Positions 1 through 64,000 of a stretch of 64,000 nt of DNA are shown here, one piece after another (position 1 is the first letter of the stretch; every line of letters begins with the position of its first letter). Under the pieces are notes generated by a model that searched no databases, was not told where the DNA came from, and worked only from the letters and a program-made list of their open reading frames with translations. The stretch covers positions 25,345-89,344 of the IMG/VR virus record IMGVR_UViG_3300008107_000157. One strand, written 5' to 3'. Source of the stretch: a virus. The position numbers and the translations under genes are program-made.

Positions 1-1273
1 ATAATCTTTTAACTTCTAAAAATATAGCTTCTAATCTTTCATTAACATTTTCTATATTATCATAGCTTTCATCGATAAACCCTTCAAATGTTTTAAATCC
101 TAAATTTCTCAATAATTGTAATCCTCCTGGGAATGCAACAAAGAAAAATGGTTGGAAATTTATAATTGGTTTAAATATTTTTTCCGTTAATGATTTGTGG
201 TCGCCATGTACAAATGTTTCAAAACATATTTCAAAATAAGAATTTATATGTGGTTGAAAGTGAGAATCAGTCCACGCATTAATTTGTCCATATGATATAT
301 CTCTTTCACTTTGTAAAACATGCGGAGCCGTTTCATGTAACCTTTTAATATTTCCCAAATGTTGATTTTTTAAGTCATAATTTTGAATTACGTGCTGAAC
401 CGAATCCATAAAATTTTGGTTAACATTTGGTGTAAGGAATGAAAAATCTCCCATTTCCAATAAATTAGCACTTGCCATTTTATACAAAAATGCGATTCTA
501 TGCTGTCTACCATTTCTAATTTTCATTAAAAAATGGTTTTTTCTTATTGTATTTTTTGTATTTAAAAAATCAGCTTCGGTCATACAAACTCCTGTATTTC
601 TTTCTAATTCACTATTATAATACCAAGAGCTATGGTCTAAACAGAATGGTAAATTTCTAACTGAATACATTCTTTCATTTTCTGGATAATAGTTCTCATA
701 ACAAGTTCTTGCATTAAAACTATTTACACATAAAATTATAGATTCTTTTGGAATACCACTATTTTTTAATCCTTCGTGAAATGCATCATGTAAGTATTTA
801 TCAATATATGGCTCCATTGAATAATCTATGAATATAATTCCATCTTTTCGTAAAATATGTTCCATAGCTTGTGCCGAAATATATTTCCAAAAGAATTCCC
901 CATTCATTCTACTACCAATTGTTTGATTTACGCCAATAAAATCACTTAATACAGGATTAGGTTTTATTGGATATATAAATCTATCTTGTCCATTATTATT
1001 GTTATATAATGGTTTTTGTATAAAATCTAATATAGGTTGATAAACTTGTGCTTGATAAAAATACCCAGTACCGGAATTAGGCATACCATTAAATTTATCC
1101 CCAAACAATTCTTGTAAACCAATTTGCTGTTCAAACACAGTTGCATTTTGTGCTTTATTTGTGTGCATTGAAGCTAAATAATTTACAATACCAATTTCAG
1201 GCATAGTTGCATTTGGTAAAATGAAACTTGGAAAAAAGTAATCAAAAACGAAGTTTAATTTATATTTGTTCAT
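1..1273 (-). CDS. Partial protein, possible glycosyltransferase (runs off left edge)
   Basis: An open frame of 424 codons runs from an ATG at 1273 off the left edge of the window, so the C-terminus is not visible. Near the end of the visible part is a segment with SLTEKIFKPI followed by a hydrophobic stretch, paired glycines and DESYD. This resembles the SLTEK-type sugar-nucleotide region of fucosyltransferase-like (GT10-type) proteins and phage relatives, but the match is weak. Its start lies in a TAATATG junction with the SGNH gene upstream, so the two are translationally coupled. Its position at the end of a run of glycosyltransferases and SGNH hydrolases supports a glycan role. It is certainly coding; the function is an inference. 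Confidence 0.6.
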   Translation of the reverse strand, partial: MNKYKLNFVFDYFFPSFILPNATMPEIGIVNYLASMHTNKAQNATVFEQQIGLQELFGDKFNGMPNSGTGYFYQAQVYQPILDFIQKPLYNNNNGQDRFIYPIKPNPVLSDFIGVNQTIGSRMNGEFFWKYISAQAMEHILRKDGIIFIDYSMEPYIDKYLHDAFHEGLKNSGIPKESIILCVNSFNARTCYENYYPENERMYSVRNLPFCLDHSSWYYNSELERNTGVCMTEADFLNTKNTIRKNHFLMKIRNGRQHRIAFLYKMASANLLEMGDFSFLTPNVNQNFMDSVQHVIQNYDLKNQHLGNIKRLHETAPHVLQSERDISYGQINAWTDSHFQPHINSYFEICFETFVHGDHKSLTEKIFKPIINFQPFFFVAFPGGLQLLRNLGFKTFEGFIDESYDNIENVNERLEAIFLEVKRL

Positions 1274-1274
1274 A

Positions 1275-2069
1275 TTAAAATAAGGGAGCACCGAATGCTT
1301 TGTTTTTTTGTTGATTAAAATTCAGTTGATATGATTGTTGTTGATTGTGCCAAGATGAAGTATCCTTTAACGATTCTAACAATTCAAATGTATTTTTAGA
1401 TTTTTCTGTATCGAATTGTGGAAATTTATCTTTCATAAATTCGTAATGCATCTTTTGAGTAGGATGTGCATCTCTGAAATCTTCTTTTTTATATAACTCA
1501 TAATCATTTGGATACTCATATCGTTTTCCCTTCCACTTATCTAATGATTCAGAATCGGCTAATGAATTGTAAATATTGTTTACAAATTTATTTGATAAAG
1601 CGTTTGTTAATGTATCATCAAACGGAGATTCTTCAAAATAAATACTATCCATAGCCATTAGCAATTTATTTTCTAAAGCTTTATATCTCAATAATTGTTT
1701 GATTGTGTTTATTGCTATCCAAGAATTATAAATTCCCCAATCTTCGGACCACATTTGATTTCTAAATTGTTCTGGGTATGTTTCATTTTTATAAACGCTT
1801 CCTTGTAATTTCCAACCAACTTTATCGTAGTATGAAAATCTATTGAAATTAGTAAACATAACAACTATGTAATCCGTTTCATAATCAAATTTATATTTAA
1901 CATCTGCTTCTATAAATTTACTCATTATATATGTGTTGCATGCTCCACCTCTTCCAAAGTTGTAGTATTCTTCAAAGTTTGAACCAATATAATCTGCCCA
2001 AGTTCCAGCTATATGACATGTGTAACTACACCCAAATGCAAAAAATCTTTTTTTATTTACTCCATCCAT
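1275..2069 (-). CDS. SGNH/GDSL-like hydrolase
   Basis: This 264-residue protein has the layout of SGNH-fold esterases or acetylhydrolases. A GCSYT block supplies the candidate nucleophile Ser15, a NFGRGGACN block the oxyanion Gly/Asn (about residues 38-46), and a DAHPTQKMH segment near residue 200 the candidate Asp/His pair. No signal peptide is seen, so it would act in the host cytoplasm, for example on acyl groups of sugars. The annotated ATG overlaps the 3' end of the upstream SGNH gene by 17 bases. It belongs to a set of four SGNH genes in 1.3-5.1 kb, with two more near 57 and 62 kb. Substrate unknown. Confidence 0.75.
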   Translation of the reverse strand: MDGVNKKRFFAFGCSYTCHIAGTWADYIGSNFEEYYNFGRGGACNTYIMSKFIEADVKYKFDYETDYIVVMFTNFNRFSYYDKVGWKLQGSVYKNETYPEQFRNQMWSEDWGIYNSWIAINTIKQLLRYKALENKLLMAMDSIYFEESPFDDTLTNALSNKFVNNIYNSLADSESLDKWKGKRYEYPNDYELYKKEDFRDAHPTQKMHYEFMKDKFPQFDTEKSKNTFELLESLKDTSSWHNQQQSYQLNFNQQKNKAFGAPLF

Positions 2070-2853
2070 TGCTTTGTAATTTTTTTATTATCGTTTCAAA
2101 AACCTCTTTATGGCCTTCGGCTGATGTATGTAGTGTATTCAAATCATCGGGATACTTCTTTGATAATATCCCCCAATCTACGTTAACTAAACTTTCATCT
2201 GGTATATAATTTTTAAAATCCGCATCATAAGTTAATACCAATGATTTTATATTTCTATTTTCTAATAAATTATATGCCATAGTAATTACGCCTATATCAT
2301 AATAACGTTGTATTCTATCATCAAAAACTTCTGCATAATAATTTCTAAGTAAACGCATTCTATCAGGCCTTTCGTTTTTGAATTTAGCAAAGTAATCTCC
2401 AGCTCCACGCTTTCCATCTAAAACATTATCCACATAATCTACTACACCATAATAATTTTCAGTAAACATTTCGCCTGTATATCTTTCATCATATTTCATT
2501 GGGTTTTCTAAAATATACTGATAAGTATCTCTCCCATATGGCGGATATTGATGGTAATTAACACCTGTTAATTTCAAATCTCCATCGGATGCATCCGCAT
2601 CTTCTGGAAACCATTCTACTCTATTATATGAGGTTGGTGCAATACATACAAAATCTATATCCGATGGATTTATATTTTCTACAACATATTTTACTTGTAA
2701 AAAAATAGATAGATTTGTGGATGAGCCTTTTGCATAGTTTAAAATATTTCTATCAAACTTATTTGCTAGCCTAGAACCATATGGTTCATTGTGTAAATCG
2801 TGGCACCCTATTCCAATACTAAATGAATCACCACAAATAACTATATTTTTCAT
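2053..2853 (-). CDS. SGNH/GDSL-like hydrolase
   Basis: The 266-residue protein starts with a beta strand followed by CGDSFSIG, the GDS block with candidate nucleophile Ser10. It ends with LHTSAEGH at about residues 241-248, where SGNH enzymes carry their catalytic Asp/His; here the acidic partner is less clear. A KGSSTN segment near residue 45 fits the second (Gly) block. It lies one base from the upstream DUF5672 gene and overlaps the downstream SGNH gene, consistent with one operon. The activity is likely ester hydrolysis on a carbohydrate or lipid substrate; the target is unknown. Confidence 0.7.
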   Translation of the reverse strand: MKNIVICGDSFSIGIGCHDLHNEPYGSRLANKFDRNILNYAKGSSTNLSIFLQVKYVVENINPSDIDFVCIAPTSYNRVEWFPEDADASDGDLKLTGVNYHQYPPYGRDTYQYILENPMKYDERYTGEMFTENYYGVVDYVDNVLDGKRGAGDYFAKFKNERPDRMRLLRNYYAEVFDDRIQRYYDIGVITMAYNLLENRNIKSLVLTYDADFKNYIPDESLVNVDWGILSKKYPDDLNTLHTSAEGHKEVFETIIKKLQSNGWSK

Positions 2854-2854
2854 A

Positions 2855-3628
2855 TTAACGATTTATTCTTTTTCTTAAATAAGTATCTATACGTTTTAAT
2901 TCTTCTTCAGAAAAAACATTTAATTCTTTATAATAATGTAGAGTTGTAAATGTATCTAAACTTCCGGACCAGTGCCATCCAAATGCGTTTGAATTGTATT
3001 TAAAAAATGATGAAAAATTAAAAGAATCACATATTTCATCATTTTCATTTAATGGATTAAATGGTTCGTTTAATAATAAATTTTTATTTTCTATAAATTC
3101 ACACCAATCATATCTTATTCTACTATCTTCGCCGGGTATCTTTTTAGCATTATGTTTATAAAACATAGAGTAATACGAATCTTCATTTGTATATAAAGAA
3201 TTTACATTACCAAATCCATTTATACACTCCATTAATTCATTGGTTGATAGATTTCGCATCATATTGGTTTTTCTTAAAGAAAATCCACCATTTTGTAAAC
3301 GATGTCCACCGCCAATGAAATCATATTTTAGCCAATTCGGATTCCAACTTAATGGGTTTATTATAAATCCATCCCATTGGAAAGTTAAATAATATTCGGT
3401 ATTTACTAACCAAGGTAATTCTCTTACAAAAAAGTTTTCGAATTCGCCGGTTTTTAAACTTCGATTGAATCCATTTAACGGAGAAAATTCTAATATTTCT
3501 CCAAAATTAATATATTGCTTTGAATAATCTAATGCTTTCTTTACTATTATGTTTCGTATGTTAGATTCTGATGGATTATCTCTATAATCATCTACTATAA
3601 CAACAGATACATTTGTTAAATCTAACAT
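2855..3628 (-). CDS. DUF5672-type glycosyltransferase-like protein
   Basis: This 257-residue protein carries the signature of the DUF5672 family. A central YYLTFQWDGFIINP block is followed by a W-x-Y-DFIGGG segment and by NGGFSLR, where the aspartates and Gly-Gly-Phe are the recognisable residues. The family is usually found in polysaccharide and O-antigen loci and is thought to be a GT-A-like glycosyltransferase; that role comes from family context, not from this sequence. It is tightly packed between two SGNH genes (gaps of 1-2 bases). A role in building or modifying a glycan is likely. Confidence 0.75.
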   Translation of the reverse strand: MLDLTNVSVVIVDDYRDNPSESNIRNIIVKKALDYSKQYINFGEILEFSPLNGFNRSLKTGEFENFFVRELPWLVNTEYYLTFQWDGFIINPLSWNPNWLKYDFIGGGHRLQNGGFSLRKTNMMRNLSTNELMECINGFGNVNSLYTNEDSYYSMFYKHNAKKIPGEDSRIRYDWCEFIENKNLLLNEPFNPLNENDEICDSFNFSSFFKYNSNAFGWHWSGSLDTFTTLHYYKELNVFSEEELKRIDTYLRKRINR

Positions 3629-3630
3629 TA

Positions 3631-4512
3631 TTAAAGTAATTTGTATTGATTTATATATCTAACCAATTCTTCAGCCCAAATAGTATGTGATTCAGGAGAT
3701 GGGTGCCATCCATAATATACGGGGGTTGGATTTTTCTTTTCCATAAAACTTTTAAATGTATTGTTTGGTTGGTCTTTTTTATAGAAACGAATTCTATCTA
3801 CTGTATCCCACATTGGAACGTAATCATATTGATAAACGTGTCTACCTTTATGATTGGATATACTATATGGAGTACCATGTAAGTTTAATTTTTGTAACTC
3901 GTCTCTAACGTTTAAATCTTCCCAATCCATTGGATTTTTTCCTGGTGTTTGATAAAACGCATTAAACATCATCCATTTAATATTATGAGCTTTAAAAAAG
4001 TTTTGAAGTTGTAAAACGTTCATAACATATCTTGGTAAATATTCTTCCGCATTCCAAAGATATTGTACATATAACTTCCAAAATTCTTCTTGCTGTGGTT
4101 TATCGAAGTGCTGAACTTGTGGCCATAATCTAAATCTCATTGAGAAGTTTTCAATATCATCCTTATACCAAAAGAAATTTCTTTCAGGAGATGACCATCC
4201 AACTATTACAAATAAATCATCTGTTGGTAATTCTTTATCAATGTAATTTGATGTTATATATGCCATTGTTCTATGTGCAATAGTTCCATTATCATCGGCA
4301 GGCCAAGCTAAGTTTGTAACTTCTGCATTCATCATTTCTGATAATCGTGTTGGAAATATTTTTGGAATTCTATAATTATCATTCTCTTCCATCCAATCAT
4401 ATTTACCAGGATGAACTTCACCATCGAATCTCATACTGATTTGTGGGTCTGCTATTTCAGAACCAAATACCCAACTATCTCCATTGGTAATTATTTTTAA
4501 TTTTTTATTCAT
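3631..4512 (-). CDS. SGNH-like hydrolase (GDSW type)
   Basis: The 293-residue protein begins with IITNGDSWVFGSEI, in which Ser13 is the candidate nucleophile. A NLAWPADDN segment provides the second conserved block and WHPSPESH near residue 270 the C-terminal His block. GDSW-type SGNH proteins are common in large phages, where their substrates are not established. It overlaps the upstream SGNH gene by 8 bases, so the two are probably co-translated. It is rich in Trp and Tyr, as carbohydrate-binding enzymes often are. Substrate unknown. Confidence 0.72.
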   Translation of the reverse strand: MNKKLKIITNGDSWVFGSEIADPQISMRFDGEVHPGKYDWMEENDNYRIPKIFPTRLSEMMNAEVTNLAWPADDNGTIAHRTMAYITSNYIDKELPTDDLFVIVGWSSPERNFFWYKDDIENFSMRFRLWPQVQHFDKPQQEEFWKLYVQYLWNAEEYLPRYVMNVLQLQNFFKAHNIKWMMFNAFYQTPGKNPMDWEDLNVRDELQKLNLHGTPYSISNHKGRHVYQYDYVPMWDTVDRIRFYKKDQPNNTFKSFMEKKNPTPVYYGWHPSPESHTIWAEELVRYINQYKLL

Positions 4513-5137
4513 ATTCTTTTATTTTTTGTACTATTTCTTCAGCAAATGCTTTATGTCCTTTAAAAGACCAATGTCCATCATTTATTTGTGCATCGATATC
4601 ACTAATTCTTTCAAATTTTATATGATACCCATCTTCTAAATCCCAAAATAAACACACTTTAACTTTTTTATGAACATCTAATATTTTTTTAAAAAAATGC
4701 ATTCGTTCTAGCCACCTTTCATTGTGTAAATCGGTATCAATTAGTGATAAGGTATGTAAAAAAGATAATATATCATTTTTAGAATATCCTTTTTCTTTTA
4801 AAAACACTTCCGATGTTGGAGTTATGGTTTCCCATTGATATCCACTATCATCATCATTTTTAGAACATATATCAAATCTATGCGAAAATGTTTTTTGTAT
4901 TATGACAACATCTCCTTCACCTATTAAGTCGAAATTTTGCATAATACTGTCAATTATATAATCATTTCCAACGCCACCCATTCCTAAATTAAATAATTTT
5001 AAATTTAATTTTTTAGCTATGATTTCCGGCCATATTAAATCATCTTCGGACTTTTTATATTTTAAAGAATATGGGTCATTTGGTAAACAACCATTTCCAT
5101 GCGTAAACGAACATCCAAATACAAATAAATTATTCAT
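4505..5137 (-). CDS. SGNH-like hydrolase
   Basis: This 210-residue protein has FGCSFTHGNG at residues 7-16 with candidate nucleophile Ser10. It also has NLGMGGVGND as the glycine/asparagine block and DGHWSFKGH near residue 188 as the C-terminal Asp/His block. All main SGNH landmarks are therefore present in a compact protein. It lies between a CLSGQ-family protein and another SGNH gene with an 8-base overlap. It probably removes an acyl group from a sugar or lipid; no secretion signal is seen. Confidence 0.75.
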   Translation of the reverse strand: MNNLFVFGCSFTHGNGCLPNDPYSLKYKKSEDDLIWPEIIAKKLNLKLFNLGMGGVGNDYIIDSIMQNFDLIGEGDVVIIQKTFSHRFDICSKNDDDSGYQWETITPTSEVFLKEKGYSKNDILSFLHTLSLIDTDLHNERWLERMHFFKKILDVHKKVKVCLFWDLEDGYHIKFERISDIDAQINDGHWSFKGHKAFAEEIVQKIKEYE

Positions 5138-5139
5138 AA

Positions 5140-6036
5140 TTAATGTATATCAGCTTTTGATTTTTCAAAATAACCATTTTCATACCAATCTTTTGATACG
5201 TTGAATACTTCTTGCCAATCATTAATGCTATGCAATCCCCTATCTTCTGCTTCTTTTCTAACTACATAGTATGGATTAGCATGTTCTCCATATGGATGAA
5301 TATTCCAATTAGTCATATATTTGTATAAAAGTGTACCCGGTCCATAGTAGAATTCGGGAAATTCAACGAACTCCCCTGTAACTTTTTGTAGTCTACCTTT
5401 TTCCATTATTTTTTTATACCATCTGTAAATTTGTGCTATTATATCCATAGTGGATGAGTCTGCATAAAAGAATACATCATCAAAGCAAACCTGATTGAAT
5501 TCGTTTGGAAATCTTGTAGGAGTTGCCGATGAGGCATATGCCGTAAATGGTTTTATCGGATGTACATAGAATTTATTTATGGGTAACCCAAATTTATTAA
5601 CACCTTCTTGTAGAAAGTTTATATCAAATCGGGTTTTAATAACCATATCATATGTGATATCTTTCATTAACTCATATCTTCGTTTAAGTTCTACGCTTTT
5701 CATAAAGCTATAAAACATGCCATCCCAAGCTTCAATAAATCCTTCCGAATTAAATGGTTCATACTCCATCAACTTTGGTTTAAAAGCAAATTTTATTTCA
5801 TCAGCTTCATTTGGATTATCTATTACATAATCAGTATTTTCCCATCTCGGTTGTGTTTTATCTCTGTAACTATTTGTATCCCAAGTGTGAATAAAGAAGT
5901 CAACATTTACTTTACAATTTTTATGTGTATTAATTTTTACATCAAAATAGTTAAGAATGTTTTCCTTAGCCGTTCTCCAAGTACGTGATTGTCCGCTTAA
6001 ACAAACTGCTATATTATATGTTGTTAACTTTTTCAT
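5140..6036 (-). CDS. CLSGQ/HTWD-family protein, probable glycosyltransferase (paralogue 1)
   Basis: The 298-residue protein opens with IAVCLSGQSRTW and then VDFFIHTWD, and has a central YDMVIKTRFDI motif. This arrangement is shared by phage and bacterial proteins found in surface-polysaccharide loci, and the DxD-like acidic motif after a hydrophobic strand suggests a GT-A-type nucleotide-sugar fold. Three copies of this family occur in tandem here (5.1-7.8 kb) and diverge strongly apart from these motifs. The gene is 1 base from its paralogue. The sugar and acceptor cannot be read from the sequence. Confidence 0.65.
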   Translation of the reverse strand: MKKLTTYNIAVCLSGQSRTWRTAKENILNYFDVKINTHKNCKVNVDFFIHTWDTNSYRDKTQPRWENTDYVIDNPNEADEIKFAFKPKLMEYEPFNSEGFIEAWDGMFYSFMKSVELKRRYELMKDITYDMVIKTRFDINFLQEGVNKFGLPINKFYVHPIKPFTAYASSATPTRFPNEFNQVCFDDVFFYADSSTMDIIAQIYRWYKKIMEKGRLQKVTGEFVEFPEFYYGPGTLLYKYMTNWNIHPYGEHANPYYVVRKEAEDRGLHSINDWQEVFNVSKDWYENGYFEKSKADIH

Positions 6037-6037
6037 A

Positions 6038-6841
6038 TTATCTTATTATATCTGGGTCAATTTTTAATCTTACGTTTTTAATATCAAATATTCGTATTAA
6101 GTATGCTAATATCGATTCAACTTTAACATCCGGTGGAAATATATCAGGCGATATTTGTGGTAAATAATTGTATGCGTTTGCTATAATATCATATGTAAAA
6201 CTATCTGCGTAGAAAAATATATCACCAACCGCATCATGTGGAAAGTATTCTGTATTAAAACTATGAACCGAATATAATGTTTTTTCTTTTGGCATTTCAA
6301 AATCGTTAACAAATATCATACGATTTAAATAATCAAAACTTAAATCATTTCTCATTCTTACCACCATATCATATTCAAATCCATAAGCTAATTCCCAATT
6401 TCGTTTCATTTCAGCTGCTCTCATAATTCCATATAGTTGAGAACCGGCCCAACTTATTGGTGACCACTTTGTGTAATCTCCCAATCTCCATTGAGTTCTG
6501 GCATCTAATTCTTCTTTACGACTTGTACTTTTGAATATGTTTTCAATGATGTGTTGTTTTGGTTTTATAGTTTCCAAAAATTCATCTATTTCTTCCTTTG
6601 TAACACCTTCCGCTGGAGGTTGTTCAAAGCCTGAATGGTATTTACCAGCATCCCATTGTTGTTTTGTCCAAACCGCAAATGGTGTACTATTAAAATCCCA
6701 TGTATGTACAAAGTAATCAACTTCTAATTCTTCACCATCTAATATAGGTGATTTTTGAAGTTCATCAAAGAATAATCCCCAACTTTTGTAGGAATCTTTC
6801 CAAGTTCTTAATTGTCCACTTAAACAAACAGCTAATTTCAT
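6038..6841 (-). CDS. CLSGQ/HTWD-family protein, probable glycosyltransferase (paralogue 2)
   Basis: This is the second tandem copy, 267 residues. It starts MKLAVCLSGQLRTW, then VDYFVHTWDFN, and has YDMVVRMRNDLSF where the first copy has KTRFDI. The shared order of these motifs, the matching length and the adjacency indicate duplication followed by divergence. The Asp in the third motif is a candidate metal or nucleotide-sugar ligand if the fold is GT-A. A four-base-scale gap separates it from the third copy. Function is inferred only from family context. Confidence 0.65.
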   Translation of the reverse strand: MKLAVCLSGQLRTWKDSYKSWGLFFDELQKSPILDGEELEVDYFVHTWDFNSTPFAVWTKQQWDAGKYHSGFEQPPAEGVTKEEIDEFLETIKPKQHIIENIFKSTSRKEELDARTQWRLGDYTKWSPISWAGSQLYGIMRAAEMKRNWELAYGFEYDMVVRMRNDLSFDYLNRMIFVNDFEMPKEKTLYSVHSFNTEYFPHDAVGDIFFYADSFTYDIIANAYNYLPQISPDIFPPDVKVESILAYLIRIFDIKNVRLKIDPDIIR

Positions 6842-6844
6842 TTT

Positions 6845-7777
6845 TTATTGTTTTTCTACTAATTCATCAATGTAATTATCTACATCATCATTAATAATAT
6901 ATCTATCTTTTAATAAATTTATATAATGTCCCTCCGGAGTTATCGGATTTTTTTGAGGATTCCCATAGTAGTAGTCTTCGCATCCAATACATCTATGATA
7001 CCCATCAATGGTACTATCATTATATTCCAAACATTCTGGTCTTAACACTATATAGCCCGATTCGCCACCTAAATCTCTCCTTTTAAATTGCAATAGTTTT
7101 AAATTGTGTAATATAGAATGTCTTATAAATCCATAAAATGGTTTAGTCCTATCTCCAATACCCCAATCCAACCATTTTAAATAGTATTCAGATGCAATAT
7201 TCATACTTTCTGAATTTGATAAAAAATAAACATCGTCTATCGTATGAGTATCAATAGAATAATCTCTTATCAAATTTTCTATATAAAATTCACCCGAATC
7301 TAATTCATTTTTATACATTTCTATATCTTGACTTAATCGTCTATTTGGATGAAGTAATATATCTGGTCTTAATTTTATAACATAATCATATTTAAATCCA
7401 TTATCAATTTCATATTCATTTTTTAACTGAATACTTTTGTAAAAAGAATACCATAGAGGTTGAACTATATCAAATATATTTACAGTTGTATATAGTAAAG
7501 GTTCATATTTTACTAACTCTTTATAAGCAATTTGATAATCATCTACTATTATTTTTTTAGGGTTGTATTTATTTTTAATTTCATTGATATCATTCGATGT
7601 TAACTTTGTTTCTTTTGAAAATACATTGGATAAATTATAGCACTTTTGTTTATTTATATCCCAAGTGTGAATAAAGAAATCGCAATATGGATACAATATA
7701 CCAAAAAATTGTTTTAAGTTTTCATAACAATAGTTTCCGGTTCTCCATTGACCACTAAAACAAACTGCTATTCTCAT
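6845..7777 (-). CDS. CLSGQ/HTWD-family protein, probable glycosyltransferase (paralogue 3)
   Basis: The third tandem copy, 310 residues, begins MRIAVCFSGQWRTG, has CDFFIHTWDIN around residue 38, and YDYVIKLRPDILLHP in the middle. It differs from its neighbours in a longer C-terminal half with a YHRCIGCEDYYYG segment containing two cysteines. It probably shares the GT-A-like fold proposed for the other two copies. It lies 3 bases from the lone LamG gene upstream, suggesting that carbohydrate binding and transfer act together. Confidence 0.65.
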   Translation of the reverse strand: MRIAVCFSGQWRTGNYCYENLKQFFGILYPYCDFFIHTWDINKQKCYNLSNVFSKETKLTSNDINEIKNKYNPKKIIVDDYQIAYKELVKYEPLLYTTVNIFDIVQPLWYSFYKSIQLKNEYEIDNGFKYDYVIKLRPDILLHPNRRLSQDIEMYKNELDSGEFYIENLIRDYSIDTHTIDDVYFLSNSESMNIASEYYLKWLDWGIGDRTKPFYGFIRHSILHNLKLLQFKRRDLGGESGYIVLRPECLEYNDSTIDGYHRCIGCEDYYYGNPQKNPITPEGHYINLLKDRYIINDDVDNYIDELVEKQ

Positions 7778-7780
7778 ATA

Positions 7781-8530
7781 TTAATAATATACGTTTCCAT
7801 CAATATAGATTTGTGGATAGTTTCCATTAAATGCATAATTCCAAAGTTTGTATCTATTTGATATTTCAAAATTACAAAAGAAAGCAAAGTATTTGGTTAA
7901 TTCCCAATTTGGATTGAATATTTTATAATTTCCAAATGCTCTTCTACTATACTTAGCTTCATAATTTTTTAAAATATCTTGAACATCCAACGTTAATAAT
8001 TTTTTCTTAATTGCAAAGACAATATCATATTCAAAATCGCCTATACCTCTAGTGTTTTCATCACCAAACATACTACCACATCCTATCCAATACGGAGCAT
8101 CTACATAGGAAAGTTTATTAAGACCTGAATACACTATACTACCAACGATGTTATTGTTAAGATAGCAAGATATTTTTGCTTTCGCATCATCGTTTGTCAT
8201 ATATACATCTATAAAATCATCTAAATCTGAATCTTTTAGTTCTATTTGAACTTGCTTAACCGATTTACTTCCATCTTCTTCATTTTCAAACCAATATGTG
8301 TATTGTAAAAATACTTTATCTAACTGATTTTTAAATATAGATATGCCTGAATGCATTCCACTTCTGGAAATAATAAACGATTCGTTTTCTGTTAAAGTTT
8401 CTTTATCAATTTTTACTCTAGCAAATAAAGTAAAATCGTTTTCCATAGAATCACCTATATTAGATTCTTTAAATGATACATTTGATGGGAGTACCAAATA
8501 TAAATTTTCTGCGTTTATTTTTAAACTCAT
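7781..8530 (-). CDS. LamG/concanavalin-like beta-sandwich protein
   Basis: This protein of about 249 residues is all beta-like. It has the pattern of LamG/laminin-G lectin domains: DFTLFARVKID, a solvent-exposed YLNNNIVGS hairpin and PYWIGCG near the C-terminal third. The start at 8530 is chosen because it gives an ATGA overlap with the radical SAM gene; an in-frame ATG at 8548 would extend it by six residues. It resembles the LamG halves of the three GT7 fusion genes downstream of the fibre genes but has no transferase domain. It could bind a glycan or be a detached module from such a fusion. Confidence 0.65.
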   Translation of the reverse strand: MSLKINAENLYLVLPSNVSFKESNIGDSMENDFTLFARVKIDKETLTENESFIISRSGMHSGISIFKNQLDKVFLQYTYWFENEEDGSKSVKQVQIELKDSDLDDFIDVYMTNDDAKAKISCYLNNNIVGSIVYSGLNKLSYVDAPYWIGCGSMFGDENTRGIGDFEYDIVFAIKKKLLTLDVQDILKNYEAKYSRRAFGNYKIFNPNWELTKYFAFFCNFEISNRYKLWNYAFNGNYPQIYIDGNVYY

Positions 8531-9945
8531 ATTGTAATAGTTGAACAAAAGTGATAAAATTCTTCTAATTCCGGAAACGTTTTAATGAAATCAGTACCTC
8601 TGCGTTTATCATGTTCACTAAAATATTTAAAGAAGTTATGTCTATTTTTCATTTGCTGCATCGAATCTTGTGGTGCTAGCATCCAATCGTAAATTCTTTT
8701 AATCTTTTGAACCTCAACATCTGAATATCCAATTTGAGTAGAATTAAAAGATGGGGTTGAAAAGAATGTTGCCAATTTAGCTTGGTTCATTATTTTTTCT
8801 GAAAACTGATGTGGTAACACTTGAACCGTTTGATGTAGTGGGTATCGTAGATATGATGAATCTAAGAAAGTTGCCGAATTCCAATAACGATATGGACTTG
8901 CATATGTTTCTTTTAATTTATAAATTTCTTTTATCAATTTATCATAATTAAAAACGGATAAAGCATTATATGTAACCATAAAGGTTACAACTATCTTCGG
9001 ACAGTTTAAAAGAATTTTATTAATATTATCCCAAAAACGATTAAATTCTAAACCAGTTCGAATGTATTCAGCTTGTTGTCCCCAAGTATCAGCGGATGTA
9101 AATAGAATCAATTCTTTAACTCTACCTTCATCTTCAATTTTCTTTATTTTTTCAATCAATTTATCAATCAACGCATCAGGTACACCTAAATTCGAATTAA
9201 TTGCTAATTTAAGATTTCTATTTGGATTCTTTTCACTAATAATGTAATCCAAAACACTCCAAGTATCTTTTGATAATAATGGCTCACCTCCGGTGATTCT
9301 GAAGGTGTGTAAATCTCTATATAACTCTGGCCACCATTTCCAAAATGCTTCTACATATGGATTATGCTGTCTTTGTGGAATAGGCATTTTATCTTCACGC
9401 TTCATCCAAGTAATATCGTTGAAATTATCAGTAGTTGGAAATCCACCGAATTGCTCAATTTCTTCCATCCAAGTTGTACTGAATGATGGTCCACAATATG
9501 AGCATTTGAAATTACAAACATTTGAAAATGCAACTTCAACATATTTTGGATTATAATCATCTCTCCAATCTGAATTAAAAATTTCTTCTTTATGTTCCCA
9601 ACTCCAACTTTCAGATGATTTAAATATTCTATCACTAAATCTATCCGAATTATCTTCCACATTCCAACAATAATCACATTCAGCAGGCCTTGCTCCACTT
9701 AACATTTCTTTTCTTTTTAGTTTTTTGAAACGAGTATTATGAAGTGCAGATGGATTTCTTGCTATTTCTTGTTCTGAAATTTTATGAGTAGCGGGGTGAT
9801 GGCAGGAATGGTTATGTCCACTTTGTAATTGCATAGTTACTTGTGTCCACTTTGCCAAACACATACCATGTCCGATGGAATCTAATTCGTTTTTTACCTG
9901 AACATACAGTGGATTTTCTCCTTTTATAATTTTATCTTCTGCCAT
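8527..9945 (-). CDS. Radical SAM protein, twitch/SPASM-like
   Basis: The 472-residue protein contains the radical SAM cluster motif CNFKCSYC near residues 143-150, which would bind a 4Fe-4S cluster and cleave S-adenosylmethionine. The GGEP motif near residue 218 contacts the SAM amino group. An N-terminal region rich in Cys and His (HGMC, SCHHP) and an ECDYCW motif before the core suggest auxiliary cluster binding. Such phage proteins are often named twitch-domain radical SAM proteins; their substrates, peptide or sugar, are mostly unknown. It sits between a GT7-LamG gene and a lone LamG gene. A second radical SAM gene occurs at 54.6-55.6 kb. Confidence 0.85.
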   Translation of the reverse strand: MAEDKIIKGENPLYVQVKNELDSIGHGMCLAKWTQVTMQLQSGHNHSCHHPATHKISEQEIARNPSALHNTRFKKLKRKEMLSGARPAECDYCWNVEDNSDRFSDRIFKSSESWSWEHKEEIFNSDWRDDYNPKYVEVAFSNVCNFKCSYCGPSFSTTWMEEIEQFGGFPTTDNFNDITWMKREDKMPIPQRQHNPYVEAFWKWWPELYRDLHTFRITGGEPLLSKDTWSVLDYIISEKNPNRNLKLAINSNLGVPDALIDKLIEKIKKIEDEGRVKELILFTSADTWGQQAEYIRTGLEFNRFWDNINKILLNCPKIVVTFMVTYNALSVFNYDKLIKEIYKLKETYASPYRYWNSATFLDSSYLRYPLHQTVQVLPHQFSEKIMNQAKLATFFSTPSFNSTQIGYSDVEVQKIKRIYDWMLAPQDSMQQMKNRHNFFKYFSEHDKRRGTDFIKTFPELEEFYHFCSTITI

Positions 9946-9949
9946 TTTA

Positions 9950-11263
9950 TTATTTTATACAATGAACGTTAATCATCTTATGTTTATCAAATATAGTTTG
10001 TGTATTTAGATATTTAAATTTTTCATCTAAATTACTCATACCATCGTTTTTATAATCTATTTTACCTTGCTGCATTTCTAACACATATCTTCTTTCGTTT
10101 GCAGCTGTGGTTTCTCCTTTTGCCCACTTTTCTATTCCACCAACATTAATTAATCCTTCGGTTTGATGCGGTAAGCATAGAAATTTACCATCTCGTCTAT
10201 ATGGTAAAATTACATCAGAAATTTTTATATCTCTATCTTCAAATGAAACATTTTTACATATTCCATCATTTAATTCGGATTGGTCTATAACTCTACCCAT
10301 CTCATCAAATTCTTTAAAATTATAATGTAATAACAATCCCTTTGTTGAGAATTGTTTGTGTAATAATTCTATTTCAGCTTCACCTAAAGCTCTGTTCCAA
10401 AATTTAATATCTGCAATTTCGCCTTTAAAAAAGGCGTTTGGTTCAAATCCAGCTACCGATGGGGTATATCCTATATAGAATGGTTCGCTCCCATATCTTT
10501 TTAAAGTATGTTCGTATCTTAGTGGAGATTCTGTACCCGTACCATGTCTTGCGCTACTCTCTCTACCATTTAGATAAAAGTGCATTTTTTTGTTATAATC
10601 ATCTGCAACCATTGTTAGCCAACTCCACTCACCTTCATATCGTTTAAACCATTGATATAAATGTTCTTTATGTGAGTTCCATAGCATGGCTGTATAAGCT
10701 CTGCTATTATTAAATGATACACCCCAATCGTAACCTGGCTTTCTAAATATGGGGTATTCAACAAACTTTCTATTTTCATCTCCTATCAACCAAATGGGTA
10801 CTTTTTCAATCTGCTGGTCAGCCTTTACTAATATTGATATTGTATGAGAACTACTTATTGCAAATCGCATATCTTCATTGCATGGTATTTTAATCATAGA
10901 TGTTTTACCATCAAAAATAGCAGCAGTTTTTGTTTTATCAAACTCTATAAACTGCCTATCAGCCATTCCTTCTTTTACACATCTCCAAAATAAATCATCA
11001 TCCTCCATACCCCAATCCCAATAATCATTTGAATAACCATTGGTTTTTAGGACTTGTTCTTTTGTAAATAAAACTGCACCACCAAAATATTCATAATATT
11101 TTAATCCATAGTCGGATTGTGAAATACGAACTGCTAAGTGTTTTGGATTATCCGAATTGTACGAATAATCGCAACTCTCATCTTCTGGCACCATATCAAT
11201 ATCATGCCATACAATGTAATCACACCCATCTTCAAATGCGTATTTAGCAGCAACATTTTTCAT
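9950..11263 (-). CDS. N-terminally truncated GT7-LamG protein
   Basis: From the ATG at 11263 this encodes 437 residues: the second half of a GT7 (beta-1,4-galactosyltransferase-like) domain, then a LamG domain from about residue 95. The acidic DIDM motif, the GGAV segment and WGMEDDD are present. The first 45 or so residues of the domain, intact in the neighbouring paralogue (VPYRDR onwards), are missing. Homology continues upstream of the ATG for about 11 codons (LFNRG) and stops at the TAG that ends the paralogue at 11297-11299, which is in the same frame. This looks like a deletion scar. The product may be inactive as a transferase but still able to bind glycan. Confidence 0.7.
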   Translation of the reverse strand: MKNVAAKYAFEDGCDYIVWHDIDMVPEDESCDYSYNSDNPKHLAVRISQSDYGLKYYEYFGGAVLFTKEQVLKTNGYSNDYWDWGMEDDDLFWRCVKEGMADRQFIEFDKTKTAAIFDGKTSMIKIPCNEDMRFAISSSHTISILVKADQQIEKVPIWLIGDENRKFVEYPIFRKPGYDWGVSFNNSRAYTAMLWNSHKEHLYQWFKRYEGEWSWLTMVADDYNKKMHFYLNGRESSARHGTGTESPLRYEHTLKRYGSEPFYIGYTPSVAGFEPNAFFKGEIADIKFWNRALGEAEIELLHKQFSTKGLLLHYNFKEFDEMGRVIDQSELNDGICKNVSFEDRDIKISDVILPYRRDGKFLCLPHQTEGLINVGGIEKWAKGETTAANERRYVLEMQQGKIDYKNDGMSNLDEKFKYLNTQTIFDKHKMINVHCIK

Positions 11264-11296
11264 CAATCCCCTATTAAAAAGATGTTCATCAATATA

Positions 11297-12724
11297 CTAA
11301 ATTAATACAGATAAATGATGATACTTTTGTATATGTGAATTACCAATAATCTGATACATACAGCTATTTAATCCATCCTTTTTTGTATCATATAAATCTT
11401 GCTTTATTTCATTTAAGAATTTTATCTGATTTATACGGGTTTCATTATGAACCCATCTACCACCATCCCAACTATTTGTCTTATGTGATAATAGTTTAAA
11501 TAATCCAACACGTCTATATGGAACATCTATCATTTTACCCAATGATTCTGTTGATTTAATAAAATGAGAATTAAATACTTGTCCATCATTTTTATTAAAA
11601 GTTAAGTCCATTATGTAATTGTTTCTAACAAATTTTGAATCATAATAGAGCATTAAATTTTCAGCGGAATTGTAGCCTCTAAAATTTTCTAATAAAGAAT
11701 TTTCTAAAGCCGTTTCTGATAATGTTTGAATTTCTTTAGGACTCAATATATCGTTGAATATTGCAAATTCGGAAATTGTTCCTGAAAAATAATTTGGATT
11801 ACTTCTTTTCGGGTCTCCTACTCCTAAATAAAAATGCTGCTCCTTAGAATAATCTTTTAATTTTCCTTTGTAATAATCTCTACCAACTAACTCACCATCT
11901 TTATAAAAAGAAATTGTTTTTTCTTCAGCATTTATTACTAAAGCTATTTGTGTAAAATGGTTTGTAAGTATTTCCGAATTTATTGAGATACATTTATTTT
12001 TATCATCCCAAACATCTACTTTATATCTTCTAAAAGAATTAAAAGAAATATTTGTATCGTATCCCGGTATAGAAAATACCGTAAAATCATCATATTCCAA
12101 ATTTGGATTTGAAACCAAATCATCTGGCTTAAAACTTATTAATATGGTTCTGTTTTTTGAAAAATCTAATAAATCTTTTTTCTCTATTTTAATATGAGAT
12201 TGCGAACCATCGAAGTACAATCCATATACATTTTTTACATCATTTTTTCCAATGATTGTAGTATCTAATGGTAGATTTTCGTTTTTACTTCTAAATAATA
12301 AATCATCATCTTCAAACCCCCATCCCCAATATAAATTAGAATAACCATTTATTTTTTCAAATGCTTCATTTGAAAACATAGTTACACCACCAAAATAATC
12401 TTCAAATGATAAATTTTTTGATTTATCGTTTTCTAATTCAAATTCGGTAGCAAGATGTAGTGGTATATCTGAATATGAATAATCAACATCAATCGGAATC
12501 ATATCCACATCGTGAAATACAACGTAATTACAATCTAATTTTTTAGCTTCTAAAAAGCCTATATTTAATAATTTTCCTCTATTAAATGGTTTTTTATCAG
12601 ATTGCTCTACGACTATTAATTCGTATTCTATATCATTGTTCGAAAGATAGGAAGGCATTTGCTTTATAAATTTTTCCAAATGTTCTTGTCTATCTCTATA
12701 TGGAACTATAACTCCTAATTTCAT
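11297..12724 (-). CDS. GT7 (beta-1,4-galactosyltransferase-like) - LamG fusion
   Basis: The 475-residue protein has an N-terminal GT7 domain: VIVPYRDR at the start, FNRGKLLNIGF, the metal-binding FHDVDMIP near residue 75, FGG, INGYSN and WGWGFEDDDL near residue 130. From about residue 170 a LamG-like beta-sandwich follows. GT7 enzymes move galactose or N-acetylhexosamine from a UDP-sugar to an acceptor; the fused lectin domain may hold the acceptor glycan. It is the only one of three GT7 genes here with a complete catalytic signature and N-terminus. Its stop is a TAG in frame with the truncated copy. Confidence 0.8.
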   Translation of the reverse strand: MKLGVIVPYRDRQEHLEKFIKQMPSYLSNNDIEYELIVVEQSDKKPFNRGKLLNIGFLEAKKLDCNYVVFHDVDMIPIDVDYSYSDIPLHLATEFELENDKSKNLSFEDYFGGVTMFSNEAFEKINGYSNLYWGWGFEDDDLLFRSKNENLPLDTTIIGKNDVKNVYGLYFDGSQSHIKIEKKDLLDFSKNRTILISFKPDDLVSNPNLEYDDFTVFSIPGYDTNISFNSFRRYKVDVWDDKNKCISINSEILTNHFTQIALVINAEEKTISFYKDGELVGRDYYKGKLKDYSKEQHFYLGVGDPKRSNPNYFSGTISEFAIFNDILSPKEIQTLSETALENSLLENFRGYNSAENLMLYYDSKFVRNNYIMDLTFNKNDGQVFNSHFIKSTESLGKMIDVPYRRVGLFKLLSHKTNSWDGGRWVHNETRINQIKFLNEIKQDLYDTKKDGLNSCMYQIIGNSHIQKYHHLSVLI

Positions 12725-12732
12725 ATTTTAAT

Positions 12733-13053
12733 TTAGACTGTTTCTATATCTTTTTTTGGTCTTACCTTTCTAACAGGCATTGGATTTGATTCGGATTGAG
12801 TTACTTCTGCTGTATCTTCATCCCCGCCATTACTTCTAGCTTTTGCTAAATTGTGAAACTCATACAAATAGTATGCAATTCTCTCACTCCAATCTTTTTT
12901 ATCAATTTCTTCAAACCAAATAGTTAACGCATCTAATGAATTTGCAATCTTTTCCATTGCTTTCACTTTTCTGGTTTCTAACACAACTAATTCTAAATTG
13001 GTAGGTTGCGGGGTTTGTTCTTGTTTTACATCTTCTTTTTTACTTGTAGCCAT
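12733..13053 (-). CDS. Small charged hypothetical protein
   Basis: The 106-residue protein is not recognised. It has a Lys/Gln/Pro-rich start, a helical middle (about residues 20-70) with alternating hydrophobic and charged residues including WFEEIDKKDW, and an acidic to basic tail. It has no membrane segment and no cysteines. It lies between two GT7-LamG genes with gaps of only a few bases, so it is co-transcribed with them. The upstream region contains AAATTTAATAATATG, close to the TTTAATAT start context seen often in this genome. Confidence 0.6.
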   Translation of the reverse strand: MATSKKEDVKQEQTPQPTNLELVVLETRKVKAMEKIANSLDALTIWFEEIDKKDWSERIAYYLYEFHNLAKARSNGGDEDTAEVTQSESNPMPVRKVRPKKDIETV

Positions 13054-13057
13054 ATTA

Positions 13058-14512
13058 TTAAATTTTAATTGAATGTATGAATATGTTTTCTTTTATTTTT
13101 TTAGTTTCCTTTAGGTCATACGATAAAGTATTTAACCCAAAATTATCAGTATTTAATACGCCAGATGCAATTTCATAAAAGAATATATTTTCATTCTCTA
13201 TAAAGTTTTCATCTTTTTCATCCCACTTATAATTCTCTAATTTAAGGAATTTTTTTGAATTTTCCAAAATTTCAAAATATCCTGGGGATTCTTCGGGCAT
13301 TGGAAATTTATATGATACGTTTATATCTTCTTTTTCTATCTCTGAAATCAATCCGGTTGATATTCCCCTTAAATTACTTTTTGATTTCTTAGAAATATCT
13401 ACATAGAAATCTCCGAATCTTTTATCAAATGGTATATTGATTACAGGTTCAAACGTTGTACTTTTTTCTTTGTACCCATCTACATATATTTTTTGAATTT
13501 CTGATTCTTTTAGTGCGTAATCAAATATTAGTAGTTCTGATATTTTTCCTCTTAAATTGTTTTTATATTCTAAACTACCAACCCAAACATCACTCATTGA
13601 TGTATCCAATATATTTGGTGATATATTTACTCTACTAACATCTTTTCCATTCAAATATAAAACCATTTCCGAATTATTTAAATCGATGGTTAATCCAATA
13701 TTAACCCATTCGTTACAATAGTTTCTATGTGGAAACCATATTTGATGTAATTCTTTTTTATCATTCCAAATTTGAGCAACTATGGCTTCATTCTTCATCA
13801 CAAATAATCCAATATCATATCCTTTTTTCCCAACAATGCAGGCATTTTGAATTTGGTCATCATTTATATATGCATTTACCGATATTGTAAATGAATCGTT
13901 AAATGTTAAATTGGTAACTTTATTGGATTTAATTACACCACATGTATTATCGCTACACAACAATGGATATATTGTTTTTTTAATTTCTCTATTAGCTAAC
14001 TTACTATCTGTTAGCATATGAGGTTTATATAAATTTTTAGTAAAGAACTTATTGAGAGTTAGGTATCCTTTTTTATTTAATCGATAATGTAAATCATTCC
14101 AATGAAATGCTCCACCCCAATAATCATTACTAAATCCATTAATTTTTTGGAATTGTTGTTTATTTATTTTAAATGCTCCTCCAATCCAATCGGCATAAGG
14201 TCTTAAATTTGAACACAAATGCGTTGGTTTATCCGAATACCAATAATCACATCTTTCGTCTTTCGGTAAAACATCTATATCGTGAAATATGAAATAGTCA
14301 TTATCATCTTTTGCTAAATCGAATCCGATGTTACATAATTTACCATAATTAAAATATAAATCTGCATATTTTTGGTTCATAAAATGAATAGTATAATCCA
14401 TTTTATCTTCTAAGAAATATTCCATATGGCCGGAGAATTTATACATTTCATCCAACCTATTTTCGGTATATGGTACAATTATTGCTAATTTTTTATTTTC
14501 AGCACCTTTCAT
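13058..14512 (-). CDS. GT7-LamG fusion with altered catalytic motif
   Basis: This 484-residue protein has the GT7 layout: LAIIVPYTENR, NYGKLCNIGF, FHDIDVLP, IGGAF, INGFSNDYWGG. A LamG-like domain follows from about residue 190. Where the paralogue has WGWGFEDDDL it has WGGAFHWNDL, so the acidic cluster that supplies the catalytic base in GT7 enzymes is replaced. The DxD-like motif is kept. It may therefore bind but not transfer, or use another base. It overlaps the upstream glycosyltransferase by one base and is followed by the small charged protein. Confidence 0.75.
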   Translation of the reverse strand: MKGAENKKLAIIVPYTENRLDEMYKFSGHMEYFLEDKMDYTIHFMNQKYADLYFNYGKLCNIGFDLAKDDNDYFIFHDIDVLPKDERCDYWYSDKPTHLCSNLRPYADWIGGAFKINKQQFQKINGFSNDYWGGAFHWNDLHYRLNKKGYLTLNKFFTKNLYKPHMLTDSKLANREIKKTIYPLLCSDNTCGVIKSNKVTNLTFNDSFTISVNAYINDDQIQNACIVGKKGYDIGLFVMKNEAIVAQIWNDKKELHQIWFPHRNYCNEWVNIGLTIDLNNSEMVLYLNGKDVSRVNISPNILDTSMSDVWVGSLEYKNNLRGKISELLIFDYALKESEIQKIYVDGYKEKSTTFEPVINIPFDKRFGDFYVDISKKSKSNLRGISTGLISEIEKEDINVSYKFPMPEESPGYFEILENSKKFLKLENYKWDEKDENFIENENIFFYEIASGVLNTDNFGLNTLSYDLKETKKIKENIFIHSIKI

Positions 14513-15369
14513 TATAAACTTATTATTTTTTTACTTAAATGATTCCAGTTTTTATAGTTTTCATAGTTTGGAGTTATACACTCCTCAAACATATACTCTT
14601 TATTAGAAATATCTACTATGAATTTATTCTCTTTTAGAGATTCATACATTTTCCTATATTCATCTGAATATGAATATGGTGTATTAATATCTGCAACTGC
14701 TTTTAATCTTCTTCTTACTGTTGAATCCCATTTAAAATGATGTACTTGTGTGAAATTTTTATCAACGGGGTATCTTAGCGGATGATTCCAACCTCTCCAC
14801 TTCCAAGTAGTTTCACCATCAATAATAGCATAATGTTGTCCGTTTGATATTTGAACATTACCCTTACATAAAGTAACTTTATTTGGACAAGCTCCACTCA
14901 TCGGTTGTCTAAAAAATCCAGCCATTGGAAACTCTTTCCAAATATTAGTATCATCATCTATTGATGGAAAATCGCCATCAATACCAATTCTATCTATAAA
15001 TCCACCAGTTACGAATTTCCATCCATTTATATCACAATCGGTTATTATTTCTGATATCGGTTTTGAATACAATTGAAATTCATCATCATCTGCTACAATC
15101 CACCAATCATTTGGGAATAGCATTTTAGTTTCATTGTATAGATTTGTAACCATTTCCCAATCAAATGGTTTGTGAGTTTTTACTTTGTGAATTTTTAATC
15201 CGAAATCGGCACAAATATCTGCTATCTCAAATTCTATTTTCTTATTTGTTTCGGAGTTTTCATATACCACAACAAATATATCGCTCACTATATCTTTATA
15301 GTGATTCAATTGATGTCGTAATGTATTGGTGCGGTGTCCTGTAACTGTTACCAATTTTGGTTTAACCAT
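14512..15369 (-). CDS. Glycosyltransferase, GT2-like
   Basis: The 285-residue protein begins with a nucleotide-binding strand (KLVTVTGHR). At about residue 105 it has WWIVADDDEFQ, whose DDD acts as a DxD-type metal and nucleotide-sugar motif of GT-A enzymes. A later HHFKWDSTVRRRL segment is typical of GT2/GT92-like phage and capsule proteins, in which the Asp/Arg residues line the acceptor site. It is 25 bases downstream of the methyltransferase and overlaps the next GT7 gene by one base. It probably adds a sugar to the same glycan; donor unknown. Confidence 0.75.
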   Translation of the reverse strand: MVKPKLVTVTGHRTNTLRHQLNHYKDIVSDIFVVVYENSETNKKIEFEIADICADFGLKIHKVKTHKPFDWEMVTNLYNETKMLFPNDWWIVADDDEFQLYSKPISEIITDCDINGWKFVTGGFIDRIGIDGDFPSIDDDTNIWKEFPMAGFFRQPMSGACPNKVTLCKGNVQISNGQHYAIIDGETTWKWRGWNHPLRYPVDKNFTQVHHFKWDSTVRRRLKAVADINTPYSYSDEYRKMYESLKENKFIVDISNKEYMFEECITPNYENYKNWNHLSKKIISL

Positions 15370-15394
15370 AACTTATTGTCTTCGTTTATATATA

Positions 15395-16153
15395 TTATTT
15401 TTTGGTTAATACTGTTAAACCAGTACTTGTGGTTTTAGATGTAAACATACGAAAATTTTTTAAATTTACCAAATTCCAATCATTATTTTTTTCTAATTCT
15501 TTAATAAATTTAGCAGGGCCATCAAATGGAACAAAATCTTTTTTAGCTTCTTCTGTAATAATAAATGTGTCTTGGTATTTTTGGTCTATATCGTGAATTG
15601 TAATAATTCCGTTTTCTGACATTATTTGTGAATATAGTTCAAAATCTTTTTTAACTCCCTCATATGAATGGTCACCATCTATGTGTAGATAATCAATTTT
15701 AATATCTTGTCTTACAAAATAATCATAATATGCTCTTTCGGATGTTTCTAAAATTACTTGGGGTTGAAAATGTGTTCTTAAAAAAGAATTCTCATCAGTC
15801 CAATCGGTATATCCACCTATACCATTAGCCGCATCTACGATAATTGTAGTTCCAATATCTCCCCATTCGTTTGTATTTTTTCCTTCAAAAATACCCTGCT
15901 CCCATAAATCATATCGTGATTGTGTCATAAGACGTGGTATAAATCCACCTCCCGTTCCAATACATACGCATATTTTTGCTCTAATAAATTGAATGAAAGA
16001 ATATACCAACAACCCATCGCCTAAGTGTAAATCGGTTGCACCATGTGTCCAACGATAATTTATCGGAGTATGTATCATATTACCATCTTCATTAATAATA
16101 TGATTATTAGTTAAATAATCTTTAACTATATTTAAATTGATAAGACTTTGCAT
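15395..16153 (-). CDS. SAM-dependent methyltransferase-like protein
   Basis: The 252-residue protein has a class I methyltransferase pattern. ICVCIGTGGGFIPRLM (about residues 60-75) is the glycine-rich SAM loop, VDAANGIGGY follows, and IDYLHIDGDHSYEGVKKD near residue 155 is the Methyltransf_24 signature, with IHDID after it. This subfamily often methylates sugars in capsule and antibiotic loci. It overlaps the GT-B glycosyltransferase upstream by 22 bases. The acceptor is probably a sugar in the glycan built by the neighbours. Confidence 0.75.
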   Translation of the reverse strand: MQSLINLNIVKDYLTNNHIINEDGNMIHTPINYRWTHGATDLHLGDGLLVYSFIQFIRAKICVCIGTGGGFIPRLMTQSRYDLWEQGIFEGKNTNEWGDIGTTIIVDAANGIGGYTDWTDENSFLRTHFQPQVILETSERAYYDYFVRQDIKIDYLHIDGDHSYEGVKKDFELYSQIMSENGIITIHDIDQKYQDTFIITEEAKKDFVPFDGPAKFIKELEKNNDWNLVNLKNFRMFTSKTTSTGLTVLTKK

Positions 16154-17121
16154 ATTTCAGTAACCCAGTTTTGTTTATTAATGTATTTGGTTAATCCATC
16201 TCTTAATTTAGAAAATTCTAAATTTATAGTATTGAAATCATCTTCTAATATTTTTAAATATCTTTGGTGAAATTCACCTTTACTACCTGCTCTATATTTG
16301 TAATCAATATGTTTCATCCATTCCGTATGTATGATTGGAATTTTACCATTATCGACCGCATCAAAGATTGCGTATCCAAATGGCTCTTTTTCATAACATC
16401 CGTGAAATATCTGAAAATTACTTTCAAAAAACTTTTTATGAAATCTATAATCAAATTCTATAAATCTATGATAATCTGAATTTGTATTCGAACTTTCTAA
16501 CATTCGTTTATAGTCATATTTGTTTGAAAATATAATCGATGGAATGTAATCTAAATAATGTGCGTTTTTTCTCGTTTCACACCTAGCCGCATATCCCACT
16601 TTATTGGTTATGATTCCTAAAAATGGTTTGCTTTCTTTCCATTCATAATAATTTGTAATGTTAATAACGTGTGGATAACTTTCATGTATAGTATCGTTTT
16701 CATATCCAATCCAAATTATATTATCCGAATTATCTAATATTTCCTTTTGCCATTCCCAATCTATTTTAGTCATTATGTTTTCATAATCAGAATTCAAACC
16801 CATCATATCAGGAATAAAAGCATGAACAAAGGTTGTGTGAGTTTTATGTAAATACTTTTTGATTATAGGATTTGGTTTGTAAGAATGATGTAAAAAAACT
16901 ATTTTATCACAAGACTCCAATAAGGCATCTACTTTTCCATCATTTTCAAATGTGTATAATTTATAAAAATCTTCTTTTCTATTTACTAAAGGTCTACCAT
17001 CTATTAGTAAAACAAATTTCTCTTTTATTAATGGAAATATATTTTCTATAAAATTAGACACCCATAAATCAGAACCTCCTATAACATTTTCATTATAACC
17101 CGTTGTTATGAATACTATCAT
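16132..17121 (-). CDS. GT-B-type glycosyltransferase (GT4-like)
   Basis: The 329-residue protein starts with TGYNENVIGGSDLWV, the glycine-rich N-terminal loop of GT-B enzymes. Its C-terminal half has EKEPFGYAIFDAVDNGKIPIIH, the E-x7-E-like donor-binding motif of GT4 enzymes. It is short for GT4 but contains both Rossmann halves. It has an ATGA overlap with the stop of the tail-fibre gene upstream, so translation is coupled to fibre synthesis. This supports fibre or receptor glycan modification late in infection. Confidence 0.75.
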   Translation of the reverse strand: MIVFITTGYNENVIGGSDLWVSNFIENIFPLIKEKFVLLIDGRPLVNRKEDFYKLYTFENDGKVDALLESCDKIVFLHHSYKPNPIIKKYLHKTHTTFVHAFIPDMMGLNSDYENIMTKIDWEWQKEILDNSDNIIWIGYENDTIHESYPHVINITNYYEWKESKPFLGIITNKVGYAARCETRKNAHYLDYIPSIIFSNKYDYKRMLESSNTNSDYHRFIEFDYRFHKKFFESNFQIFHGCYEKEPFGYAIFDAVDNGKIPIIHTEWMKHIDYKYRAGSKGEFHQRYLKILEDDFNTINLEFSKLRDGLTKYINKQNWVTEICKVLSI

Positions 17122-20100
17122 ATACTTCCACTTATTTTTGCTTCCAATTCATCTATTTTGGCAGATAATTGCTGAATTGATTTAATCATAGGTGATATTA
17201 ATTCATTATATGCAATACCAAGCTCTTGTCTATCAGATGCAGCCATTTCACGCTCATACACTTCCCAATCTCTTCTATCTTTAAATTTTTCAATTTCTTC
17301 CGCAGTATAATTTACAGAAGAACTTACTAAAAATCCAGCATCAGAAGTTGTTAATCCATAATCTACTAAAGATGCTGTAACTTCTTGTGCAATCAATCCA
17401 TAATGAAATCTTGGACTAGATGCTCCTATTCTTTTATATTTTACAGGATTTAATTTGTTTATAAAATCTAAACCCAAATCAGTTGGTTGTATATCCTCTT
17501 TTAATCTTCTATCTGAAACTTGTAATAGATTATTTGAATATATGTATCTCCACCTATTACCACTTGTACCTAAATCGTTTGTATTTCCTGTAAATGGATG
17601 AACAACTCCATCGAAGTATGAAAAAGTACTAGTATTCGGAGATTTTACATAAATAGCACCTAAAGATTCGAATGCATATGAACTATTTCTAGCTATTTTT
17701 GCAAATTGATTTGCAGATGATGCAACTTGTAAACCAAACTCTGTTAATTCACCAAAATCTACTTCAGGGGTAAAATTACTACTTCCCCCCGTATAACCAC
17801 CACCAGCGAGTTGTACATATCCACTTGTAAAATTACCTTGCACTGTCCTTACAGGAAACAAATAATAAGTACCCGCAGTAGGAAATGATAACGTTGTGAG
17901 GGATGAGTATATGCCCATAACTCCCGTTTCATTCGGCATACCATATGTTGTATCACCACCAACACTTATATATCCAACACTATTTGCAGTTGCGTATGTA
18001 GGTCCATCTTTAATCTCAATCCAAAAATTAACAGAAAAATATCCATTAAAAGTTGGGCTCGTATAATATAAGTTAGAGCCATTTCCAGAAAATGATGGAG
18101 TACCAACGTAGCTACCCGCATCCGGTATATATATAGTTTGAACAACACCAACTGTTTGATTATACACATTTGAATAATAAGTACCAGCACCGGTTGTTTG
18201 GGATGGCATTGAAAGATTTACACTATTTCCTCCTAAATATGTTAGCTGACCTGTTCTTATTGTTAATTTTGTTGCACCGTTGGCGTTATTGAATCTCATA
18301 GATGGTATAGATGGGTCTAATATGATTTTACCAGCAGAACCACTACCTTCCAAAGCAGTACCACTAATAGTCCATCCACCAATTCTACCGGTATTTGCGG
18401 TTACCGTACCCGTCATAGATGCGTTATTGGCAACCATATTTCCAGAAGTATCTACTGAAAAGTTAGAGCCAATTGTAATAGCACCACCACTAATAGTAAC
18501 ATTTGTTGCAGTTAGTGCACCTGCAGGTGTTACTCTAAATGGCGCAGAAGCAAATGTTGTATTACCCAAATATATACCATTTGAGTCCGCTTTAAAAATG
18601 TTATTTCCTGTACCAATTGAAATAGTTCCACCACTAAATGTTGATGCATTCATAGTTCCAGTAAGCGATAAAGCACTTCCATTAAAAGATAATTTATCGC
18701 CTAATGAAAATATATCAGTAGAACCTGATTTGAAATAAAATGGAGTGTTTGCATTGTTGTAAGTTCCCGCTCCAACGTATATACTTTTATTTGTACCATC
18801 CAATGTAATACCATTTGGCCCTACTCTAAATATTTCATCAAAATAGCCAGCATTACCAGCAATAGCCGGTGAATATATAAAACTATCATTAATAAAAGTA
18901 CCCGTTAAAGTAGAGTTACCATTAACAACTGCTTGTAAGTTATTAGCAACTGTTGTTGCTGCTGATTGCGCATTTGATGCCGCAGTTGATGCATTAGAAG
19001 CAGCGGTTGCGGCATTGTTTGCGGTTGTTTGTGCAGTTGCCGCCGATGCAGTTGCTGCGTTTGCGGTTGTTTGTGCCGTAGCTGCATTACTAACGCCTGT
19101 ATTTGCCGTTAATTGTGCGGTATTAACACTTCCTGATAGTGTTGTAAATCCACCAAATCCACCCAAGTCTACCGATGATTGATTTGTAAAGTTTAATGAA
19201 CCTTTTATTTCCAAAGAAGTTCCTGTCCACTTTAAGAATGATGTAGTTCCGTTTACAATACTAAATTTAGCAACGTTACTATCTCTACCCAAAAATATTC
19301 CATCATTTGCATATCCTTGCGTTGATTGTCCAATTGATAAATACGGATTTGTACTACCGCCGGCTAATGTAATATTAGCAGATGATACTCCACCATTATT
19401 ATTTGTACCAATGTTTAATGTACTTTGAACATATGAATCTTCAAATAAACCTATCTTTGCAGCCACAAAGAAATCTTGTGTTCCTAATGAAATCCACGGC
19501 CCACCTAAATCTGGTCTACCTGTTAAAGAATTTGAGTTATTTGTTGATGTGTGTTGTCTAGTTGCTGCATAATATGTATCATATGGAGCGTTTCCGTTTG
19601 AACTCCACAATACAGTATCTCTTCGTCCATCACCAGAAGTTAACCCATCCGAATATTGATAAGCTCTTCCTGCTTCCCAAATTCCAGTATGAACCACACC
19701 AGGTCCAGTTTGTCCATCTAATGTTACTGATACTTTATGTGATTGTGAAACAGAAGCCGGAGTACCAGCCGCGTTTTTATATTCAACCGTAAACGTTACA
19801 TTTGTTCCTGCGGTTGTTGTTGGAGTTGTTGGTGTTATAGATGCGTTTGTGTGTGCTTGATGCCCAGATAAACTTACAATTCTAAATGTAGAAGCTGAAG
19901 CTAATGTTGCACTATATGTATAAGTTGTGGCTCCCTCAACAACACTAACCACAAATGCGGTTGGTGTTCCATATGTTCCCGTATTACTTCGTGTAACAAT
20001 TTGTGATGCTGGATTTAAGTTTACTACAACTCCACTTTCTCCTTGTTTTATTTTGGAAGCTCTTATTGTTATGTTTTGCGTTTGACCCGTTGTACCTTCA

Positions 20101-21020
20101 CTATTAGTATGAACTACTGTCAATGTTACCGATGCTTCATCTGCGTTCATAACAGCCGATGTCATTGTAAGAGTGGCACCACTAACAGTTGGCAGAGTTG
20201 AAAATCCAACTGCATTGGCTGGCGTAAATGACATAGATGTGAACATAGAATTTGTTCCTTCTAATGCACTTATTGTAACATTTTGTAATGTTCCTGTTTG
20301 TGTACCAGCTGCGTTTGCTGCAACAGTTTGTGCTTGCGGAGTTGCTGAAATAGTAACGCTTGGTACTGCTTTTCTTGCTTTAGATATTGTAGCTACTACA
20401 TTTTTTGTTCCCGTTGTTCCTTCACTATCGGTATAATTTACAGGAATAGTTACTTGTCCCGTATCAGCAGACATTGATGATGCGTTTGAAGTAAATGTTA
20501 AGGTGTTTGTAGACGTAGTTCCACTTAATCCATTTGTATATGTCGGTGTTCCTAAAGATGAAAACCTAGTAGTATTACCTTCTAATGCGGTTATTGTAAG
20601 AGAATTAGGGGTAGCAGAACCACTACCTTTTGAATTAGCTTCTATCGTTTGAGCCGGTGGTGTAACTGCCACTACAACATTAGGAACTCCATCTTTTGCT
20701 TTTGAATAAGTTACAACTTTTGTAATATCAGTTGTACTACCTCTACCGTCTTTATATCTTACCAATAAACTTAATGAACCACTATCAGCGGTTAATGATG
20801 TAATTCCATAAGTAGCATCATCTGGTGTTGTATCATTTGGAGTACAATTTATACCCGTTGCTGAAATTATATCAAATCTATTATTTGTTGCTAAATTTTC
20901 TTCTCTTGCAATATCTTCTCCACCAACTTTAACACTTACCGAACCACTTGTTGCAACAAATGAACTGTGATTCTGCGATAACCGATGATAGTGTAACCTC
21001 ATCATTATATGCGATGCCAT
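17118..21020 (-). CDS. Large tail fibre/spike with C-terminal peptidase S74 chaperone
   Basis: The 1300-residue protein begins with several beta-sandwich repeats of about 80-95 residues, each containing an ALEGNT-like motif. After residue 440 comes a receptor-binding region, and at about 640-700 an Ala/Thr-rich coiled stretch. Its C-terminus (SDRRLKEDI near residue 1168, then GLIAQEV) is the S74 intramolecular chaperone, which trimerises the fibre and cuts itself off at the Ser of SDRR. The first 30 residues overlap the upstream tail gene in another frame and do not look like a native start. Reading continues cleanly from the upstream gene after a +1 shift near 20950-20975, so it is probably the distal half of one protein of about 2200 residues. 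Confidence 0.85.
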   Translation of the reverse strand: MASHIMMRLHYHRLSQNHSSFVATSGSVSVKVGGEDIAREENLATNNRFDIISATGINCTPNDTTPDDATYGITSLTADSGSLSLLVRYKDGRGSTTDITKVVTYSKAKDGVPNVVVAVTPPAQTIEANSKGSGSATPNSLTITALEGNTTRFSSLGTPTYTNGLSGTTSTNTLTFTSNASSMSADTGQVTIPVNYTDSEGTTGTKNVVATISKARKAVPSVTISATPQAQTVAANAAGTQTGTLQNVTISALEGTNSMFTSMSFTPANAVGFSTLPTVSGATLTMTSAVMNADEASVTLTVVHTNSEGTTGQTQNITIRASKIKQGESGVVVNLNPASQIVTRSNTGTYGTPTAFVVSVVEGATTYTYSATLASASTFRIVSLSGHQAHTNASITPTTPTTTAGTNVTFTVEYKNAAGTPASVSQSHKVSVTLDGQTGPGVVHTGIWEAGRAYQYSDGLTSGDGRRDTVLWSSNGNAPYDTYYAATRQHTSTNNSNSLTGRPDLGGPWISLGTQDFFVAAKIGLFEDSYVQSTLNIGTNNNGGVSSANITLAGGSTNPYLSIGQSTQGYANDGIFLGRDSNVAKFSIVNGTTSFLKWTGTSLEIKGSLNFTNQSSVDLGGFGGFTTLSGSVNTAQLTANTGVSNAATAQTTANAATASAATAQTTANNAATAASNASTAASNAQSAATTVANNLQAVVNGNSTLTGTFINDSFIYSPAIAGNAGYFDEIFRVGPNGITLDGTNKSIYVGAGTYNNANTPFYFKSGSTDIFSLGDKLSFNGSALSLTGTMNASTFSGGTISIGTGNNIFKADSNGIYLGNTTFASAPFRVTPAGALTATNVTISGGAITIGSNFSVDTSGNMVANNASMTGTVTANTGRIGGWTISGTALEGSGSAGKIILDPSIPSMRFNNANGATKLTIRTGQLTYLGGNSVNLSMPSQTTGAGTYYSNVYNQTVGVVQTIYIPDAGSYVGTPSFSGNGSNLYYTSPTFNGYFSVNFWIEIKDGPTYATANSVGYISVGGDTTYGMPNETGVMGIYSSLTTLSFPTAGTYYLFPVRTVQGNFTSGYVQLAGGGYTGGSSNFTPEVDFGELTEFGLQVASSANQFAKIARNSSYAFESLGAIYVKSPNTSTFSYFDGVVHPFTGNTNDLGTSGNRWRYIYSNNLLQVSDRRLKEDIQPTDLGLDFINKLNPVKYKRIGASSPRFHYGLIAQEVTASLVDYGLTTSDAGFLVSSSVNYTAEEIEKFKDRRDWEVYEREMAASDRQELGIAYNELISPMIKSIQQLSAKIDELEAKISGSI

Positions 21021-23712
21021 TTAAATCATATGCCGTAAATGTGTATGTTTGTACTCCGGTACTATATTGGTAATTTGAAGATTGTCCAGCTGAAATTGTA
21101 TAAGATGTAACACCATTTCCTTCATAGTTTGGTGCTGATAAAGCAGGAACTCCACTACCGCTTGTTACAGTTATAGTGTTTGTTAAACTTCCTAAGTTTA
21201 ATCTTTTTGCTAATATTGTTATGGTTTGTGAAGATGGAATAGGTGATAAATCAGTCATCTTATAAAAAAACTGATTTGCATCTGATGTTGCTATTAACCC
21301 TTTACCTTTATCTCCTTTTAATACCGCATCAATTGTTACGGATGAGGTAAAATCTCCATCAACAGTATCGTATTTAAAATCATAATGTGATTGTCCAAAA
21401 TCATATACATAACCACTTCCAGAAATCGGTGTTGCGCTATATTGGTGAGTAGATGATGTTACAAATAATCTATAAACAGTTGCATTTCCAACACTTTCTA
21501 TTTCGTGTAATGGTGGAGGCGTTCCTACTTCCGAACCCGATGTTATATTAAACCCTTCACTTTCAAATGATGGTAGATTTTGTCTTACTAAACGAATATC
21601 AATATAATCATCGGAAATATCAGATTTATATCTATCATCCGGGTCAAATACAAAATTATTTTTATCTGCCGTAGCATAGAATAATCTTGCAGGTGCACCT
21701 TGGTCTATTCTAAAAATTGTAAAGTATCTATTAACATCTTCACAACTAGCCGTATATGTAATTGCTCCAACAGTTACTCCTAAAGCAGAAGAACCTGTGA
21801 AGTTTGGTAAAGATAATGTTCTCGTATCAACATCTACATAATCCAATGTTCCCGGCTTTGGCGTTCCGGTAATTAAATTACCATTAACATCAACCGATTG
21901 TGATTGAAATGTAACAGAACCAGTCAATCCTGTTTTTGTAAAATCAATTGTTACCAATTGTGGAAATATGGATGCCGTTGAAAAGTTAAACGAATTATTC
22001 GAAACGTTTAATTGTAAATCCCTTCTAACATCAACATCGTTACCACCCGTAAAAGTAAATTCTTCCTCCAATAAAACGGGAACATAATTATTGTTGATAT
22101 CATATAACTCAAATTTAAAATCAAATGTTTCATTATTGATTTTAACTGGCACATTTACAGTTAATGTAATTTCATTTGGTGAAAACGATGATTCTTGTGC
22201 CGCTCTTAAACTTATATCGCTAATATGCCAAACCCCTCCTTTAACAACATAAACTAAATTACCAATGCCATCGGCATCGGGCTTAAAGTTTATTTGTTGT
22301 TTATCATATTTTCTGAATTGAGTATTTGTTGTTAAATCCCCAATCTTTTTTCCGTAGTTTGTTTCTAATGATGTTGGAGTAAAGGCAGAACCACTCATAT
22401 AAACTTCAATACCACCAAATGTATCAGCTGCTGCGGATAACAATGGTGTAAAATCTAATTGATATTCTGTATTCTTTGTGAAATTTACCGATTCTTTGTT
22501 ATAGAATTTAAATAATCCAACCGATGAACTATAATCGCTTTGTGGTGTTAATAATACTGATTTTAAAAGAGTTGTATTATCAACACTAAGATTTACACCC
22601 GTTTCTATTACCGATGATGTCCAAAATGATGATAATATAGCATTGGTAAATAAACCAGTTCTAACATTTAATTGATTTGCAAAAGATGATGTTAATAATA
22701 ACTCATTACTTTCTAATTGAACATCTTCTAATAATTGAAAATCGCCTAAATCATTTTTAGAACTAGCATAAACTTTAATTCGGTTTACATCACCACTAAA
22801 TGTATCTAAATCGGTAATGTTTATGGTAGCAAATGATGAATTGATTGCTGAATCGGTTAGTGTTACATCCGCATCGTATGACATTGTGTATGATGCCGAT
22901 GTAAATGCGGTAACCGAATAATAATTTGGTAAAGATGAACCCGTTACATAATATGGTACATCTACAAATGCTTTTTTATTTGTTGTAACATCGGTTATGG
23001 TTGGCGAATATATTTTATTAAAACCAGAGCCGGTTATTTCTATAATCTCTCTTTCCATTGATTCGGAAAATTGAGATAACGCATTTAATGATAATTCGTA
23101 TCGTGAAACTCCTTTAAATGTTCTATAATCTTCGCCAGCCGATGGTACTATTGGTGTACCATTTAATGAACCAGATATTGTTAATCTACTTACATTTCTA
23201 TTATAAATCGGAAGTATTGATTCCGTTATATCAATTTTTGGTCTACGATAAAATCTTATCTTAGATGTATTTGCTAATATTGGGTTTACATTTATTTGCT
23301 TTTCCCACTTAACGTTGTATGTGTCTTTCCAATTTTCAGGAACAGGAACTCTAACTCCGTTTGAAACATACTCACTTAACTCACCCAATATTGTTACAGT
23401 ACACGGACCAAATGCAGTATCGGGGTATATATAAACGGCAACGACTTTAGAAGTTCCTTCAAAATATTCAGGAATACCTTCACCTGGTTCGTGATAAATT
23501 ATGTTACCCTGTGAATCTCTGATTTGTATTTTTACAATTGTATCGGAAACCAATTCCGGCGAACCTTGAATAAGGAATGCGTTTTTACCTCCCGTAAATG
23601 TATCGGGTAATTCTGTTATTTTAAAATATCTACTATTAGGGTCGGTATCGTTTACTAAAACATTAATTGTTTCTAAACTTTCATCGAAAAGAGTTTTCTT
23701 CAGAATTGCCAT
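20929..23712 (-). CDS. Large tail fibre/baseplate-associated structural protein (N-terminal half)
   Basis: The 927-residue protein is beta-rich with many Ser, Thr, Gly and short Ig-like strands. An N-terminal segment, about residues 1-170, starts MAILKKTLFDESLE, and the following domains carry SGS linkers. The last ten or so residues (ICCNKWFGKC) are out of character. The same DNA read in the next frame continues the repeat pattern into the S74 fibre gene, so this is likely the proximal half of a split fibre. It starts 21 bases after a copy of the ATATTTATA-like motif and lies divergently from the small plus-strand gene. Probable first gene of the 23.7-kb leftward operon. Confidence 0.75.
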   Translation of the reverse strand: MAILKKTLFDESLETINVLVNDTDPNSRYFKITELPDTFTGGKNAFLIQGSPELVSDTIVKIQIRDSQGNIIYHEPGEGIPEYFEGTSKVVAVYIYPDTAFGPCTVTILGELSEYVSNGVRVPVPENWKDTYNVKWEKQINVNPILANTSKIRFYRRPKIDITESILPIYNRNVSRLTISGSLNGTPIVPSAGEDYRTFKGVSRYELSLNALSQFSESMEREIIEITGSGFNKIYSPTITDVTTNKKAFVDVPYYVTGSSLPNYYSVTAFTSASYTMSYDADVTLTDSAINSSFATINITDLDTFSGDVNRIKVYASSKNDLGDFQLLEDVQLESNELLLTSSFANQLNVRTGLFTNAILSSFWTSSVIETGVNLSVDNTTLLKSVLLTPQSDYSSSVGLFKFYNKESVNFTKNTEYQLDFTPLLSAAADTFGGIEVYMSGSAFTPTSLETNYGKKIGDLTTNTQFRKYDKQQINFKPDADGIGNLVYVVKGGVWHISDISLRAAQESSFSPNEITLTVNVPVKINNETFDFKFELYDINNNYVPVLLEEEFTFTGGNDVDVRRDLQLNVSNNSFNFSTASIFPQLVTIDFTKTGLTGSVTFQSQSVDVNGNLITGTPKPGTLDYVDVDTRTLSLPNFTGSSALGVTVGAITYTASCEDVNRYFTIFRIDQGAPARLFYATADKNNFVFDPDDRYKSDISDDYIDIRLVRQNLPSFESEGFNITSGSEVGTPPPLHEIESVGNATVYRLFVTSSTHQYSATPISGSGYVYDFGQSHYDFKYDTVDGDFTSSVTIDAVLKGDKGKGLIATSDANQFFYKMTDLSPIPSSQTITILAKRLNLGSLTNTITVTSGSGVPALSAPNYEGNGVTSYTISAGQSSNYQYSTGVQTYTFTAYDLNGIAYNDEVTLSSVIAESQFICCNKWFGKC

Positions 23713-23733
23713 TGTATATCTTTGAGTTACAAT

Positions 23734-23744
23734 GATAAATATTT
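23734..23744 (-). promoter_or_regulatory. Candidate late promoter motif
   Basis: On the coding strand the sequence reads AAATATTTATC and ends 21 bases before the ATG of the large fibre gene. It matches the ATATTTATA motif found upstream of seven other transcription units in this window. It lies in the 96-base divergent space shared with the plus-strand small gene. Function is inferred from recurrence. Confidence 0.45.
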
Positions 23745-23808
23745 CAAAAAAATATTATCTTCATATTTATATAAAGAAAACTAATAAAAACTAAAGAAAT
23801 ATAAAGTT

Positions 23809-23988
23809 ATGAAATATTCTATGTTGCAAATAAAAAAAGAAACCCACGAACTTCTCAAAAAATATTGCGAAGAACATGGGTTTAAGATGGGGAGTTTAGT
23901 TGAAAATTTAATTAAAAAACACGTCGGTGTTACTAAACCTCAAGCGAGTGTGTTAAGAGCTGATAAGGTTAAAAATCAATCTTACTAA
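23809..23988 (+). CDS. Small ribbon-helix-helix-like protein
   Basis: This 59-residue gene is the only convincing coding sequence on the plus strand. It starts MKYSMLQIKKETHELL and continues with a second helix ending SLVENLIKKHV. A short beta strand with alternating residues, a first helix, a Gly turn and a second helix form the Arc/MetJ-type fold of phage DNA-binding regulators. After it comes a basic tail. Its 3' end overlaps the stop end of the fused SbcD-SbcC gene by 20 bases in antisense. It may repress one of the promoters around 23.7 kb; the target is not visible. Confidence 0.7.
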   Translation: MKYSMLQIKKETHELLKKYCEEHGFKMGSLVENLIKKHVGVTKPQASVLRADKVKNQSY

Positions 23989-26900
23989 ATCCATCTATCT
24001 TTTTTATCTCTATCAATCCATCTACGATATCTCTCATTTGTTCTAAGTGAGAAATCATCCAAATAAAATCAAATTGAGTTTTTAAATATTGCATCATCAT
24101 AAATAATGATGATAAGTTGTTTGCATCCAATGTACCAAATCCTTCATCAATTACTAAGAAGTTTGGACGAGGTAGGTTACATATGTTAATTAGAGCTACT
24201 CTAATAGCCAATCCACTTACGAATTTCTCCATACCACTACACATCTCTAAAGGCCATTCTTGGTCTTCATAAACAATCTTTGCGTTAATGTTTTTACCAT
24301 CGATGTCCATTACAATACTAAAATCAACAACCTGTCCTAAGATATTATTGATTTCATTTTCAATAACTGGCATTGCTTTAGAAATTAATTCGTATGGAAC
24401 TCCATCACGCTTAACTGCATCTAAATAATAGGTGTATAGGCGGTTCTTTTCTTCCAAATCCTTAACTTCATTCATCTTAGATTTAATACCTTCTATAAAC
24501 GATTCTAATGAAGAAATAGAGCCATTCAATCCAGCTATATCTTTGTTAATAGATTTGATTTCTAATTCAATCTCACCCTTAGTTCTATTTAACCCATTAA
24601 TAACGGATTCTATTTGTTTGTTACGTTTAATAGTATCTTCGTTATCGTGATACTTTTGGATATCGGTATTTACCTGCTCTAATTGAGTATCATATAATTG
24701 TTTTTGAGTTTCGAATCCGTTTAATTCAGCAATTGTTTTTTCTTTAATTACAATTGCTTTTTGATATTTGGATTTTAACTCAACTAATTCATCCCATTGT
24801 TCTTCTACATCTGCAATATAAGATGCCTGTTGAATTAATGATTGGTGCTTGTTTCCTAATTCTTCTAACTTATCTTCTTGCTCTTCTACTTTAGATTTGG
24901 TTTCTAATGCATCTTTTACAAACACATTATTCATACAAAACTTACAATTTGGGTCATATTCGTGTTGTTCCAAATGTGAAAGTTTTTCTCTATTAGATTC
25001 CAAAGATTGTTCTAATAATTGAATCTGATGTTCGGTTTCATTTATCTCACTTTTATATTCATCCCATTCTTTTTTTGCATCTTCAATTGGTTTACCATTT
25101 ATAATTTTATGTTCTTCAATTGATTGGGATATTTCTGTAATCGATTTAGTATATTCATCCAATTTACCATTCTTACTTTTTTCTTCGGAAAGAACGTGTA
25201 AAATATCAAATCCAATTTGATTCTTTTTCTTTTCTAATTTTTCTAAATCCAAATTAGCATCTACTGGCACTAACTCTTTTGTTAATCCCAATATTCTATT
25301 AGATAAATCTTCTACATCATTTGTTTTTGTTTCTAATTCTTTTTCTTTACCTCTTAGTTCTGATTTCTTAGTTTGCTTTTCTAAACCCTTTTCAGCCAAC
25401 TCTGTCGTAAAGTCGGTTTTCTTAAAATTTTTGATAAGTACCGATACTTCTTTAATATCTTCGGTTGCGGTTTCGTATAATTTATCAAACACATTTAATC
25501 CCATAAATTGTGCTAATAAATCTTTTCTTTCCGATTGTGATTTATCAATAAAGATTGAGTTATTACCTTGTAATGATAATGCGGTCAATACGAAATCTTC
25601 ATACTTACCAACGTATTGTTCAATTACGGCGTTTGTATCCCTACGTTCCGTACCATTTAAAGAAGTTGTAACTCCACCTTCTTCTTTCCAAAATTGTACA
25701 TCTACTTTAACGTTCTTACCTTTGTTAATAGTTCTAGCAGTTCTTTTGATAAAGAAATCCATTCCATTAACTTGGAAGTGTAGCTCACATTCGAAATCAG
25801 ATTTACGATTATTCATAATGTTTTGAGCTTTGAATGCTCTACTACTCTTATCGTATAAACAAAATGAAATAGCATCGAATAAAGAAGATTTACCTGCTGC
25901 GTTTGGTGCAAATAATCCCATCAATCCTCCTATCTTTTGGAAATCGATTTTATTCTTCTCACCATATGAGAACATATTACTGAATGTAAACTTAATAGGT
26001 TTCCAATGAATATTTCTATGTACTTCCTCTTGCGTTATTCTACTATTGATATCTCTATTGATTACTTCCAATCCATCTAAGTCGGTAGTAGTTGTAAACG
26101 GCATCATTCTTTGAACGTAATCTCTTATCAATGTGTTTTGATGATTGATATCAGTTACATCTTCAAAATCTAATTTACTTAATCGATTACCAGTCTTTTG
26201 CTTATTAAATGAATCGGTTCTGATGATTGTGAAATCTTCAACACCATATCTCATTTTAATTTCAGTAATTACTTTCTTTGTATCAGCCGTATCCGTATTA
26301 GATAAACGAACTCTTAAACGAGGTTTCTTTGGCATATCCATTACAATAGGAACTACTCCATTATCAACATCCAATGTATAATATCCATATTCATTTGGAA
26401 TATCGATTGCTTCGTATTTCATTGAATCCATATCCCAAGCTAAGAATCCGTGTCCATTTAAACTTTCACCAAAGTTTTGTTGTACCAATGAACCGGCATA
26501 AACTACTTTACATCCGCTTGGTGAAATCATAGTTTGTCTTTTATGGATATCACCTAATAAGGCTAAATCATATCCATCAAACATATCGGTAGTGAAATGG
26601 CGAGATGATACCACATACCCAACATCGGTTTGGGAATTATCAACAGGTCCATGAAACAATGCAATCTTCTTATTACCAAATAGGGTATTAGCTTTTGGCC
26701 AATTTGCTTTGTCATCAAAGATACTGAATACACCAAAATCAACATCACCAATAGAATATACTTGCGTATCTCTTAGGTATGTAAAATTGGGTAGATTCAA
26801 TGCATCTACGATAGGAGTAAGTACATCTAATCTATCGGAGTTATTCATATTACAATCGTGATTACCTGTAATAAGGATTGTTTCACAATGTTTAGAACAT

Positions 26901-27115
26901 TCCGTAAATAGCCAACTTATCTCTCTAACCAATTCAGGAGATAATTCCAATTTAGCATGCGCAATATCACCTGCTAAATAAATGAGTGAATTTTCCGTAC
27001 CTCTTTTACGGATTTCTTCAAACATCTTTTCAAACACTTGTCTATACTCTTTGTGTCTTTGTACGTTGCGAATGTGTACATCCGCAATATGATAGATTGT
27101 TTTTAATCTTTTCAT
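23969..27115 (-). CDS. Fused SbcD-SbcC (T4 gp47-gp46) recombination nuclease
   Basis: One polypeptide of 1048 residues joins an Mre11/SbcD phosphoesterase to a Rad50/SbcC ATPase. Metal motifs are DVHIR (12-16), GDIAH (49-53), GNHD (84-87) and GDIH near 188. From about residue 370 the ATPase half begins, with Walker A APNAAGKSS near 403, a long coiled coil interrupted by a CKFC zinc hook near 721, the CSGMEKF signature and Walker B VIDEGFGTLD near 988. In T4 these are two genes acting in recombination-dependent replication and DNA degradation. The fusion would fix 1:1 stoichiometry. It lies directly downstream of the methyltransferase gene. Confidence 0.93.
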   Translation of the reverse strand: MKRLKTIYHIADVHIRNVQRHKEYRQVFEKMFEEIRKRGTENSLIYLAGDIAHAKLELSPELVREISWLFTECSKHCETILITGNHDCNMNNSDRLDVLTPIVDALNLPNFTYLRDTQVYSIGDVDFGVFSIFDDKANWPKANTLFGNKKIALFHGPVDNSQTDVGYVVSSRHFTTDMFDGYDLALLGDIHKRQTMISPSGCKVVYAGSLVQQNFGESLNGHGFLAWDMDSMKYEAIDIPNEYGYYTLDVDNGVVPIVMDMPKKPRLRVRLSNTDTADTKKVITEIKMRYGVEDFTIIRTDSFNKQKTGNRLSKLDFEDVTDINHQNTLIRDYVQRMMPFTTTTDLDGLEVINRDINSRITQEEVHRNIHWKPIKFTFSNMFSYGEKNKIDFQKIGGLMGLFAPNAAGKSSLFDAISFCLYDKSSRAFKAQNIMNNRKSDFECELHFQVNGMDFFIKRTARTINKGKNVKVDVQFWKEEGGVTTSLNGTERRDTNAVIEQYVGKYEDFVLTALSLQGNNSIFIDKSQSERKDLLAQFMGLNVFDKLYETATEDIKEVSVLIKNFKKTDFTTELAEKGLEKQTKKSELRGKEKELETKTNDVEDLSNRILGLTKELVPVDANLDLEKLEKKKNQIGFDILHVLSEEKSKNGKLDEYTKSITEISQSIEEHKIINGKPIEDAKKEWDEYKSEINETEHQIQLLEQSLESNREKLSHLEQHEYDPNCKFCMNNVFVKDALETKSKVEEQEDKLEELGNKHQSLIQQASYIADVEEQWDELVELKSKYQKAIVIKEKTIAELNGFETQKQLYDTQLEQVNTDIQKYHDNEDTIKRNKQIESVINGLNRTKGEIELEIKSINKDIAGLNGSISSLESFIEGIKSKMNEVKDLEEKNRLYTYYLDAVKRDGVPYELISKAMPVIENEINNILGQVVDFSIVMDIDGKNINAKIVYEDQEWPLEMCSGMEKFVSGLAIRVALINICNLPRPNFLVIDEGFGTLDANNLSSLFMMMQYLKTQFDFIWMISHLEQMRDIVDGLIEIKKIDGFSKIDF

Positions 27116-27120
27116 ATTTT

Positions 27121-27732
27121 TTATATTAAATTTTGTATATTTTTTTCTTTATAAAATTCTCTACCATTAAATGTAGTATATTTTAATTCATAATCACCAT
27201 ATTTAAAATAAGAATTTTTATATGGGAGAGATTCATATTCCGTTTCCGATAAGTTATATCTAATAGCATTAAATATGCCATCCACCATTGGTGTCTGAAA
27301 AAATGCAACTATTGTTCCTTTTTTACAATTAGGTTTTACATAATCTAAAAATTTAGGAATATTTGAATCCAAATGCGTATCGTGTAAAACTCCATCAAAT
27401 TTATCATTTAACGTTGGTAAAATATCAATCCAATCGCCTAAAAGTATTTTAGTATTTGGTTTATCTTTACACCATTCTAATGCGTTTTGATATATTTCGG
27501 GATGAACTTCTATAATTGTGTGCGATGTTACATTTGGGTTGGATTGTATTTCATCAGCTGATAAATGCATTCCAAATCCTATTTCTAAAATATCCCCACC
27601 ATTTTTAGTAACTATATTTGCTAGTTTTTGCATTAATGATAATTCACCTATATGCATAACTCTATCGCCATTTGTACAATCATCCATCATAATTTCATCT
27701 GATGATACAATTATTTTTTCTTTTCCATTCAT
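27121..27732 (-). CDS. Guanidinoacetate N-methyltransferase-like SAM methyltransferase
   Basis: The 203-residue protein has the class I SAM motif ILEIGFGMHLSADEIQ near residue 50, then HTIIEVHPE, LLGDWID and FDGVLHDTH. This exact order is typical of the guanidinoacetate methyltransferase and RMT2 arginine methyltransferase group. In a phage the substrate is unlikely to be guanidinoacetate; a protein arginine or a small nucleophile is possible. The start overlaps the primase fragment stop as ATGA. It is an unusual member of a replication and recombination operon. Confidence 0.75.
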   Translation of the reverse strand: MNGKEKIIVSSDEIMMDDCTNGDRVMHIGELSLMQKLANIVTKNGGDILEIGFGMHLSADEIQSNPNVTSHTIIEVHPEIYQNALEWCKDKPNTKILLGDWIDILPTLNDKFDGVLHDTHLDSNIPKFLDYVKPNCKKGTIVAFFQTPMVDGIFNAIRYNLSETEYESLPYKNSYFKYGDYELKYTTFNGREFYKEKNIQNLI

Positions 27733-27971
27733 AATGAGTTTATTTTACTTATTAATAAATCTTCGGATGAAAACTCTTTAGTTTTCTTTAGTTCTTCATA
27801 AAAACTTTCATAACCCATTTCAGATGCATCTTTATCTTTAAGATACATCATTTTTACATTGATTCCATTTTTTCTAAAATAATCGGCTGCTTTAAGTGCT
27901 TCGTTGATTGCATCGTTATCTAATGAAATTACAATATCACTAACCCCACTCATAAAGATTTTCTCAACCAA
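27729..27971 (-). CDS. Primase C-terminal (TOPRIM) fragment
   Basis: An 80-residue frame with SDIVISLDNDA carries the DxD motif of the TOPRIM domain of DnaG-type phage primases. The annotated first codon is TTG; an ATG lies six codons in, at 27953. It is in the same reading frame as the N-terminal part upstream, with the join at an in-frame TAA at 27999-28001 followed by LLGKFPSK. The segment that should hold the catalytic Glu-Gly motif is missing between the two parts. It is therefore either the tail of a broken primase or a product expressed by recoding. Confidence 0.6.
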   Translation of the reverse strand: MVEKIFMSGVSDIVISLDNDAINEALKAADYFRKNGINVKMMYLKDKDASEMGYESFYEELKKTKEFSSEDLLISKINSL

Positions 27972-27998
27972 TTGTTTGGATGGAAACTTACCTAAAAG

Positions 27999-28508
27999 TT
28001 AATTTAGTGAACCATCGGAATTATATGATGGGATAATTACTCTGCGTGAGTACAATCCTTCTTTGCAATAACCAATATTATGTTTAATAATATCTTTTAC
28101 ATTAATACCTCTTTGATTTAAATAATGAATAGCATGTTTGTATTCAGGATTAAATCCTTTTGGTTCTTCTGCTAAACTAATAAATTCTTTTGGAAGTTGA
28201 ATGAATACTTTTGTTTCAGCATCTTCTTGCTGTGGCGTCCAATTACTATCACCATAGATTTCTCTAATAAGAGATATAGTTTTTCTATCTACATCTAATT
28301 TACGAAGTAAAGATGTTAATTTCTTACCACCACTATTGCAAGTCCAACAATGCCACTTTTGAGTTTCCGTATTAACTTGTAGTTTTTGTTTGTGGTGATT
28401 ACAAAATGGACAATAAAATGCCAACTCATTCCCTTTAAGAGTGAGGTGACTACCCAATACATTAGTAAGGGCAGTAATTACCTTATTTTTATCATTGCTA
28501 CTTAACAC
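27999..28508 (-). CDS. Primase N-terminal part (zinc-binding and start of RNA polymerase domain)
   Basis: About 169 residues from a GTG at 28508; a TTG at 28526 lies inside the promoter -7 element and is unlikely to be used. The protein has a CPFC...CWTC zinc ribbon (four Cys) as in DnaG-type primases, then a helical linker and SRRVIIPSYNSDGS, the start of the catalytic core. In complete primases the TOPRIM domain follows; here a TAA interrupts immediately after the GSLN residues. Transcription would start a few bases before the GTG, so a nearly leaderless message is likely. Whether a working primase is made is uncertain. Confidence 0.75.
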   Translation of the reverse strand: MLSSNDKNKVITALTNVLGSHLTLKGNELAFYCPFCNHHKQKLQVNTETQKWHCWTCNSGGKKLTSLLRKLDVDRKTISLIREIYGDSNWTPQQEDAETKVFIQLPKEFISLAEEPKGFNPEYKHAIHYLNQRGINVKDIIKHNIGYCKEGLYSRRVIIPSYNSDGSLN

Positions 28509-28512
28509 AAAC

Positions 28513-28544
28513 CAAATATACGACAAATATTTGAAATTACCAAA
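28513..28544 (-). promoter_or_regulatory. Bacteroidota-type promoter for primase operon
   Basis: Coding-strand TTTG, 20 bases, then TATATTTG, an exact match to the known -33/-7 promoter consensus of Bacteroidota primary sigma factors. It precedes the primase and its downstream genes. Confidence 0.75.
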
Positions 28545-28547
28545 TTT

Positions 28548-28964
28548 TTATGGTTCTAAAAACCATTCTTCTGGTATTTCTTTATCTGCGTATTTGTAAC
28601 CATTCTTTTCACACCACATTCCGTAGGTGGTTTTAGAATTTTTGGTGATTTTGTTCTTTGAATTGGAGAATACGAAACGAATATCCAAATTTGGATGTTG
28701 TTCCTTTACCAAAAGATGCTTTTTACGGTCTGCTGCAACAAACCTACCTTTGGTTTCGATTATGATTCCATTTGGTAACCTAAAATCAGGATTGTAAGTA
28801 TGTTGAGAAGCAGGTATAATATAAGCCACCTTTTCGGACTCATATTTAACCTCAATTCCCTTACCTGCGATTTGATTGGAAATATTTTCTTCAAGACCGG
28901 ATTTGAATCCATACTTTTTAGCAACCCATTTAGGGTTGGACTTTTTTGTAACTTTTTTTGGCAT
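28548..28964 (-). CDS. Endonuclease I (T7 gp3-like Holliday junction resolvase)
   Basis: The 138-residue protein has FKSGLEENI (catalytic Glu), then NPDFRLPNGIIIETKG with the Asp, Glu and Lys of the PD-D/ExK active site of T7 endonuclease I, followed by DRKKHLL. Length and order match the family. It cuts branched DNA, such as Holliday junctions and replication intermediates, before packaging. The gene lies downstream of a 70-residue gene that carries a candidate late promoter, consistent with late expression of resolvases. It has a basic N-terminus. Confidence 0.85.
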   Translation of the reverse strand: MPKKVTKKSNPKWVAKKYGFKSGLEENISNQIAGKGIEVKYESEKVAYIIPASQHTYNPDFRLPNGIIIETKGRFVAADRKKHLLVKEQHPNLDIRFVFSNSKNKITKNSKTTYGMWCEKNGYKYADKEIPEEWFLEP

Positions 28965-28971
28965 TAAATTA

Positions 28972-29184
28972 TTATTTCTTTACTGAATCCGAATATTTCG
29001 GAGAAGAAGTTACTTCACCACCTCTACCTGTTTTGAATTTTGCAGCAGTTAACACTTGGTCATCTACTTTTTTCAAATCGTCTGTAGTGTATGGAGTTTT
29101 TGCAGCAACACCTGCTTCGAATCCAATTTTATCAACACCTAAAGATGCTTGAGATGATTTGTATAAATCTAAAATCTTTGACAT
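28972..29184 (-). CDS. Small hypothetical protein, possibly virion-associated
   Basis: The 70-residue protein is rich in Lys, Ser, Thr and Gly and has no recognised motif, membrane segment or cysteine. Its sequence has a helical start (KILDLYKSS) and a polar second half. A copy of the ATATTTATA motif lies 16 bases before its ATG, so it is probably expressed late, together with endonuclease I downstream. Function unknown. Confidence 0.6.
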   Translation of the reverse strand: MSKILDLYKSSQASLGVDKIGFEAGVAAKTPYTTDDLKKVDDQVLTAAKFKTGRGGEVTSSPKYSDSVKK

Positions 29185-29200
29185 AGTTTCTATTGTTTAA

Positions 29201-29211
29201 TATAAATATAA
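29201..29211 (-). promoter_or_regulatory. Candidate late promoter motif
   Basis: Coding strand reads TTATATTTATA, then TTAAACAATAG before the ATG at 29184. One of eight similar copies in front of structural units. Confidence 0.45.
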
Positions 29212-29212
29212 G

Positions 29213-30415
29213 TTAAGTATCAAAACGTACAATAAAGTTTACAGGTAATTCCGGGTCTGATTTAATTGCTTGTGGAAGTTTAGCCACAGCTACTAAATCA
29301 CAATTATCATCATATAAACCTATTGTTGTTATAAATGGTGCTAAGAATGAGCCTGTTGAATCTACCGAACCACTTGCTTCCCAATGTTCAAATCCAGCTT
29401 TAGCGCTTCCCGTAGTACCACTAAATCTATAATCTAAAACATCTCCGTTTTCTAATACGGATTTTTTACGAATATATTTAACGCCTGGGGTTGTAGTTGT
29501 TTTATATATTTTACCATCGGAGCCTGTTATATATTCTTGCACTTTTCCTACTTCTACTACGGCTGATGGGTTTTGTGAAATATTAAATTCATCTGGTTGA
29601 ACTATTAATAAGAATTCGTTTTCATAAATAGTTTCGGTTGATTTATAATCTAAAGTCCAACCACTATTTAATCTATTTGCCGCATCTCTTGTTAATACTA
29701 TTAAACCTTGTGTATAGAATACGTTACCTATTTTTATACCCTGCGCTGCTTCTGGTAAGAATGGTAAATCATCTGCAATTAATACACCGGATTGTACATC
29801 GTATGATATCAATTGTTGGAAGTATGTATCACCTTGATATATAATTTCTATTTCTTCATTTTGAATATCAACGAATACAGTTGTTGGATATGGAGATGAA
29901 GCACTATATTGAGTATTAATATAATCTACAAAATTTACTTCATTTGTTTGATTATCTATTAATGATACAACTACACTATCTCTCGGGTCTTGTATATTAC
30001 CATACCCATCATCAACATAAGTTGCGGATGAATCTATTAATGTAACAGAAAACTTTTTTATACCTTCACCAACTGCTATTTGTGGAATGCTGATTACTTT
30101 TGCGTAATCTTCAAAATATCTTTCTTTTGCTAATGTAGCAGTTTCATAATAATTTCTTTTAGAACCAAATCTTATAAATGGATTATCTTCATTTCCATTA
30201 TAAAATTGAGCTCTAAGTTGACCATAAAGCCCCAATTTACTATAAGATGAACCACTTAAACTTCCGGTTGTGATTATATTAGAAGATAATGATTCATAGT
30301 TGCCGGCTTCTGCTTCCAATACGGCTATTTCTGGAGAACCACTAATAAAGCTCCATTCTTTATAAGCCTTAAAAGGTCTTATACTAATATCTGATTTTGG
30401 TATTCTTTTTAACAT
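29213..30415 (-). CDS. Tail/baseplate structural protein
   Basis: The 400-residue protein is beta-rich with many Ser, Thr and Gly. Its last 45 or so residues (ITTIGLYDD, LVAVAKL, then hydrophobic strand) closely match the C-terminus of the next gene upstream (TTVGLYDD, LLAVAKV). This shared tail suggests a common docking domain for two tail or baseplate parts. Its first residues contain KSDISIRPFKAYKEW, resembling known phage tail-associated proteins. It has its own candidate promoter right after a terminator. Confidence 0.7.
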   Translation of the reverse strand: MLKRIPKSDISIRPFKAYKEWSFISGSPEIAVLEAEAGNYESLSSNIITTGSLSGSSYSKLGLYGQLRAQFYNGNEDNPFIRFGSKRNYYETATLAKERYFEDYAKVISIPQIAVGEGIKKFSVTLIDSSATYVDDGYGNIQDPRDSVVVSLIDNQTNEVNFVDYINTQYSASSPYPTTVFVDIQNEEIEIIYQGDTYFQQLISYDVQSGVLIADDLPFLPEAAQGIKIGNVFYTQGLIVLTRDAANRLNSGWTLDYKSTETIYENEFLLIVQPDEFNISQNPSAVVEVGKVQEYITGSDGKIYKTTTTPGVKYIRKKSVLENGDVLDYRFSGTTGSAKAGFEHWEASGSVDSTGSFLAPFITTIGLYDDNCDLVAVAKLPQAIKSDPELPVNFIVRFDT

Positions 30416-30421
30416 ATCACA

Positions 30422-30431
30422 TATAAATATC
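30422..30431 (-). promoter_or_regulatory. Candidate late promoter motif
   Basis: Coding-strand GATATTTATA only 6 bases before the start at 30415 and just downstream of a strong terminator, as expected for a unit boundary. Confidence 0.45.
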
Positions 30432-30440
30432 TTTGAAACT

Positions 30441-30466
30441 AAAAACCCAACTTTTTGGAGTTGGGT
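30441..30466 (-). terminator. Rho-independent terminator
   Basis: Coding-strand ACCCAACT, a short loop, AGTTGGGT, then a T-run form a stable eight-pair stem followed by U residues. It ends the operon of the 404-residue gene (30508-31722) and separates it from the promoter motif of 30415. Confidence 0.8.
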
Positions 30467-30507
30467 CTAGCCTATACATTGATAGTTCGGTATAAGTTAC
30501 TCTCTGA

Positions 30508-31722
30508 TTAAAAGTCTAATTTAACCTTAATTGCAACTTCCTTATCAAATGATTTTTCAATTGGTTTAGATACTTTTGCAACTGCTAATAATTCGTTAGC
30601 ATCATCGTAAAGACCTACGGTAGTAATGTACACTTTAGGGTCTCTTTCAAAAGTAGGTTGAACAAATTGACCAGTTGAGCCGGTTACAAATGTTGGGTTG
30701 TTTGAGAAATTGAATTCTCTATTGTTAGCTCTTACGAAATAATGTGAAGTAGAAACGTTTTCAGTTCTACGAGCTTGGAAATCTTCTCCTTTTTTCAATG
30801 CAGCAAATAAATTGTGCATATTAGTTACGTTACTATATGTGTTAGCTGCTGATGCTGAAACAAATGTTGTTCCAACTCCTGCTCTAACAGCCGAAGGGTT
30901 TAAAATGATAACACCTGCATCTGGGTAAAATAATCCCCATCCTAATCCGTTTGATGCCGTTACTGAATTGATTGTACCTTCGTTGCCAGTACCGATGTTC
31001 AATGCACCACTAACCATATTAAATACTCTACCGCTTGAACCAACAGTTTCAGTTTGACCTGAATCATCGATTAGGGTTATCAATCCTGTTGAACCCGATA
31101 AATCGATTTGGATATTACCTGGGTCTAATTTTTCTTTGTATCTAGCTCTATTAATGTTTAATGCGTAGAAATGCTCTAAGTCGTGTCCACCTTCGGTAGA
31201 ACCGTTATAAACACTAAAGTATGTATCACCACCATCTAATAATAAGTTTCTCATTTGAGAATAGATAGCTTTGGTTGCTAAAGTTGAGCTATCAGTTTGT
31301 GATAATGTTGGTACACCACCTCCACTAATATGTGCATATGCAATAGAAAACTGAACTTCAGCTGATGCTGATGTATAGTGTTCGTTGTAAACATCTAAGT
31401 AATATTTACCACTTACCGATGAACTTTGCTCCGATGATGAATAGAATGCGGTTAAAGAACCTGCATCACTACTCCAAATACCAGAAGTTACAACTTCAGT
31501 TCTATTTGTTACTTTATCAATAGCACCAAACTTTTTGTAAATACCATTTGTTACGGTAGTTACATCGGCACTAATTTGTTCACCTTGTCCTAAGAATTGG
31601 TTTACGATGTTTACTAATTCGTTTGTATCAACGGGAGTTCCTGCGGTGTTAGCTGCACCTGCTAAGTATTGTGATAAATTACTTGCTAAAAGGGCTCCTC
31701 TATTGTCTCTTATTACTGCCAT
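30508..31722 (-). CDS. Tail/virion structural protein (paralogous C-terminus)
   Basis: The 404-residue protein has an N-terminal helical part (ADVTTVTNGIYKKF) and Ser/Gly-rich middle, ending with YITTVGLYDDANELLAVAKV, a module shared with the 400-residue neighbour. It starts MAVIRDNRGALLASNLSQYL, which resembles the N-terminal arm of a sheath- or tube-associated protein. It lies 8 bases from the 207-residue structural gene upstream and is followed by a strong terminator. No enzyme motif is visible. Confidence 0.7.
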   Translation of the reverse strand: MAVIRDNRGALLASNLSQYLAGAANTAGTPVDTNELVNIVNQFLGQGEQISADVTTVTNGIYKKFGAIDKVTNRTEVVTSGIWSSDAGSLTAFYSSSEQSSSVSGKYYLDVYNEHYTSASAEVQFSIAYAHISGGGVPTLSQTDSSTLATKAIYSQMRNLLLDGGDTYFSVYNGSTEGGHDLEHFYALNINRARYKEKLDPGNIQIDLSGSTGLITLIDDSGQTETVGSSGRVFNMVSGALNIGTGNEGTINSVTASNGLGWGLFYPDAGVIILNPSAVRAGVGTTFVSASAANTYSNVTNMHNLFAALKKGEDFQARRTENVSTSHYFVRANNREFNFSNNPTFVTGSTGQFVQPTFERDPKVYITTVGLYDDANELLAVAKVSKPIEKSFDKEVAIKVKLDF

Positions 31723-31730
31723 AGTTTATA

Positions 31731-32354
31731 TTATTGAACGTAAGTTACTGTCACTGGAATTGTTTGTGAACCACCCGTTTCGTTACCATAAACAGTTATA
31801 GTTGTTTTGATAGTCGAAGTTAAAGATGGGTTTGGAATAAATTTGAAAGTTAATCCCTTTGCAACTGCTGCAGTTGCTGATACATCATCACCAATAAAAA
31901 TAGGTACAGTACCAACATCTGCTGTTACACCTTCACCTACAATATCACCAGCGTTTTTATTTGATAATACAATTGTATATCCTAATCTTCTATTTCCGGC
32001 AGGAGATGTAGTTGGAGATAATGAAACCTCACCACTTCTTTGATTAACTGCTACGTTAGGAACACCAAATTCTACAACTGGGATTCTTGTAGTATTTTTT
32101 GGAAGTGTTACAATTTTGTATTTCATCACCTGAGTCTCATCAGGAGATGCTTCTAATACAGGCATATTTTTGATTGCTGCGTCATAATAAGCCGAACCCA
32201 ATGGGTGTGCTGGCTCATATAAAGAGTAATCAATTTCATCGTCTGCTAAAGCAAATTGGGTAATATTTAAACCCAAACCTGCTGCTAATTTTTCTCTACC
32301 TTTTTTAGTAAGAATTGCATCAACTGTCAATTCATTATTACTTAAATATCCCAT
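31731..32354 (-). CDS. Structural protein, tail-associated
   Basis: The 207-residue protein starts MGYLSNNELTVDAILTKKGREKLAAG, then ALADDEIDYSLYEPAHP and MPVLEA. This arrangement is seen in virion proteins of T4-like phages that infect Bacteroidota and cyanobacteria, usually listed as hypothetical structural proteins. Its C-terminal half is an Ig-like beta-sandwich. Two overlapping motif copies lie upstream. It heads a two-gene unit with the 404-residue protein. Confidence 0.7.
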   Translation of the reverse strand: MGYLSNNELTVDAILTKKGREKLAAGLGLNITQFALADDEIDYSLYEPAHPLGSAYYDAAIKNMPVLEASPDETQVMKYKIVTLPKNTTRIPVVEFGVPNVAVNQRSGEVSLSPTTSPAGNRRLGYTIVLSNKNAGDIVGEGVTADVGTVPIFIGDDVSATAAVAKGLTFKFIPNPSLTSTIKTTITVYGNETGGSQTIPVTVTYVQ

Positions 32355-32374
32355 AGTTTTTTAATTATCTTTGT

Positions 32375-32391
32375 TTATAAATATAAATATT
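32375..32391 (-). promoter_or_regulatory. Candidate late promoter motif (double copy)
   Basis: Coding strand has two overlapping TATTTATA elements ending 21 bases before the ATG at 32354. Similar to the other seven copies; the sequence is nearly palindromic. Confidence 0.45.
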
Positions 32392-32402
32392 TTAAAATTC
32401 CG

Positions 32403-35400
32403 TTATTCCACTTCTAATATTGGTTCACTTGCATCTCTACCTGCTTTGTTTACTCTTAATGTGTTTGGATTTGTTAAGAATGTTTCAACAGGCGGTGTAC
32501 CATCTAATGTAGTTGCTGCAGTATTTTTTGAACCCTTATAGAATGAATTTTGTAATCCTCTTGTCAAATCCGTTGTGTTTCTATAATGTGTTGGCAAGTA
32601 TCCATTTAATGGAATTACTTTTACATTTGCATTTGATGATGTTAATGCGGATGAGCCAGAAAATGGTTGTATATTTAATTTTGTTTCAACATAAGTATCA
32701 GTTCCAACTTTATTATAAAGTCCACTAACACCCACACTTCCTGTTAAATATACATATTCTCTCGTTTTAGTTTCTTTTATTAATTGTACCCTAACTCTTT
32801 CCTTTTTAAGATTACCATCTTTATCATAGTAAGTTCTTATAGCAGAACCACTTTGTGCATAAATACCAAATCCTAATGTTTCATAATCATTTTGTCCAAC
32901 AACAACGTTGCCATTTATTAATTCAACTTCGGTTAATATGGTTGGTACATCAAATATAGAATCTATACTTGCCGTATATTGATATGAATTACCTTCTAAT
33001 AGTGAAAATTCTTTTGCATCTATTGTAGATGTATATTGATATGATTCTCCATTTAAAATTGCTGCTGATGCTGAATCCAAAGTTGCATCATATTGATTGT
33101 TTTCACCAACTAATGAATATTCACTTTCAGTATCTAAAACAACATCGTATTGTATGTGTTCCGCTGATAATAATTCATTTCCATATTTTATTACCGATTC
33201 ATAATCATTATGTTCACCAACTGGTTTTGAATGTTGGTGTTTGCTTCTTTCTAAAATGTGTGGTTCAATTAAAAGACCTGTACTAGCTTTAACTCTAGCC
33301 GGCAACATCTTCTTAATATCTTCAAACATAGATTTCTCATATAGTTTGATTAAGTTGATGTATGCGTAGATATCTCTACCATCAAATCTCTGGAAGTAAT
33401 AGTGTCTTAATTTATCTAAACTCTTATAAGTATCTTTATATCTATCAGATGGGTCACCGATATAGTTATCTAAGTTAATTCCACCAAACGATTTAGCAAT
33501 ATCAATATTCAACTCTTTTGTAGGAGAGAAGAATAAACCAATTCTGTTAGAATCAGTTGGAGATTGGTCAAATGCTTTTTTAGTAGAACGAGTCTTTGAT
33601 GATAAATCGGAAACTAATGTTTGCTCTTCAAATCTAACTTTGTTTGTAGAGTATCTTGTAGAACCCATATCAGGAACTTCTAACACAACACTTCTATCTA
33701 TTGCTTCAAAGTTAAAAGGATAAGAACCACTATTCGGAAAATTATGTGCACTTGCCGAATATGAAGCTGATGGGTTTAGTGAATATAATTCAGTCGCACT
33801 TCCACTTTCATAACTTACTCTATCGGCACTACCACTAAAATAAATATTTGTATCTACGTTTGGTATGGATTGATATTGAGATAAGTTCTTTGGATATTCA
33901 AAGTCTAAACGGAAATGTAAATCATCAGTTGAAGATGAGATATGGTTACCATTAATCATTTCGGGAAATGAAACGTGCTCATAGAATCTTTCTTTATCTA
34001 ATGGTGTAGACCATAATCTGAATTCATCAGCCGTTCCTACGAAATCATTACCAAATGTTATATTAGACCCATTATTCCAATTTGAATTTGTTCCTAAAAC
34101 ACTTATAGTGTTTGATTCTTCAAATATTGTTCTATCTTTATCAGCCTGTCTTACATTTAATTCAAAATTATGATAGCTTGAACTAATTTCTCTACTAACT
34201 TCTATACCAAAAAATCTACCATTAAATAATGGTAATAAAGATGATGATATAGCGTTTGAGCCAGAGTAATTAAATATAACTCTACCATAGTTTTGATTTG
34301 CAGAACCACTTATATGTACACCCCAACCACTACCCGATATAACATTATAGTTATCTGCTTCGGATGGTTTTACAAAAAACTCTATTGTATCAGGTTTTCT
34401 ATTTTCGTTTGTATCAAACCAATCTATTGATAGGTAAGAGCCACTAATCATTTTTAAACCATAAGTAAGATTATCAAATACTAATTTAGATTTTGTAACT
34501 TCACTAACTTCTGGTCCACCAAATTCTAAAATTGAAAGGTTTGATGATGGGATACCATAACAACTTAATAGTGCATAAATACCTCTACGAGTACCTTTAT
34601 GTTTTAAAAGATATGGTAAATTGTTTACAATTCTTCTCCAAACTTCGTATGTTCTTTGTTTAGCAGGATTTTCATTTTTAATATTACCATCTACATCTAT
34701 ACCAAATGTATATTCCCAAAGTTTAGAATCTGCTGCAAGATTTTTTGCATCCCAATTGAATGATTTAAGAATATCAAATAATAGTTTATCTGATATTCCA
34801 TCTTTTGCTTTGTATCCTAATCCTCTACTTTTTTCAATTGCTTTAGTATGGTAGTAGATGTTATCAAAGTGTTGACCAACCATTGTAAAGAATAAAATAA
34901 ATTGGTCATTGTTTTCATTATTTACAATGTATTCCGGTATGTTATTTAAAACGTAGTTTGGATTCTCAATATCAAAATCTTCTGCTAATTCTATAATATT
35001 ATCATACCAACCTGTATTAAAAATGTTTGTTATAATATGCGATGTGCTTGATATCCTATCACCATTATTATCATATGGCCATGTTATAGAGCTTCCCGTA
35101 TTATTTGTATATAATGAAGATGATGTATATAAAAACTTTTCAAAACCATCGAATCCAGCTATTAACGTATCTTTTTTAGATTGCTGTCTATTAACTTCTT
35201 GTATTGATGCAATAGAGCCGGTATATGAACCAGATGGTCCATTAGTATAGTTTGTAGAAGCTGATAGTATTAAATTATCGTAAGCTTCAATCAATTGAAC
35301 TTTATAAACAAAGTTATCTACTCTTTCTTTAGCAGAACTAAAATGTACAAAGTTACTCCATTCATAATTATCCGAACCACTTATATAATATTCTACATTT

Positions 35401-37748
35401 AATTCATCAGTATTTATTAATGATGATGTTAAGTATGTAGAAACTAATTGAGCTGATGTTGTTGAACCACTTAATATTAAATTATCCAAAGATTCGTATG
35501 CGGTAGATTGACCACTTACAAAATCAACATCAATATTGAAATTAGGTCCTTTTATTGGTGGACATTTAACTTCATCTTGCTCCGTAAGAATTACAGTTTC
35601 AATTAATGGATTTGACATTAATTTAGTAATCCACAAAGTAGAGTTTGCGGTTATATTTGGATTTAAAGGTGTGTATAATTTAAGAATTAAAGAATCAACT
35701 TTATTTGTTACCTTTATGTTTCCTATTTCATCCGTTTCTTTATCCGATAAAGTCCAATCATCATTTTCCCAAGACGAAATTAATATTTGCTCATCATTAC
35801 CAAAATTTGTTAAGTGAGATAAATATTTACTTTCTTTTTCAGGTTCAACTATACTTAATTTTTCTGCAAATGCATCAAATATAACAGTTGAAAATATATT
35901 CTCATCTAATTGAAATGCCGGCAATCCTAAAGTAGTTATTACTTCGTATTCATTACCAATAAGCTCTTCGGCGCCACCTCTATTAAATGGTTTAAATACC
36001 AAAGTTACATTATCACTACCTGCCCAATTTGTAAATCTTTCTCTTAAAGATTTTATGTTTATTAAAACTTCTCCGTTTGGATTTAAGTTTTTAAATAAAC
36101 CTATTCTACTTTTATCTTTTAATAATAAATCTACATCCACCGTTGTTGTTGAGAACGATGTGTATTCTATTTTATATTCAATGTTAAAATCTGAAAAAGA
36201 TGGTACATCTATATTTTGCGGAAAGTTTATTTCGGTAATAGATGGAAAATCATTTACAGCAGTAAAAGTAATTAAAGTAGTAGCAGAATCTCCTGTTCCG
36301 TATCTATTACTTTTAGCTAATAAAACTATTTTTTTAGTTCCATAAACTTCAGCAAAATCATTTTTAAATGATAAAGTTATATATTGATTAGATGGTGGTA
36401 TTGATATTACTTGAGAACTCCCATCGATATAAAGTAATACCTCATCTGCATTTATCGTTCTAAATGGAATTGAAATATTTTTATCATCATCCGATTCTTT
36501 TACCTGAACAGATATTTGTTTATATACATCATCAATTTCAACAGATGGTCTTTCTACTTCTATTTCTTTTTCGAATAGAGTTACGACAGATATGCCTGTT
36601 TTTAAAAGCTCACTAGATACACTAAACGCAGATGGTTGCTTATTCCATTTGTTATAATCGGGTTCGGTTGTAGCAAACAATCCATTTGGTGTGGCTGTTT
36701 GATATATGTTTGTTAAAAAATAATTAGATGGCAGATTGTTGTATCTTATTTTAAAATCTACTCTACCTCCATTTAATTCTTTTAAATCAATTTTCTGTAT
36801 ATCATTACCATCTGATAATGATATCGAACTTTGTTTTAATATATTTTCCTGTGCTGAAAATATTATATAATCCAATATTACATTATTTCCTAATTCGTTT
36901 TTTAAATTAGAAGAAAATACAATTTCATATTCCAGCTTATCAGCTACATTTGGGTCTCCACCTAATCCACCGCCAAATCCACCTCCAGTATCGCCGCTTA
37001 AACCACCACCGCTTTTAGTTTTTGCCTTAGTTGTAAAGTTTAATGTTATAGAACCAAAATCAGAATCTAAATTTTTAGTATTATCTAGTAAATAACTACC
37101 ATCCGGTTGTAATCTATATTCGTTTATTGTTAAAACTTCAGCATATTTGTAATCAATAGCTGTTGTTTTAGGGTTAAAATTATATCTTAATTTTGGGGTA
37201 TATCTAGTTAAAAAGTTATTTCTATCATCATTATAGTAATCATCATTAAATCCAAAAATACCCCTTCTGTTTGAATTAAATCCATATGAATTTCTTCCAA
37301 ATCTTATATATTCTGGGTTTAGATAATCTATATCCAAATCCAATGGTGTATTTATTTCTTTTGGTGGTTGATATTTTTTTGTAACGCTAACTTCATAGTA
37401 TTGTTCTGCGATACTACCATCTTTAACGATTTCATATTTTTTTGTGCCGGAAAATGTAGAAGCTGGAAAGAATCCTTTTCTAAAACTCTGACCAAATGAT
37501 AATGAAACTCCGTTTTCAAAAAATTCAACTACATCATCCCCAGCCGTTAATGATATTTTAATCATTTTACTGGTAGTAGTATCCACTATATCAATCGGAA
37601 CATATGTTGGGTTTGGTGGTACAGGTGGTACATATCCTCCTCCTCCGCCTCCTCCACCATTATCAATGAAAGCAGAGTATTGACCGTTACCATCATATGC
37701 GTTTAGGGTAGGTTCTCCTCCAAAAATATTTTCTAATGCTTTTACCAC
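32403..37748 (-). CDS. Very large baseplate/tail protein with LamG-like domain and C-terminal repeats
   Basis: A GTG-initiated protein of 1781 residues. After a Gly/Pro-rich N-terminus (about 30-50) come many beta strands. At about 1040-1080 is a WRRIVNNLPYLLKHKGTRRGIYALLSCYGIP segment (key residues NNLPYLL, KGT, CYGIP) known from phage tail/baseplate proteins. A LamG-like carbohydrate-binding domain follows at about 1110-1290. Near residues 1520-1600 are four repeats with YQY-like cores. It lies in the baseplate block downstream of the gp6 and gp25 homologues and probably connects the baseplate with fibres. Confidence 0.8.
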   Translation of the reverse strand: MVKALENIFGGEPTLNAYDGNGQYSAFIDNGGGGGGGGYVPPVPPNPTYVPIDIVDTTTSKMIKISLTAGDDVVEFFENGVSLSFGQSFRKGFFPASTFSGTKKYEIVKDGSIAEQYYEVSVTKKYQPPKEINTPLDLDIDYLNPEYIRFGRNSYGFNSNRRGIFGFNDDYYNDDRNNFLTRYTPKLRYNFNPKTTAIDYKYAEVLTINEYRLQPDGSYLLDNTKNLDSDFGSITLNFTTKAKTKSGGGLSGDTGGGFGGGLGGDPNVADKLEYEIVFSSNLKNELGNNVILDYIIFSAQENILKQSSISLSDGNDIQKIDLKELNGGRVDFKIRYNNLPSNYFLTNIYQTATPNGLFATTEPDYNKWNKQPSAFSVSSELLKTGISVVTLFEKEIEVERPSVEIDDVYKQISVQVKESDDDKNISIPFRTINADEVLLYIDGSSQVISIPPSNQYITLSFKNDFAEVYGTKKIVLLAKSNRYGTGDSATTLITFTAVNDFPSITEINFPQNIDVPSFSDFNIEYKIEYTSFSTTTVDVDLLLKDKSRIGLFKNLNPNGEVLINIKSLRERFTNWAGSDNVTLVFKPFNRGGAEELIGNEYEVITTLGLPAFQLDENIFSTVIFDAFAEKLSIVEPEKESKYLSHLTNFGNDEQILISSWENDDWTLSDKETDEIGNIKVTNKVDSLILKLYTPLNPNITANSTLWITKLMSNPLIETVILTEQDEVKCPPIKGPNFNIDVDFVSGQSTAYESLDNLILSGSTTSAQLVSTYLTSSLINTDELNVEYYISGSDNYEWSNFVHFSSAKERVDNFVYKVQLIEAYDNLILSASTNYTNGPSGSYTGSIASIQEVNRQQSKKDTLIAGFDGFEKFLYTSSSLYTNNTGSSITWPYDNNGDRISSTSHIITNIFNTGWYDNIIELAEDFDIENPNYVLNNIPEYIVNNENNDQFILFFTMVGQHFDNIYYHTKAIEKSRGLGYKAKDGISDKLLFDILKSFNWDAKNLAADSKLWEYTFGIDVDGNIKNENPAKQRTYEVWRRIVNNLPYLLKHKGTRRGIYALLSCYGIPSSNLSILEFGGPEVSEVTKSKLVFDNLTYGLKMISGSYLSIDWFDTNENRKPDTIEFFVKPSEADNYNVISGSGWGVHISGSANQNYGRVIFNYSGSNAISSSLLPLFNGRFFGIEVSREISSSYHNFELNVRQADKDRTIFEESNTISVLGTNSNWNNGSNITFGNDFVGTADEFRLWSTPLDKERFYEHVSFPEMINGNHISSSTDDLHFRLDFEYPKNLSQYQSIPNVDTNIYFSGSADRVSYESGSATELYSLNPSASYSASAHNFPNSGSYPFNFEAIDRSVVLEVPDMGSTRYSTNKVRFEEQTLVSDLSSKTRSTKKAFDQSPTDSNRIGLFFSPTKELNIDIAKSFGGINLDNYIGDPSDRYKDTYKSLDKLRHYYFQRFDGRDIYAYINLIKLYEKSMFEDIKKMLPARVKASTGLLIEPHILERSKHQHSKPVGEHNDYESVIKYGNELLSAEHIQYDVVLDTESEYSLVGENNQYDATLDSASAAILNGESYQYTSTIDAKEFSLLEGNSYQYTASIDSIFDVPTILTEVELINGNVVVGQNDYETLGFGIYAQSGSAIRTYYDKDGNLKKERVRVQLIKETKTREYVYLTGSVGVSGLYNKVGTDTYVETKLNIQPFSGSSALTSSNANVKVIPLNGYLPTHYRNTTDLTRGLQNSFYKGSKNTAATTLDGTPPVETFLTNPNTLRVNKAGRDASEPILEVE
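32952..33175 (-). repeat. Tandem coding repeat (about 19 residues, four units)
   Basis: Four units of about 57 bases with the pattern hydrophobic-Gly/Glu-x-x-QY-x-x-x-hydrophobic-Asp. The units are diverged in DNA and stay in frame; they are part of the large baseplate protein. Confidence 0.7.
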
Positions 37749-37762
37749 TCTTTATTGTTTAT

Positions 37763-37772
37763 TATAAATATC
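37763..37772 (-). promoter_or_regulatory. Candidate late promoter motif
   Basis: Coding-strand GATATTTATA, 14 bases before the GTG at 37748, the same spacing as in front of the gene starting at 63976. Confidence 0.5.
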
Positions 37773-39164
37773 CTATTGTATATTTTCTCTTTGACTCATA
37801 TCTCTTTCAAAAACTTGCTCTCTACCGTACCCACCCCCTCTTTCGAAGTAATCGTAGCTACCACCGCCGCCGCCTCCGCCGCTGCCACCTCCCGTGTATG
37901 GTGGCACATCTGCTATTGGAGTTTTAATCGGGTCCTCTTTTATTGGTTCTTCCTTAATAGGTTCAATCTTAATAATTGGGTCTGGCGGAAGTATAATTTT
38001 AATCGGCTCTTCTTTTATTGGTTCTATTTTAATAGGTTCTTCCTCAACCGGTGGGTTTGGTGGTAAATCAAATATTGGAAGAATTTCTTTTGGTGGTGGA
38101 ACTATATCAATTGGGTCTGTTTTTATAGTGTATATTTTACTTCCCTTTACATTTAATTCAACTTTCTCTGGGTTATAAACATTCCTTACTCTATTTTCTT
38201 CAACTTTTATTTCACCAACCAAATCCTTAACTTCTTTTTTAAGTTCGGTAATTTCGAATTCTTTTGGAAGAGTTTTAATAGCTATATTTCTTCTTTTTAA
38301 AGTTTTAGTATGATAATCTATACAATTTCTTAATATAGAATACATCTCACTTAATAATCTACTAAAATCATATTGTTCACAATCTTCAAATCTAATTGCC
38401 GATGGTTTTCCAAAATTAGATTCGGCAACATTGTAGTTTTTATTTGTTGTCCAATATGTTACACTATCTTTAAAATCTCTGAATATTCTTTTTTTAAATC
38501 CATCAAAATCAGATAATCCAAAGTCTGTTCTAAGAACTGATAAAAAATCTTTACCAAATCTGGCAACCATAGCATCGGTAATTGAATCCAAATATGTAAC
38601 TTCAAATGAATCCAATGCATCTAATATATTTTTTCTATAATATTTAAAATCTTTATTTAGATTATTTATGTTTTCAAATTCTTTTTCAGTTCTTTTGTTA
38701 ATCGTAGAATCTTTTGTTTTCAACGGAAGTACACGAATTTCTTCTCTCGATGGGGATATCTCTTGTATCCAAACTCTACTTAAATCATTATCAGTTCCAA
38801 CTCTATTTCTTACAAAGTTTATTATAACTTTAAGAATACCATTTGTAAATCCTAAGTCATTTAATAGTTTTTCAATATCAATTGCCAATTCTTTTTGACC
38901 GCCTTTGTTAGTAAGGTTATATAGATAATTTTTAATATCACCCGTTTTTACATAAGCAACATTATTACCTGTTTTATGTGGAAGAAGATTGTTGTTTATA
39001 TCATAAACGGATACTTCCATTACATCGTATTTACAATCACCAAAGTCAGTATCTTCTACTTCGTTTTTTGTGACAATAAATTTATCATCCTTCATCAAAA
39101 ATTCACCTTGATTGGATTTATTTATGTCGATTGAATCGAAGTTTGTATATTTTGTAATACTCAT
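37773..39164 (-). CDS. Baseplate/tail structural protein with Glu/Pro repeats and Gly-rich tail
   Basis: The 463-residue protein begins MSITKYTNFDSIDINKSN. A helical and beta mixture covers residues 30-330. From about 370 to 420 it has charged repeats of the IEPIKEEPIK kind, which probably form an extended rod. The C-terminus is Gly-rich and ends in a charged tail. No enzymatic motif is seen. Its position between coiled-coil and very large baseplate proteins implies a structural role in the tail tip or fibre attachment. Confidence 0.7.
   Translation of the reverse strand: MSITKYTNFDSIDINKSNQGEFLMKDDKFIVTKNEVEDTDFGDCKYDVMEVSVYDINNNLLPHKTGNNVAYVKTGDIKNYLYNLTNKGGQKELAIDIEKLLNDLGFTNGILKVIINFVRNRVGTDNDLSRVWIQEISPSREEIRVLPLKTKDSTINKRTEKEFENINNLNKDFKYYRKNILDALDSFEVTYLDSITDAMVARFGKDFLSVLRTDFGLSDFDGFKKRIFRDFKDSVTYWTTNKNYNVAESNFGKPSAIRFEDCEQYDFSRLLSEMYSILRNCIDYHTKTLKRRNIAIKTLPKEFEITELKKEVKDLVGEIKVEENRVRNVYNPEKVELNVKGSKIYTIKTDPIDIVPPPKEILPIFDLPPNPPVEEEPIKIEPIKEEPIKIILPPDPIIKIEPIKEEPIKEDPIKTPIADVPPYTGGGSGGGGGGGSYDYFERGGGYGREQVFERDMSQRENIQ
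37900..38065 (-). repeat. Glu/Pro/Ile/Lys coding repeats
   Basis: Short units encoding variants of PIKEEPIK repeat imperfectly, visible also as repeated TCTTTTATTGGTTC-like DNA on the plus strand. They form the extended segment of the 463-residue tail protein. Confidence 0.65.
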
Positions 39165-39174
39165 AATTTATTTA

Positions 39175-40326
39175 TTAATATGATTTCGGATGGTATTTAC
39201 CAAAACCGGCATCATAAGTTTTTTCTTTAGATGTTCCATCGGCGCGTGTAATGGTTACTTTTAGTGAACCGCCCTTATAATCTTTAGAGCTCGTATTTCC
39301 TCCAAAAATTCCACCTTTTTTTCTGGAATCCAAATCACCAACGGTATTTTCTGTTAGAGAAAACTCAATAGATTTGTTTTCACCAGGAGCCATTGTAAAT
39401 GATGGTGATGGTATTGAGTAAAAATCTCTACCGCCAGATGGATTGGTTTTTGTTAACTTAACTGTTATTTCTTTTTTATCGTTGTTAGTTATAGTTAAAG
39501 ATTTTCCATTTTTCCATTGTGAACCACCTCCTGATTTAAATCTAGCCCATATCTTTGGTGCATTAGTATCTTCTTCTGGTTCTAATTTCACAATTGCTAC
39601 TTCATTGATAACATCCGCTCCTGCTGCAGAAGCTTGTGCTTGTGTGCCTTGTACAATAGCTTGTTGATTTTGAACTGCTCCTAATTGAGATTGTAATCCT
39701 TCTACAATGGAATTTAATGAGTCAATTTGTTTAATTAATGCCTGAATCTGAGCTTTAAATCCTGTATTTTGTGATTGAAGTGATGCTCTAAGAATTCCTT
39801 CCTCTACTGATTTTTGTAATGATGTTTGAATTTGTATTGTAAAATCATCAATTGTTTGTGTTAAGGTATTCAATTGATTAACCAACGCATCATTCGTTTG
39901 CTCTATCGTTAATCTATTATCTATTTCACTTTTTACAGTAACTTCTAAATCAGCTACCTTTTGTGTTAAATCTTCAACTTGCTTAGTTAAATCTTCATTT
40001 TCTTTTCTCAAATCAGCGTTAGTATTTACCTCATCATCGTATAATGGTTTTGGTACTAAATCTAAATTTGGTTTTGGAATATCTGGCCTAAGCTCTTTAA
40101 CTTCAACGTTAATTGCTTTTTTAATTTCAACTTCATCGTACTTCGGCTTTACTAATTTTTTAAATGCCAACGATGATGCTACATTATTTTCATCAACAAC
40201 AGTTATACCGTATTCATTTCTGGCAATAGCAGCAGAACCAGATACCTTTAATATGGTTTCTAATTCAGATTTTCTTTTTTCTTCTAGCTTTTGAGCTATT
40301 GTTTCTAATGGTGTTAATCCGTTCAT
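39175..40326 (-). CDS. Coiled-coil structural protein
   Basis: The 383-residue protein has a helical region at about 100-240 with regular Leu/Val spacing and repeated EDLTKQVEDLTQKV-type heptads, that is a long coiled coil. A beta-rich C-terminal domain follows from about residue 265. It is packed between two tail genes with a one-base overlap at one side. It could trimerise and act as a fibre shaft or connector. Not recognised beyond this. Confidence 0.65.
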   Translation of the reverse strand: MNGLTPLETIAQKLEEKRKSELETILKVSGSAAIARNEYGITVVDENNVASSLAFKKLVKPKYDEVEIKKAINVEVKELRPDIPKPNLDLVPKPLYDDEVNTNADLRKENEDLTKQVEDLTQKVADLEVTVKSEIDNRLTIEQTNDALVNQLNTLTQTIDDFTIQIQTSLQKSVEEGILRASLQSQNTGFKAQIQALIKQIDSLNSIVEGLQSQLGAVQNQQAIVQGTQAQASAAGADVINEVAIVKLEPEEDTNAPKIWARFKSGGGSQWKNGKSLTITNNDKKEITVKLTKTNPSGGRDFYSIPSPSFTMAPGENKSIEFSLTENTVGDLDSRKKGGIFGGNTSSKDYKGGSLKVTITRADGTSKEKTYDAGFGKYHPKSY

Positions 40327-41444
40327 TAATCTACTATTTCAAATAAGTATCTTTCATCAATTATTGTTGACCAAGTAACTCCTTGCTGGTCGATATCATC
40401 TACTCTAAATTTTATTTTATAAGTTCTATTTGTAGGATAATTATCTAAATACAGCCAAAAGTAATTTGAAGTATTATCTGCACTTATTTGTGTGTATGTA
40501 CTAAATGGACAAATAACATCTCCTGTTTTATAATCTTCTATTTGATAAAAGGTTGGTATTGGTAATTTTTTAGATTGAGCGTATTCAAATGTATTACTAA
40601 ATGATTTTAGTGGATACATATCTCTAGCTTTTACTCTTATTTTTGTCCTAGTATTTTGTTTATATTCTTTTTGTAAATTTAAAACAACCAACTTATATCC
40701 ATCGTTAACAGACCCCGAAGGAGTTGATAAAGTTGAAGCATATGAAAAATCAAACCAATCAATTTCTAATTTTGGTTCGTATATAGTATTTGTTTCTTTT
40801 GAAAAGAATTTTAATAAACCATAATCAGTTGTATCGCTCTCATTTTCTAAGCTATGATGTATTATAAACCCATTATTATCAAATCCTCCGCTTGCAGAAC
40901 CACTAATCCATAGTTTCGTTATATCCGTAACATCCATTCTAATATCAGCTTCTTCATAACTGAATGATTGTGATGCTTGTGAAGCAGTGTACCAAGTTCC
41001 ACCTTCTGCATTTGCTGAACCAGTTGTTCCTACATTAAATACTGCAGTTCCTGCTATTGTATTATCTTGCCAACTATTAACACCATTTCTATATTTCCAA
41101 CTTACACCATCAGATGTTATGTTATCAAACTTTGTACCAGTTCCCATAGACCAGCTTTGAGAAACTGCGTTAGCATATATCGTATATTCCAAAGGAATTT
41201 CTTCGGCTTGTACAGATTTTAAATTTAAATATGCTTTCCAATTGCTAGCCGTTACATTCAGATTTACTTCATTTAAAGTAGATACAATCTGACTTATTGG
41301 AAATTTAATTAGAGTTCGGCAAACTTCTTTACTATCACCATAGTATAATTTACCAACCTCCAATACTTCATCTCTACCCGCATTTTGGTCGGGTTGTTGA
41401 AGATATACACTTGCATCAAAAGATGCTGTAAAAAATCTAATCAT
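40326..41444 (-). CDS. Baseplate/tail protein with DNRLRE-like domain
   Basis: The 372-residue protein has a beta-rich N-terminal part with a pattern resembling DNRLRE/CBM96-like beta sandwiches (ASVYLQQPDQNAGRDEVLEVGK, then RTLIKFPIS). A C-terminal domain ends in short strands. It follows directly after the gp6-like gene with a one-base overlap. Such proteins stand where T4 has gp7/gp8 wedge genes, but no homology is claimed. Virion role inferred from its place. Confidence 0.65.
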   Translation of the reverse strand: MIRFFTASFDASVYLQQPDQNAGRDEVLEVGKLYYGDSKEVCRTLIKFPISQIVSTLNEVNLNVTASNWKAYLNLKSVQAEEIPLEYTIYANAVSQSWSMGTGTKFDNITSDGVSWKYRNGVNSWQDNTIAGTAVFNVGTTGSANAEGGTWYTASQASQSFSYEEADIRMDVTDITKLWISGSASGGFDNNGFIIHHSLENESDTTDYGLLKFFSKETNTIYEPKLEIDWFDFSYASTLSTPSGSVNDGYKLVVLNLQKEYKQNTRTKIRVKARDMYPLKSFSNTFEYAQSKKLPIPTFYQIEDYKTGDVICPFSTYTQISADNTSNYFWLYLDNYPTNRTYKIKFRVDDIDQQGVTWSTIIDERYLFEIVD

Positions 41445-43474
41445 TATAATGCCCTACCTTTTATGTCTTTATTTAAATATTTAACTTCAAATACACACGG
41501 GTCTAAAGATGGATAAATTATCTTACCCTTAGTAGCCTCATCTATATTATATTTGTTTGGTGAATAGTTACCATCTCCTCCACATAAATTATAAACTTTA
41601 ACCGATGGAACACTCATTACACCTTCTACATTTGCTAATATTAATTCAATTTCTGAAATGTTTATTGGTTTATTAAATGTCCATTTATCTATTTCAAAAT
41701 ATGATTGTAATTCAGTTAAGCAGTTTGCAACCACTTCTCTCTTATTATAATTTGAATAACAAATTACTTCAAAATCCAAGCCTACGTTTACTATGAATCC
41801 ATCAATAATATTAACTGCATCAGTTAACATTCTATATTCACCTAAATAGGTTTTTAGATTTTGTTTAACTGCCTGATTTAATTGAGTTAAGTTTTTATTT
41901 TCATCGTATCCCAAAACGTACATATTAATAGCAAATGGATTATTTACTTCTGCTATTGCTGTTTTCTTTTGAGAAAGATATTTAACTAATTCTTTTTGAA
42001 TTTCGCTTGTAGATTTATCTTTCATACTTTCTACAACACCAACAAATTCTGCTATATTTTTTGGAGATGCAAGAATTGATGATGGTGAGTTGTTATCGAT
42101 TTCACCATCAGGCGAAACATAAACTTTTGCAACACTACCATATCTTTCTGGTAAAGATAATGCTCTAACTACATAATCCTCTTTTGTTACTGCTCTATTT
42201 TGAGAACCAAACATTGCCAATGCGTTTTGTCTAACTTCTTCAATGGATTCAGCTCCTCTACCACCAACCGCAGGTTCATCGTTATTAACTGCTATCGATT
42301 CTTTCATAAATGAATATAAATTTCGGTCGGCATCTGTTGCGAATGATACTAAATCTTCTTCATATTCTATTTTAGTTATTCTATTTAATTCGTTTGAATT
42401 TATGTTAGAGGAAACTCCGCCGCCAACTAAATATTTAACAGTTAAAGTTGTATTTGTGGGTACTACTCCAAATGTATTTGTTTTTAAAAAGTTAGATGGG
42501 TCAATTCCTTGGTTTAACCTATTAACAGAATTAGCCAATCCCAATCCTACATTTTTTGTATTTGGAAGAATTATTTCATCTGCCATACTGGTATCACCGC
42601 TTCCAAATTGTAAATCTAATGTATTATCTGAATTTACTTTTACAGCGAATCTATATGGAACTTTTTGTATTTCTAAAATATATGGAACTACCGATGCTGA
42701 AGAACTTAGTTCTCCACCATTTGATTCCGTATTCGCTCTCTCAATAAAAACACTTTCTTGTGCTAAATATGGAACTTCATACCATTTTACGCTTCCATTA
42801 TTGGATGTTACAGATGATATGGCAATTATATTATCATCGGTTATTGTTACTTTTGGATATTCTTGATATGTTGTAAATGCAAATGATTGTTCTTTTTCAG
42901 TAGCAGATATTGCTTTTACTTTCTTAGTTAATAGGTAGAATGTTGGTTCACCTGTAATTTGATTTCTTTCTTGTACATCAACTTCTCTATCAGTTTTTAA
43001 AGAAAAATCAATCACATCGGTTGTTCTAAAAATAATATTAGAATCAGTATTAGAAGATATTTCCATACCTTCTTTTATTCTAAGGCAATATGATTCATCT
43101 GGTACATTTGAACTACCACTACCAATGGATGGAACTTGCTGATACACAGTCAATGTTGTTACTGCCGGTGTTGATATTTTTGGTTTATATCCCATTGTTT
43201 GAGCCAATGCAACAACGTTCTTTCTTTCAGAAGCATGTGCTAACATTGATTCCTTTAATTGTGTATCCTGATAGAAAGCCAATACATCACCGATAGCTGC
43301 CGCTTGTTCGATGAATACCATACCCGGAGATGCTTCGTTGAAATCCGAATAGGTATTTGGGAAATACGTTTTGGTATATTCGATAAGGTTTTCTTTTAAT
43401 GTAGCAAAATCTTTACCAACATAATTTATGTTTCTATTACTACCGAAATTCTTATCTTTTGGTTTTATCGCCAT
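41444..43474 (-). CDS. Baseplate wedge protein, T4 gp6-like (baseplate J family)
   Basis: The 676-residue protein starts with NYVGKDFATLKENLIEYTKTYFP and continues with a FNEASPGMVFIEQAAAIGDVLAFYQD segment, the hallmark of T4 gp6 and baseplate J proteins. Length matches gp6 (about 660). gp6 forms the iris ring that holds the wedges together in contractile tails. It lies directly downstream of the gp25-like gene, the same order as in many T4-like phages, and overlaps the next gene by one base. Confidence 0.88.
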   Translation of the reverse strand: MAIKPKDKNFGSNRNINYVGKDFATLKENLIEYTKTYFPNTYSDFNEASPGMVFIEQAAAIGDVLAFYQDTQLKESMLAHASERKNVVALAQTMGYKPKISTPAVTTLTVYQQVPSIGSGSSNVPDESYCLRIKEGMEISSNTDSNIIFRTTDVIDFSLKTDREVDVQERNQITGEPTFYLLTKKVKAISATEKEQSFAFTTYQEYPKVTITDDNIIAISSVTSNNGSVKWYEVPYLAQESVFIERANTESNGGELSSSASVVPYILEIQKVPYRFAVKVNSDNTLDLQFGSGDTSMADEIILPNTKNVGLGLANSVNRLNQGIDPSNFLKTNTFGVVPTNTTLTVKYLVGGGVSSNINSNELNRITKIEYEEDLVSFATDADRNLYSFMKESIAVNNDEPAVGGRGAESIEEVRQNALAMFGSQNRAVTKEDYVVRALSLPERYGSVAKVYVSPDGEIDNNSPSSILASPKNIAEFVGVVESMKDKSTSEIQKELVKYLSQKKTAIAEVNNPFAINMYVLGYDENKNLTQLNQAVKQNLKTYLGEYRMLTDAVNIIDGFIVNVGLDFEVICYSNYNKREVVANCLTELQSYFEIDKWTFNKPINISEIELILANVEGVMSVPSVKVYNLCGGDGNYSPNKYNIDEATKGKIIYPSLDPCVFEVKYLNKDIKGRAL

Positions 43475-43481
43475 TCTCTAA

Positions 43482-43916
43482 TTATTTTATGTCTATTATT
43501 ACTGATGCTCCTACGTTACTATTTGATTTTAATGAAAATTGTATTTCCAATTGTATTTTATTGGTATCTATATCATTATCATCATAATCAAACAAAATAG
43601 TATCTATGTTTAAATATGGTAACCACGTATTTACTGCATCTAATATAGAATTTTCAATCTTAGATTCGATATCTCCCTCTATAATTGGTTCGAATATTAT
43701 TTTCCAAATATCACATCCAAATTCGGGTTGCATTAATCTTTCACCTTTTTTGGTTAGGATTAAGTTTTGTAAATTACTTTTTGCTTGATTAATAGATGTA
43801 AAGTTTACAGCAAACGCACCATTTGAATTCGATGTTTCGTTTATAGAAACTCCGAGAACTTTATAATCGTTTTCTTTTATATCCGTTACATTATATTTAC
43901 CAAGCTCTATTGCCAT
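43482..43916 (-). CDS. Baseplate wedge protein, T4 gp25-like
   Basis: The 144-residue protein has SINQAKSNLQNLILTKKGERLMQPEFGCDIWK, whose KKGERLMQPEFGCD core is diagnostic of the gp25/GpW-type wedge family. Length matches gp25 (132 residues). It starts the sheath-proximal part of the wedge and works with gp6. The gene is 7 bases from gp6 and 2 bases from a 171-residue protein upstream. Confidence 0.88.
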   Translation of the reverse strand: MAIELGKYNVTDIKENDYKVLGVSINETSNSNGAFAVNFTSINQAKSNLQNLILTKKGERLMQPEFGCDIWKIIFEPIIEGDIESKIENSILDAVNTWLPYLNIDTILFDYDDNDIDTNKIQLEIQFSLKSNSNVGASVIIDIK

Positions 43917-43918
43917 TA

Positions 43919-44434
43919 TTAAAATCTTTTAACTAATTCCGAATAATCTCTCGTTAACGCTTTTGCTAAAACATCCACACCGGCATTATCCGTAGATGGA
44001 AGTTGGTGTGATGGCATATTTGCGTTTGAGTAACTCAATGTTTCCCAATCTTCTTCCATACTTCTTTCCGGTTGAATAGCATCTAAGATACTACCGCCTA
44101 CCATTCCGTTACTCATTCCTTCTGCTCTATGAGCGGATGTAAATGGTTGTGTCATATTTAACACTTCATTTAACATTGGATTCTTTGTAAATTCTTTTTG
44201 TGGTTTTTGTGTTGGTGTAACCTTTCTACTATTTTGTAAAGCTTGATTTGCTTTTTCAAATGGGTCAACTGCGATTGCTTCCTTTAAAGAAGGTGTTGTT
44301 GGCTTTGGCTTAGAACTATTTAATGTAATAGCACCGCTTTTAACAAGTCTAACAATTTCTTCTTTAACTTGCTGCTTTACCTCATTTTTAACAACCTCTT
44401 TAATGAGACCCAATAATACATCTGATTTTGACAT
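43919..44434 (-). CDS. Hypothetical baseplate-block protein
   Basis: The 171-residue protein has a helical, basic N-terminus (residues 1-35) and a Pro/Ser/Thr-rich remainder with no recognised motif and no membrane segment. It sits immediately upstream of the gp25-like gene and carries the CAATATTTATT motif before its ATG. A regulatory or structural role in the baseplate is likely. Not recognised. Confidence 0.6.
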   Translation of the reverse strand: MSKSDVLLGLIKEVVKNEVKQQVKEEIVRLVKSGAITLNSSKPKPTTPSLKEAIAVDPFEKANQALQNSRKVTPTQKPQKEFTKNPMLNEVLNMTQPFTSAHRAEGMSNGMVGGSILDAIQPERSMEEDWETLSYSNANMPSHQLPSTDNAGVDVLAKALTRDYSELVKRF

Positions 44435-44449
44435 AATAGATACTTTTTT

Positions 44450-44460
44450 AATAAATATTG
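44450..44460 (-). promoter_or_regulatory. Candidate late promoter motif
   Basis: Coding-strand CAATATTTATT, about 15 bases before the ATG at 44434. Slightly weaker than the other copies. Confidence 0.4.
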
Positions 44461-44476
44461 AAATAGAAAATTTAAT

Positions 44477-45025
44477 TTAATCCGGCACTTTATATCCACT
44501 CCATTGTACAACGCCTGGCGCAGGTGGTGCTGGGGGTGGGTATTGTGCTAATACTGAATATATTCCCGATACAGTCATCAAATGTAGTTTTGCTGAACGT
44601 ATGAATGCATCTAAAAATTGTTCGGGATTATTGTTTGGTGGAACTTTGGTAGCAGTCCAACTTCCCGGTTTTAATACAACTCCCATAGTAGTTGCTATAT
44701 TTTTTATAGAACCTGGAGCCGGTATCTTTGGTGGGGGTAATGGTGACATTTTTCCTCCAACCCAATATATGATAACAGCCGGGCCGACAACCTCTAAAAA
44801 TGTAAGTACTTTTGCTTTTTGTGTTTGCTCTAAAAATTGAATGATTGCTTCTTGCATTAAAACGGGGTTTCCTTTCAATAGTGGTACACCATTTATTGGG
44901 TCTTTGCCTGATTTAATTGCTATATCATATGCAAACGTAAATGCTTTTGCAAAATCACTAATACTCTGATAAGAGTTGTTTTGCATTTGTGGTAATAATG
45001 TCGATTTGAATGTTTTCCAAGACAT
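44477..45025 (-). CDS. Virion-associated protein of the baseplate block
   Basis: The 182-residue protein has a helical N-terminus with SYQSISDFAKAFTFAYD and a hydrophobic stretch GPAVIIYWVGGKM near residue 85, followed by Pro-rich segments (PLPPPKIP and PPPAPPAP). The arrangement resembles small structural proteins found beside gp5-like spikes in large T4-like phages. It overlaps the spike gene by one base. Exact role unknown. Confidence 0.6.
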   Translation of the reverse strand: MSWKTFKSTLLPQMQNNSYQSISDFAKAFTFAYDIAIKSGKDPINGVPLLKGNPVLMQEAIIQFLEQTQKAKVLTFLEVVGPAVIIYWVGGKMSPLPPPKIPAPGSIKNIATTMGVVLKPGSWTATKVPPNNNPEQFLDAFIRSAKLHLMTVSGIYSVLAQYPPPAPPAPGVVQWSGYKVPD

Positions 45026-46284
45026 TATGATTTACTTAAAAAGTTTTTAGCAGATAGTAGCGTTTTTAACTTCGATTTGATTGAAGTAAATTGTGCTACG
45101 TTTGTTGGTCCAACCGATGATGGGCCGGCAGGTGTTAAATATTGTTGCTTTGTTATAGCATCTATTAACTCACCCATTATTTTAACTAACTCACCACCTA
45201 ATACCATTTTTTGTACGGATGCACCTGCATCTCCTTCGCCTGTGTTCTTACCCAAATATACTTTACCATTATCTGAATTTAAAAATATTTGATTAGAACC
45301 TTCGGTATGGATGGTTATGTTTTTCTTATTGTGAAAGTATATTTCTTTTTCAGCATCAATTGAAAAGTTACCATCGGTTATTATGCCAGTATTACCTTTA
45401 CCAAACATAATAAATTCTTTTGCTTTAGCAGATAAAACTATTCTATCTGAATTTACAAATAATTGGTCTCCTTTAAAATCGGATGAAGATGGATATTCTT
45501 TAAATCCTTTCTTTTCTTTTTTTATTTCTTCTTTAAATGGAACTTTTACTTTATTAGATACAATGTATATTGATGTACCATCTTTGTTAATATCTTCTTC
45601 TACTAACTCACCAATCTTTTTATCATCAAACTCTGGGTTTTGTTTATTACGAATGAATATAGATGGAGATGATGTTTTACCATCTTCAGTTAGATGAAAC
45701 TCACTAAAACGAATTGTGTTACCAACTCTACCACTTATAATGGTATCGCCTTCTTTCGGATTTAAAAATTTAATTTTTTCGTTTATCTTATATTTTTTAG
45801 AATCTGATTTGGTTTGTGTTGGTTTTTGATTTGGCGTTCCGGTTGCTTTTGTTTCTTGGTAATTTTTATTTTTAGATTCGGTTGTATTTTTTGATATCTC
45901 TTTTTCTTTACCAACTTGAGATGTTTTATAATCCTCTCTGTAGTTTGGGTAGTGAGTATTGGAGTAAGGAAGCCAATAATAATCTCTACCAATTTCAATT
46001 ATCAAAACAGTCTCACCCAATATTGGATAAGTCATATTATTTTTATCAAATGGAAATGCGTATCCTTCATTAATAATAGCAGATTCTCTTGCAAATTCGA
46101 TAGCACCTAAAAAACGAATATCATTAGAATCAAAGTTTTTATTATCATTATATATTTTTATATAATCGTTTTCTTTATCTAATTCTTTATCCGATTTAAG
46201 ATATACTTTGGTTACTACCGCTAAATATGAGTGTATAACGGATGATGTACCACCTTCGTTGTTTGATGTTGGTTCGTTTGCCAT
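45025..46284 (-). CDS. Baseplate spike protein, gp5-like, without a lysozyme domain
   Basis: The 419-residue protein has an N-terminal OB-like domain (HSYLAVVTKVYLKSD, then YPILGETVLIIEIGRDYYWLP) as in gp5/VgrG-type spikes. Its C-terminal half (SIDAEKEIYFHNKKNITIHTE, then IFLNSDNGKVYLG) fits a beta-helical needle. T4 gp5 carries a lysozyme between these parts; here the middle is Lys/Asn-rich without a muramidase signature. Penetration would then rely on another enzyme or on mechanics. Located in the expected place for a spike. Confidence 0.75.
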   Translation of the reverse strand: MANEPTSNNEGGTSSVIHSYLAVVTKVYLKSDKELDKENDYIKIYNDNKNFDSNDIRFLGAIEFARESAIINEGYAFPFDKNNMTYPILGETVLIIEIGRDYYWLPYSNTHYPNYREDYKTSQVGKEKEISKNTTESKNKNYQETKATGTPNQKPTQTKSDSKKYKINEKIKFLNPKEGDTIISGRVGNTIRFSEFHLTEDGKTSSPSIFIRNKQNPEFDDKKIGELVEEDINKDGTSIYIVSNKVKVPFKEEIKKEKKGFKEYPSSSDFKGDQLFVNSDRIVLSAKAKEFIMFGKGNTGIITDGNFSIDAEKEIYFHNKKNITIHTEGSNQIFLNSDNGKVYLGKNTGEGDAGASVQKMVLGGELVKIMGELIDAITKQQYLTPAGPSSVGPTNVAQFTSIKSKLKTLLSAKNFLSKS

Positions 46285-46286
46285 TT

Positions 46287-46691
46287 TTATATTTTAGATT
46301 TTAATTCATCTAATTCTAATTTGATATCATCCAACTTTTCCTCATTTTTCTTTTCTACTTCATTGATGGTTTCTTCCATATCTTGTAGTAGTTGAGCTTT
46401 TTCGTTTTCACTTAACCAACCATCTTCACCAATGCCTTTAGCTTCAGCTGCTGCTAATCTTTGTGCAATTGTTGCCAATTTAATTAAATGGTCATCGTTT
46501 TTAACCGATACCTCAATAAGGTCTTTTATAATTGGAGCAATAACAGTTGCTTCACCAACGTTTTTAATTAATTTACGAAGTGATTCAATCAAATCGGAAA
46601 TGTTTTTCTTTTTGTTTTGTTGGTTTTCGTATATATCCTTAAACAATGATGATAGGTTTTTCCCATCAAACAATTGAAATTCTGCTGCCAT
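46287..46691 (-). CDS. Helical baseplate-block protein
   Basis: The 134-residue protein is predicted mostly helical with heptad-like repeats, especially the last 30 residues (EETINEVEKKNEEKLDDIKLEL). It begins MAAEFQLFDGKNLSSLFKDIYENQQ, seen in phage proteins next to spikes. It lies 2 bases upstream of the spike gene. It may be a hub or tape-measure-related chaperone; this is a guess from place. Confidence 0.6.
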   Translation of the reverse strand: MAAEFQLFDGKNLSSLFKDIYENQQNKKKNISDLIESLRKLIKNVGEATVIAPIIKDLIEVSVKNDDHLIKLATIAQRLAAAEAKGIGEDGWLSENEKAQLLQDMEETINEVEKKNEEKLDDIKLELDELKSKI

Positions 46692-46714
46692 AATTCGTTT
46701 TTATCTACTAATAA

Positions 46715-48412
46715 TTATTTACTTATCAAATAATTACCCAATACCAAATAATCCATATCGGAATTTAGGAATGTCCAAATAGCTTTTTGTGGGTCATTAG
46801 TCATTGTGTGTCCTCTTAAATTAAAGGATGTATTTAATAATATTGGTGTACCACTAACTTTCTTAAATTCTTTTAATAATGTGTGATATAGTTTGTTTTG
46901 TTTTTTAGTAACAGTGTGTATTCTAGCTGAACCATCAACGTGAGTTACTGATGGAATAGATTTATAGTTAGTTACTTTAACTACTTGATTCATATATGGA
47001 ACTTCTCCTTCCGATGTAAAATATTTTGCATATTCCTCTACCACAACGGATGGTGCAAAAGGTCTAAACAATTCTCTCTTTTTTACAACTCTATTTATCC
47101 TATCTCTAACATCTGGCAAATGTGGATTAGCCAATATAGAACGATTACCCAATGCTCTTGCACCAAATTCAGTTCTACCTTGAAACCAACCAACTACTGC
47201 TCCATCATTTATAAGTTTTGCAACCTTTTGACACAACATCTTTGTATCATCGTAAAAAACTGCGTTATGCGTAACTTCTTCTTTCAGTAAAATATTTGTT
47301 AATTGTTGATTACTCCACTCTGGTCCTAAGTATGGAGATTGGTTATCGCCACCATTTACTTTTGGATTACCCAATGTATTATGCCAATGATATAAACAAG
47401 CACCAATCGCAGAACCTGCATCCGATGGTGCAAATGGAATCCATAAATTACCAACGGGTGCATGCTTTTGTATTTTTCCATTAGCAGTACCATTATATGC
47501 AGAACCTCCACCTAATACTAAATTGGATGTGTTGGATTGTTGCATACAATTGTTTGTAAAGTAATAAAAACAACTCTCATACCATTTTTGTAATGCGGCA
47601 GCTAAATCCATATGATGTTGTTCTATTTTGGATTCAGGTTCGCGTGGTTCGATTCCGATAAGATTTACCAATTTATATGTGTACATATCGGTATTTGAGT
47701 ATTGCCAAGTAAAATACTTTTGTTCAATCTCTATACTACCACGAACATCAAATTTTGAAATCTTATCAAATACGTGTTTGTATTTCATCGGGTCACCATA
47801 TGGTGCTAACCCCATTACCTTATATTCTCCATTATTTGGTTTGAATCCTAAGTATGCGGTTATAGTTGAATAAACTAACCCCAATGAGTTTGGAAATTTT
47901 AGGGATGATATTTCTTCAAATGTATTATTCTTACATCTTACTACTAATGCAGTTTCCCATTCACCAACACCATCAACTGAAATACCTACGCAATCATCGA
48001 ATGGAGATGTGTAATATGAAAAGGCTAAATGTGAATGATGATGTTTTACATATTCTAATTTGCCTGTAAAGTTTAGTTTTTTAGCTAGATACACACTTAA
48101 ATTACCTTCGGTTTCTTCAAATTCTTTTTTGAATTGTTTCCAAATCTTACGATTTTTCCACCAATGTTTACCTACAGTGTTTTTTACCCTATCGTATTTT
48201 AAGTTGGGGTCTTCATACCAACAAATAGTATCTATATCAGATATCGTTTTGTTTGAATATTGTAAAACCCATTTAATCGCTTGTTTTGGAAATGAGTTAT
48301 CATGTTTTATGCCAGATAACTTTTCTTCTTCAATAGCTGCTATTACCTTTCCGTTTTCAAATAAACAAACGGCTGAATCGTGGTAAAATGCTGAAATACC
48401 TAATGAAACCAT
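46715..48412 (-). CDS. Carbamoyltransferase, NodU/TobZ-like
   Basis: The 565-residue protein has an N-terminal VSLGISAFYHDSAVCLF and HHHSHLAFSYY, then VDGVGEWETA and MGLAPYG, and a C-terminal GRTEFGARALGNRSIL and LNTSFNLRGH. These are the kinase-like (ASKHA) and YrdC-like halves of O-carbamoyltransferases. The enzyme makes carbamoyl-AMP from carbamoyl phosphate and ATP and transfers the carbamoyl to a sugar hydroxyl. It sits between late sigma and structural genes and could act on the sugars made by the glycosyltransferases. Confidence 0.9.
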   Translation of the reverse strand: MVSLGISAFYHDSAVCLFENGKVIAAIEEEKLSGIKHDNSFPKQAIKWVLQYSNKTISDIDTICWYEDPNLKYDRVKNTVGKHWWKNRKIWKQFKKEFEETEGNLSVYLAKKLNFTGKLEYVKHHHSHLAFSYYTSPFDDCVGISVDGVGEWETALVVRCKNNTFEEISSLKFPNSLGLVYSTITAYLGFKPNNGEYKVMGLAPYGDPMKYKHVFDKISKFDVRGSIEIEQKYFTWQYSNTDMYTYKLVNLIGIEPREPESKIEQHHMDLAAALQKWYESCFYYFTNNCMQQSNTSNLVLGGGSAYNGTANGKIQKHAPVGNLWIPFAPSDAGSAIGACLYHWHNTLGNPKVNGGDNQSPYLGPEWSNQQLTNILLKEEVTHNAVFYDDTKMLCQKVAKLINDGAVVGWFQGRTEFGARALGNRSILANPHLPDVRDRINRVVKKRELFRPFAPSVVVEEYAKYFTSEGEVPYMNQVVKVTNYKSIPSVTHVDGSARIHTVTKKQNKLYHTLLKEFKKVSGTPILLNTSFNLRGHTMTNDPQKAIWTFLNSDMDYLVLGNYLISK

Positions 48413-48416
48413 AATA

Positions 48417-49106
48417 TTAAATTTTTATATCACCTTCCCTATCAAATTCATTATAGAGTGCCATTTGTTTTTCTTTCATTTTGTTGACAACCTTAGTAAT
48501 GTAATGAGTAGGATACCCTGTCATTTCTCTAATAAGTAGGTATAATGATTTTTTGTTGAAACTTTCTATATAGTTTGCTCTTCTAAATAGTTCTAATACG
48601 GCATCTGCAATCTGAATATCTCTTTTCTTTTGAAAGAAGTTTTCTAAGTGTACATCCCAATATTGTAACATTCTATCGTTGAATGTTCTATGTTCTTCGT
48701 TACGAACTTCTTCCGCCCAATTGTTTTCGGTATCCCAATTATCAGGCAAAGATGACATTACATCGGTATCTTTATATCTTTTATAGTTTGAATTATTATT
48801 TAAGATAAGATAGTTTCTTGCAACAATAGTAAAATAAGAGAATGCCTTACCCTTACCTTCTTGATACATATGAATCTTTTCAACCATAAATGCAACAACT
48901 TCCGCCATCACATCTTGCGGGTCATCATCGAAGTAACTAAATTTCCATTTATTGTAAACTATTTCTGCAAGTTTATCAAATGAGTGTTGTATCCTATCCC
49001 TATATAATCTATTTTTTATATTTTGGTCATCGGTTTTATTATACTCAATGATAGCATCTTCTGTATCTTTTGTGAAATATATTCTGGGTACTCTTTTTCT
49101 AGGCAT
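48417..49106 (-). CDS. Late sigma factor, T4 gp55-like
   Basis: The 229-residue protein resembles T4 gp55, the sigma factor for late transcription: helical segments with FTKDTEDAIIEYN, FDKLAEIVYNKWKFSYF, VMAEVVAFMVEKIHMYQEGKGKAFSYFTIVARNYL. The sigma-2-like region is therefore kept. It would direct host RNA polymerase to phage late promoters, probably the ATATTTATA motif found here. In T4, late transcription also depends on the sliding clamp. The gene lies downstream of the deformylase and 4 bases before carbamoyltransferase. Confidence 0.85.
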   Translation of the reverse strand: MPRKRVPRIYFTKDTEDAIIEYNKTDDQNIKNRLYRDRIQHSFDKLAEIVYNKWKFSYFDDDPQDVMAEVVAFMVEKIHMYQEGKGKAFSYFTIVARNYLILNNNSNYKRYKDTDVMSSLPDNWDTENNWAEEVRNEEHRTFNDRMLQYWDVHLENFFQKKRDIQIADAVLELFRRANYIESFNKKSLYLLIREMTGYPTHYITKVVNKMKEKQMALYNEFDREGDIKI

Positions 49107-49109
49107 TTT

Positions 49110-49349
49110 TTAGAATTGTTTGAATTGGGTGATGGTATCCTTTAATTGTACAAATAAAGAACCTACTTCATCATCCTTCTCAAACATTTGCTTAGAATCT
49201 ATTCTACGCAAAGTCTCCAGTAATGTTTGGTTATTTAACTCTTGCTGGTCTATAAAATCTTCATATCTTTCTACTTTAGATAATAAATTATAAACGGCAT
49301 ATACTAACGAAAGTATGATAAAAACTAATATTAAAATTACATATTCCAT
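49110..49349 (-). CDS. Small membrane protein with coiled coil
   Basis: The 79-residue protein has a single membrane helix (residues 3-22) followed by a soluble helix with Leu/Ile heptads to about residue 75. It is placed between the deformylase and late sigma with gaps of 1-3 bases. Small membrane and coiled-coil proteins often sit here in T4-like phages, but no function is known. It may anchor a complex at the inner membrane. Confidence 0.6.
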   Translation of the reverse strand: MEYVILILVFIILSLVYAVYNLLSKVERYEDFIDQQELNNQTLLETLRRIDSKQMFEKDDEVGSLFVQLKDTITQFKQF

Positions 49350-49350
49350 A

Positions 49351-49989
49351 TTATACTACTTCATATCCTTTTAAAAAATAATTGTTTGCTTTTTTGTATT
49401 TCACTTCAACAAAATCACCATTTGGTGCTTTCATAATAATCTTATCATTTCTACCATAAGATTGCTTTTTAGTAATCGTTGTTGAATATACTCTATCTTT
49501 AATGGTAATACCATCTAAATGGTCGATTTCGTGTTGTACAACGACGGTTTTCATTGTACCTTCTGACACTTGTCCTTCTAATTTTCTATCTTCTTCTGGC
49601 GTAATTTCGAATCGTAATTCACCTAAGTTATCAGTTTGTACAACTACATATGTAGAACGTAATGTTCTAACGGGCTTTTTAATTGTATCTGGCATAGATA
49701 AACATCCTTCATAAAAGATGAAACCTTCATTAGAACGTTCTGTGATAACAGGGTTTAAAAGAAATAGTTCAACATCATTAAATTTAATGACACATGCTCT
49801 TTTATTTACTCCAATTTGATTAGCCGATAATCCTACACCCCCCATTCCTTTTAATGCGGCAAATAGTGTATCTCTTAATATATCGACTTCTAATTGATTT
49901 AATTCCGATTTTGGTACTGGGGTTTTTAAGTATTTAGTAAAATCGGAATTAGTCATTCCATTTTGTTTTTTGTCTGTAATTAATTTCAT
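49351..49989 (-). CDS. def: Peptide deformylase
   Basis: The 212-residue protein has all three deformylase motifs: GVGLSANQIG (about 54-63), EGCLSMP (about 95-101) and QHEIDHLDG (about 151-159), supplying the metal ligands Cys, His, His and the catalytic Glu. It removes the formyl group from the initiator methionine of new proteins. Phage versions are known from marine cyanophages and others. It is a little longer than the typical minimal phage form because of an N-terminal extension and a C-terminal tail. Confidence 0.92.
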   Translation of the reverse strand: MKLITDKKQNGMTNSDFTKYLKTPVPKSELNQLEVDILRDTLFAALKGMGGVGLSANQIGVNKRACVIKFNDVELFLLNPVITERSNEGFIFYEGCLSMPDTIKKPVRTLRSTYVVVQTDNLGELRFEITPEEDRKLEGQVSEGTMKTVVVQHEIDHLDGITIKDRVYSTTITKKQSYGRNDKIIMKAPNGDFVEVKYKKANNYFLKGYEVV

Positions 49990-49994
49990 ATTAC

Positions 49995-50105
49995 TTATTT
50001 TGTTAGTATAATATATCCAATTGTTAATATTAATCCAACAATTGCATAAAAAGATGTATCTTTTGAAAATTTGATTTGTTCTGGTCTTTTTCCTTGGTTT
50101 TCCAT
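49995..50105 (-). CDS. Small single-pass membrane protein
   Basis: A 36-residue protein from the ATG at 50105: a charged start (MENQGKRPEQIKFSKD) and a membrane helix (about 18-35) ending ILTK. It is in the 120-base space between the deformylase and DUF2061 genes, too short for most gene callers. Adjacent genes are tightly spaced, which supports it. Function unknown. Confidence 0.5.
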   Translation of the reverse strand: MENQGKRPEQIKFSKDTSFYAIVGLILTIGYIILTK

Positions 50106-50106
50106 A

Positions 50107-50316
50107 TTATTTTTGTTTAAGTCCATATTTTATCCATTTATACCAAAATCTTTCATGTAAAAAGTATATAATTGGTTTTACTATTAATTCACCCAATCCA
50201 ACCATTCCTGCCCACTTAATTGGTAAGCCAGCTGCTATTGTTAATATTATAGTGGTTATAGTTCCAATAAATCTATAACTTATACTCTTAGCTATGTGTC
50301 TCTTTACCTGTGGCAT
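50107..50316 (-). CDS. DUF2061 membrane protein
   Basis: The 69-residue protein carries the DUF2061 signature: SISYRFIGTITT near the start and HERFWYKW at the end, with two membrane helices between. In bacteria DUF2061 is found alone or next to adenylylsulfate kinase, suggesting a link with sulfate activation. It overlaps the nucleotidyltransferase gene by 29 bases, so the two are co-translated and may work together. Two sulfotransferase-like genes occur in the neighbouring island. Confidence 0.8.
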   Translation of the reverse strand: MPQVKRHIAKSISYRFIGTITTIILTIAAGLPIKWAGMVGLGELIVKPIIYFLHERFWYKWIKYGLKQK

Positions 50317-50653
50317 CTATTTCTCCTTTTCTAATTTTAGTTCCGCTTATTTCAGCAATTTCAGTTGGTGGTTCGTGGTATATTACATCGTAACCAACGC
50401 CTCTACCATAGTTTACCGATTCGATATCAGGAATAATTGAAATCATAATTTTATCCCAATTATTTTGGAAAAATGATTCGTTTTGTAACATAGTTAAAAC
50501 TTCTTGTGCTGATTTAGGATTGTTCTCATCTTTTTGAACATCTCTAATTGCAACCCATACATTTTTTCCGTTATCCATTTGTTGGCGGATTAACCATTCG
50601 TGTCCTTTATGCCAATTCTGCCATCTCCCTATGAATAGTGCGTACTTTTTCAT
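50288..50653 (-). CDS. Nucleotidyltransferase (cytidylyltransferase-like)
   Basis: The 121-residue protein has LFIGRWQNWHKGH (residues 6-18) with the HxGH nucleotide-binding motif and ISGTKIRKG near residue 105, the second conserved motif of the nucleotidylyltransferase superfamily. These enzymes transfer AMP or CMP, as in NMN adenylyltransferase or sugar-phosphate cytidylyltransferases. The small size is unusual and suggests a minimal core. It overlaps UV endonuclease upstream by 47 bases and DUF2061 downstream. Confidence 0.75.
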   Translation of the reverse strand: MKKYALFIGRWQNWHKGHEWLIRQQMDNGKNVWVAIRDVQKDENNPKSAQEVLTMLQNESFFQNNWDKIMISIIPDIESVNYGRGVGYDVIYHEPPTEIAEISGTKIRKGEIDATGKETHS

Positions 50654-51551
50654 TTATAGTATTTTTTAAATAAGGTAATATTGCTAATTCCTTTCCTTTT
50701 GCTTCAACCATAATGTCCAAATCCAACTCGTATGTATTGGGGAGGGCATTAATAAGATAGGAATGTGCTTGCGGTTTTTCTTTTGGGTTGTTTTCATGCA
50801 ATGCCTTTGATTCTGAATAATGAACTTCTTGTCTAATATCTTCTGGCCAAGTCGTTGCTGCTAACTTTAATGCCTGCTCTTCTGATAAATCGCCTGTACA
50901 AAATTGGTGATGATGGTAATCAAATACGATAGGAATGCCTGTATTTTCATGTATATACATCAAATCTCTAACTGAATACATAGATGCCTTATCATCATTC
51001 TCTATTGTAAGTCTATTTTGAACCGATTTAGAGAGTCTTTTAAAGTTTTGGATGAACCTATCCATAGCAGATTGTTTATCTCCGTAAACACCATTACAAT
51101 GGATATTAATGTTATTGTATGGAGTTTTAGATAACCCCATCATATCAAATATCTTACCATGTAGTTCTAAATCAGTAATTGCGTTAGTTACAACTGTTTC
51201 ATTTGGTGAAGTTAATACACAAAATGGACCTGGATGTGAATTTATACGCATATCCCAAAAATTTGCAAAATCACCTGCTTTTTTGAGTTCTGATTTGATT
51301 TGTTTGTAATCTTTAAGTTGGGTTAAGTCGATATGGTCGCCCCAAGGTATGATTGCGGAAGATAATCGGAAGAATTTGATACCATTTATCCTATTCCATT
51401 CTAAAATCTTAATAATATCACTTGCATTAGCTAATGCCAGTTCAGAAACGTAATCTAAACCTTTTGATTGAAAAGTTTTTTTAATCATTGTACGATTGGT
51501 AGAAACTTTCTTACCCATCGACATATTAATACAAGCGTATCCTAAGTTCAT
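50607..51551 (-). CDS. UV damage endonuclease (UvdE/UvsE)
   Basis: The 314-residue protein starts MNLGYACINMS and has RLSSAIIPWGDH, SHPGPFCVL, NIHCNGVYGDK, RLTIENDD and VFDYHHHQF, the TIM-barrel metal sites of UvdE/UvsE. The enzyme cuts DNA 5' to UV dimers and other lesions for repair, without the UvrABC system. Length matches UvsE. A strong host-like promoter lies upstream, so it is probably expressed early. It heads the leftward unit with the nucleotidyltransferase and DUF2061. Confidence 0.88.
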   Translation of the reverse strand: MNLGYACINMSMGKKVSTNRTMIKKTFQSKGLDYVSELALANASDIIKILEWNRINGIKFFRLSSAIIPWGDHIDLTQLKDYKQIKSELKKAGDFANFWDMRINSHPGPFCVLTSPNETVVTNAITDLELHGKIFDMMGLSKTPYNNINIHCNGVYGDKQSAMDRFIQNFKRLSKSVQNRLTIENDDKASMYSVRDLMYIHENTGIPIVFDYHHHQFCTGDLSEEQALKLAATTWPEDIRQEVHYSESKALHENNPKEKPQAHSYLINALPNTYELDLDIMVEAKGKELAILPYLKNTINEKVRTIHREMAELA

Positions 51552-51574
51552 ATTTAAAGTTTATTAGTTTTATC

Positions 51575-51605
51575 AAATATAAACAAAAAATATGAGAAAA
51601 CCAAA
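51575..51605 (-). promoter_or_regulatory. Bacteroidota-type promoter for UV endonuclease
   Basis: Coding-strand TTTG, 19 bases, TATATTTG, then 24 bases to the ATG at 51551. Matches the primary-sigma consensus of Bacteroidota. Confidence 0.72.
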
Positions 51606-51609
51606 TAAA

Positions 51610-52710
51610 TTAATATGTTTTTATGTTTTCCTCTCTATCTCTTTCCTCTTTAGCGTATTTATCGGCTTCTCTACGAGAACCTCCTTTGGTTGAAATCCAA
51701 TAATTAACCGCTTTTGGATTATTTATCCATAATGCTTTTTTAGCCCATGGAAATTCGGGATGCATATATTCTTCCCATTTTAAATCAGGCATTTGTTCTT
51801 CTTGTTGGTTATTTTCCACTATAATTGGAATTTCTTCCTCTAATGTTGATTTTTTTCCACTATCTTCGGTATTTTGTGAATTATTTTCTACTAAATCTTC
51901 TTTAGTGTCGCCATATACTTCGTATAACCCTAATTTTTGGTCATTTTCCATCATTTCGGTTAAAATCTGTCTTTGTTTTTTCTTTTTATCTTCAATTAAT
52001 CCATTAAAAGCGATAATTAGAGCAACTGCTAACGGGTCAAACACAATTACAATCAAAAATATGAAAAATTTTACAACATTTTTCAATTCTATACCAAATG
52101 CTTCGGCTACAAAACGGAATCCACCTACTTCTTTCTCTAAATCTAAGTTAGAAATCTTAATTTCATTGATTTTTTCAGTTTCCTGAGCATTTTGAGTTTG
52201 TAATTCTGAAATTTTATCGTTAAGTTTGGCAATTTGCTTATCTCTATTATCAATAGAACGAATAAGACGAGAATTTACCTTACCACCATCTATAATTTTA
52301 CTCTGATTAGTGTTAAATTCAGTAATTTGAGTAGAAAGTTGAGTAATTTGAGCGATATTTTGGTCAATTTTAGTTTGATGTACCGCTACTTCTCTATCTA
52401 CTTGCTGTAATTGTAGTGATTGTGCCTGAAAAGCATTAGAAAGGTATCCGAAAATACCTGCGGAGGTGATTAACATTAGTACTGCGACCGATATGGTTAA
52501 ATACCATTTATTAAATCCACCAATTTCATCCCATTTTTGTTTCAGATATGTTGCTGCAACTAATTTTGCCAGTTCTAATGCAGAAGCCATTATCATTACC
52601 GATAAGGAAGCACCTGCAAATAGTACACCTAACCCCGTTACGGAGAAATAAGCCGCACATCCTGCAATAATTAGTGCAGATACACCCACTAAAATTTTAA
52701 GCCAATTCAT
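51610..52710 (-). CDS. Polytopic membrane protein with coiled coil
   Basis: The 366-residue protein has three hydrophobic helices near the N-terminus (about 5-25, 30-55 and 70-92), a long soluble coiled coil (about 95-190) with repeated IAQITQLSTQITEF-type heptads, a fourth membrane segment (about 210-235) and a polar C-terminus. The arrangement suggests a sensor or anchoring protein. Similar membrane and coiled-coil proteins are carried by T4-like phages without known function. It follows a small 58-residue gene with TAATG overlap. Confidence 0.65.
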   Translation of the reverse strand: MNWLKILVGVSALIIAGCAAYFSVTGLGVLFAGASLSVMIMASALELAKLVAATYLKQKWDEIGGFNKWYLTISVAVLMLITSAGIFGYLSNAFQAQSLQLQQVDREVAVHQTKIDQNIAQITQLSTQITEFNTNQSKIIDGGKVNSRLIRSIDNRDKQIAKLNDKISELQTQNAQETEKINEIKISNLDLEKEVGGFRFVAEAFGIELKNVVKFFIFLIVIVFDPLAVALIIAFNGLIEDKKKKQRQILTEMMENDQKLGLYEVYGDTKEDLVENNSQNTEDSGKKSTLEEEIPIIVENNQQEEQMPDLKWEEYMHPEFPWAKKALWINNPKAVNYWISTKGGSRREADKYAKEERDREENIKTY

Positions 52711-52886
52711 TATCGTTCTATACTAATGATTTCTGAAATACGTTCAGTAACCTCTTTAGTATCTTTAATAACTTGATTAACTTCTGCTTGAGATAATCGC
52801 ATAGAACCATTCGAAACGTTTTCGATGATTCTAATTTTAGCGTTTAAAACGTCTAATAAGTTTATTACTTTTTCTTTGTAAATCAT
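52710..52886 (-). CDS. Small helical hypothetical protein
   Basis: A 58-residue gene from ATG 52886 to TAA at 52710 (TAATG overlap with the membrane protein). It is a single amphipathic helix pair with SQAEVNQVIKDTKEVTERIS, no cysteines and no membrane segment. Tight coupling with the membrane protein makes it likely real. It is too short for most gene callers. Function unknown. Confidence 0.55.
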   Translation of the reverse strand: MIYKEKVINLLDVLNAKIRIIENVSNGSMRLSQAEVNQVIKDTKEVTERISEIISIER

Positions 52887-52922
52887 TGGTAAGCAACCGC
52901 TACCACCTTTCGAAAATTATGT

Positions 52923-53570
52923 TTATATTTCGTTGCTTTGTGATTCTATTACAGTACTCATATGGTCTGCCCAATGCATAATATATGGTATTTTATACTT
53001 CATTCTTTTACTAATATCGAATACCTTTAAGTATTTCATATTATCTTCATCATATAATCCATCGGTTAATTTCATACCAAAATATTCAGCTTCTGAAAAA
53101 GTGATACCATAATGTTGTAAAACAAATATAGTTCTATCGGTATGAGTCATATGATGTAGTTCTGGGTTAGCAGTATATACTTTACCCTGATTCTTAATGT
53201 GCCAATCTGAAGGATTTGGTGTATAATATGGTTTACCCTTAGTTCCCAACTTTCCTAAATCGTGATGTAATGCTACGAATATTAATTCTTCATCTGTAAA
53301 ATCTACTTTACCACCTAACTGAATAAATAATTCTTTAACTTTAAGTGAATTTTTACAAACATTAAAAATATGGTCTATGTAACCACCTGTATAGCAGTTA
53401 TGATATCCTGCATTACCACTAGCTGGAGCAATTGCAAGATTTTGTCCTAATTCTTCTTCTGAATACATAAAAAGAAGTTTCTCTAACCTATCTCCTGTAA
53501 AATACTTTTTGATAACGGCAATAAACTTCTCGTAGTTGTCTTTCAGTTCTTTTTCTGTCTTTTGTTTCAT
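52923..53570 (-). CDS. HD-domain phosphohydrolase
   Basis: The 215-residue protein has ALHHDLGKLG near residue 100, the HD metal motif, with further His residues in NCYTGGYIDH upstream and HWADHM near the C-terminus. HD enzymes hydrolyse nucleotides or phosphodiesters; the substrate may be a deoxynucleotide or a cyclic nucleotide signal. It is expressed from a good host-like promoter about 80 bases upstream, so early or middle expression is expected. It may counter nucleotide-based defence or adjust nucleotide pools; both are inference. Confidence 0.8.
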   Translation of the reverse strand: MKQKTEKELKDNYEKFIAVIKKYFTGDRLEKLLFMYSEEELGQNLAIAPASGNAGYHNCYTGGYIDHIFNVCKNSLKVKELFIQLGGKVDFTDEELIFVALHHDLGKLGTKGKPYYTPNPSDWHIKNQGKVYTANPELHHMTHTDRTIFVLQHYGITFSEAEYFGMKLTDGLYDEDNMKYLKVFDISKRMKYKIPYIMHWADHMSTVIESQSNEI

Positions 53571-53649
53571 ACTTTGATTTTTTAAGTTTTATTTTAATCT
53601 TTTAGTGTTTCTGTGCTGTCTGCTATATAGTAATAATAAAAAGATACCT

Positions 53650-53681
53650 CAAATATACAAAAATTTTTTCAAATTTCCAAA
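53650..53681 (-). promoter_or_regulatory. Bacteroidota-type promoter for HD gene
   Basis: Coding-strand TTTG, 20 bases, TATATTTG at 53650-53657. The remaining 80 bases to the ATG at 53570 form a 5' leader with no obvious gene. Confidence 0.72.
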
Positions 53682-54005
53682 TTAATATAGGTCTTTTTTT
53701 GTTAAAATTTTATAAAGTATTTCAACTTCCTCTTCTGTGGTTAATTCCGGCATATCTTCATCGAATAATCGCATAGTATAAAGAGTGATTCCTTCTTCGG
53801 ATTCAAATTCAGTAGATTCGGATGACCATAACGATGGTATAGATTCCAAATTATTCTCTAATTCTTGCTGTGATACATCGATGAGGGGTATAATGTAATA
53901 ATGGAATGTATCCTCTAAGGATTCATCTTTGACTTCTATTTTGATGCACGGATTCCACTTAGTGAAACTAACATCTGTTATTGGAGTTTCGGGTACTACT
54001 ATCAT
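53682..54005 (-). CDS. Acidic hypothetical protein
   Basis: The 107-residue protein is strongly acidic with many Glu, Asp and Ser. It shows a beta-rich first half and a C-terminal helix (TTEEEVEILYKILTKKD). It is not recognised. Small acidic phage proteins can act as inhibitors or DNA mimics, but nothing here proves it. It has its own host-like promoter only a few bases before the ATG, so it is probably expressed early and strongly. Confidence 0.6.
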   Translation of the reverse strand: MIVVPETPITDVSFTKWNPCIKIEVKDESLEDTFHYYIIPLIDVSQQELENNLESIPSLWSSESTEFESEEGITLYTMRLFDEDMPELTTEEEVEILYKILTKKDLY

Positions 54006-54010
54006 ATAAC

Positions 54011-54042
54011 CAAATATATGTAAAAAATTTTAAAAAACCAAA
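54011..54042 (-). promoter_or_regulatory. Bacteroidota-type promoter for acidic small protein
   Basis: Coding-strand TTTG, 20 bases, TATATTTG, then only about 5 bases to the ATG at 54005. The transcript would be nearly leaderless. Confidence 0.72.
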
Positions 54043-54043
54043 T

Positions 54044-54556
54044 TTAAATTAAAGTAAACTTTGATTGTTTTTTTGAAAACCAAACAATTAAAACATCTCT
54101 AAATCCCTTAGTTACTTTATCAACAGAATGCCAATCTTCACCGCCGTTAAAACAAATGTAATCACCTTTCTTATTCAATTCTACTTTTTTATCATTTACA
54201 TACATATCGCCACCATCAAAATCATCTGATAAAATTAAACTAATTGTTTTATGTGTAGTAAACCTATCTTTGTGCCTTTTTGCATAACCACCAACGCCAT
54301 AAATCAATCGGTGCATCATATATAAGTTTTCGTATGTTTCATTGAATTTATTGCATACGAATTTATTTAAAGATTCATTTTTTAAAGATAAAACAAAACT
54401 TTTTTCAGTATAAAATACCCCACCATTATCTCCTGCTATTGTAAGATATAATCCAGGATGAGCTAATTTTGTATATTTTAAATCATCACCCTCTAATACA
54501 TCGGTTTTATCTACTTCCGATTTCAAAAAATAAAATTCATCTTTGTCTAAATTCAT
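54044..54556 (-). CDS. 2-oxoglutarate/Fe(II) oxygenase (prolyl 4-hydroxylase-like)
   Basis: The 170-residue protein has the HxD...H...R signature: YAKRHKDRF (iron ligands His and Asp), EDWHSVDKV (second His) and GFRDVLIVWF (Arg for 2-oxoglutarate). Its core fits the P4H-type double-stranded beta-helix. It would hydroxylate a protein or small molecule. It is the first of four such oxygenases in 54-61.5 kb and ends in FTLI. Confidence 0.78.
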   Translation of the reverse strand: MNLDKDEFYFLKSEVDKTDVLEGDDLKYTKLAHPGLYLTIAGDNGGVFYTEKSFVLSLKNESLNKFVCNKFNETYENLYMMHRLIYGVGGYAKRHKDRFTTHKTISLILSDDFDGGDMYVNDKKVELNKKGDYICFNGGEDWHSVDKVTKGFRDVLIVWFSKKQSKFTLI

Positions 54557-54559
54557 ATT

Positions 54560-55624
54560 CTAAATTAAATATTTTTTTAAATCTATCAATTCATACATAT
54601 TGTGAAATACATATGGATTAGTTGCAACTTTTTTAAATTCTTTTACGAATAACGAATGCTCCGGATGATTACTATCCCCAATATCAATTAATTTAAATTG
54701 AACATCGGAAAACGTACCCCAATTTGTAATTCTACCAAAAAACACTTTTGTTTTATTTTTGAATATGGAATACATTAAATTTAAAAATGTTTCCATTTCA
54801 TTGTAATTTGATTGTTGGACCACAAAAGAACACTTAATACTCTCCAATGATTTTATAGTTGAAATGAAATTTAAATTTGAAATTAAATTATCCCAATTAC
54901 CCCCTAACCTTGTTACATTTTCGTAAGTATATTGTGCACCGGCATCTATACTTATTTCACAACTATGAACATACTTATGTATATTTGGCATACTATCCCA
55001 CATTTCTTTATTCCACAAACTGGCATTTGTATGTAGGTGGATTGATTTTAAATTTGGATATTTTGATGCATCAAATTTTCTAAGATAGTTTCTATATGAA
55101 GCAGATGCAAATGGGTCTGCTGTGCCTGAACAATATATGGTTTCTATGGAATTGGAATAAGCTTCTTCTATTTCATCTATGGTTGCATTAATACTTTTAA
55201 TCTTACCACTATCCGCAACTATCATATCTATTCTACACGATGGGCATTTAAAATTACAAGTCCTATCAAACGACATTTGAATTATCTTAGGGCCAACATC
55301 TAATATTGTATTTTTAGTTTCATAACTTTTTTGCATAACTTCAGTCAAATTATTAATATGTTTTATAGGTCCTGAAGTGTTTGTTTTATATTTTATTAAT
55401 TTTGATAAAAATGGACATTTTACTTTATCACAATATTTGTACGAACCATCCATAACCGAATTTCGTATATCAATAGCTTCGGATGAGTTCCATAATTCTT
55501 TTAATGGAACATTGTTTGGTAGTTCTTTAGTAAGCCAACTAGAGCAACACATATGGTTTTGTTTTTCCATTATCTCCAATGCTTCAAATGGAACACTACA
55601 TATGTAACTTTTTAAATCTACCAT
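54560..55624 (-). CDS. Radical SAM protein with SPASM-like cysteines
   Basis: The 354-residue protein has CNFKCPSC near residues 122-129, the radical SAM motif. Its N-terminal region carries further cysteines (CSVPFEA, MCCSS and YCDKVKC) that resemble SPASM auxiliary cluster sites, here before the core. A CSGTADPF segment stands in place of GGEP. It may modify a peptide or a sugar. Its neighbours include two sulfotransferase-like proteins and a small peptide gene, so peptide maturation is one possible role. Confidence 0.78.
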   Translation of the reverse strand: MVDLKSYICSVPFEALEIMEKQNHMCCSSWLTKELPNNVPLKELWNSSEAIDIRNSVMDGSYKYCDKVKCPFLSKLIKYKTNTSGPIKHINNLTEVMQKSYETKNTILDVGPKIIQMSFDRTCNFKCPSCRIDMIVADSGKIKSINATIDEIEEAYSNSIETIYCSGTADPFASASYRNYLRKFDASKYPNLKSIHLHTNASLWNKEMWDSMPNIHKYVHSCEISIDAGAQYTYENVTRLGGNWDNLISNLNFISTIKSLESIKCSFVVQQSNYNEMETFLNLMYSIFKNKTKVFFGRITNWGTFSDVQFKLIDIGDSNHPEHSLFVKEFKKVATNPYVFHNMYELIDLKKYLI

Positions 55625-55637
55625 TATATTAAACTTT
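55622..55637 (-). repeat. Cassette-boundary repeat
   Basis: Coding-strand AAAGTTTAATATAATG: it encodes the SLI end of one gene and the start context of the next. The same sequence recurs at three or more junctions in this island. Confidence 0.55.
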
Positions 55638-56142
55638 GCGTATATTCATCACGATTTCCCTTTCTTAATCTATTCTCACTATTTAAATCATAGATATCTT
55701 CATAATATGTAATTGGTATATCTAATTTTGTAGATATCATTTTTAAAGTAGTATCCCACTTTATTATATCAGAATAACACTTATCAAAGTTTGGCGTTTC
55801 ATTCCAAATATATTGCATTTCGGATGTAAACCCCTTCTTTCTATTGAAAACTGCATATGCATGGCTTTCGGCGCACTCTATTAAATTCTTTCTAGATAAT
55901 AGGATTACCTCATCAAATTTTTTTGAAAACTCTAATATCCATTCATTATAATCCAATACATCGGATGGCTTCTGAAACAAAACAATAGTTTTTACTACAA
56001 CATTATCCATCGCATCATTATATGTATATCTATTAGTACCATCAAATGGTTCAAATACTTCTTTAAGTTTTTTTGATTTGGATATATTCTTTAGCAATGA
56101 AGTGGAGCCTGTTCTTGGTAATGAAATTATTAATATTCTCAT
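55624..56142 (-). CDS. Sulfotransferase-like P-loop protein
   Basis: The 172-residue protein begins MRILIISLPRTGSTSLLKN, with the LPRTGSTS P-loop typical of sulfotransferases that bind 3'-phosphoadenylyl sulfate. A later segment ILLSRKNLIECAESHAYAVF matches the second conserved region (RxxxxSxxS/H type). The protein is shorter than most sulfotransferases and may be a minimal form. Sulfation of a sugar or peptide is likely. It ends in SLI. Confidence 0.72.
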   Translation of the reverse strand: MRILIISLPRTGSTSLLKNISKSKKLKEVFEPFDGTNRYTYNDAMDNVVVKTIVLFQKPSDVLDYNEWILEFSKKFDEVILLSRKNLIECAESHAYAVFNRKKGFTSEMQYIWNETPNFDKCYSDIIKWDTTLKMISTKLDIPITYYEDIYDLNSENRLRKGNRDEYTQSLI

Positions 56143-56660
56143 ATCAGTTTCTTTTGATTATCTAATTTATAGTAAACAAAATCGGTATCATTCATCCATA
56201 TATTTAATGCACATCGTAATCCGATTGTCACCGGCATAACTCCGTGATAAATACTATTACCTTCAAATGTAATACCCTCTCCTATATTTAAATTAATTTT
56301 TGTATCCGCATCATTTAGTTCACAAAACGTATTAGATAACACAAATCTACCATCATCATAATCATTTGTTAAAGATATAACTGTTGTATAGTTTGAAGTT
56401 TTATCCAAATGTAAATCTAACCGCCTACCATCATAGTATCTTGTCATACTCACATTTATGTTTCGTATGTTAAATGATTCAAATTTTTGTACTTTTAAAA
56501 TTCTATCCAATACATACTCCTTAAAATTTTCATCATACACACGCCTACAATCCCAAACTTCATTTGAATCGTAATTAAAAAATTCTCCATTAGTTGTACA
56601 AAAATCTATAATATGTTTGCACTCCTTTTCATCAAAGTAAAAGTTTTTATTGTACATCAT
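56139..56660 (-). CDS. 2-oxoglutarate/Fe(II) oxygenase
   Basis: The 173-residue protein has LDLHLDKTSNY (His and Asp of the iron site), SIYHGVMPV (second His) and IGLRCALNIW (Arg). The beta-helix core includes TTVISLTNDYDDGRF. It would hydroxylate a protein residue or small molecule using 2-oxoglutarate and oxygen. It overlaps the upstream SGNH and downstream sulfotransferase-like genes by 4 bases each, a tightly coupled set. Confidence 0.76.
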   Translation of the reverse strand: MMYNKNFYFDEKECKHIIDFCTTNGEFFNYDSNEVWDCRRVYDENFKEYVLDRILKVQKFESFNIRNINVSMTRYYDGRRLDLHLDKTSNYTTVISLTNDYDDGRFVLSNTFCELNDADTKINLNIGEGITFEGNSIYHGVMPVTIGLRCALNIWMNDTDFVYYKLDNQKKLI

Positions 56661-57496
56661 ATTAAAAAGGAATTATCTATTCGTATGGGGGTTAGTAGAT
56701 TATTTTTAACAATAAAATCATGCATTTCATCTGCTATTATCTTATATCCATTTTTACTAGGATGCTTTCCAATTGTAGTATCTGTCCATAACATATTATC
56801 CTCCCAAACATCACTTCTATTTAATGCTCCTAATACATCTTTTAAAGTCTTTTGACCTAATCCCCAGTATCTATTTTCATTTATAAGATTTACTTTGTTT
56901 ATTGAATCTCTAATATCACCCCGAATCATTGAATCAAAAGCATCGCAAAACATATATCGTATCCCTAATTCATTAAAAATATATTGTAGATATATAATAT
57001 AGTTTTGATTTACTATATCGTAGTAATCATCTGTAAATAAATTATCGTAGTAGTACTGCCTAAAGTTTTTTTCAGCCCTTGTAAAATGTATGTTTTCATT
57101 TTTTATAGGCAAACCATAGAAATTGGTTTCTTTTAGATATTCAAAAAGATGTTCTTTTTGTTTATGTCTTTTCCCCCAAAAAACAAATGAATTTATTTCT
57201 GGAAAGAATGGTACAGCATCTCTTAAAGATGATGACCACATTATAACTACAAAATCTTTATTAGTAATAAATCCATTTCGTAATTTAAAAGATATAGCAT
57301 TAAAAATAGCGTTATTAGATGAACCACCTGCTCCTAAATTTTCTACTTCTATATTAAGTAGTTTAGATAGTTGCGTAGGCCATGCGTACTTATGTCGTAT
57401 ATTTGTTCTTTCTATTGGAACATCTGTAGTATATTCCTCTTCTAAATCACCACCAACTCCTTCAGTCCAACTATCTCCAAATGTAAATAACTTCAT
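56657..57496 (-). CDS. SGNH-like hydrolase (GDSW type)
   Basis: The 279-residue protein begins MKLFTFGDSWTEGVGG with Ser9 as candidate nucleophile, then NLGAGGSSNN (about 54-63) and GKHPSKNGY near residue 249. All three SGNH blocks are therefore visible. It overlaps the next oxygenase gene by 4 bases. The same family dominates the left island. Substrate unknown. Confidence 0.75.
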   Translation of the reverse strand: MKLFTFGDSWTEGVGGDLEEEYTTDVPIERTNIRHKYAWPTQLSKLLNIEVENLGAGGSSNNAIFNAISFKLRNGFITNKDFVVIMWSSSLRDAVPFFPEINSFVFWGKRHKQKEHLFEYLKETNFYGLPIKNENIHFTRAEKNFRQYYYDNLFTDDYYDIVNQNYIIYLQYIFNELGIRYMFCDAFDSMIRGDIRDSINKVNLINENRYWGLGQKTLKDVLGALNRSDVWEDNMLWTDTTIGKHPSKNGYKIIADEMHDFIVKNNLLTPIRIDNSFLI

Positions 57497-57511
57497 AAAG
57501 CATGATTAAAA

Positions 57512-57649
57512 TTAAAGGTGCTTTTCTTTAATTTTATTTACTACTTCTTGAAAAGCAGCTGCTACTTTAACTTTTACATCTGTTGAAATTGGAGTTACAT
57601 TTGCTTTTATAATTTGAGCAGGTCTTTCTACTCTTACACTTTCTGCCAT
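57512..57649 (-). CDS. Small 45-residue peptide, possible substrate of the modification island
   Basis: A 45-residue frame from ATG 57649 to TAA 57512. It begins MAESVRVERPAQ and has a helical second half with KVKVAAAFQEVVNKIKEKH. There is no cysteine and no membrane segment. It sits between the Hint protein and an SGNH hydrolase, in the midst of oxygenase, sulfotransferase and radical SAM genes. It could be a small regulator or a substrate peptide; no proof. It starts in a TATG context with an A/T-rich upstream region as other genes here. Confidence 0.5.
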   Translation of the reverse strand: MAESVRVERPAQIIKANVTPISTDVKVKVAAAFQEVVNKIKEKHL

Positions 57650-57673
57650 ATTATTTTAGTTTTTTAATTGTTA

Positions 57674-59173
57674 TTAAATCTTTTGCAATCTACTACCACC
57701 ACCACCACCACATCCTGGACAATAATTACTATTACACCAGTGACCACAATAGTTCCAAGGACACCAACAACTGTTATGTTGTACACCAAAATCACCATCA
57801 CCAAAATCAACTAAGAAAAGGTCGGATGATTCAAAATCCAAACTATAAATAGTTTTATTAGCGTGTTCCATTTCCAATCCAGCGATAGCGATGGTTGTTA
57901 GTTCATTAGTAGTAGAATCCGTAATAACTAACTTATCACCCACATACATCTTATTAACATTTTCAAATCTAGTAGCTAAAGAACCAGATTGCTCTATATA
58001 ATATTTTGCAGAAGGAGCATCTGTCCAACTTCTACCATCTTCCAATGTTATACGAATGTATATTGTATCAACTGAAGCGGATATAATATGTTGTAGTACC
58101 GACCCGGTTTGTATTAATGTTGAATTATCTTGCGATATTGTACTATTCCATCCAAATGTTTCGATTTTATCCTGTTCAAATTTAGCAGCATGATTATCGT
58201 TGAAATCTACATAATCAATAGAACGAACATAATCGCCTAATTGAATAGTATCTATATCCATTAACGTTCCATCAAATTTCAAAATAACACTATCATCATC
58301 GGTATGGTAATCATTTTTTGCAAAGTTACCTAATTCTTTTGTAATGTATTTATATCTGCTTTTTTGATTTAGTTTATTTGTACCTGATACAAACTCATCA
58401 GGTGTAAATGTTAATGGAATTATGGTTGATTGTCTATATCCGCCTAAATTTATTACATCTAAATTTCCACCATAAATTATATCAATGCTTCTTATAATTG
58501 AATATCTACCATTTACAACATTATCTTCTGAAAAAATAAACTCCTGAACTAAATGATTTGTTTCTACACTATCTTTAATTGTGGATAATTCGGTAGTATC
58601 GGAAGCCCTATATAATGCAGGATAATCCATTATTTCATATTGTGGATATCTGGCTTTAACTATTACGTTTGGCGTTTCCGTTGTTTCATAATCAACATCA
58701 TTTAAGCTTTCTAAACTTAAACTATCCGATGTAAAAAATGTTTTTGGTATATAATTAGAACCACTCATTAATGAAAAGAACTCAAATTTATCGGCACAAT
58801 ACGTTTCATCTACTAAAGCAGTTGTATCAAATGATTGTCTTAAAATAAACTTATTAACTGCATCTTCTATATAAGGTACAGTTACAGAGTTATAAGGTAC
58901 TGCGTAATCTTGGAAAGTTATTCCATTTGCTAAACAATTTTCTTCTAATAATTTTTTAAATTTAAATTGTTCATTTAGTGGAGTATATGCCGATGTTTCT
59001 GTCCATATAAAATGGAATTCAGTTATTCCATTCTCATTTAAAACATTAAATAAAGCATCGTAATCTAAATAATCAGCACCTGTATTGTAAATTGTGGTAT
59101 TGGTATTTATTTCTAAAAACTTTACGGAATTACCATACTCCAATAAATCGCTACCAATTATAGTTCCTTTCAT
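57674..59173 (-). CDS. ATP-grasp-like protein with C-terminal Hint domain and Cys-rich tail
   Basis: The 499-residue protein has an N-terminal region (1-270) with NVIVKARYP, LVQEFIF and GRYSIIRSIDIIY, which resembles ATP-grasp enzymes. From about 290 a Hint-like beta domain follows: DSVILKFDGTLMDI, QLGDYV, later VGDKLVI and FLVDFGDG. It ends at GVQHN followed by Ser468, the His-Asn-Ser junction typical of intein and Hint cleavage. The last 32 residues hold six cysteines including CPGC and a Gly run. The layout suggests self-processing that releases a Cys-rich peptide. Similar proteins occur in large phages, always as unknown function. A late-type motif lies upstream. Confidence 0.65.
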   Translation of the reverse strand: MKGTIIGSDLLEYGNSVKFLEINTNTTIYNTGADYLDYDALFNVLNENGITEFHFIWTETSAYTPLNEQFKFKKLLEENCLANGITFQDYAVPYNSVTVPYIEDAVNKFILRQSFDTTALVDETYCADKFEFFSLMSGSNYIPKTFFTSDSLSLESLNDVDYETTETPNVIVKARYPQYEIMDYPALYRASDTTELSTIKDSVETNHLVQEFIFSEDNVVNGRYSIIRSIDIIYGGNLDVINLGGYRQSTIIPLTFTPDEFVSGTNKLNQKSRYKYITKELGNFAKNDYHTDDDSVILKFDGTLMDIDTIQLGDYVRSIDYVDFNDNHAAKFEQDKIETFGWNSTISQDNSTLIQTGSVLQHIISASVDTIYIRITLEDGRSWTDAPSAKYYIEQSGSLATRFENVNKMYVGDKLVITDSTTNELTTIAIAGLEMEHANKTIYSLDFESSDLFLVDFGDGDFGVQHNSCWCPWNYCGHWCNSNYCPGCGGGGGSRLQKI

Positions 59174-59204
59174 AATTAATTTTTATTTTTTTAGTATTAT
59201 CACC

Positions 59205-59214
59205 TATAAATATC
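59205..59214 (-). promoter_or_regulatory. Candidate late promoter motif
   Basis: Coding-strand GATATTTATA, 31 bases before the ATG at 59173. It separates the Hint-protein unit from the upstream genes. Confidence 0.45.
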
Positions 59215-59222
59215 GGTTTGAA

Positions 59223-59510
59223 TTAAATTAGTGAATTTTTCTTTTTTATATCCAATGACTTTATATATTGTGAATCTATATTTTCCCACTTTCCTATTGG
59301 ACATGGACTAAAATTTTGAGAAAATACTTTTTTATTTAAGGGGCATCCGCATTTTCCACAAACTGCACTCCACTCTACTCCTTTCAATACCTCTTTTCTA
59401 TGTTCGCATCCTAAACAAATAGATAATCTTTTTTTAGCTAATTCTTCTTGAATAGCAGTTGGATTAAATGATGCTTTCCAAGCTTTAAATATTTCTTTAT
59501 AATCAATCAT
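59223..59510 (-). CDS. Zinc-ribbon protein (DUF6171-like)
   Basis: The 95-residue protein has CLGCEHR, CGKCGCPL and CPIGKW, together four or more cysteines placed like a zinc ribbon. Such CxxC...CxxCxC...CP arrangements are common in phage and bacterial small proteins of unknown role. The N-terminal 30 residues are helical (KEIFKAWKASFN). It ends NSLI, the tail shared by its neighbours. Confidence 0.7.
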   Translation of the reverse strand: MIDYKEIFKAWKASFNPTAIQEELAKKRLSICLGCEHRKEVLKGVEWSAVCGKCGCPLNKKVFSQNFSPCPIGKWENIDSQYIKSLDIKKKNSLI

Positions 59511-59535
59511 ACTATATTAAACTTTTTTCTTTTTT
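59508..59535 (-). repeat. Cassette-boundary repeat
   Basis: Coding-strand AAAAAAGTTTAATATAGTATG: the end of the sulfotransferase-like gene (KSLI) merges with the start region of the zinc-ribbon gene. Nearly identical to the copy at 60238-60264. Confidence 0.6.
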
Positions 59536-60240
59536 TGGTAAATCGTAATAATCATAGATATTATTATATCGTTTTATAAACGTATCATTCAATATTAAAT
59601 TTGTTTTAAAATGATTACTACTATTTGATTTTTCCAATTTAAACTCTCTACCTAACTTTTCAGAAACCCAATTTTCTAACTCATATAATTTATCAAATTC
59701 AAACCATATAATATTTGGGTCATGGTTGTGGTATTCTGATATTGGTGTGAACAATATATAAAGCATTTTTCTAACTGTATCATTCATATAAGGCCTTATT
59801 CCATTTCTATTTACAAACTCCTTAATAACATCTACTCTCGTTTGCTCACTTATTAAATCATCTTTAGTATAAAATAAAATATCATCTAATTTTAGATTCT
59901 CTAATCTAAGATTTAATAATGGGGAGTTTGCGGAATTAGATAAGTCAACCACATGCTTCCATAATGATATAAACCTATCGTGTCTATTTCTTCTTACACC
60001 AATTATATCATATTCATAACCAAATTTTTTATACAAATCTGTAATTTTTTCATGCCCATGCACAATCGTATCAGCCAATTCCTCATTGGACATATTCATA
60101 TCAATAATACTACTCCACTTTTTATAAAACATTTCATCATAATGTTCGATATTTATATTGTTTCGTAAACATGTTATATAAAATGATGTAGATGCGCATC
60201 TTGGCAAACTTAAAGATATAAATTTATTATCAACTAACAT
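59512..60240 (-). CDS. Sulfotransferase-like protein
   Basis: The 242-residue protein has SLSLPRCASTSFY near residue 10, the PAPS-binding loop of sulfotransferases in the form LPRCASTS, and DIIGVRRNRHDRFISLWKH, the second region with the Arg/Ser triad. The C-terminal half is helical and binds the acceptor in relatives. It is the second sulfotransferase-like gene in this island. It ends KEKSLI, the same tail as the upstream oxygenase. Confidence 0.75.
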   Translation of the reverse strand: MLVDNKFISLSLPRCASTSFYITCLRNNINIEHYDEMFYKKWSSIIDMNMSNEELADTIVHGHEKITDLYKKFGYEYDIIGVRRNRHDRFISLWKHVVDLSNSANSPLLNLRLENLKLDDILFYTKDDLISEQTRVDVIKEFVNRNGIRPYMNDTVRKMLYILFTPISEYHNHDPNIIWFEFDKLYELENWVSEKLGREFKLEKSNSSNHFKTNLILNDTFIKRYNNIYDYYDLPKKEKSLI

Positions 60241-60264
60241 TATATTAAACTTTTTTCTTTTTTA
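60238..60264 (-). repeat. Cassette-boundary repeat
   Basis: Coding-strand AAAAAAGTTTAATATAATG encodes the KSLI end of the upstream oxygenase and the start context of the sulfotransferase-like gene. Confidence 0.6.
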
Positions 60265-60896
60265 ATAAACGTAAATCCTACATTACCCGCCATAACAATT
60301 CTATCTATTGTAGATTTGGGAGCATTTTGAGGTGAGTGTGGCATATCGGCTTCCATTATTATCAAATCATCTTCTTCCGGCCTTATCCAATATTCTTTAT
60401 CATTTTTGCCTTTAAAATATAACACACCATCTTCCCCATTCATCACATCTGGCATTTGAATATAGTAAACATATGTATAATGTGGTACAAACAATTTCAT
60501 ATCCTTATTTATATCAGTATGAATATGATACTTATCAATACCTTTTAAATCTTTGTGTTTAAATTGTATTTGTACCGGGTTTTGTGAACGAACTACATTA
60601 ACCCACGCATCTGTATTTATTTTATTGTATGTTATATTTTTTTCATTGTATAGTTTTTTACATTCATTAACACCGATTTGAACTATTTCATCTAATTTTG
60701 TTTCTACAATAAAATCACCAGTAAAATCTAAATTACCATTCCATTCGCTTTTATAAGCAAAGCCATCTGTTTTTACATCCGGCATCGAATCTATAATACT
60801 ATATGCTTCTTTTAAAAAGAATTGTTTATCTTCTAATCGATTTAATTTTGTTTTCCAAATGTAAGTCGAATCATCGTAGTATAGTTTTTCAATCAT
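60240..60896 (-). CDS. 2-oxoglutarate/Fe(II) oxygenase-like protein
   Basis: The 218-residue protein has KYHIHTDINKD (candidate His and Asp), EADMPHSPQNAP (second His) and STIDRIVMAGNV (Arg). It resembles phage prolyl 4-hydroxylase-like proteins. It overlaps the next gene by one base and ends KEKSLI. Like its relatives it probably hydroxylates a protein or a peptide; substrate unknown. Confidence 0.7.
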   Translation of the reverse strand: MIEKLYYDDSTYIWKTKLNRLEDKQFFLKEAYSIIDSMPDVKTDGFAYKSEWNGNLDFTGDFIVETKLDEIVQIGVNECKKLYNEKNITYNKINTDAWVNVVRSQNPVQIQFKHKDLKGIDKYHIHTDINKDMKLFVPHYTYVYYIQMPDVMNGEDGVLYFKGKNDKEYWIRPEEDDLIIMEADMPHSPQNAPKSTIDRIVMAGNVGFTFIKKEKSLI

Positions 60897-60914
60897 AATA
60901 TGGTTTTTTCTTTT

Positions 60915-61484
60915 TCATATTAAACTCTTTTGCTTTATACAACTTGGCCAAACATTTAATGAATATCGTATGCCGGCAGTAACGTTATCTACAGAATGAA
61001 CTATATTAGAATCGAATATGAAAACACTGCCCTGCTTTTTTTGAATAGTATATTCTTCATCATTTATTATATACTTAACATATCCATCATCATACTCATC
61101 GTTTAATTGGATTATATATGTAATAGTAGCCCCATACATTATCTCATGCGAATCAGAATGCCAATCTAAGAAATCACCCGCCGAATATCGATTGAATGAA
61201 TATTTTGGAATAGAGTTATACTTTATTCCGTTGTATGGATTTAATTCATTTGATATATTGATTATTTTGTTAGATACCGATTTTAATAAATCACAATTTA
61301 AGGTATCATCTACAAAATAACATCCCATACGTTTATTACCAGCGTAATCTACGTTTGAATCAACAACTTTACCATTAACAATACGTGATGATTTCATTGC
61401 TTCCAATCCTATCGAATTACCCAATTCTATAATCGATTCACATTCATAGTTTGTTAGAAAATCATCTATATAAGTTGTAAACAT
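60915..61484 (-). CDS. 2-oxoglutarate/Fe(II) oxygenase (prolyl 4-hydroxylase-like)
   Basis: The 189-residue protein has FLDWHSDSHE (iron His and Asp), SNIVHSVDNV (second His) and GIRYSLNVWP (Arg), the complete signature. The core YGATITYIIQLNDEYDDGYV is the jelly-roll sheet. It is the clearest oxygenase here. Its end QKSLI again contains the shared tail. Confidence 0.78.
   Translation of the reverse strand: MFTTYIDDFLTNYECESIIELGNSIGLEAMKSSRIVNGKVVDSNVDYAGNKRMGCYFVDDTLNCDLLKSVSNKIINISNELNPYNGIKYNSIPKYSFNRYSAGDFLDWHSDSHEIMYGATITYIIQLNDEYDDGYVKYIINDEEYTIQKKQGSVFIFDSNIVHSVDNVTAGIRYSLNVWPSCIKQKSLI
60916..60932 (-). repeat. Cassette-boundary repeat (variant)
   Basis: Coding-strand CAAAAGAGTTTAATATG, ending the oxygenase with KSLI and TGA. 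Confidence 0.5.
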
Positions 61485-61490
61485 ATTAAA

Positions 61491-61793
61491 TTATAATTTA
61501 TTTGAAATCGAATGTAGCTTAGCACATTCTTCATACATTTCTAATGCGGTTAATCTACCCATCAACCACTTACCCATAGATTTAAAATCCTCTCTTTTAA
61601 GAGTTATATATGCGGGCATAGATTTGTATTTGACCAGTATTATCTCCTTACACTTCCTATTAGACTTCCAATTATCTAACTTATCAACCAATTCCGAAAG
61701 ATTTTGATTAGACAGATTAGTTTTTGGAAGATACGTTTTCCATTCTAAAGATATCCAACCTTTTTCTAACTTATCTAAGACAGTAATATTCAT
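61491..61793 (-). CDS. Small hypothetical protein
   Basis: The 100-residue protein has a beta-helix-like mix with KGWISLEWKTYLPK and a long helical C-terminus (GKWLMGRLTALEMYEECAKLH). It is rich in Trp and Lys. It is not recognised. A promoter-like sequence with the same TTTG-N20 spacing, but a weaker -7 (TATATTG), lies directly upstream. Confidence 0.55.
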   Translation of the reverse strand: MNITVLDKLEKGWISLEWKTYLPKTNLSNQNLSELVDKLDNWKSNRKCKEIILVKYKSMPAYITLKREDFKSMGKWLMGRLTALEMYEECAKLHSISNKL

Positions 61794-61799
61794 AACCTA

Positions 61800-61830
61800 C
61801 AATATACGATAATAATTTTAAATTTCCAAA
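61800..61830 (-). promoter_or_regulatory. Weak Bacteroidota-type promoter
   Basis: Coding-strand TTTG, 20 bases, TATATTG. Spacing equals the strong promoters, but the -7 element lacks one T. It lies directly before the ATG at 61793. Confidence 0.5.
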
Positions 61831-61832
61831 TA

Positions 61833-62474
61833 TTATATGAGCTTTATATTCGTATTTGATTTAATCATTCTGATAAACTCATTTGCTAATTGTATATGCC
61901 CTACTTCACCATAGTGACCATTAACTATTTCTTCATTTGTTTCTTTGGTTATATTTGTTACATTCCCTATGTAGTTTTTACTTACGATTCTATCCAACGG
62001 CGACCAATGTATTATGAGATTATTAGGAAATGCAATATTCAATAACTTTATCCAACTATGAACCTCACTAGCATATTTTGTTTTTGTTCTATTAATTAAT
62101 ACCTCTTCCAAAGTAGTATTCGATACATCTTCTAAATTCCTTATGTTTCCATCGAACATTGGTATTATTGGTTTCCAATTATCCCATTTATCAACCAAAC
62201 GGAATCGAGTACAAGATGACCATCCTATTATAATAACATCATTTGAATTAATAAGATTGGCTGAATCACATACGGATTGGAATATACTATAATTATCAGA
62301 ACCGCCTCTACCTAAATTAACTAATTCCATTCCCATCTCATCTGAAATTATTTCACCATATACTCTGGGTATGTAACCTTTCCAAGCAACATACTTATCA
62401 ACCCACAATGCTCCGTTTGTAGTGTTAAGTGATTCAGTAAAACTATCTCCATATGTCCAAAGTGTTTTTTTCAT
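61833..62474 (-). CDS. SGNH-like hydrolase
   Basis: The 213-residue protein has TYGDSFTES at residues 7-15 with candidate Ser11, NLGRGGSDN as the second block and NGHYGEVGH near residue 190 as the C-terminal His block. It is a compact SGNH hydrolase like those in the left island. It begins a few bases downstream of the G-rich tract at 62484. Substrate unknown. Confidence 0.75.
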   Translation of the reverse strand: MKKTLWTYGDSFTESLNTTNGALWVDKYVAWKGYIPRVYGEIISDEMGMELVNLGRGGSDNYSIFQSVCDSANLINSNDVIIIGWSSCTRFRLVDKWDNWKPIIPMFDGNIRNLEDVSNTTLEEVLINRTKTKYASEVHSWIKLLNIAFPNNLIIHWSPLDRIVSKNYIGNVTNITKETNEEIVNGHYGEVGHIQLANEFIRMIKSNTNIKLI

Positions 62475-62483
62475 AACTTTTAA

Positions 62484-62506
62484 GGGGGTGGGGGTTGGGG
62501 GCCTGG
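62484..62506 (+). other. G-rich tract, potential G-quadruplex
   Basis: Three runs of five G separated by one or two T, followed by CCTGG, in a genome otherwise very poor in G runs. It lies just upstream of the SGNH gene and at the border of a region with different base composition. On the plus strand it could fold into a G-quadruplex, with the fourth tract shorter (GG). Confidence 0.6.
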
Positions 62507-62547
62507 TCGTTTTTAAAAAAGAAAATTTTTGTTATCTCTATTGATAG

Positions 62548-62700
62548 TTACACTTTTAACCACCTTTTCCTCGTCTTTAACGCTCTTTCTATCCACCATA
62601 GGGGAAAACGTACCATAAAGTATAAACCAACCAAAATACCCATTAAAATCATCAATGGTAATAGTATAAACATAACAGCGATATCTCCGAATCTTTTCAT
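62548..62700 (-). CDS. Small membrane protein
   Basis: A 50-residue frame from ATG 62700 to TAA 62548: a short basic start (MKRFGD), a strongly hydrophobic segment (about residues 7-32) and a basic, Trp-containing tail (LWWIERALKTRKRW). A single-pass membrane protein with a cytoplasmic positive tail is predicted. It is just downstream of the coiled-coil structural gene. A holin-like or anchor role is possible but not shown. Its antisense frame on the plus strand is a shadow. Confidence 0.55.
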   Translation of the reverse strand: MKRFGDIAVMFILLPLMILMGILVGLYFMVRFPLWWIERALKTRKRWLKV

Positions 62701-62709
62701 ACTATTCTA

Positions 62710-63729
62710 TTATATATCAATTCCTTTCGCTTTTAATCTACTTAGGAGTGATGCGTTTGTATTCGTTAGGTTTTGTTGTGCTTGGAGTAATTGTCTTCTT
62801 AATTCCGATTGAGCGGCCGTATCGCCCGCTTGAGCAGTTTTAATGGTATTCTCCGTTTGGTCAATCTTCTTTTGTAAATCCGTTTGAGCCTGCTCTACCT
62901 TTTGTGCCAAATCATCTGCTTTGGCTTGGGCGGCATCGGATTGAGATGTGGATACGAGGGGTTGCTTATCTACGGCGGTAGAAGATTTACTCACCACTTG
63001 AACGGATATATCATCTCCCGAATCTGCTGCGGCAAGAATAGTATATTTAGTTGTTGAAGTAGGTGTAATCTTCCCAAAGTAGAATATATCCTTAATAGCT
63101 TGGAAATCGGAATTCAATTGTGCTAACCTATCGTTAATTATCTTAATGTTATTAGCCAGTTTATCTTCGGGTACTCTCGCATCCTTATCTAATGGTTCTA
63201 CGGGTATAGCATCTATTGAGTAATCTGCGGAAAGATTTAAATCAAATACCTTATATGTATCTAATGGTTTTTCAGCATTAGGGGATAATGTCCATATGAT
63301 TTGTTTAATAAGAACTGAAGTATCGTTACCATTAATCTCCCACTCTACATCCTTAACACCTGAAAAAGGAATCTTACCCTTTTGTTTCTCTATCTCCTCT
63401 AATATCTTTAGGGTATCTATTGGTATAATAGGGATTGTCTTTCCCATTCTAGCACCTAATACCTTAGAGTGTTCCTTATATGTGTAGTGGGGGTTTATAG
63501 AAACCGAGTCCGCAAGGGTTTCTAATAACTCCGAAGATGCCAAATAGCGATTGTAATTCCTTAGATAAATAATAACGCCTTTGATATCAAAAGGTAATAC
63601 GCCCTCTATATCCAAATCATCCTCTAAGACTTGAATCGTAACGGGGGTTAATCCCTCCTTAGCGGATATCTTATATCCATTATCCTCTTTGAAGTACCTT
63701 CTTTGGTTTTGTTGTAGTTCTACTATCAC
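62710..63729 (-). CDS. Structural protein with C-terminal coiled coil
   Basis: The 339-residue protein has a beta-rich N-terminal two-thirds and an Ala/Gln-rich coiled coil from about 265 to 330 (QSDAAQAKADDLAQKV, then QQNLTNTNASLLSRL). Such tails trimerise in fibre and neck proteins. It overlaps the upstream 98-residue gene by 50 bases, so its true start may be a little downstream of 63729. Its codon use is less AT-rich than genes to the left of 62.5 kb. Confidence 0.65.
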   Translation of the reverse strand: MIVELQQNQRRYFKEDNGYKISAKEGLTPVTIQVLEDDLDIEGVLPFDIKGVIIYLRNYNRYLASSELLETLADSVSINPHYTYKEHSKVLGARMGKTIPIIPIDTLKILEEIEKQKGKIPFSGVKDVEWEINGNDTSVLIKQIIWTLSPNAEKPLDTYKVFDLNLSADYSIDAIPVEPLDKDARVPEDKLANNIKIINDRLAQLNSDFQAIKDIFYFGKITPTSTTKYTILAAADSGDDISVQVVSKSSTAVDKQPLVSTSQSDAAQAKADDLAQKVEQAQTDLQKKIDQTENTIKTAQAGDTAAQSELRRQLLQAQQNLTNTNASLLSRLKAKGIDI

Positions 63730-63976
63730 CTTTAATTGCTTTCTTATATATAGTTAATTCTTTAATTCCTCTTCTTGCTATCTTCTCTAAACGAAGGACC
63801 TCTCTACGAATCTGCTGATAAGAACCATCCTCAATAGTATGGTATATCAATTCGTTACATCTCATATCATCGGTTATCTTATGAGTTGAAGCATCCCACA
63901 TTTCTAATCCTCTTGCCATTCCAACCGCAGTTCCAAACTCCTCCGATATTCTTACATATGTATCTTGTCTAACCAT
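63680..63976 (-). CDS. Hypothetical protein
   Basis: The 98-residue protein has a helical, charged sequence with a basic C-terminus (RRGIKELTIYKKAIKGDSRTTTKPKK). It is not recognised. A clear ATATTTATA motif ends 14 bases before the ATG, matching the late motif and spacing seen at 37763-37772. It begins the short late unit that includes the coiled-coil protein and the small membrane protein. Confidence 0.6.
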   Translation of the reverse strand: MVRQDTYVRISEEFGTAVGMARGLEMWDASTHKITDDMRCNELIYHTIEDGSYQQIRREVLRLEKIARRGIKELTIYKKAIKGDSRTTTKPKKVLQRG

Positions 63977-63990
63977 ATGGAATTCTTTAT

Positions 63991-64000
63991 TATAAATATC
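63991..64000 (-). promoter_or_regulatory. Candidate late promoter motif
   Basis: Coding-strand GATATTTATA at the very right edge, 14 bases before the ATG at 63976. Confidence 0.45.

What the first reader, a model, noticed from the sequence alone, without database searches (positions are those of the whole stretch)
23731..64000. Repeated ATATTTATA motif upstream of structural genes: likely late promoter of the gp55-like sigma
Eight copies, at 23734, 29201, 30422, 32375, 37763, 44450, 59205 and 63991, lie 6-31 bases before start codons, mostly of virion genes; two have identical 14-base spacing. One copy directly follows a strong terminator. A gp55-like sigma is encoded at 48417-49106. T4 late promoters read TATAAATA on the coding strand; here that sequence lies on the opposite strand, so this would be a diverged consensus or an orientation difference.
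Basis: partly seen in the sequence, partly recalled or inferred. Interest (0 to 1): 0.7.

Follow-up and report, generated by a model that had tools for sequence, protein, structure and literature searches.

The report
Late promoters of Bacteroidota-type T4-like phages
A short repeated DNA word in front of tail and baseplate genes of an uncultured phage is very probably the start signal for its late genes, a changed version of the classic phage T4 late signal, read by a T4-like phage switch protein that carries an extra domain.

Summary
The motif is real. Counted over the whole window it is at chance (9 exact, 8.8 expected), but 7 of the 9 exact copies lie on the coding strand in gaps before start codons (7 vs 0.17 in shuffled gaps, 0 of 1000). 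It is the top upstream 8-mer in the window's record and in cultured Flavobacterium phage immuto, and persists at diverged orthologous genes. In immuto it marks virion genes (15 of 22), whereas host-type TTG-N-TATATT promoters mark others (25 of 26). I read it as a late -10 element. TATTTATA, in T4's own orientation, is TATAAATA with the two central A's changed to T; no strand flip is needed. The 48417-49106 product is a remote gp55-type sigma (hhalign E 1e-6; sigma fold). Residues matching gp55's A(-12) and A(-8) pockets are kept; N13, which touches the changed A(-9), is replaced. Differences from T4: an added C-terminal helical domain (possibly region 4-like), and no T4-type gp45 clamp or gp33 detected. 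A new variant of the T4 late system; no experiment was done.

The parts
23734..23742 (-). variant late motif ATATTTATC, 21 nt before 20929-23712
   Evidence: one mismatch; ATATTTAT plus another last base in the clade rows shown for its orthologues
29201..29209 (-). late motif, 16 nt before 28972-29184
   Evidence: exact; TATTTATA kept in 5 of 6 orthologues
30422..30430 (-). late motif, 6 nt before 29213-30415
   Evidence: exact; kept in 6 of 6 orthologues, all after a hairpin plus T run
30441..30465 (-). terminator-like hairpin plus T run directly before the motif at 30422
   Evidence: read from the sequence
32376..32390 (-). two overlapping late motifs (32376-32384 and 32382-32390), 21 and 27 nt before 31731-32354
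   Evidence: exact; TATTTATA in 11 of 15 orthologues
37763..37771 (-). late motif, 14 nt before 32403-37748
   Evidence: exact; kept in 15 of 15 orthologues
44450..44458 (-). variant late motif ATATTTATT, 15 nt before 43919-44434
   Evidence: one mismatch; exact TATTTATA in 12 of 87 orthologues, most of the other rows shown read ATATTTATT
59205..59213 (-). late motif, 31 nt before 57674-59173
   Evidence: exact; TATTTATA in 12 of 14 orthologues
63991..63999 (-). late motif, 14 nt before 63680-63976
   Evidence: exact; TATTTATA in 2 of 5 orthologues
48417..49106 (-). gp55-type phage sigma, 229 aa; residues about 9-118 region 2, 134-229 extra helical domain
   Evidence: hhalign E 1.4e-6 to gp55 alignment; sigma fold, gp55 Z 9.9
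48417..48704 (-). C-terminal domain of the sigma, absent from T4 gp55; possibly region 4-like
   Evidence: model pLDDT 92; best VIA rows sigma-A region 4, Z 5.7 and 5.6, inconclusive
51575..51604 (-). host-type (sigma-A-like) promoter before 50607-51551
   Evidence: TTG-N-TATATT pattern in a gap
54012..54041 (-). host-type promoter before 53682-54005
   Evidence: TTG-N-TATATT pattern in a gap
61800..61829 (-). host-type promoter before 61491-61793
   Evidence: TTG-N-CGTATATT pattern in a gap

Best explanation
ATATTTATA (core TATTTATA) is the -10 element of the late promoters of a large group of T4-like myoviruses that, by relatives and promoter type, probably infect Bacteroidota. Host RNA polymerase first uses the host sigma-A on TTG-N-TATATTTG promoters. 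It is then redirected by the phage sigma at 48417-49106, a remote gp55-type factor, to TATTTATA promoters, which need no fixed -35 element and start RNA about 4-5 nt after the element, giving very short leaders. The element is T4's TATAAATA in the same orientation with the two centre bases changed. Shown by sequence: position, strand, conservation, two promoter classes, predicted sigma fold. Inferred: initiation at these sites, late timing, and recognition by this sigma.
For: Gap enrichment 7 vs 0.168, 0 of 1000 shuffles. 145 of 195 copies upstream in sense in seven records. Top upstream 8-mer in the window's record, the clade and immuto; the same code finds TATAAATA in T4; also in more distant groups. 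Kept at orthologous genes while 13 of 15 control genes with orthologues have none in 803 regions. In immuto late motif 15 virion block / 7 elsewhere, host-type 1 / 25, p 2e-6. No fixed TTG at late sites, fixed TTG at -23 in host-type ones. Distance to the start codon varies, mostly 10-26 nt in immuto and 27-43 in Mel-JY01, so the start codon does not set it. Sigma: hhalign Prob 90, E 1.4e-6; gp55 Z 9.9; Y97 match 39 of 39, T99 match T/S 38 of 39, N13 match replaced in 38 of 39.
Against: No transcript data. LR756508, with a sigma 46% identical, shows no TATTTATA excess in the 150 kb of 484 kb read. hhalign with the larger but shallower A2 gives only Prob 22, E 0.001; Foldseek alone is weak (gp55 E 2.5). 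T4's own late region also has TATTTATA upstream 6 times vs 0.00 expected. Seven of 22 immuto late-motif genes lie outside my virion blocks. Terminators precede few late sites: 16 of 191 by my rule, against 23 of 1598 for other genes. Sigma and motif are linked by co-occurrence only.
Confidence: 0.8

Rival explanations
1. The motif is a variant of the host sigma-A -7 box (TAnnTTTG), used by host polymerase with its own sigma; the phage sigma does something else.
For: Both share ATATTT; about 5 of 83 non-redundant clade late sites also have TTGG at -21, so some sites may serve both sigmas. PMC9723704 gives TAnnTTTG at -12 to -5 (passages).
Against: Late sites lack TTG at a fixed offset, while host-type sites have it at -23 in 11 of 19 and 8 of 8; the two classes mark different genes in immuto and rarely the same gene.
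Confidence: 0.1
2. The motif is an mRNA or translation element (ribosome docking, processing site) rather than a promoter.
For: It lies close to start codons in AT-rich leaders.
Against: The distance to the start varies widely (3-60 nt) and is longer in Mel-JY01; at 30422 and in all six orthologues it directly follows a terminator; genes with host-type promoters lack it.
Confidence: 0.05
3. It is T4's TATAAATA working in reverse orientation, or a two-way promoter.
For: The reverse complement contains TATAAATA; one spacer holds both orientations and keeps them in 7 of 7 orthologues.
Against: TATAAATAT in sense upstream is 9 of 195 places; genes lie almost all on one strand, so reverse promoters would read antisense; no reversal is needed because the same-register match is 6 of 8 bases.
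Confidence: 0.03
4. Chance clustering of an AT-rich word in AT-rich gaps.
For: Whole-window frequency equals the shuffle mean.
Against: 0 of 1000 shuffles of the gaps themselves reach 7; three other AT words of the same make-up show 24, 10 and 10 upstream places against 145; conserved in orthologues.
Confidence: 0.01

Closest known systems
T4 late promoter (TATAAATA) with gp55, gp33 and sliding clamp gp45
   Same: A single AT-only -10-type element, no -35 element, short distance to the start, before virion genes, in a T4-like virion genome with a phage-coded region 2 sigma.
   Different: Centre bases TT instead of AA; N13 of gp55 replaced; sigma has an added C-terminal domain and no visible gp55-type C-terminal clamp motif; no T4-type gp45 or gp33 detected.
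Late promoters of other T4-like phages (cyanophage S-PM2 NATAAATA, KVP40 TATAAATA, Aeh1 variant)
   Same: Same role and place by in silico consensus (PMC2984593, passages; PMC2988020, passages).
   Different: The published variants alter positions -13/-12; this one alters -10/-9.
Bacteroidota sigma-A promoter (TTG, then TAnnTTTG)
   Same: Found here too, as the other promoter class (PMC9723704, passages).
   Different: Needs TTG at a fixed distance; reads TATATTTG or TATATTTAG rather than TATTTATA; marks mostly non-virion genes in immuto.

Membership tests
T4-type late promoter | one conserved -10-type element in sense before late genes, strand-specific | tested here: met
T4-type late promoter | consensus TATAAATA | tested here: not met
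   clade TATTTATA 112 vs 2.64 expected; TATAAATA 10 vs 2.39; 6 of 8 bases shared
T4-type late promoter | no conserved -35 element | tested here: met
   no position beyond weak signals; no fixed TTG
T4-type late promoter | RNA starts about one helical turn after the element, at late times | not testable with these tools
   only an A preference 12 nt after the first T in immuto, 92% of 24
gp55 sigma family | region 2 homology to gp55 | tested here: met
   hhalign E 1.4e-6 over 109 columns with A1, weaker with A2; Z 9.9 to 7d7c_F; the gp55 PHROG hits 1 of 16 records, immuto, at the orthologue, E 0.008
gp55 sigma family | residues of the A-12 and A-8 pockets (Y97, T99) | tested here: met
   Y 39 of 39; T 20, S 18, Q 1
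gp55 sigma family | N13 at the A-9 pocket | tested here: not met
   T 22, G 15, N 1, D 1 vs N in 8 of 9 gp55s
gp55 sigma family | hydrophobic C-terminal clamp-binding motif | tested here: not met
   by eye: T4 ends SLDFLYEAND, window EFDREGDIKI; three of nine gp55 rows (L314, L315, L316) also lack a visible tail
T4 late transcription machinery | gp45 clamp and gp33 coactivator encoded | tested here: inconclusive
   profiles find T4 strongly; none of the other 13 records over the cut-off; divergent forms and incomplete records not excluded
two-domain sigma factor | region 4 fold in the C-terminal domain | tested here: inconclusive
   best VIA rows are sigma-A region 4 (Z 5.7, rmsd 3.5, 68 aligned; Z 5.6), but SRP and TFIIE score nearly as high

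The most novel reading that the evidence does not exclude
These phages run a self-contained late transcription system: one protein joins a gp55-type region 2, tuned to TATTTATA by loss of the N13 contact, to its own region 4-like domain that holds the polymerase flap as gp33 does in T4. Late transcription would then need neither gp33 nor a replication clamp, and could represent a step between ordinary two-domain sigmas and the split, clamp-coupled T4 machinery.
Probability: 0.35. Interest if true: 0.68.

Novelty: new variant of a known kind. Interest (0 to 1): 0.5.

Why it matters
It gives a readable early/late promoter code for an abundant group of aquatic phages whose genes are mostly unnamed: the motif flags likely late operons from sequence alone, and it names an unannotated late sigma (listed as a hypothetical protein in immuto). 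It also offers a natural test of how gp55 pockets set specificity (N13 and base -9), and of whether T4's clamp coupling is general.

Tried and rejected
Orientation flip: rejected; coding-strand TATAAATAT is rare upstream (9 of 195). A fixed -35 element in late sites: none found. Host-type promoter variant: rejected as the main reading. A terminator before most late sites: not so (16 of 191 late sites, 23 of 1598 other genes; Fisher p under 0.05 only in immuto and Mel-JY01). Sigma by single-sequence profile search: nothing in Pfam or PHROGs for the window protein; a profile search of PDB gave only a chance Rad50 row. Relatives in bacterial genomes: 10 stretches matched a pattern, none a relative. 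Gene 37773-39164 against phages: no match. Rfam: no hit in the window. Foldseek for the C-terminal domain: no match under E 2. Not-in-print claim: searches listed no report of a TATTTATA late phage promoter or of this sigma (open-access PMC only; listings read; passages read in PMC7892883, PMC2984593, PMC7824862, PMC9723704 and PMC2988020; most listed papers were not opened).
Full report
What was checked. The eight places named are on the coding strand where stated, 6-31 bases before ORF starts. Six are exact ATATTTATA; 23734 and 44450 differ in the last base; 32376 is a tandem with 32382. Both strands together hold 9 exact copies against 8.8 expected, so frequency alone proves nothing. Placement does: 7 of the 9 are coding-strand copies in gaps between genes; the gaps hold 1,704 bases, and in 1000 dinucleotide shuffles of them the mean was 0.168 and the maximum 2. 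Gaps follow my own ORF list, not a curated annotation.

Relatives. The window is the last 64 kb of an 89,344-base virus record. The sigma-like protein finds 264 relatives among 281 pattern matches in IMG/VR (best 80 kept) and the gp6-like baseplate protein 467 among 476 (best 80 kept). Six large relatives were read in full. With a simple ORF caller, 145 of 195 ATATTTATA in the seven records lie within 60 nt upstream of an ORF on its strand; 22 are inside genes in sense, 13 antisense, 15 elsewhere. These are not independent; 83 TATTTATA sites remain after removing those at least 60% alike upstream.

Unbiased scan. Ranking all 8-mers by excess upstream over inside genes puts ATATTTAT first in the window's record (12 vs 0.25) and the clade (168 vs 4.4), TATTTATA first in Flavobacterium phage immuto (24 vs 0.27), and ATATTTAT third in Microcystis phage Mel-JY01 (19 vs 1.9); the same code ranks TATAAATA second (11 vs 0.41, behind the overlapping TTATAAAT) in T4's late region. 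Among the loci of the sigma search, ATATTTAT is second behind the host-type word CGTATATT (52 vs 2.3); among 32 loci with a sigma 53-60% identical it is second (71 vs 2.6); among 11 loci at 46-52%, TATTTATA is first (11 vs 0.76). LR756508 shows no excess beyond a shorter CTATTTA, seen after the fact (7 vs 0.34).

Conservation. For eight window genes with a site I collected orthologues among the held loci: TATTTATA within 70 nt in 5/6, 6/6, 11/15, 15/15 and 12/14 for 28972, 29213, 31731, 32403 and 57674; 12/87, 2/5 and 1/7 for 43919, 63680 and 20929. For 43919 and 20929 the rows shown mostly carry ATATTTAT plus another last base. Of 16 control genes one had no orthologue in the held loci; 13 had none of the motif in 803 regions (related to each other); 46287 had it in 30 of 109 (its immuto orthologue has it too) and 46715 in 4 of 77. 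At 29213 a hairpin-plus-T terminator precedes the motif in all six rows.

Two promoter classes. A second class reads TTTGG-N-CGTATATTTG in the clade and TTG-N-TATATTTAGG in immuto, with TTG at one fixed offset (11 of 19; 8 of 8), matching the Flavobacterium sigma-A box TAnnTTTG (PMC9723704, passages). In immuto, genes with only the late motif are 15 in the virion blocks and 7 elsewhere; genes with only the host-type motif are 1 and 25; Fisher p 2e-6; 43 and 123 genes have neither. The 2 immuto genes with both were left out, and I drew the blocks from its deposited annotation. Late sites include terminase, portal, sheath, tube, hub and tape measure genes.

Why T4-like and in the same orientation. 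T4's element is TATAAATA. In the gp55-promoter structure the bases -12, -9 and -8 are flipped into pockets: A-12 on Y97, A-9 near N13 and H95, A-8 bonded to T99 (PMC7892883, passages). TATTTATA keeps A-12 and A-8 and changes -10 and -9. In a combined alignment the Y97 match is Y in 39 of 39 late sigmas, the T99 match is T 20, S 18, Q 1, and the N13 match is T 22, G 15, N 1, D 1 against N in 8 of 9 gp55s. H95 is F in all 39 but also in 5 of 9 gp55s, so it explains nothing. The polymerase-binding acid E77 is A or S in all 39. This is a correlation, not a test. In immuto 22 of 24 sites (92%) have A 12 nt after the first T, where a transcript could start. The T4 late region itself also has TATTTATA upstream (6 vs 0.00); I did not explain that.

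The sigma. No Pfam or PHROG hit for the window protein. Profile against profile: Prob 90, E 1.4e-6 over 109 columns with A1, but Prob 22, E 0.001 with the larger, shallower A2. The gp55 PHROG hits 1 of 16 records, immuto, at this gene, E 0.008; the control genomes of that call ring in 7 of 14, so the profile is not selective. The AlphaFold model (pLDDT 82.5, pTM 0.47) aligns with SigB (Z 10.0) and gp55 (Z 9.9, rmsd 5.6, 119 residues), nearly all rows being sigma factors; Foldseek alone is weak (gp55 E 2.5). Residues 134-229 form a further helical domain (pLDDT 92) whose best rows are sigma-A region 4 at Z 5.7, within the noise for small helical folds. T4-type gp45 and gp33 profiles find T4 but no other record over the cut-off (13 others searched, one weak row for LR756508 at E 0.011). 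PMC2988020 (passages) calls the clamp and gp55's C-terminal motif general in T4 relatives, so this group may depart from that rule; a divergent clamp is not excluded, and Mel-JY01 is annotated with a clamp loader subunit.

Mechanism. Most likely: early genes from host sigma-A promoters; then the phage sigma takes the host core polymerase to TATTTATA. Starts 4-5 nt after the element would leave leaders of none to some 25 nt in most cases; in Mel-JY01, where leaders seem to carry Shine-Dalgarno-like sequences, the element lies further upstream. Timing, starts and the sigma-DNA link are inferred. The host is inferred from immuto (Flavobacterium) and from the host-type promoters; Mel-JY01 is recorded from Microcystis.

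Noticed in passing
window 23713-23968 (+ strand motif at 23763-23771): The spacer before 20929-23712 holds a sense TATAAATA (a + strand ATATTTATA) facing the sense ATATTTATC; TATAAATA is kept in 7 of 7 orthologous spacers. It could be an opposed late promoter or a hairpin.
   Followed up: partly
window 49110-49349; immuto 77900-78193; Mel-JY01 158430-158792; LR756508 99994-100317: A small protein with a hydrophobic N-terminus and a conserved DDEVG-like motif is coded directly before the late sigma in four lineages.
   Followed up: partly
window 23969-27115: One 1048-aa ORF matches the SbcD-like family in its first third and the SbcC-like family in the rest, as if T4 gp47 and gp46 were fused.
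   Followed up: no
L237 (T4 late region, NC_000866 72001-120000): TATTTATA is also in excess upstream of T4 late genes (6 vs 0.00 expected), in some cases just downstream of TATAAATA and next to the Shine-Dalgarno site.
   Followed up: no
L228-L231 (Microcystis phage Mel-JY01): Small genes share a leader word AACCTAACA about 20 nt before the start codon, 7 of them.
   Followed up: no
clade late sites (G000-G006): About 5 of 83 non-redundant late sites have TTGG at -21, so they may be overlapping host-type and late promoters.
   Followed up: no
window 46715-48412: A carbamoyltransferase (PF02543, PF16861) lies between the late sigma and the baseplate genes.
   Followed up: no

What the first reader, a model, noticed from the sequence alone, without database searches (positions are those of the whole stretch)
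57512..59173. Self-processing ATP-grasp/Hint protein releasing a six-Cys peptide, beside a 45-residue peptide
The 499-residue protein couples an ATP-grasp-like N-terminal region to a Hint domain that ends in His-Asn-Ser, the usual junction for autocatalytic cleavage, followed by only 32 residues with six cysteines, a CPGC motif and a Gly run. This is the layout of a protein that makes and then frees a small metal-binding or disulfide-rich peptide. The next gene encodes a 45-residue peptide, and the surrounding island has radical SAM, oxygenase and sulfotransferase-like genes, all enzyme types that mature peptides in RiPP pathways. The combination could be a phage-encoded peptide maturation system. 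Motifs are seen; the ATP-grasp assignment is weak and the system is inference.
Basis: partly seen in the sequence, partly recalled or inferred. Interest (0 to 1): 0.8.

Follow-up and report, generated by a model that had tools for sequence, protein, structure and literature searches.

The report
Phage polyprotein carrying a cysteine-rich peptide
A widespread group of uncultured, mostly aquatic T4-like viruses makes a protein that appears to cut off its own small cysteine- and tryptophan-rich tail, inside a gene island of chemical-modification enzymes that nearly all end in the same short tag, which looks like a virus-encoded assembly line for decorating a peptide.

Summary
ORF 57674-59173(-) encodes 499 aa: a circularly permuted ATP-grasp fold (1-288), a Hint fold (289-467) ending in His-Asn, and a 32-residue tail with six Cys. 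IMG/VR holds at least 160 relatives; the searches of prokaryote genomes, phage isolates, Pfam and PHROGs found none. HN-x-C is kept in all 77 distinct proteins that reach the tail, but the residue after HN is free (S, G, P, A, T, N). A divergent subfamily places the Cys peptide between this Hint and a second, canonical Hint. The first Hint has lost the residues for N-terminal cleavage, so only C-terminal cleavage by Asn cyclisation is plausible. A ~45-residue peptide gene follows in all 74 assessable cases. Around the pair lies a conserved island: 2OG-oxygenases, sulfotransferase-like proteins, GDSL, radical SAM and, in most relatives, a Trp halogenase and APS kinase. Two new facts: within the island the Hint gene almost alone carries a TATTTATA motif shared with tail-block genes, and 16 mostly unrelated protein families share a C-terminal K-x-[TS]-[LI]-[IL] tag absent from control families. 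Best reading: a phage-encoded RiPP-like peptide-tailoring system, probably expressed late. Cleavage and modification are inferred, not shown.

The parts
57674..59173 (-). Polyprotein gene, 499 aa: ATP-grasp - Hint - six-Cys tail
58310..59173 (-). Residues 1-288, circularly permuted ATP-grasp domain (D9, E21, N23, K173, E211, R228 invariant)
   Evidence: pLDDT 88.6, pTM 0.84; Foldseek 3n6x, 3k1t; 50-row alignment
57773..58309 (-). Residues 289-467, degenerate Hint domain: His290 at position 1, no block-B His, HN kept
   Evidence: Foldseek to Hint structures; alignments
57773..57778 (-). His466-Asn467, predicted C-terminal cleavage junction
   Evidence: invariant; cleavage itself inferred
57677..57772 (-). 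Residues 468-499, tail with six Cys, four Trp and two Tyr in this copy
57512..57649 (-). 45-aa peptide P45, universal downstream partner ending KHL
59205..59212 (-). TATTTATA promoter-like motif upstream of the polyprotein gene
59223..59510 (-). 95-aa Cys-rich protein, phrog_13558-like, tag NSLI
59512..60240 (-). Sulfotransferase-like ST1, tag KSLI
60240..60896 (-). 2OG-Fe(II) oxygenase OXY2, tag KSLI
60915..61484 (-). 2OG-Fe(II) oxygenase OXY1, tag KSLI
   Evidence: (PF13640 E 9e-12)
61833..62474 (-). GDSL-family member by clustering, tag KLI
56657..57496 (-). GDSL-like hydrolase, tag FLI
   Evidence: (PF00657 E 6e-5)
56139..56660 (-). 2OG-Fe(II) oxygenase OXY1 paralogue, tag KLI
   Evidence: (PF13640 E 2e-6)
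55624..56142 (-). Sulfotransferase-like ST2 (PRTGST motif), tag SLI
54560..55624 (-). Radical SAM protein, tag YLI
54044..54556 (-). 2OG-Fe(II) oxygenase, tag TLI
   Evidence: (PF13640 E 7e-7)

Best explanation
A phage-encoded, RiPP-like peptide-tailoring system. The polyprotein is probably made late. Its Hint domain cuts after Asn467 by Asn cyclisation and frees the C-terminal Cys/Trp/Tyr-rich peptide; in the divergent subfamily a second, canonical Hint trims the other end of the peptide. Island enzymes (2OG-oxygenases, Trp halogenase in most relatives, sulfotransferase-like proteins fed by APS kinase, radical SAM, GDSL) modify that peptide before or after release. Their shared C-terminal K-x-[TS]-[LI]-[IL] tag brings them to one hub, for which the untagged, always paired polyprotein and P45 are the best candidates. 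Shown here: folds, conservation, architectures, gene linkage, motif, tag. Inferred: cleavage, modification of this peptide, late timing, tag recognition, the ATP-grasp reaction.
For: Hint and permuted ATP-grasp folds. HN-x-C in 77/77 distinct proteins and six conserved Cys against variable other tail positions. Peptide flanked by two Hints in five proteins; the second Hint matches PF14890 and PF07591 above cut-off. P45 gene in 74/74. Conserved island with Trp halogenase PF04820 E 2e-92 and APS kinase E 5e-19. Sixteen families with the C-terminal tag versus 26 without. TATTTATA upstream of 57/71 polyprotein genes. Peptidyl-Trp bromination by flavin enzymes in RiPP pathways is known (titles and abstracts of PMC10858898 and PMC10286304).
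Against: Hint1 lacks Cys1, the block-B His and the block-F His. The +1 residue is Pro in 10 of 77, including all five two-Hint proteins; Pro at +1 is known, from general intein knowledge, to disfavour C-terminal cleavage. The window's own record has no halogenase. The link between halogenase presence and tail sequence does not survive the tree test. The sulfotransferase label is weak. No mass or activity data; the product is unknown.
Confidence: 0.5

Rival explanations
1. Virion component. The polyprotein or its tail is a late structural or adhesive part of the particle, and the island enzymes decorate tail or fibre proteins. The peptide may stay attached or be displayed.
For: Promoter-like motif shared with tail-block genes; a Peptidase_S74-like C-terminal domain, typical of phage fibres, in L081/L083; tail-fibre genes near the island in 18 loci.
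Against: An ATP-grasp with its active-site residues kept is unusual for a structural part; S74 in only one distinct protein; two-Hint form.
Confidence: 0.2
2. No release. The dead Hint is a structural linker and the six Cys bind a metal, as one domain of an ATP-grasp ligase that may act on P45.
For: Hint catalytic residues lost; Pro at +1 in 10/77; invariant H290, D292 and D451 could form a site; P45 universal.
Against: HN is invariant although the other catalytic residues are lost; a second active-type Hint directly after the peptide; non-Cys tail positions and spacing vary more than the rest of the protein.
Confidence: 0.15
3. Cofactor-type maturation: the flavoprotein and radical SAM build a Cys-Trp cross-link (CTQ-like) in the tail, giving a redox peptide rather than a halogenated product.
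For: The PF04820 protein also matches the peptide maturases LodB, QhpG and GoxB weakly; CWC motif; radical SAM in 20 loci.
Against: PF04820 match far stronger (E 2e-92 vs 6e-7); halogenase-type Lys and PLE motif present in nearly all; many loci lack the halogenase-like gene but keep the tail.
Confidence: 0.07
4. The island enzymes act on a glycan or small molecule (for example surface decoration), and the polyprotein is only a neighbour.
For: Methyltransferase-like gene (RMNT_CmcI E 4e-5), GDSL and sulfotransferase-like genes; sub-threshold sugar-transfer ATP-grasp hit (E 0.2).
Against: The polyprotein/P45 pair is the constant centre while the enzymes around it vary; a conserved Trp/Cys/Tyr peptide fits a halogenase and sulfotransferases.
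Confidence: 0.08

Closest known systems
PT-HINT (PF07591) of polymorphic toxins
   Same: A Hint placed just before a small C-terminal cargo, proposed to release it by autoproteolysis (PMC3482391)
   Different: Cargo here is a Cys/Trp peptide, not a toxin domain; N-terminal part is an ATP-grasp; Hint1 does not match PF07591
BIL domains and BUBL loci (Hint-ubiquitin-Hint)
   Same: In the two-Hint subfamily a small unit lies between two Hints without a +1 nucleophile; BUBL comparison from memory and from PDB titles 6tmm/6y75
   Different: First Hint lost Cys1; the unit is a 23-25-residue Cys peptide; phage origin
RiPP brominase clusters (marine proteusins)
   Same: Flavin halogenase acting on peptidyl Trp (PMC10858898, PMC10286304)
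   Different: No proteusin leader, protease or export gene seen; leader position taken by ATP-grasp and Hint; many oxygenases and sulfotransferase-like genes
VirX1 and other cyanophage/pelagiphage Trp-halogenase-like genes
   Same: PF04820-type genes beside 2OG-oxygenases in HTVC008M and P-SSM2
   Different: About 28-36% identity; no polyprotein relative in the phage-isolate collection; no C-terminal tag
Circularly permuted ATP-grasp enzymes (glutathionylspermidine-synthase-like 3n6x)
   Same: Best Foldseek match, permuted order of metal motif and nucleotide-binding parts
   Different: Fused to Hint and peptide; no significant sequence match; reaction unknown

Membership tests
Hint superfamily | Hint fold | tested here: met
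   Top Foldseek hits are inteins, BIL and hedgehog domains, E 4e-8 to 1e-4
Intein (splicing) | Cys/Ser at 1, TxxH block B, HN, Cys/Ser/Thr at +1 | tested here: not met
   Hint1: His at 1, no block-B His, +1 free
Second Hint of the two-Hint subfamily: autocleaving Hint | Cys1, TxxH, block-F His, HN | tested here: met
   Invariant in four aligned sequences; PF14890 and PF07591 above cut-off
PT-HINT | Match to PF07591 by the window protein | tested here: not met
   No hit for P0001
PT-HINT | Autocatalytic release of the C-terminal cargo | not testable with these tools
   Needs expression and mass spectrometry
ATP-grasp | ATP-grasp fold | tested here: met
   3n6x E 2e-4, 3k1t E 8e-4; the third hit 5oev is not significant (E 0.1)
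ATP-grasp | Conserved nucleotide and metal residues | tested here: met
   D9, E21, N23, K173, E211, R228 invariant in 50 sequences; roles assigned by motif
ATP-grasp | Sequence match above a curated cut-off | tested here: not met
   Best is RimK E 0.05
RiPP biosynthetic cluster | Genetically linked precursor peptide and modifying enzymes | tested here: met
   Conserved island
RiPP biosynthetic cluster | Modified peptide product | not testable with these tools
   No mass data
Trp halogenase PF04820 (island gene in relatives) | Family match with GxGxxG, catalytic Lys, WxWxIP, PLE motif | tested here: met
   E 2e-92; of 45 proteins GxGxxG 42, Lys 43, PLE 45, GWxxxIP 37 with W or F at the inner position
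Sulfotransferase (ST1, ST2) | Match to a sulfotransferase family | tested here: inconclusive
   Motif only; one sub-threshold Sulfotransfer_2 hit E 0.0012

The most novel reading that the evidence does not exclude
A lytic-phage peptide factory of a new kind: Hint domains cut a Cys/Trp peptide out of an ATP-grasp polyprotein, and more than ten unrelated tailoring enzymes are brought to it by one shared C-terminal tag (K-x-[TS]-L-I), the peptide being the native substrate of a group of viral halogenases.
Probability: 0.3. Interest if true: 0.95.

Novelty: new variant of a known kind. Interest (0 to 1): 0.82.

Why it matters
A review read here lists VirX1, the first characterised viral halogenase, with no associated biosynthetic cluster (PMC8407142), and another found no biosynthetic clusters in 153 cyanophage genomes by antiSMASH (PMC10452541). 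Here halogenases, oxygenases and sulfotransferase-like enzymes of T4-like phages are tied to one conserved peptide, which makes the substrate question directly testable. A shared C-terminal tag on many unrelated enzymes would be a simple, portable way to build an enzyme assembly line and gives a sequence handle for finding more of its members.

Tried and rejected
Ordinary splicing intein: rejected, +1 is not a nucleophile and block A/B residues are missing. Chance Cys-rich tail: rejected by conservation. One viral scan was wasted on a mistyped DNA pattern (one hit); the corrected pattern found 113 stretches, a few of them unrelated. Scans of genome contigs with A1 and A2 gave no relatives; tblastn in phage isolates gave none. 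Halogenase presence against the CWCPW tail: raw 41/52 vs 2/14, but the independent-pairs test gave p = 1 with too few pairs, so it is not claimed. Profile search of PDB sequences gave nothing useful. hhalign of Hint1 against Hint2 was weak and out of register, so the position-1 assignment rests on the DG anchor and the Hint call on structure. C-terminal tag as a DNA artefact of overlapping start codons: mostly rejected, because 91 of 106 genes whose next ATG is 25 or more bases away still have it and Leu codons match body usage; Ile in the tag is ATA-biased (73% vs 47%), so some start-overlap effect exists.

Full report
Context. The window is part of an 89,344-base virus record. Baseplate-wedge and SbcCD-like genes and tail-block genes closest to Flavobacterium phage immuto and Microcystis phage Mel-JY01 place it among T4-like myoviruses, perhaps of Bacteroidota (inference).

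Observation. The 499-aa and 45-aa ORFs are as described. The large protein has no Pfam, PHROGs, NCBIfam, PDB-sequence or phage-isolate match, but IMG/VR holds many relatives (95, 163). Two scans of one genome per GTDB species found none.

Domains. AlphaFold on a 45-row alignment plus Foldseek gives a Hint fold for the second part (best E 4e-8; hedgehog 1at0 TM 0.76 of the target), with the tail 468-499 at pLDDT below 50. Residues 1-288 fold confidently on their own (pLDDT 88.6, pTM 0.84); the two significant PDB matches are 3n6x, described as a putative glutathionylspermidine synthase, and 3k1t, a putative gamma-glutamylcysteine synthetase. That the 3n6x family is circularly permuted is my own knowledge. 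The N-terminal GSDLL...FLEINTNT carries the D...ExN metal motif that normally ends an ATP-grasp; D9, E21 and N23 are invariant in 50 sequences including the divergent subfamily. In L187, residues 5-29 match the end of an ATP-grasp profile (positions 234-258 of 278) while residues 169-219 match RimK (weak E-values 0.2 and 0.05). Together this argues for a circularly permuted ATP-grasp with its active-site residues kept.

Hint state. In 58 distinct proteins H466-N467 is invariant, and in all 77 distinct proteins that reach the tail HN is followed by x-C. By the DG anchor, position 1 is an invariant His290; whatever the register, no conserved Cys, Ser or Thr stands there. The block-B His is missing (A/S/C/T at 389) and the block-F His is Asp451. 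A review (PMC4031507) states that Asn cyclisation cleaves the C-terminal junction and that the block-F and penultimate His are not required in all inteins. So C-terminal cleavage is possible and N-terminal cleavage is not expected.

Three ways to end the peptide. In 71 of 77 the protein stops 25-33 residues after HN (one more is cut short by its contig end). In five (L165, L185-L188; about 35-42% identity to the window protein) a second Hint begins right after the last Cys, with Cys1, TxxH, block-F His and HN but Phe or Met at +1; it matches PF14890 and PF07591 above cut-off. In L081, and identically in L083 from another metagenome, a Peptidase_S74-like segment SDISFKENV follows (PF13884 E 0.02, below cut-off). 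A peptide bracketed by two Hints is the strongest sequence argument that it is meant to be excised.

The peptide. Cys columns are 99% conserved, other positions of 468-488 are 60%, the following Gly/Pro-rich stretch 38%, against 74% for the rest. The first 21 residues are 29% Cys, 13% Trp and 13% Tyr, then Ser, Gly, Pro and Asn, with almost no charged residues.

P45. The next gene encodes about 37-50 aa, consensus ERPaqtIKaivaPiss.lKtKvatAFqavVtaIKvKHL. It is present in every assessable case: 72 of 74 by HMM, the other two read directly. It persists, shortened, in the two-Hint subfamily. It has no variable core, so a partner role is likelier than a natural-product precursor (inference).

Island. 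Among 76 loci the polyprotein is flanked by 2OG-oxygenases (75), ST1 (68), the 95-aa Cys protein (67), ST2 (66), a second oxygenase type (60), GDSL (56), Trp halogenase (44), APS kinase (25) and radical SAM (20); much the same set surrounds the divergent subfamily. Many loci are truncated, so these are lower bounds. Halogenase: PF04820 E 2e-92; APS kinase: E 5e-19. The sulfotransferase label rests on motifs and one sub-threshold hit. The window's own record has no halogenase, nor have 18 other records checked, so halogenation cannot be essential to the system.

Promoter-like motif. TATTTATA in sense orientation occurs within 60 bases upstream of six window genes out of eight sense occurrences (binomial P 1e-6): the polyprotein, a 98-aa ORF (63680-63976) and four genes of the tail block. 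Across relatives it is upstream of 57 of 71 distinct polyprotein genes but of only 13 of 788 other island genes. It is the reverse complement of the T4 late consensus; calling it a late promoter is inference.

C-terminal tag. Of 47 protein families with at least three distinct members around the loci, 16 have 70% or more of their members ending in [LI][LI] and 26 have 20% or fewer, mostly zero. The consensus is K-x-K-[TS]-L-I. Tagged: ST1, ST2, OXY1-3, halogenase, radical SAM, GDSL, the 95-aa Cys protein and several unnamed families. Untagged: polyprotein, P45, NMNAT, TM71, APS kinase, tail fibre. The three oxygenase types, and perhaps the sulfotransferase types, may be distant homologues of each other, so 16 families means fewer independent folds. 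In the window 10 of 13 island genes end in LI against 2 of 53 elsewhere (Fisher P 8e-8). The regions around the halogenases of HTVC008M, P-SSM2, S-H38 and S-RIM44 lack it, as does the halogenase of the two-Hint subfamily. Leu codons in the tag follow body usage and stop codons vary, so selection acts mainly on the protein. A shared tag on unrelated folds implies a common recogniser and a common task; which protein recognises it is unknown, and a proteolysis or packaging signal is not excluded.

Judgement. The anatomy, the two-Hint subfamily, the tag and the chemistry of the neighbours converge on a peptide-tailoring system centred on the polyprotein. Cleavage, modification and the fate of the peptide remain untested. 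It works like a RiPP system with Hint-mediated release; it is not filed as a member of a named RiPP class or as PT-HINT.

Noticed in passing
window 54044-62474 and relatives L002-L248: Cluster enzymes of many unrelated families share a C-terminal K-x-[TS]-[LI]-[IL] tag; absent in polyprotein, P45, NMNAT, TM71, APS kinase, fibre and in cyanophage/pelagiphage regions.
   Followed up: partly
window 29201, 30422, 32376/32382, 37763, 59205, 63991 (sense for minus-strand genes): TATTTATA stands just upstream of tail-block genes and the polyprotein gene; candidate late promoter of this phage group.
   Followed up: partly
window 27121-27732, 11297-12724, 3631-4512: Genes far from the island that also end in LI or LL (QNLI, SVLI, YKLL); the first resembles a methyltransferase family found inside the island of other phages, so they may belong to the same tagged set.
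   Followed up: no
window 46715-48412: Nol-like carbamoyltransferase gene (phrog_1601, E 6e-124) within the tail/baseplate region.
   Followed up: no
L060:8781-9188: SET-domain protein (PF00856 E 7e-8) inside the island, ending in the LI tag; a candidate lysine-methylating tailoring enzyme. A similar-looking ORF lies at L134:9130-9513.
   Followed up: no
L189 (HTVC008M), L190 (P-SSM2), L192 (S-RIM44): Phage-isolate Trp-halogenase genes lie beside 2OG-oxygenases (HTVC008M, P-SSM2), genes annotated as L-shaped tail fibre assembly (P-SSM2) or a second halogenase (S-RIM44); their substrates may also be phage-made.
   Followed up: no
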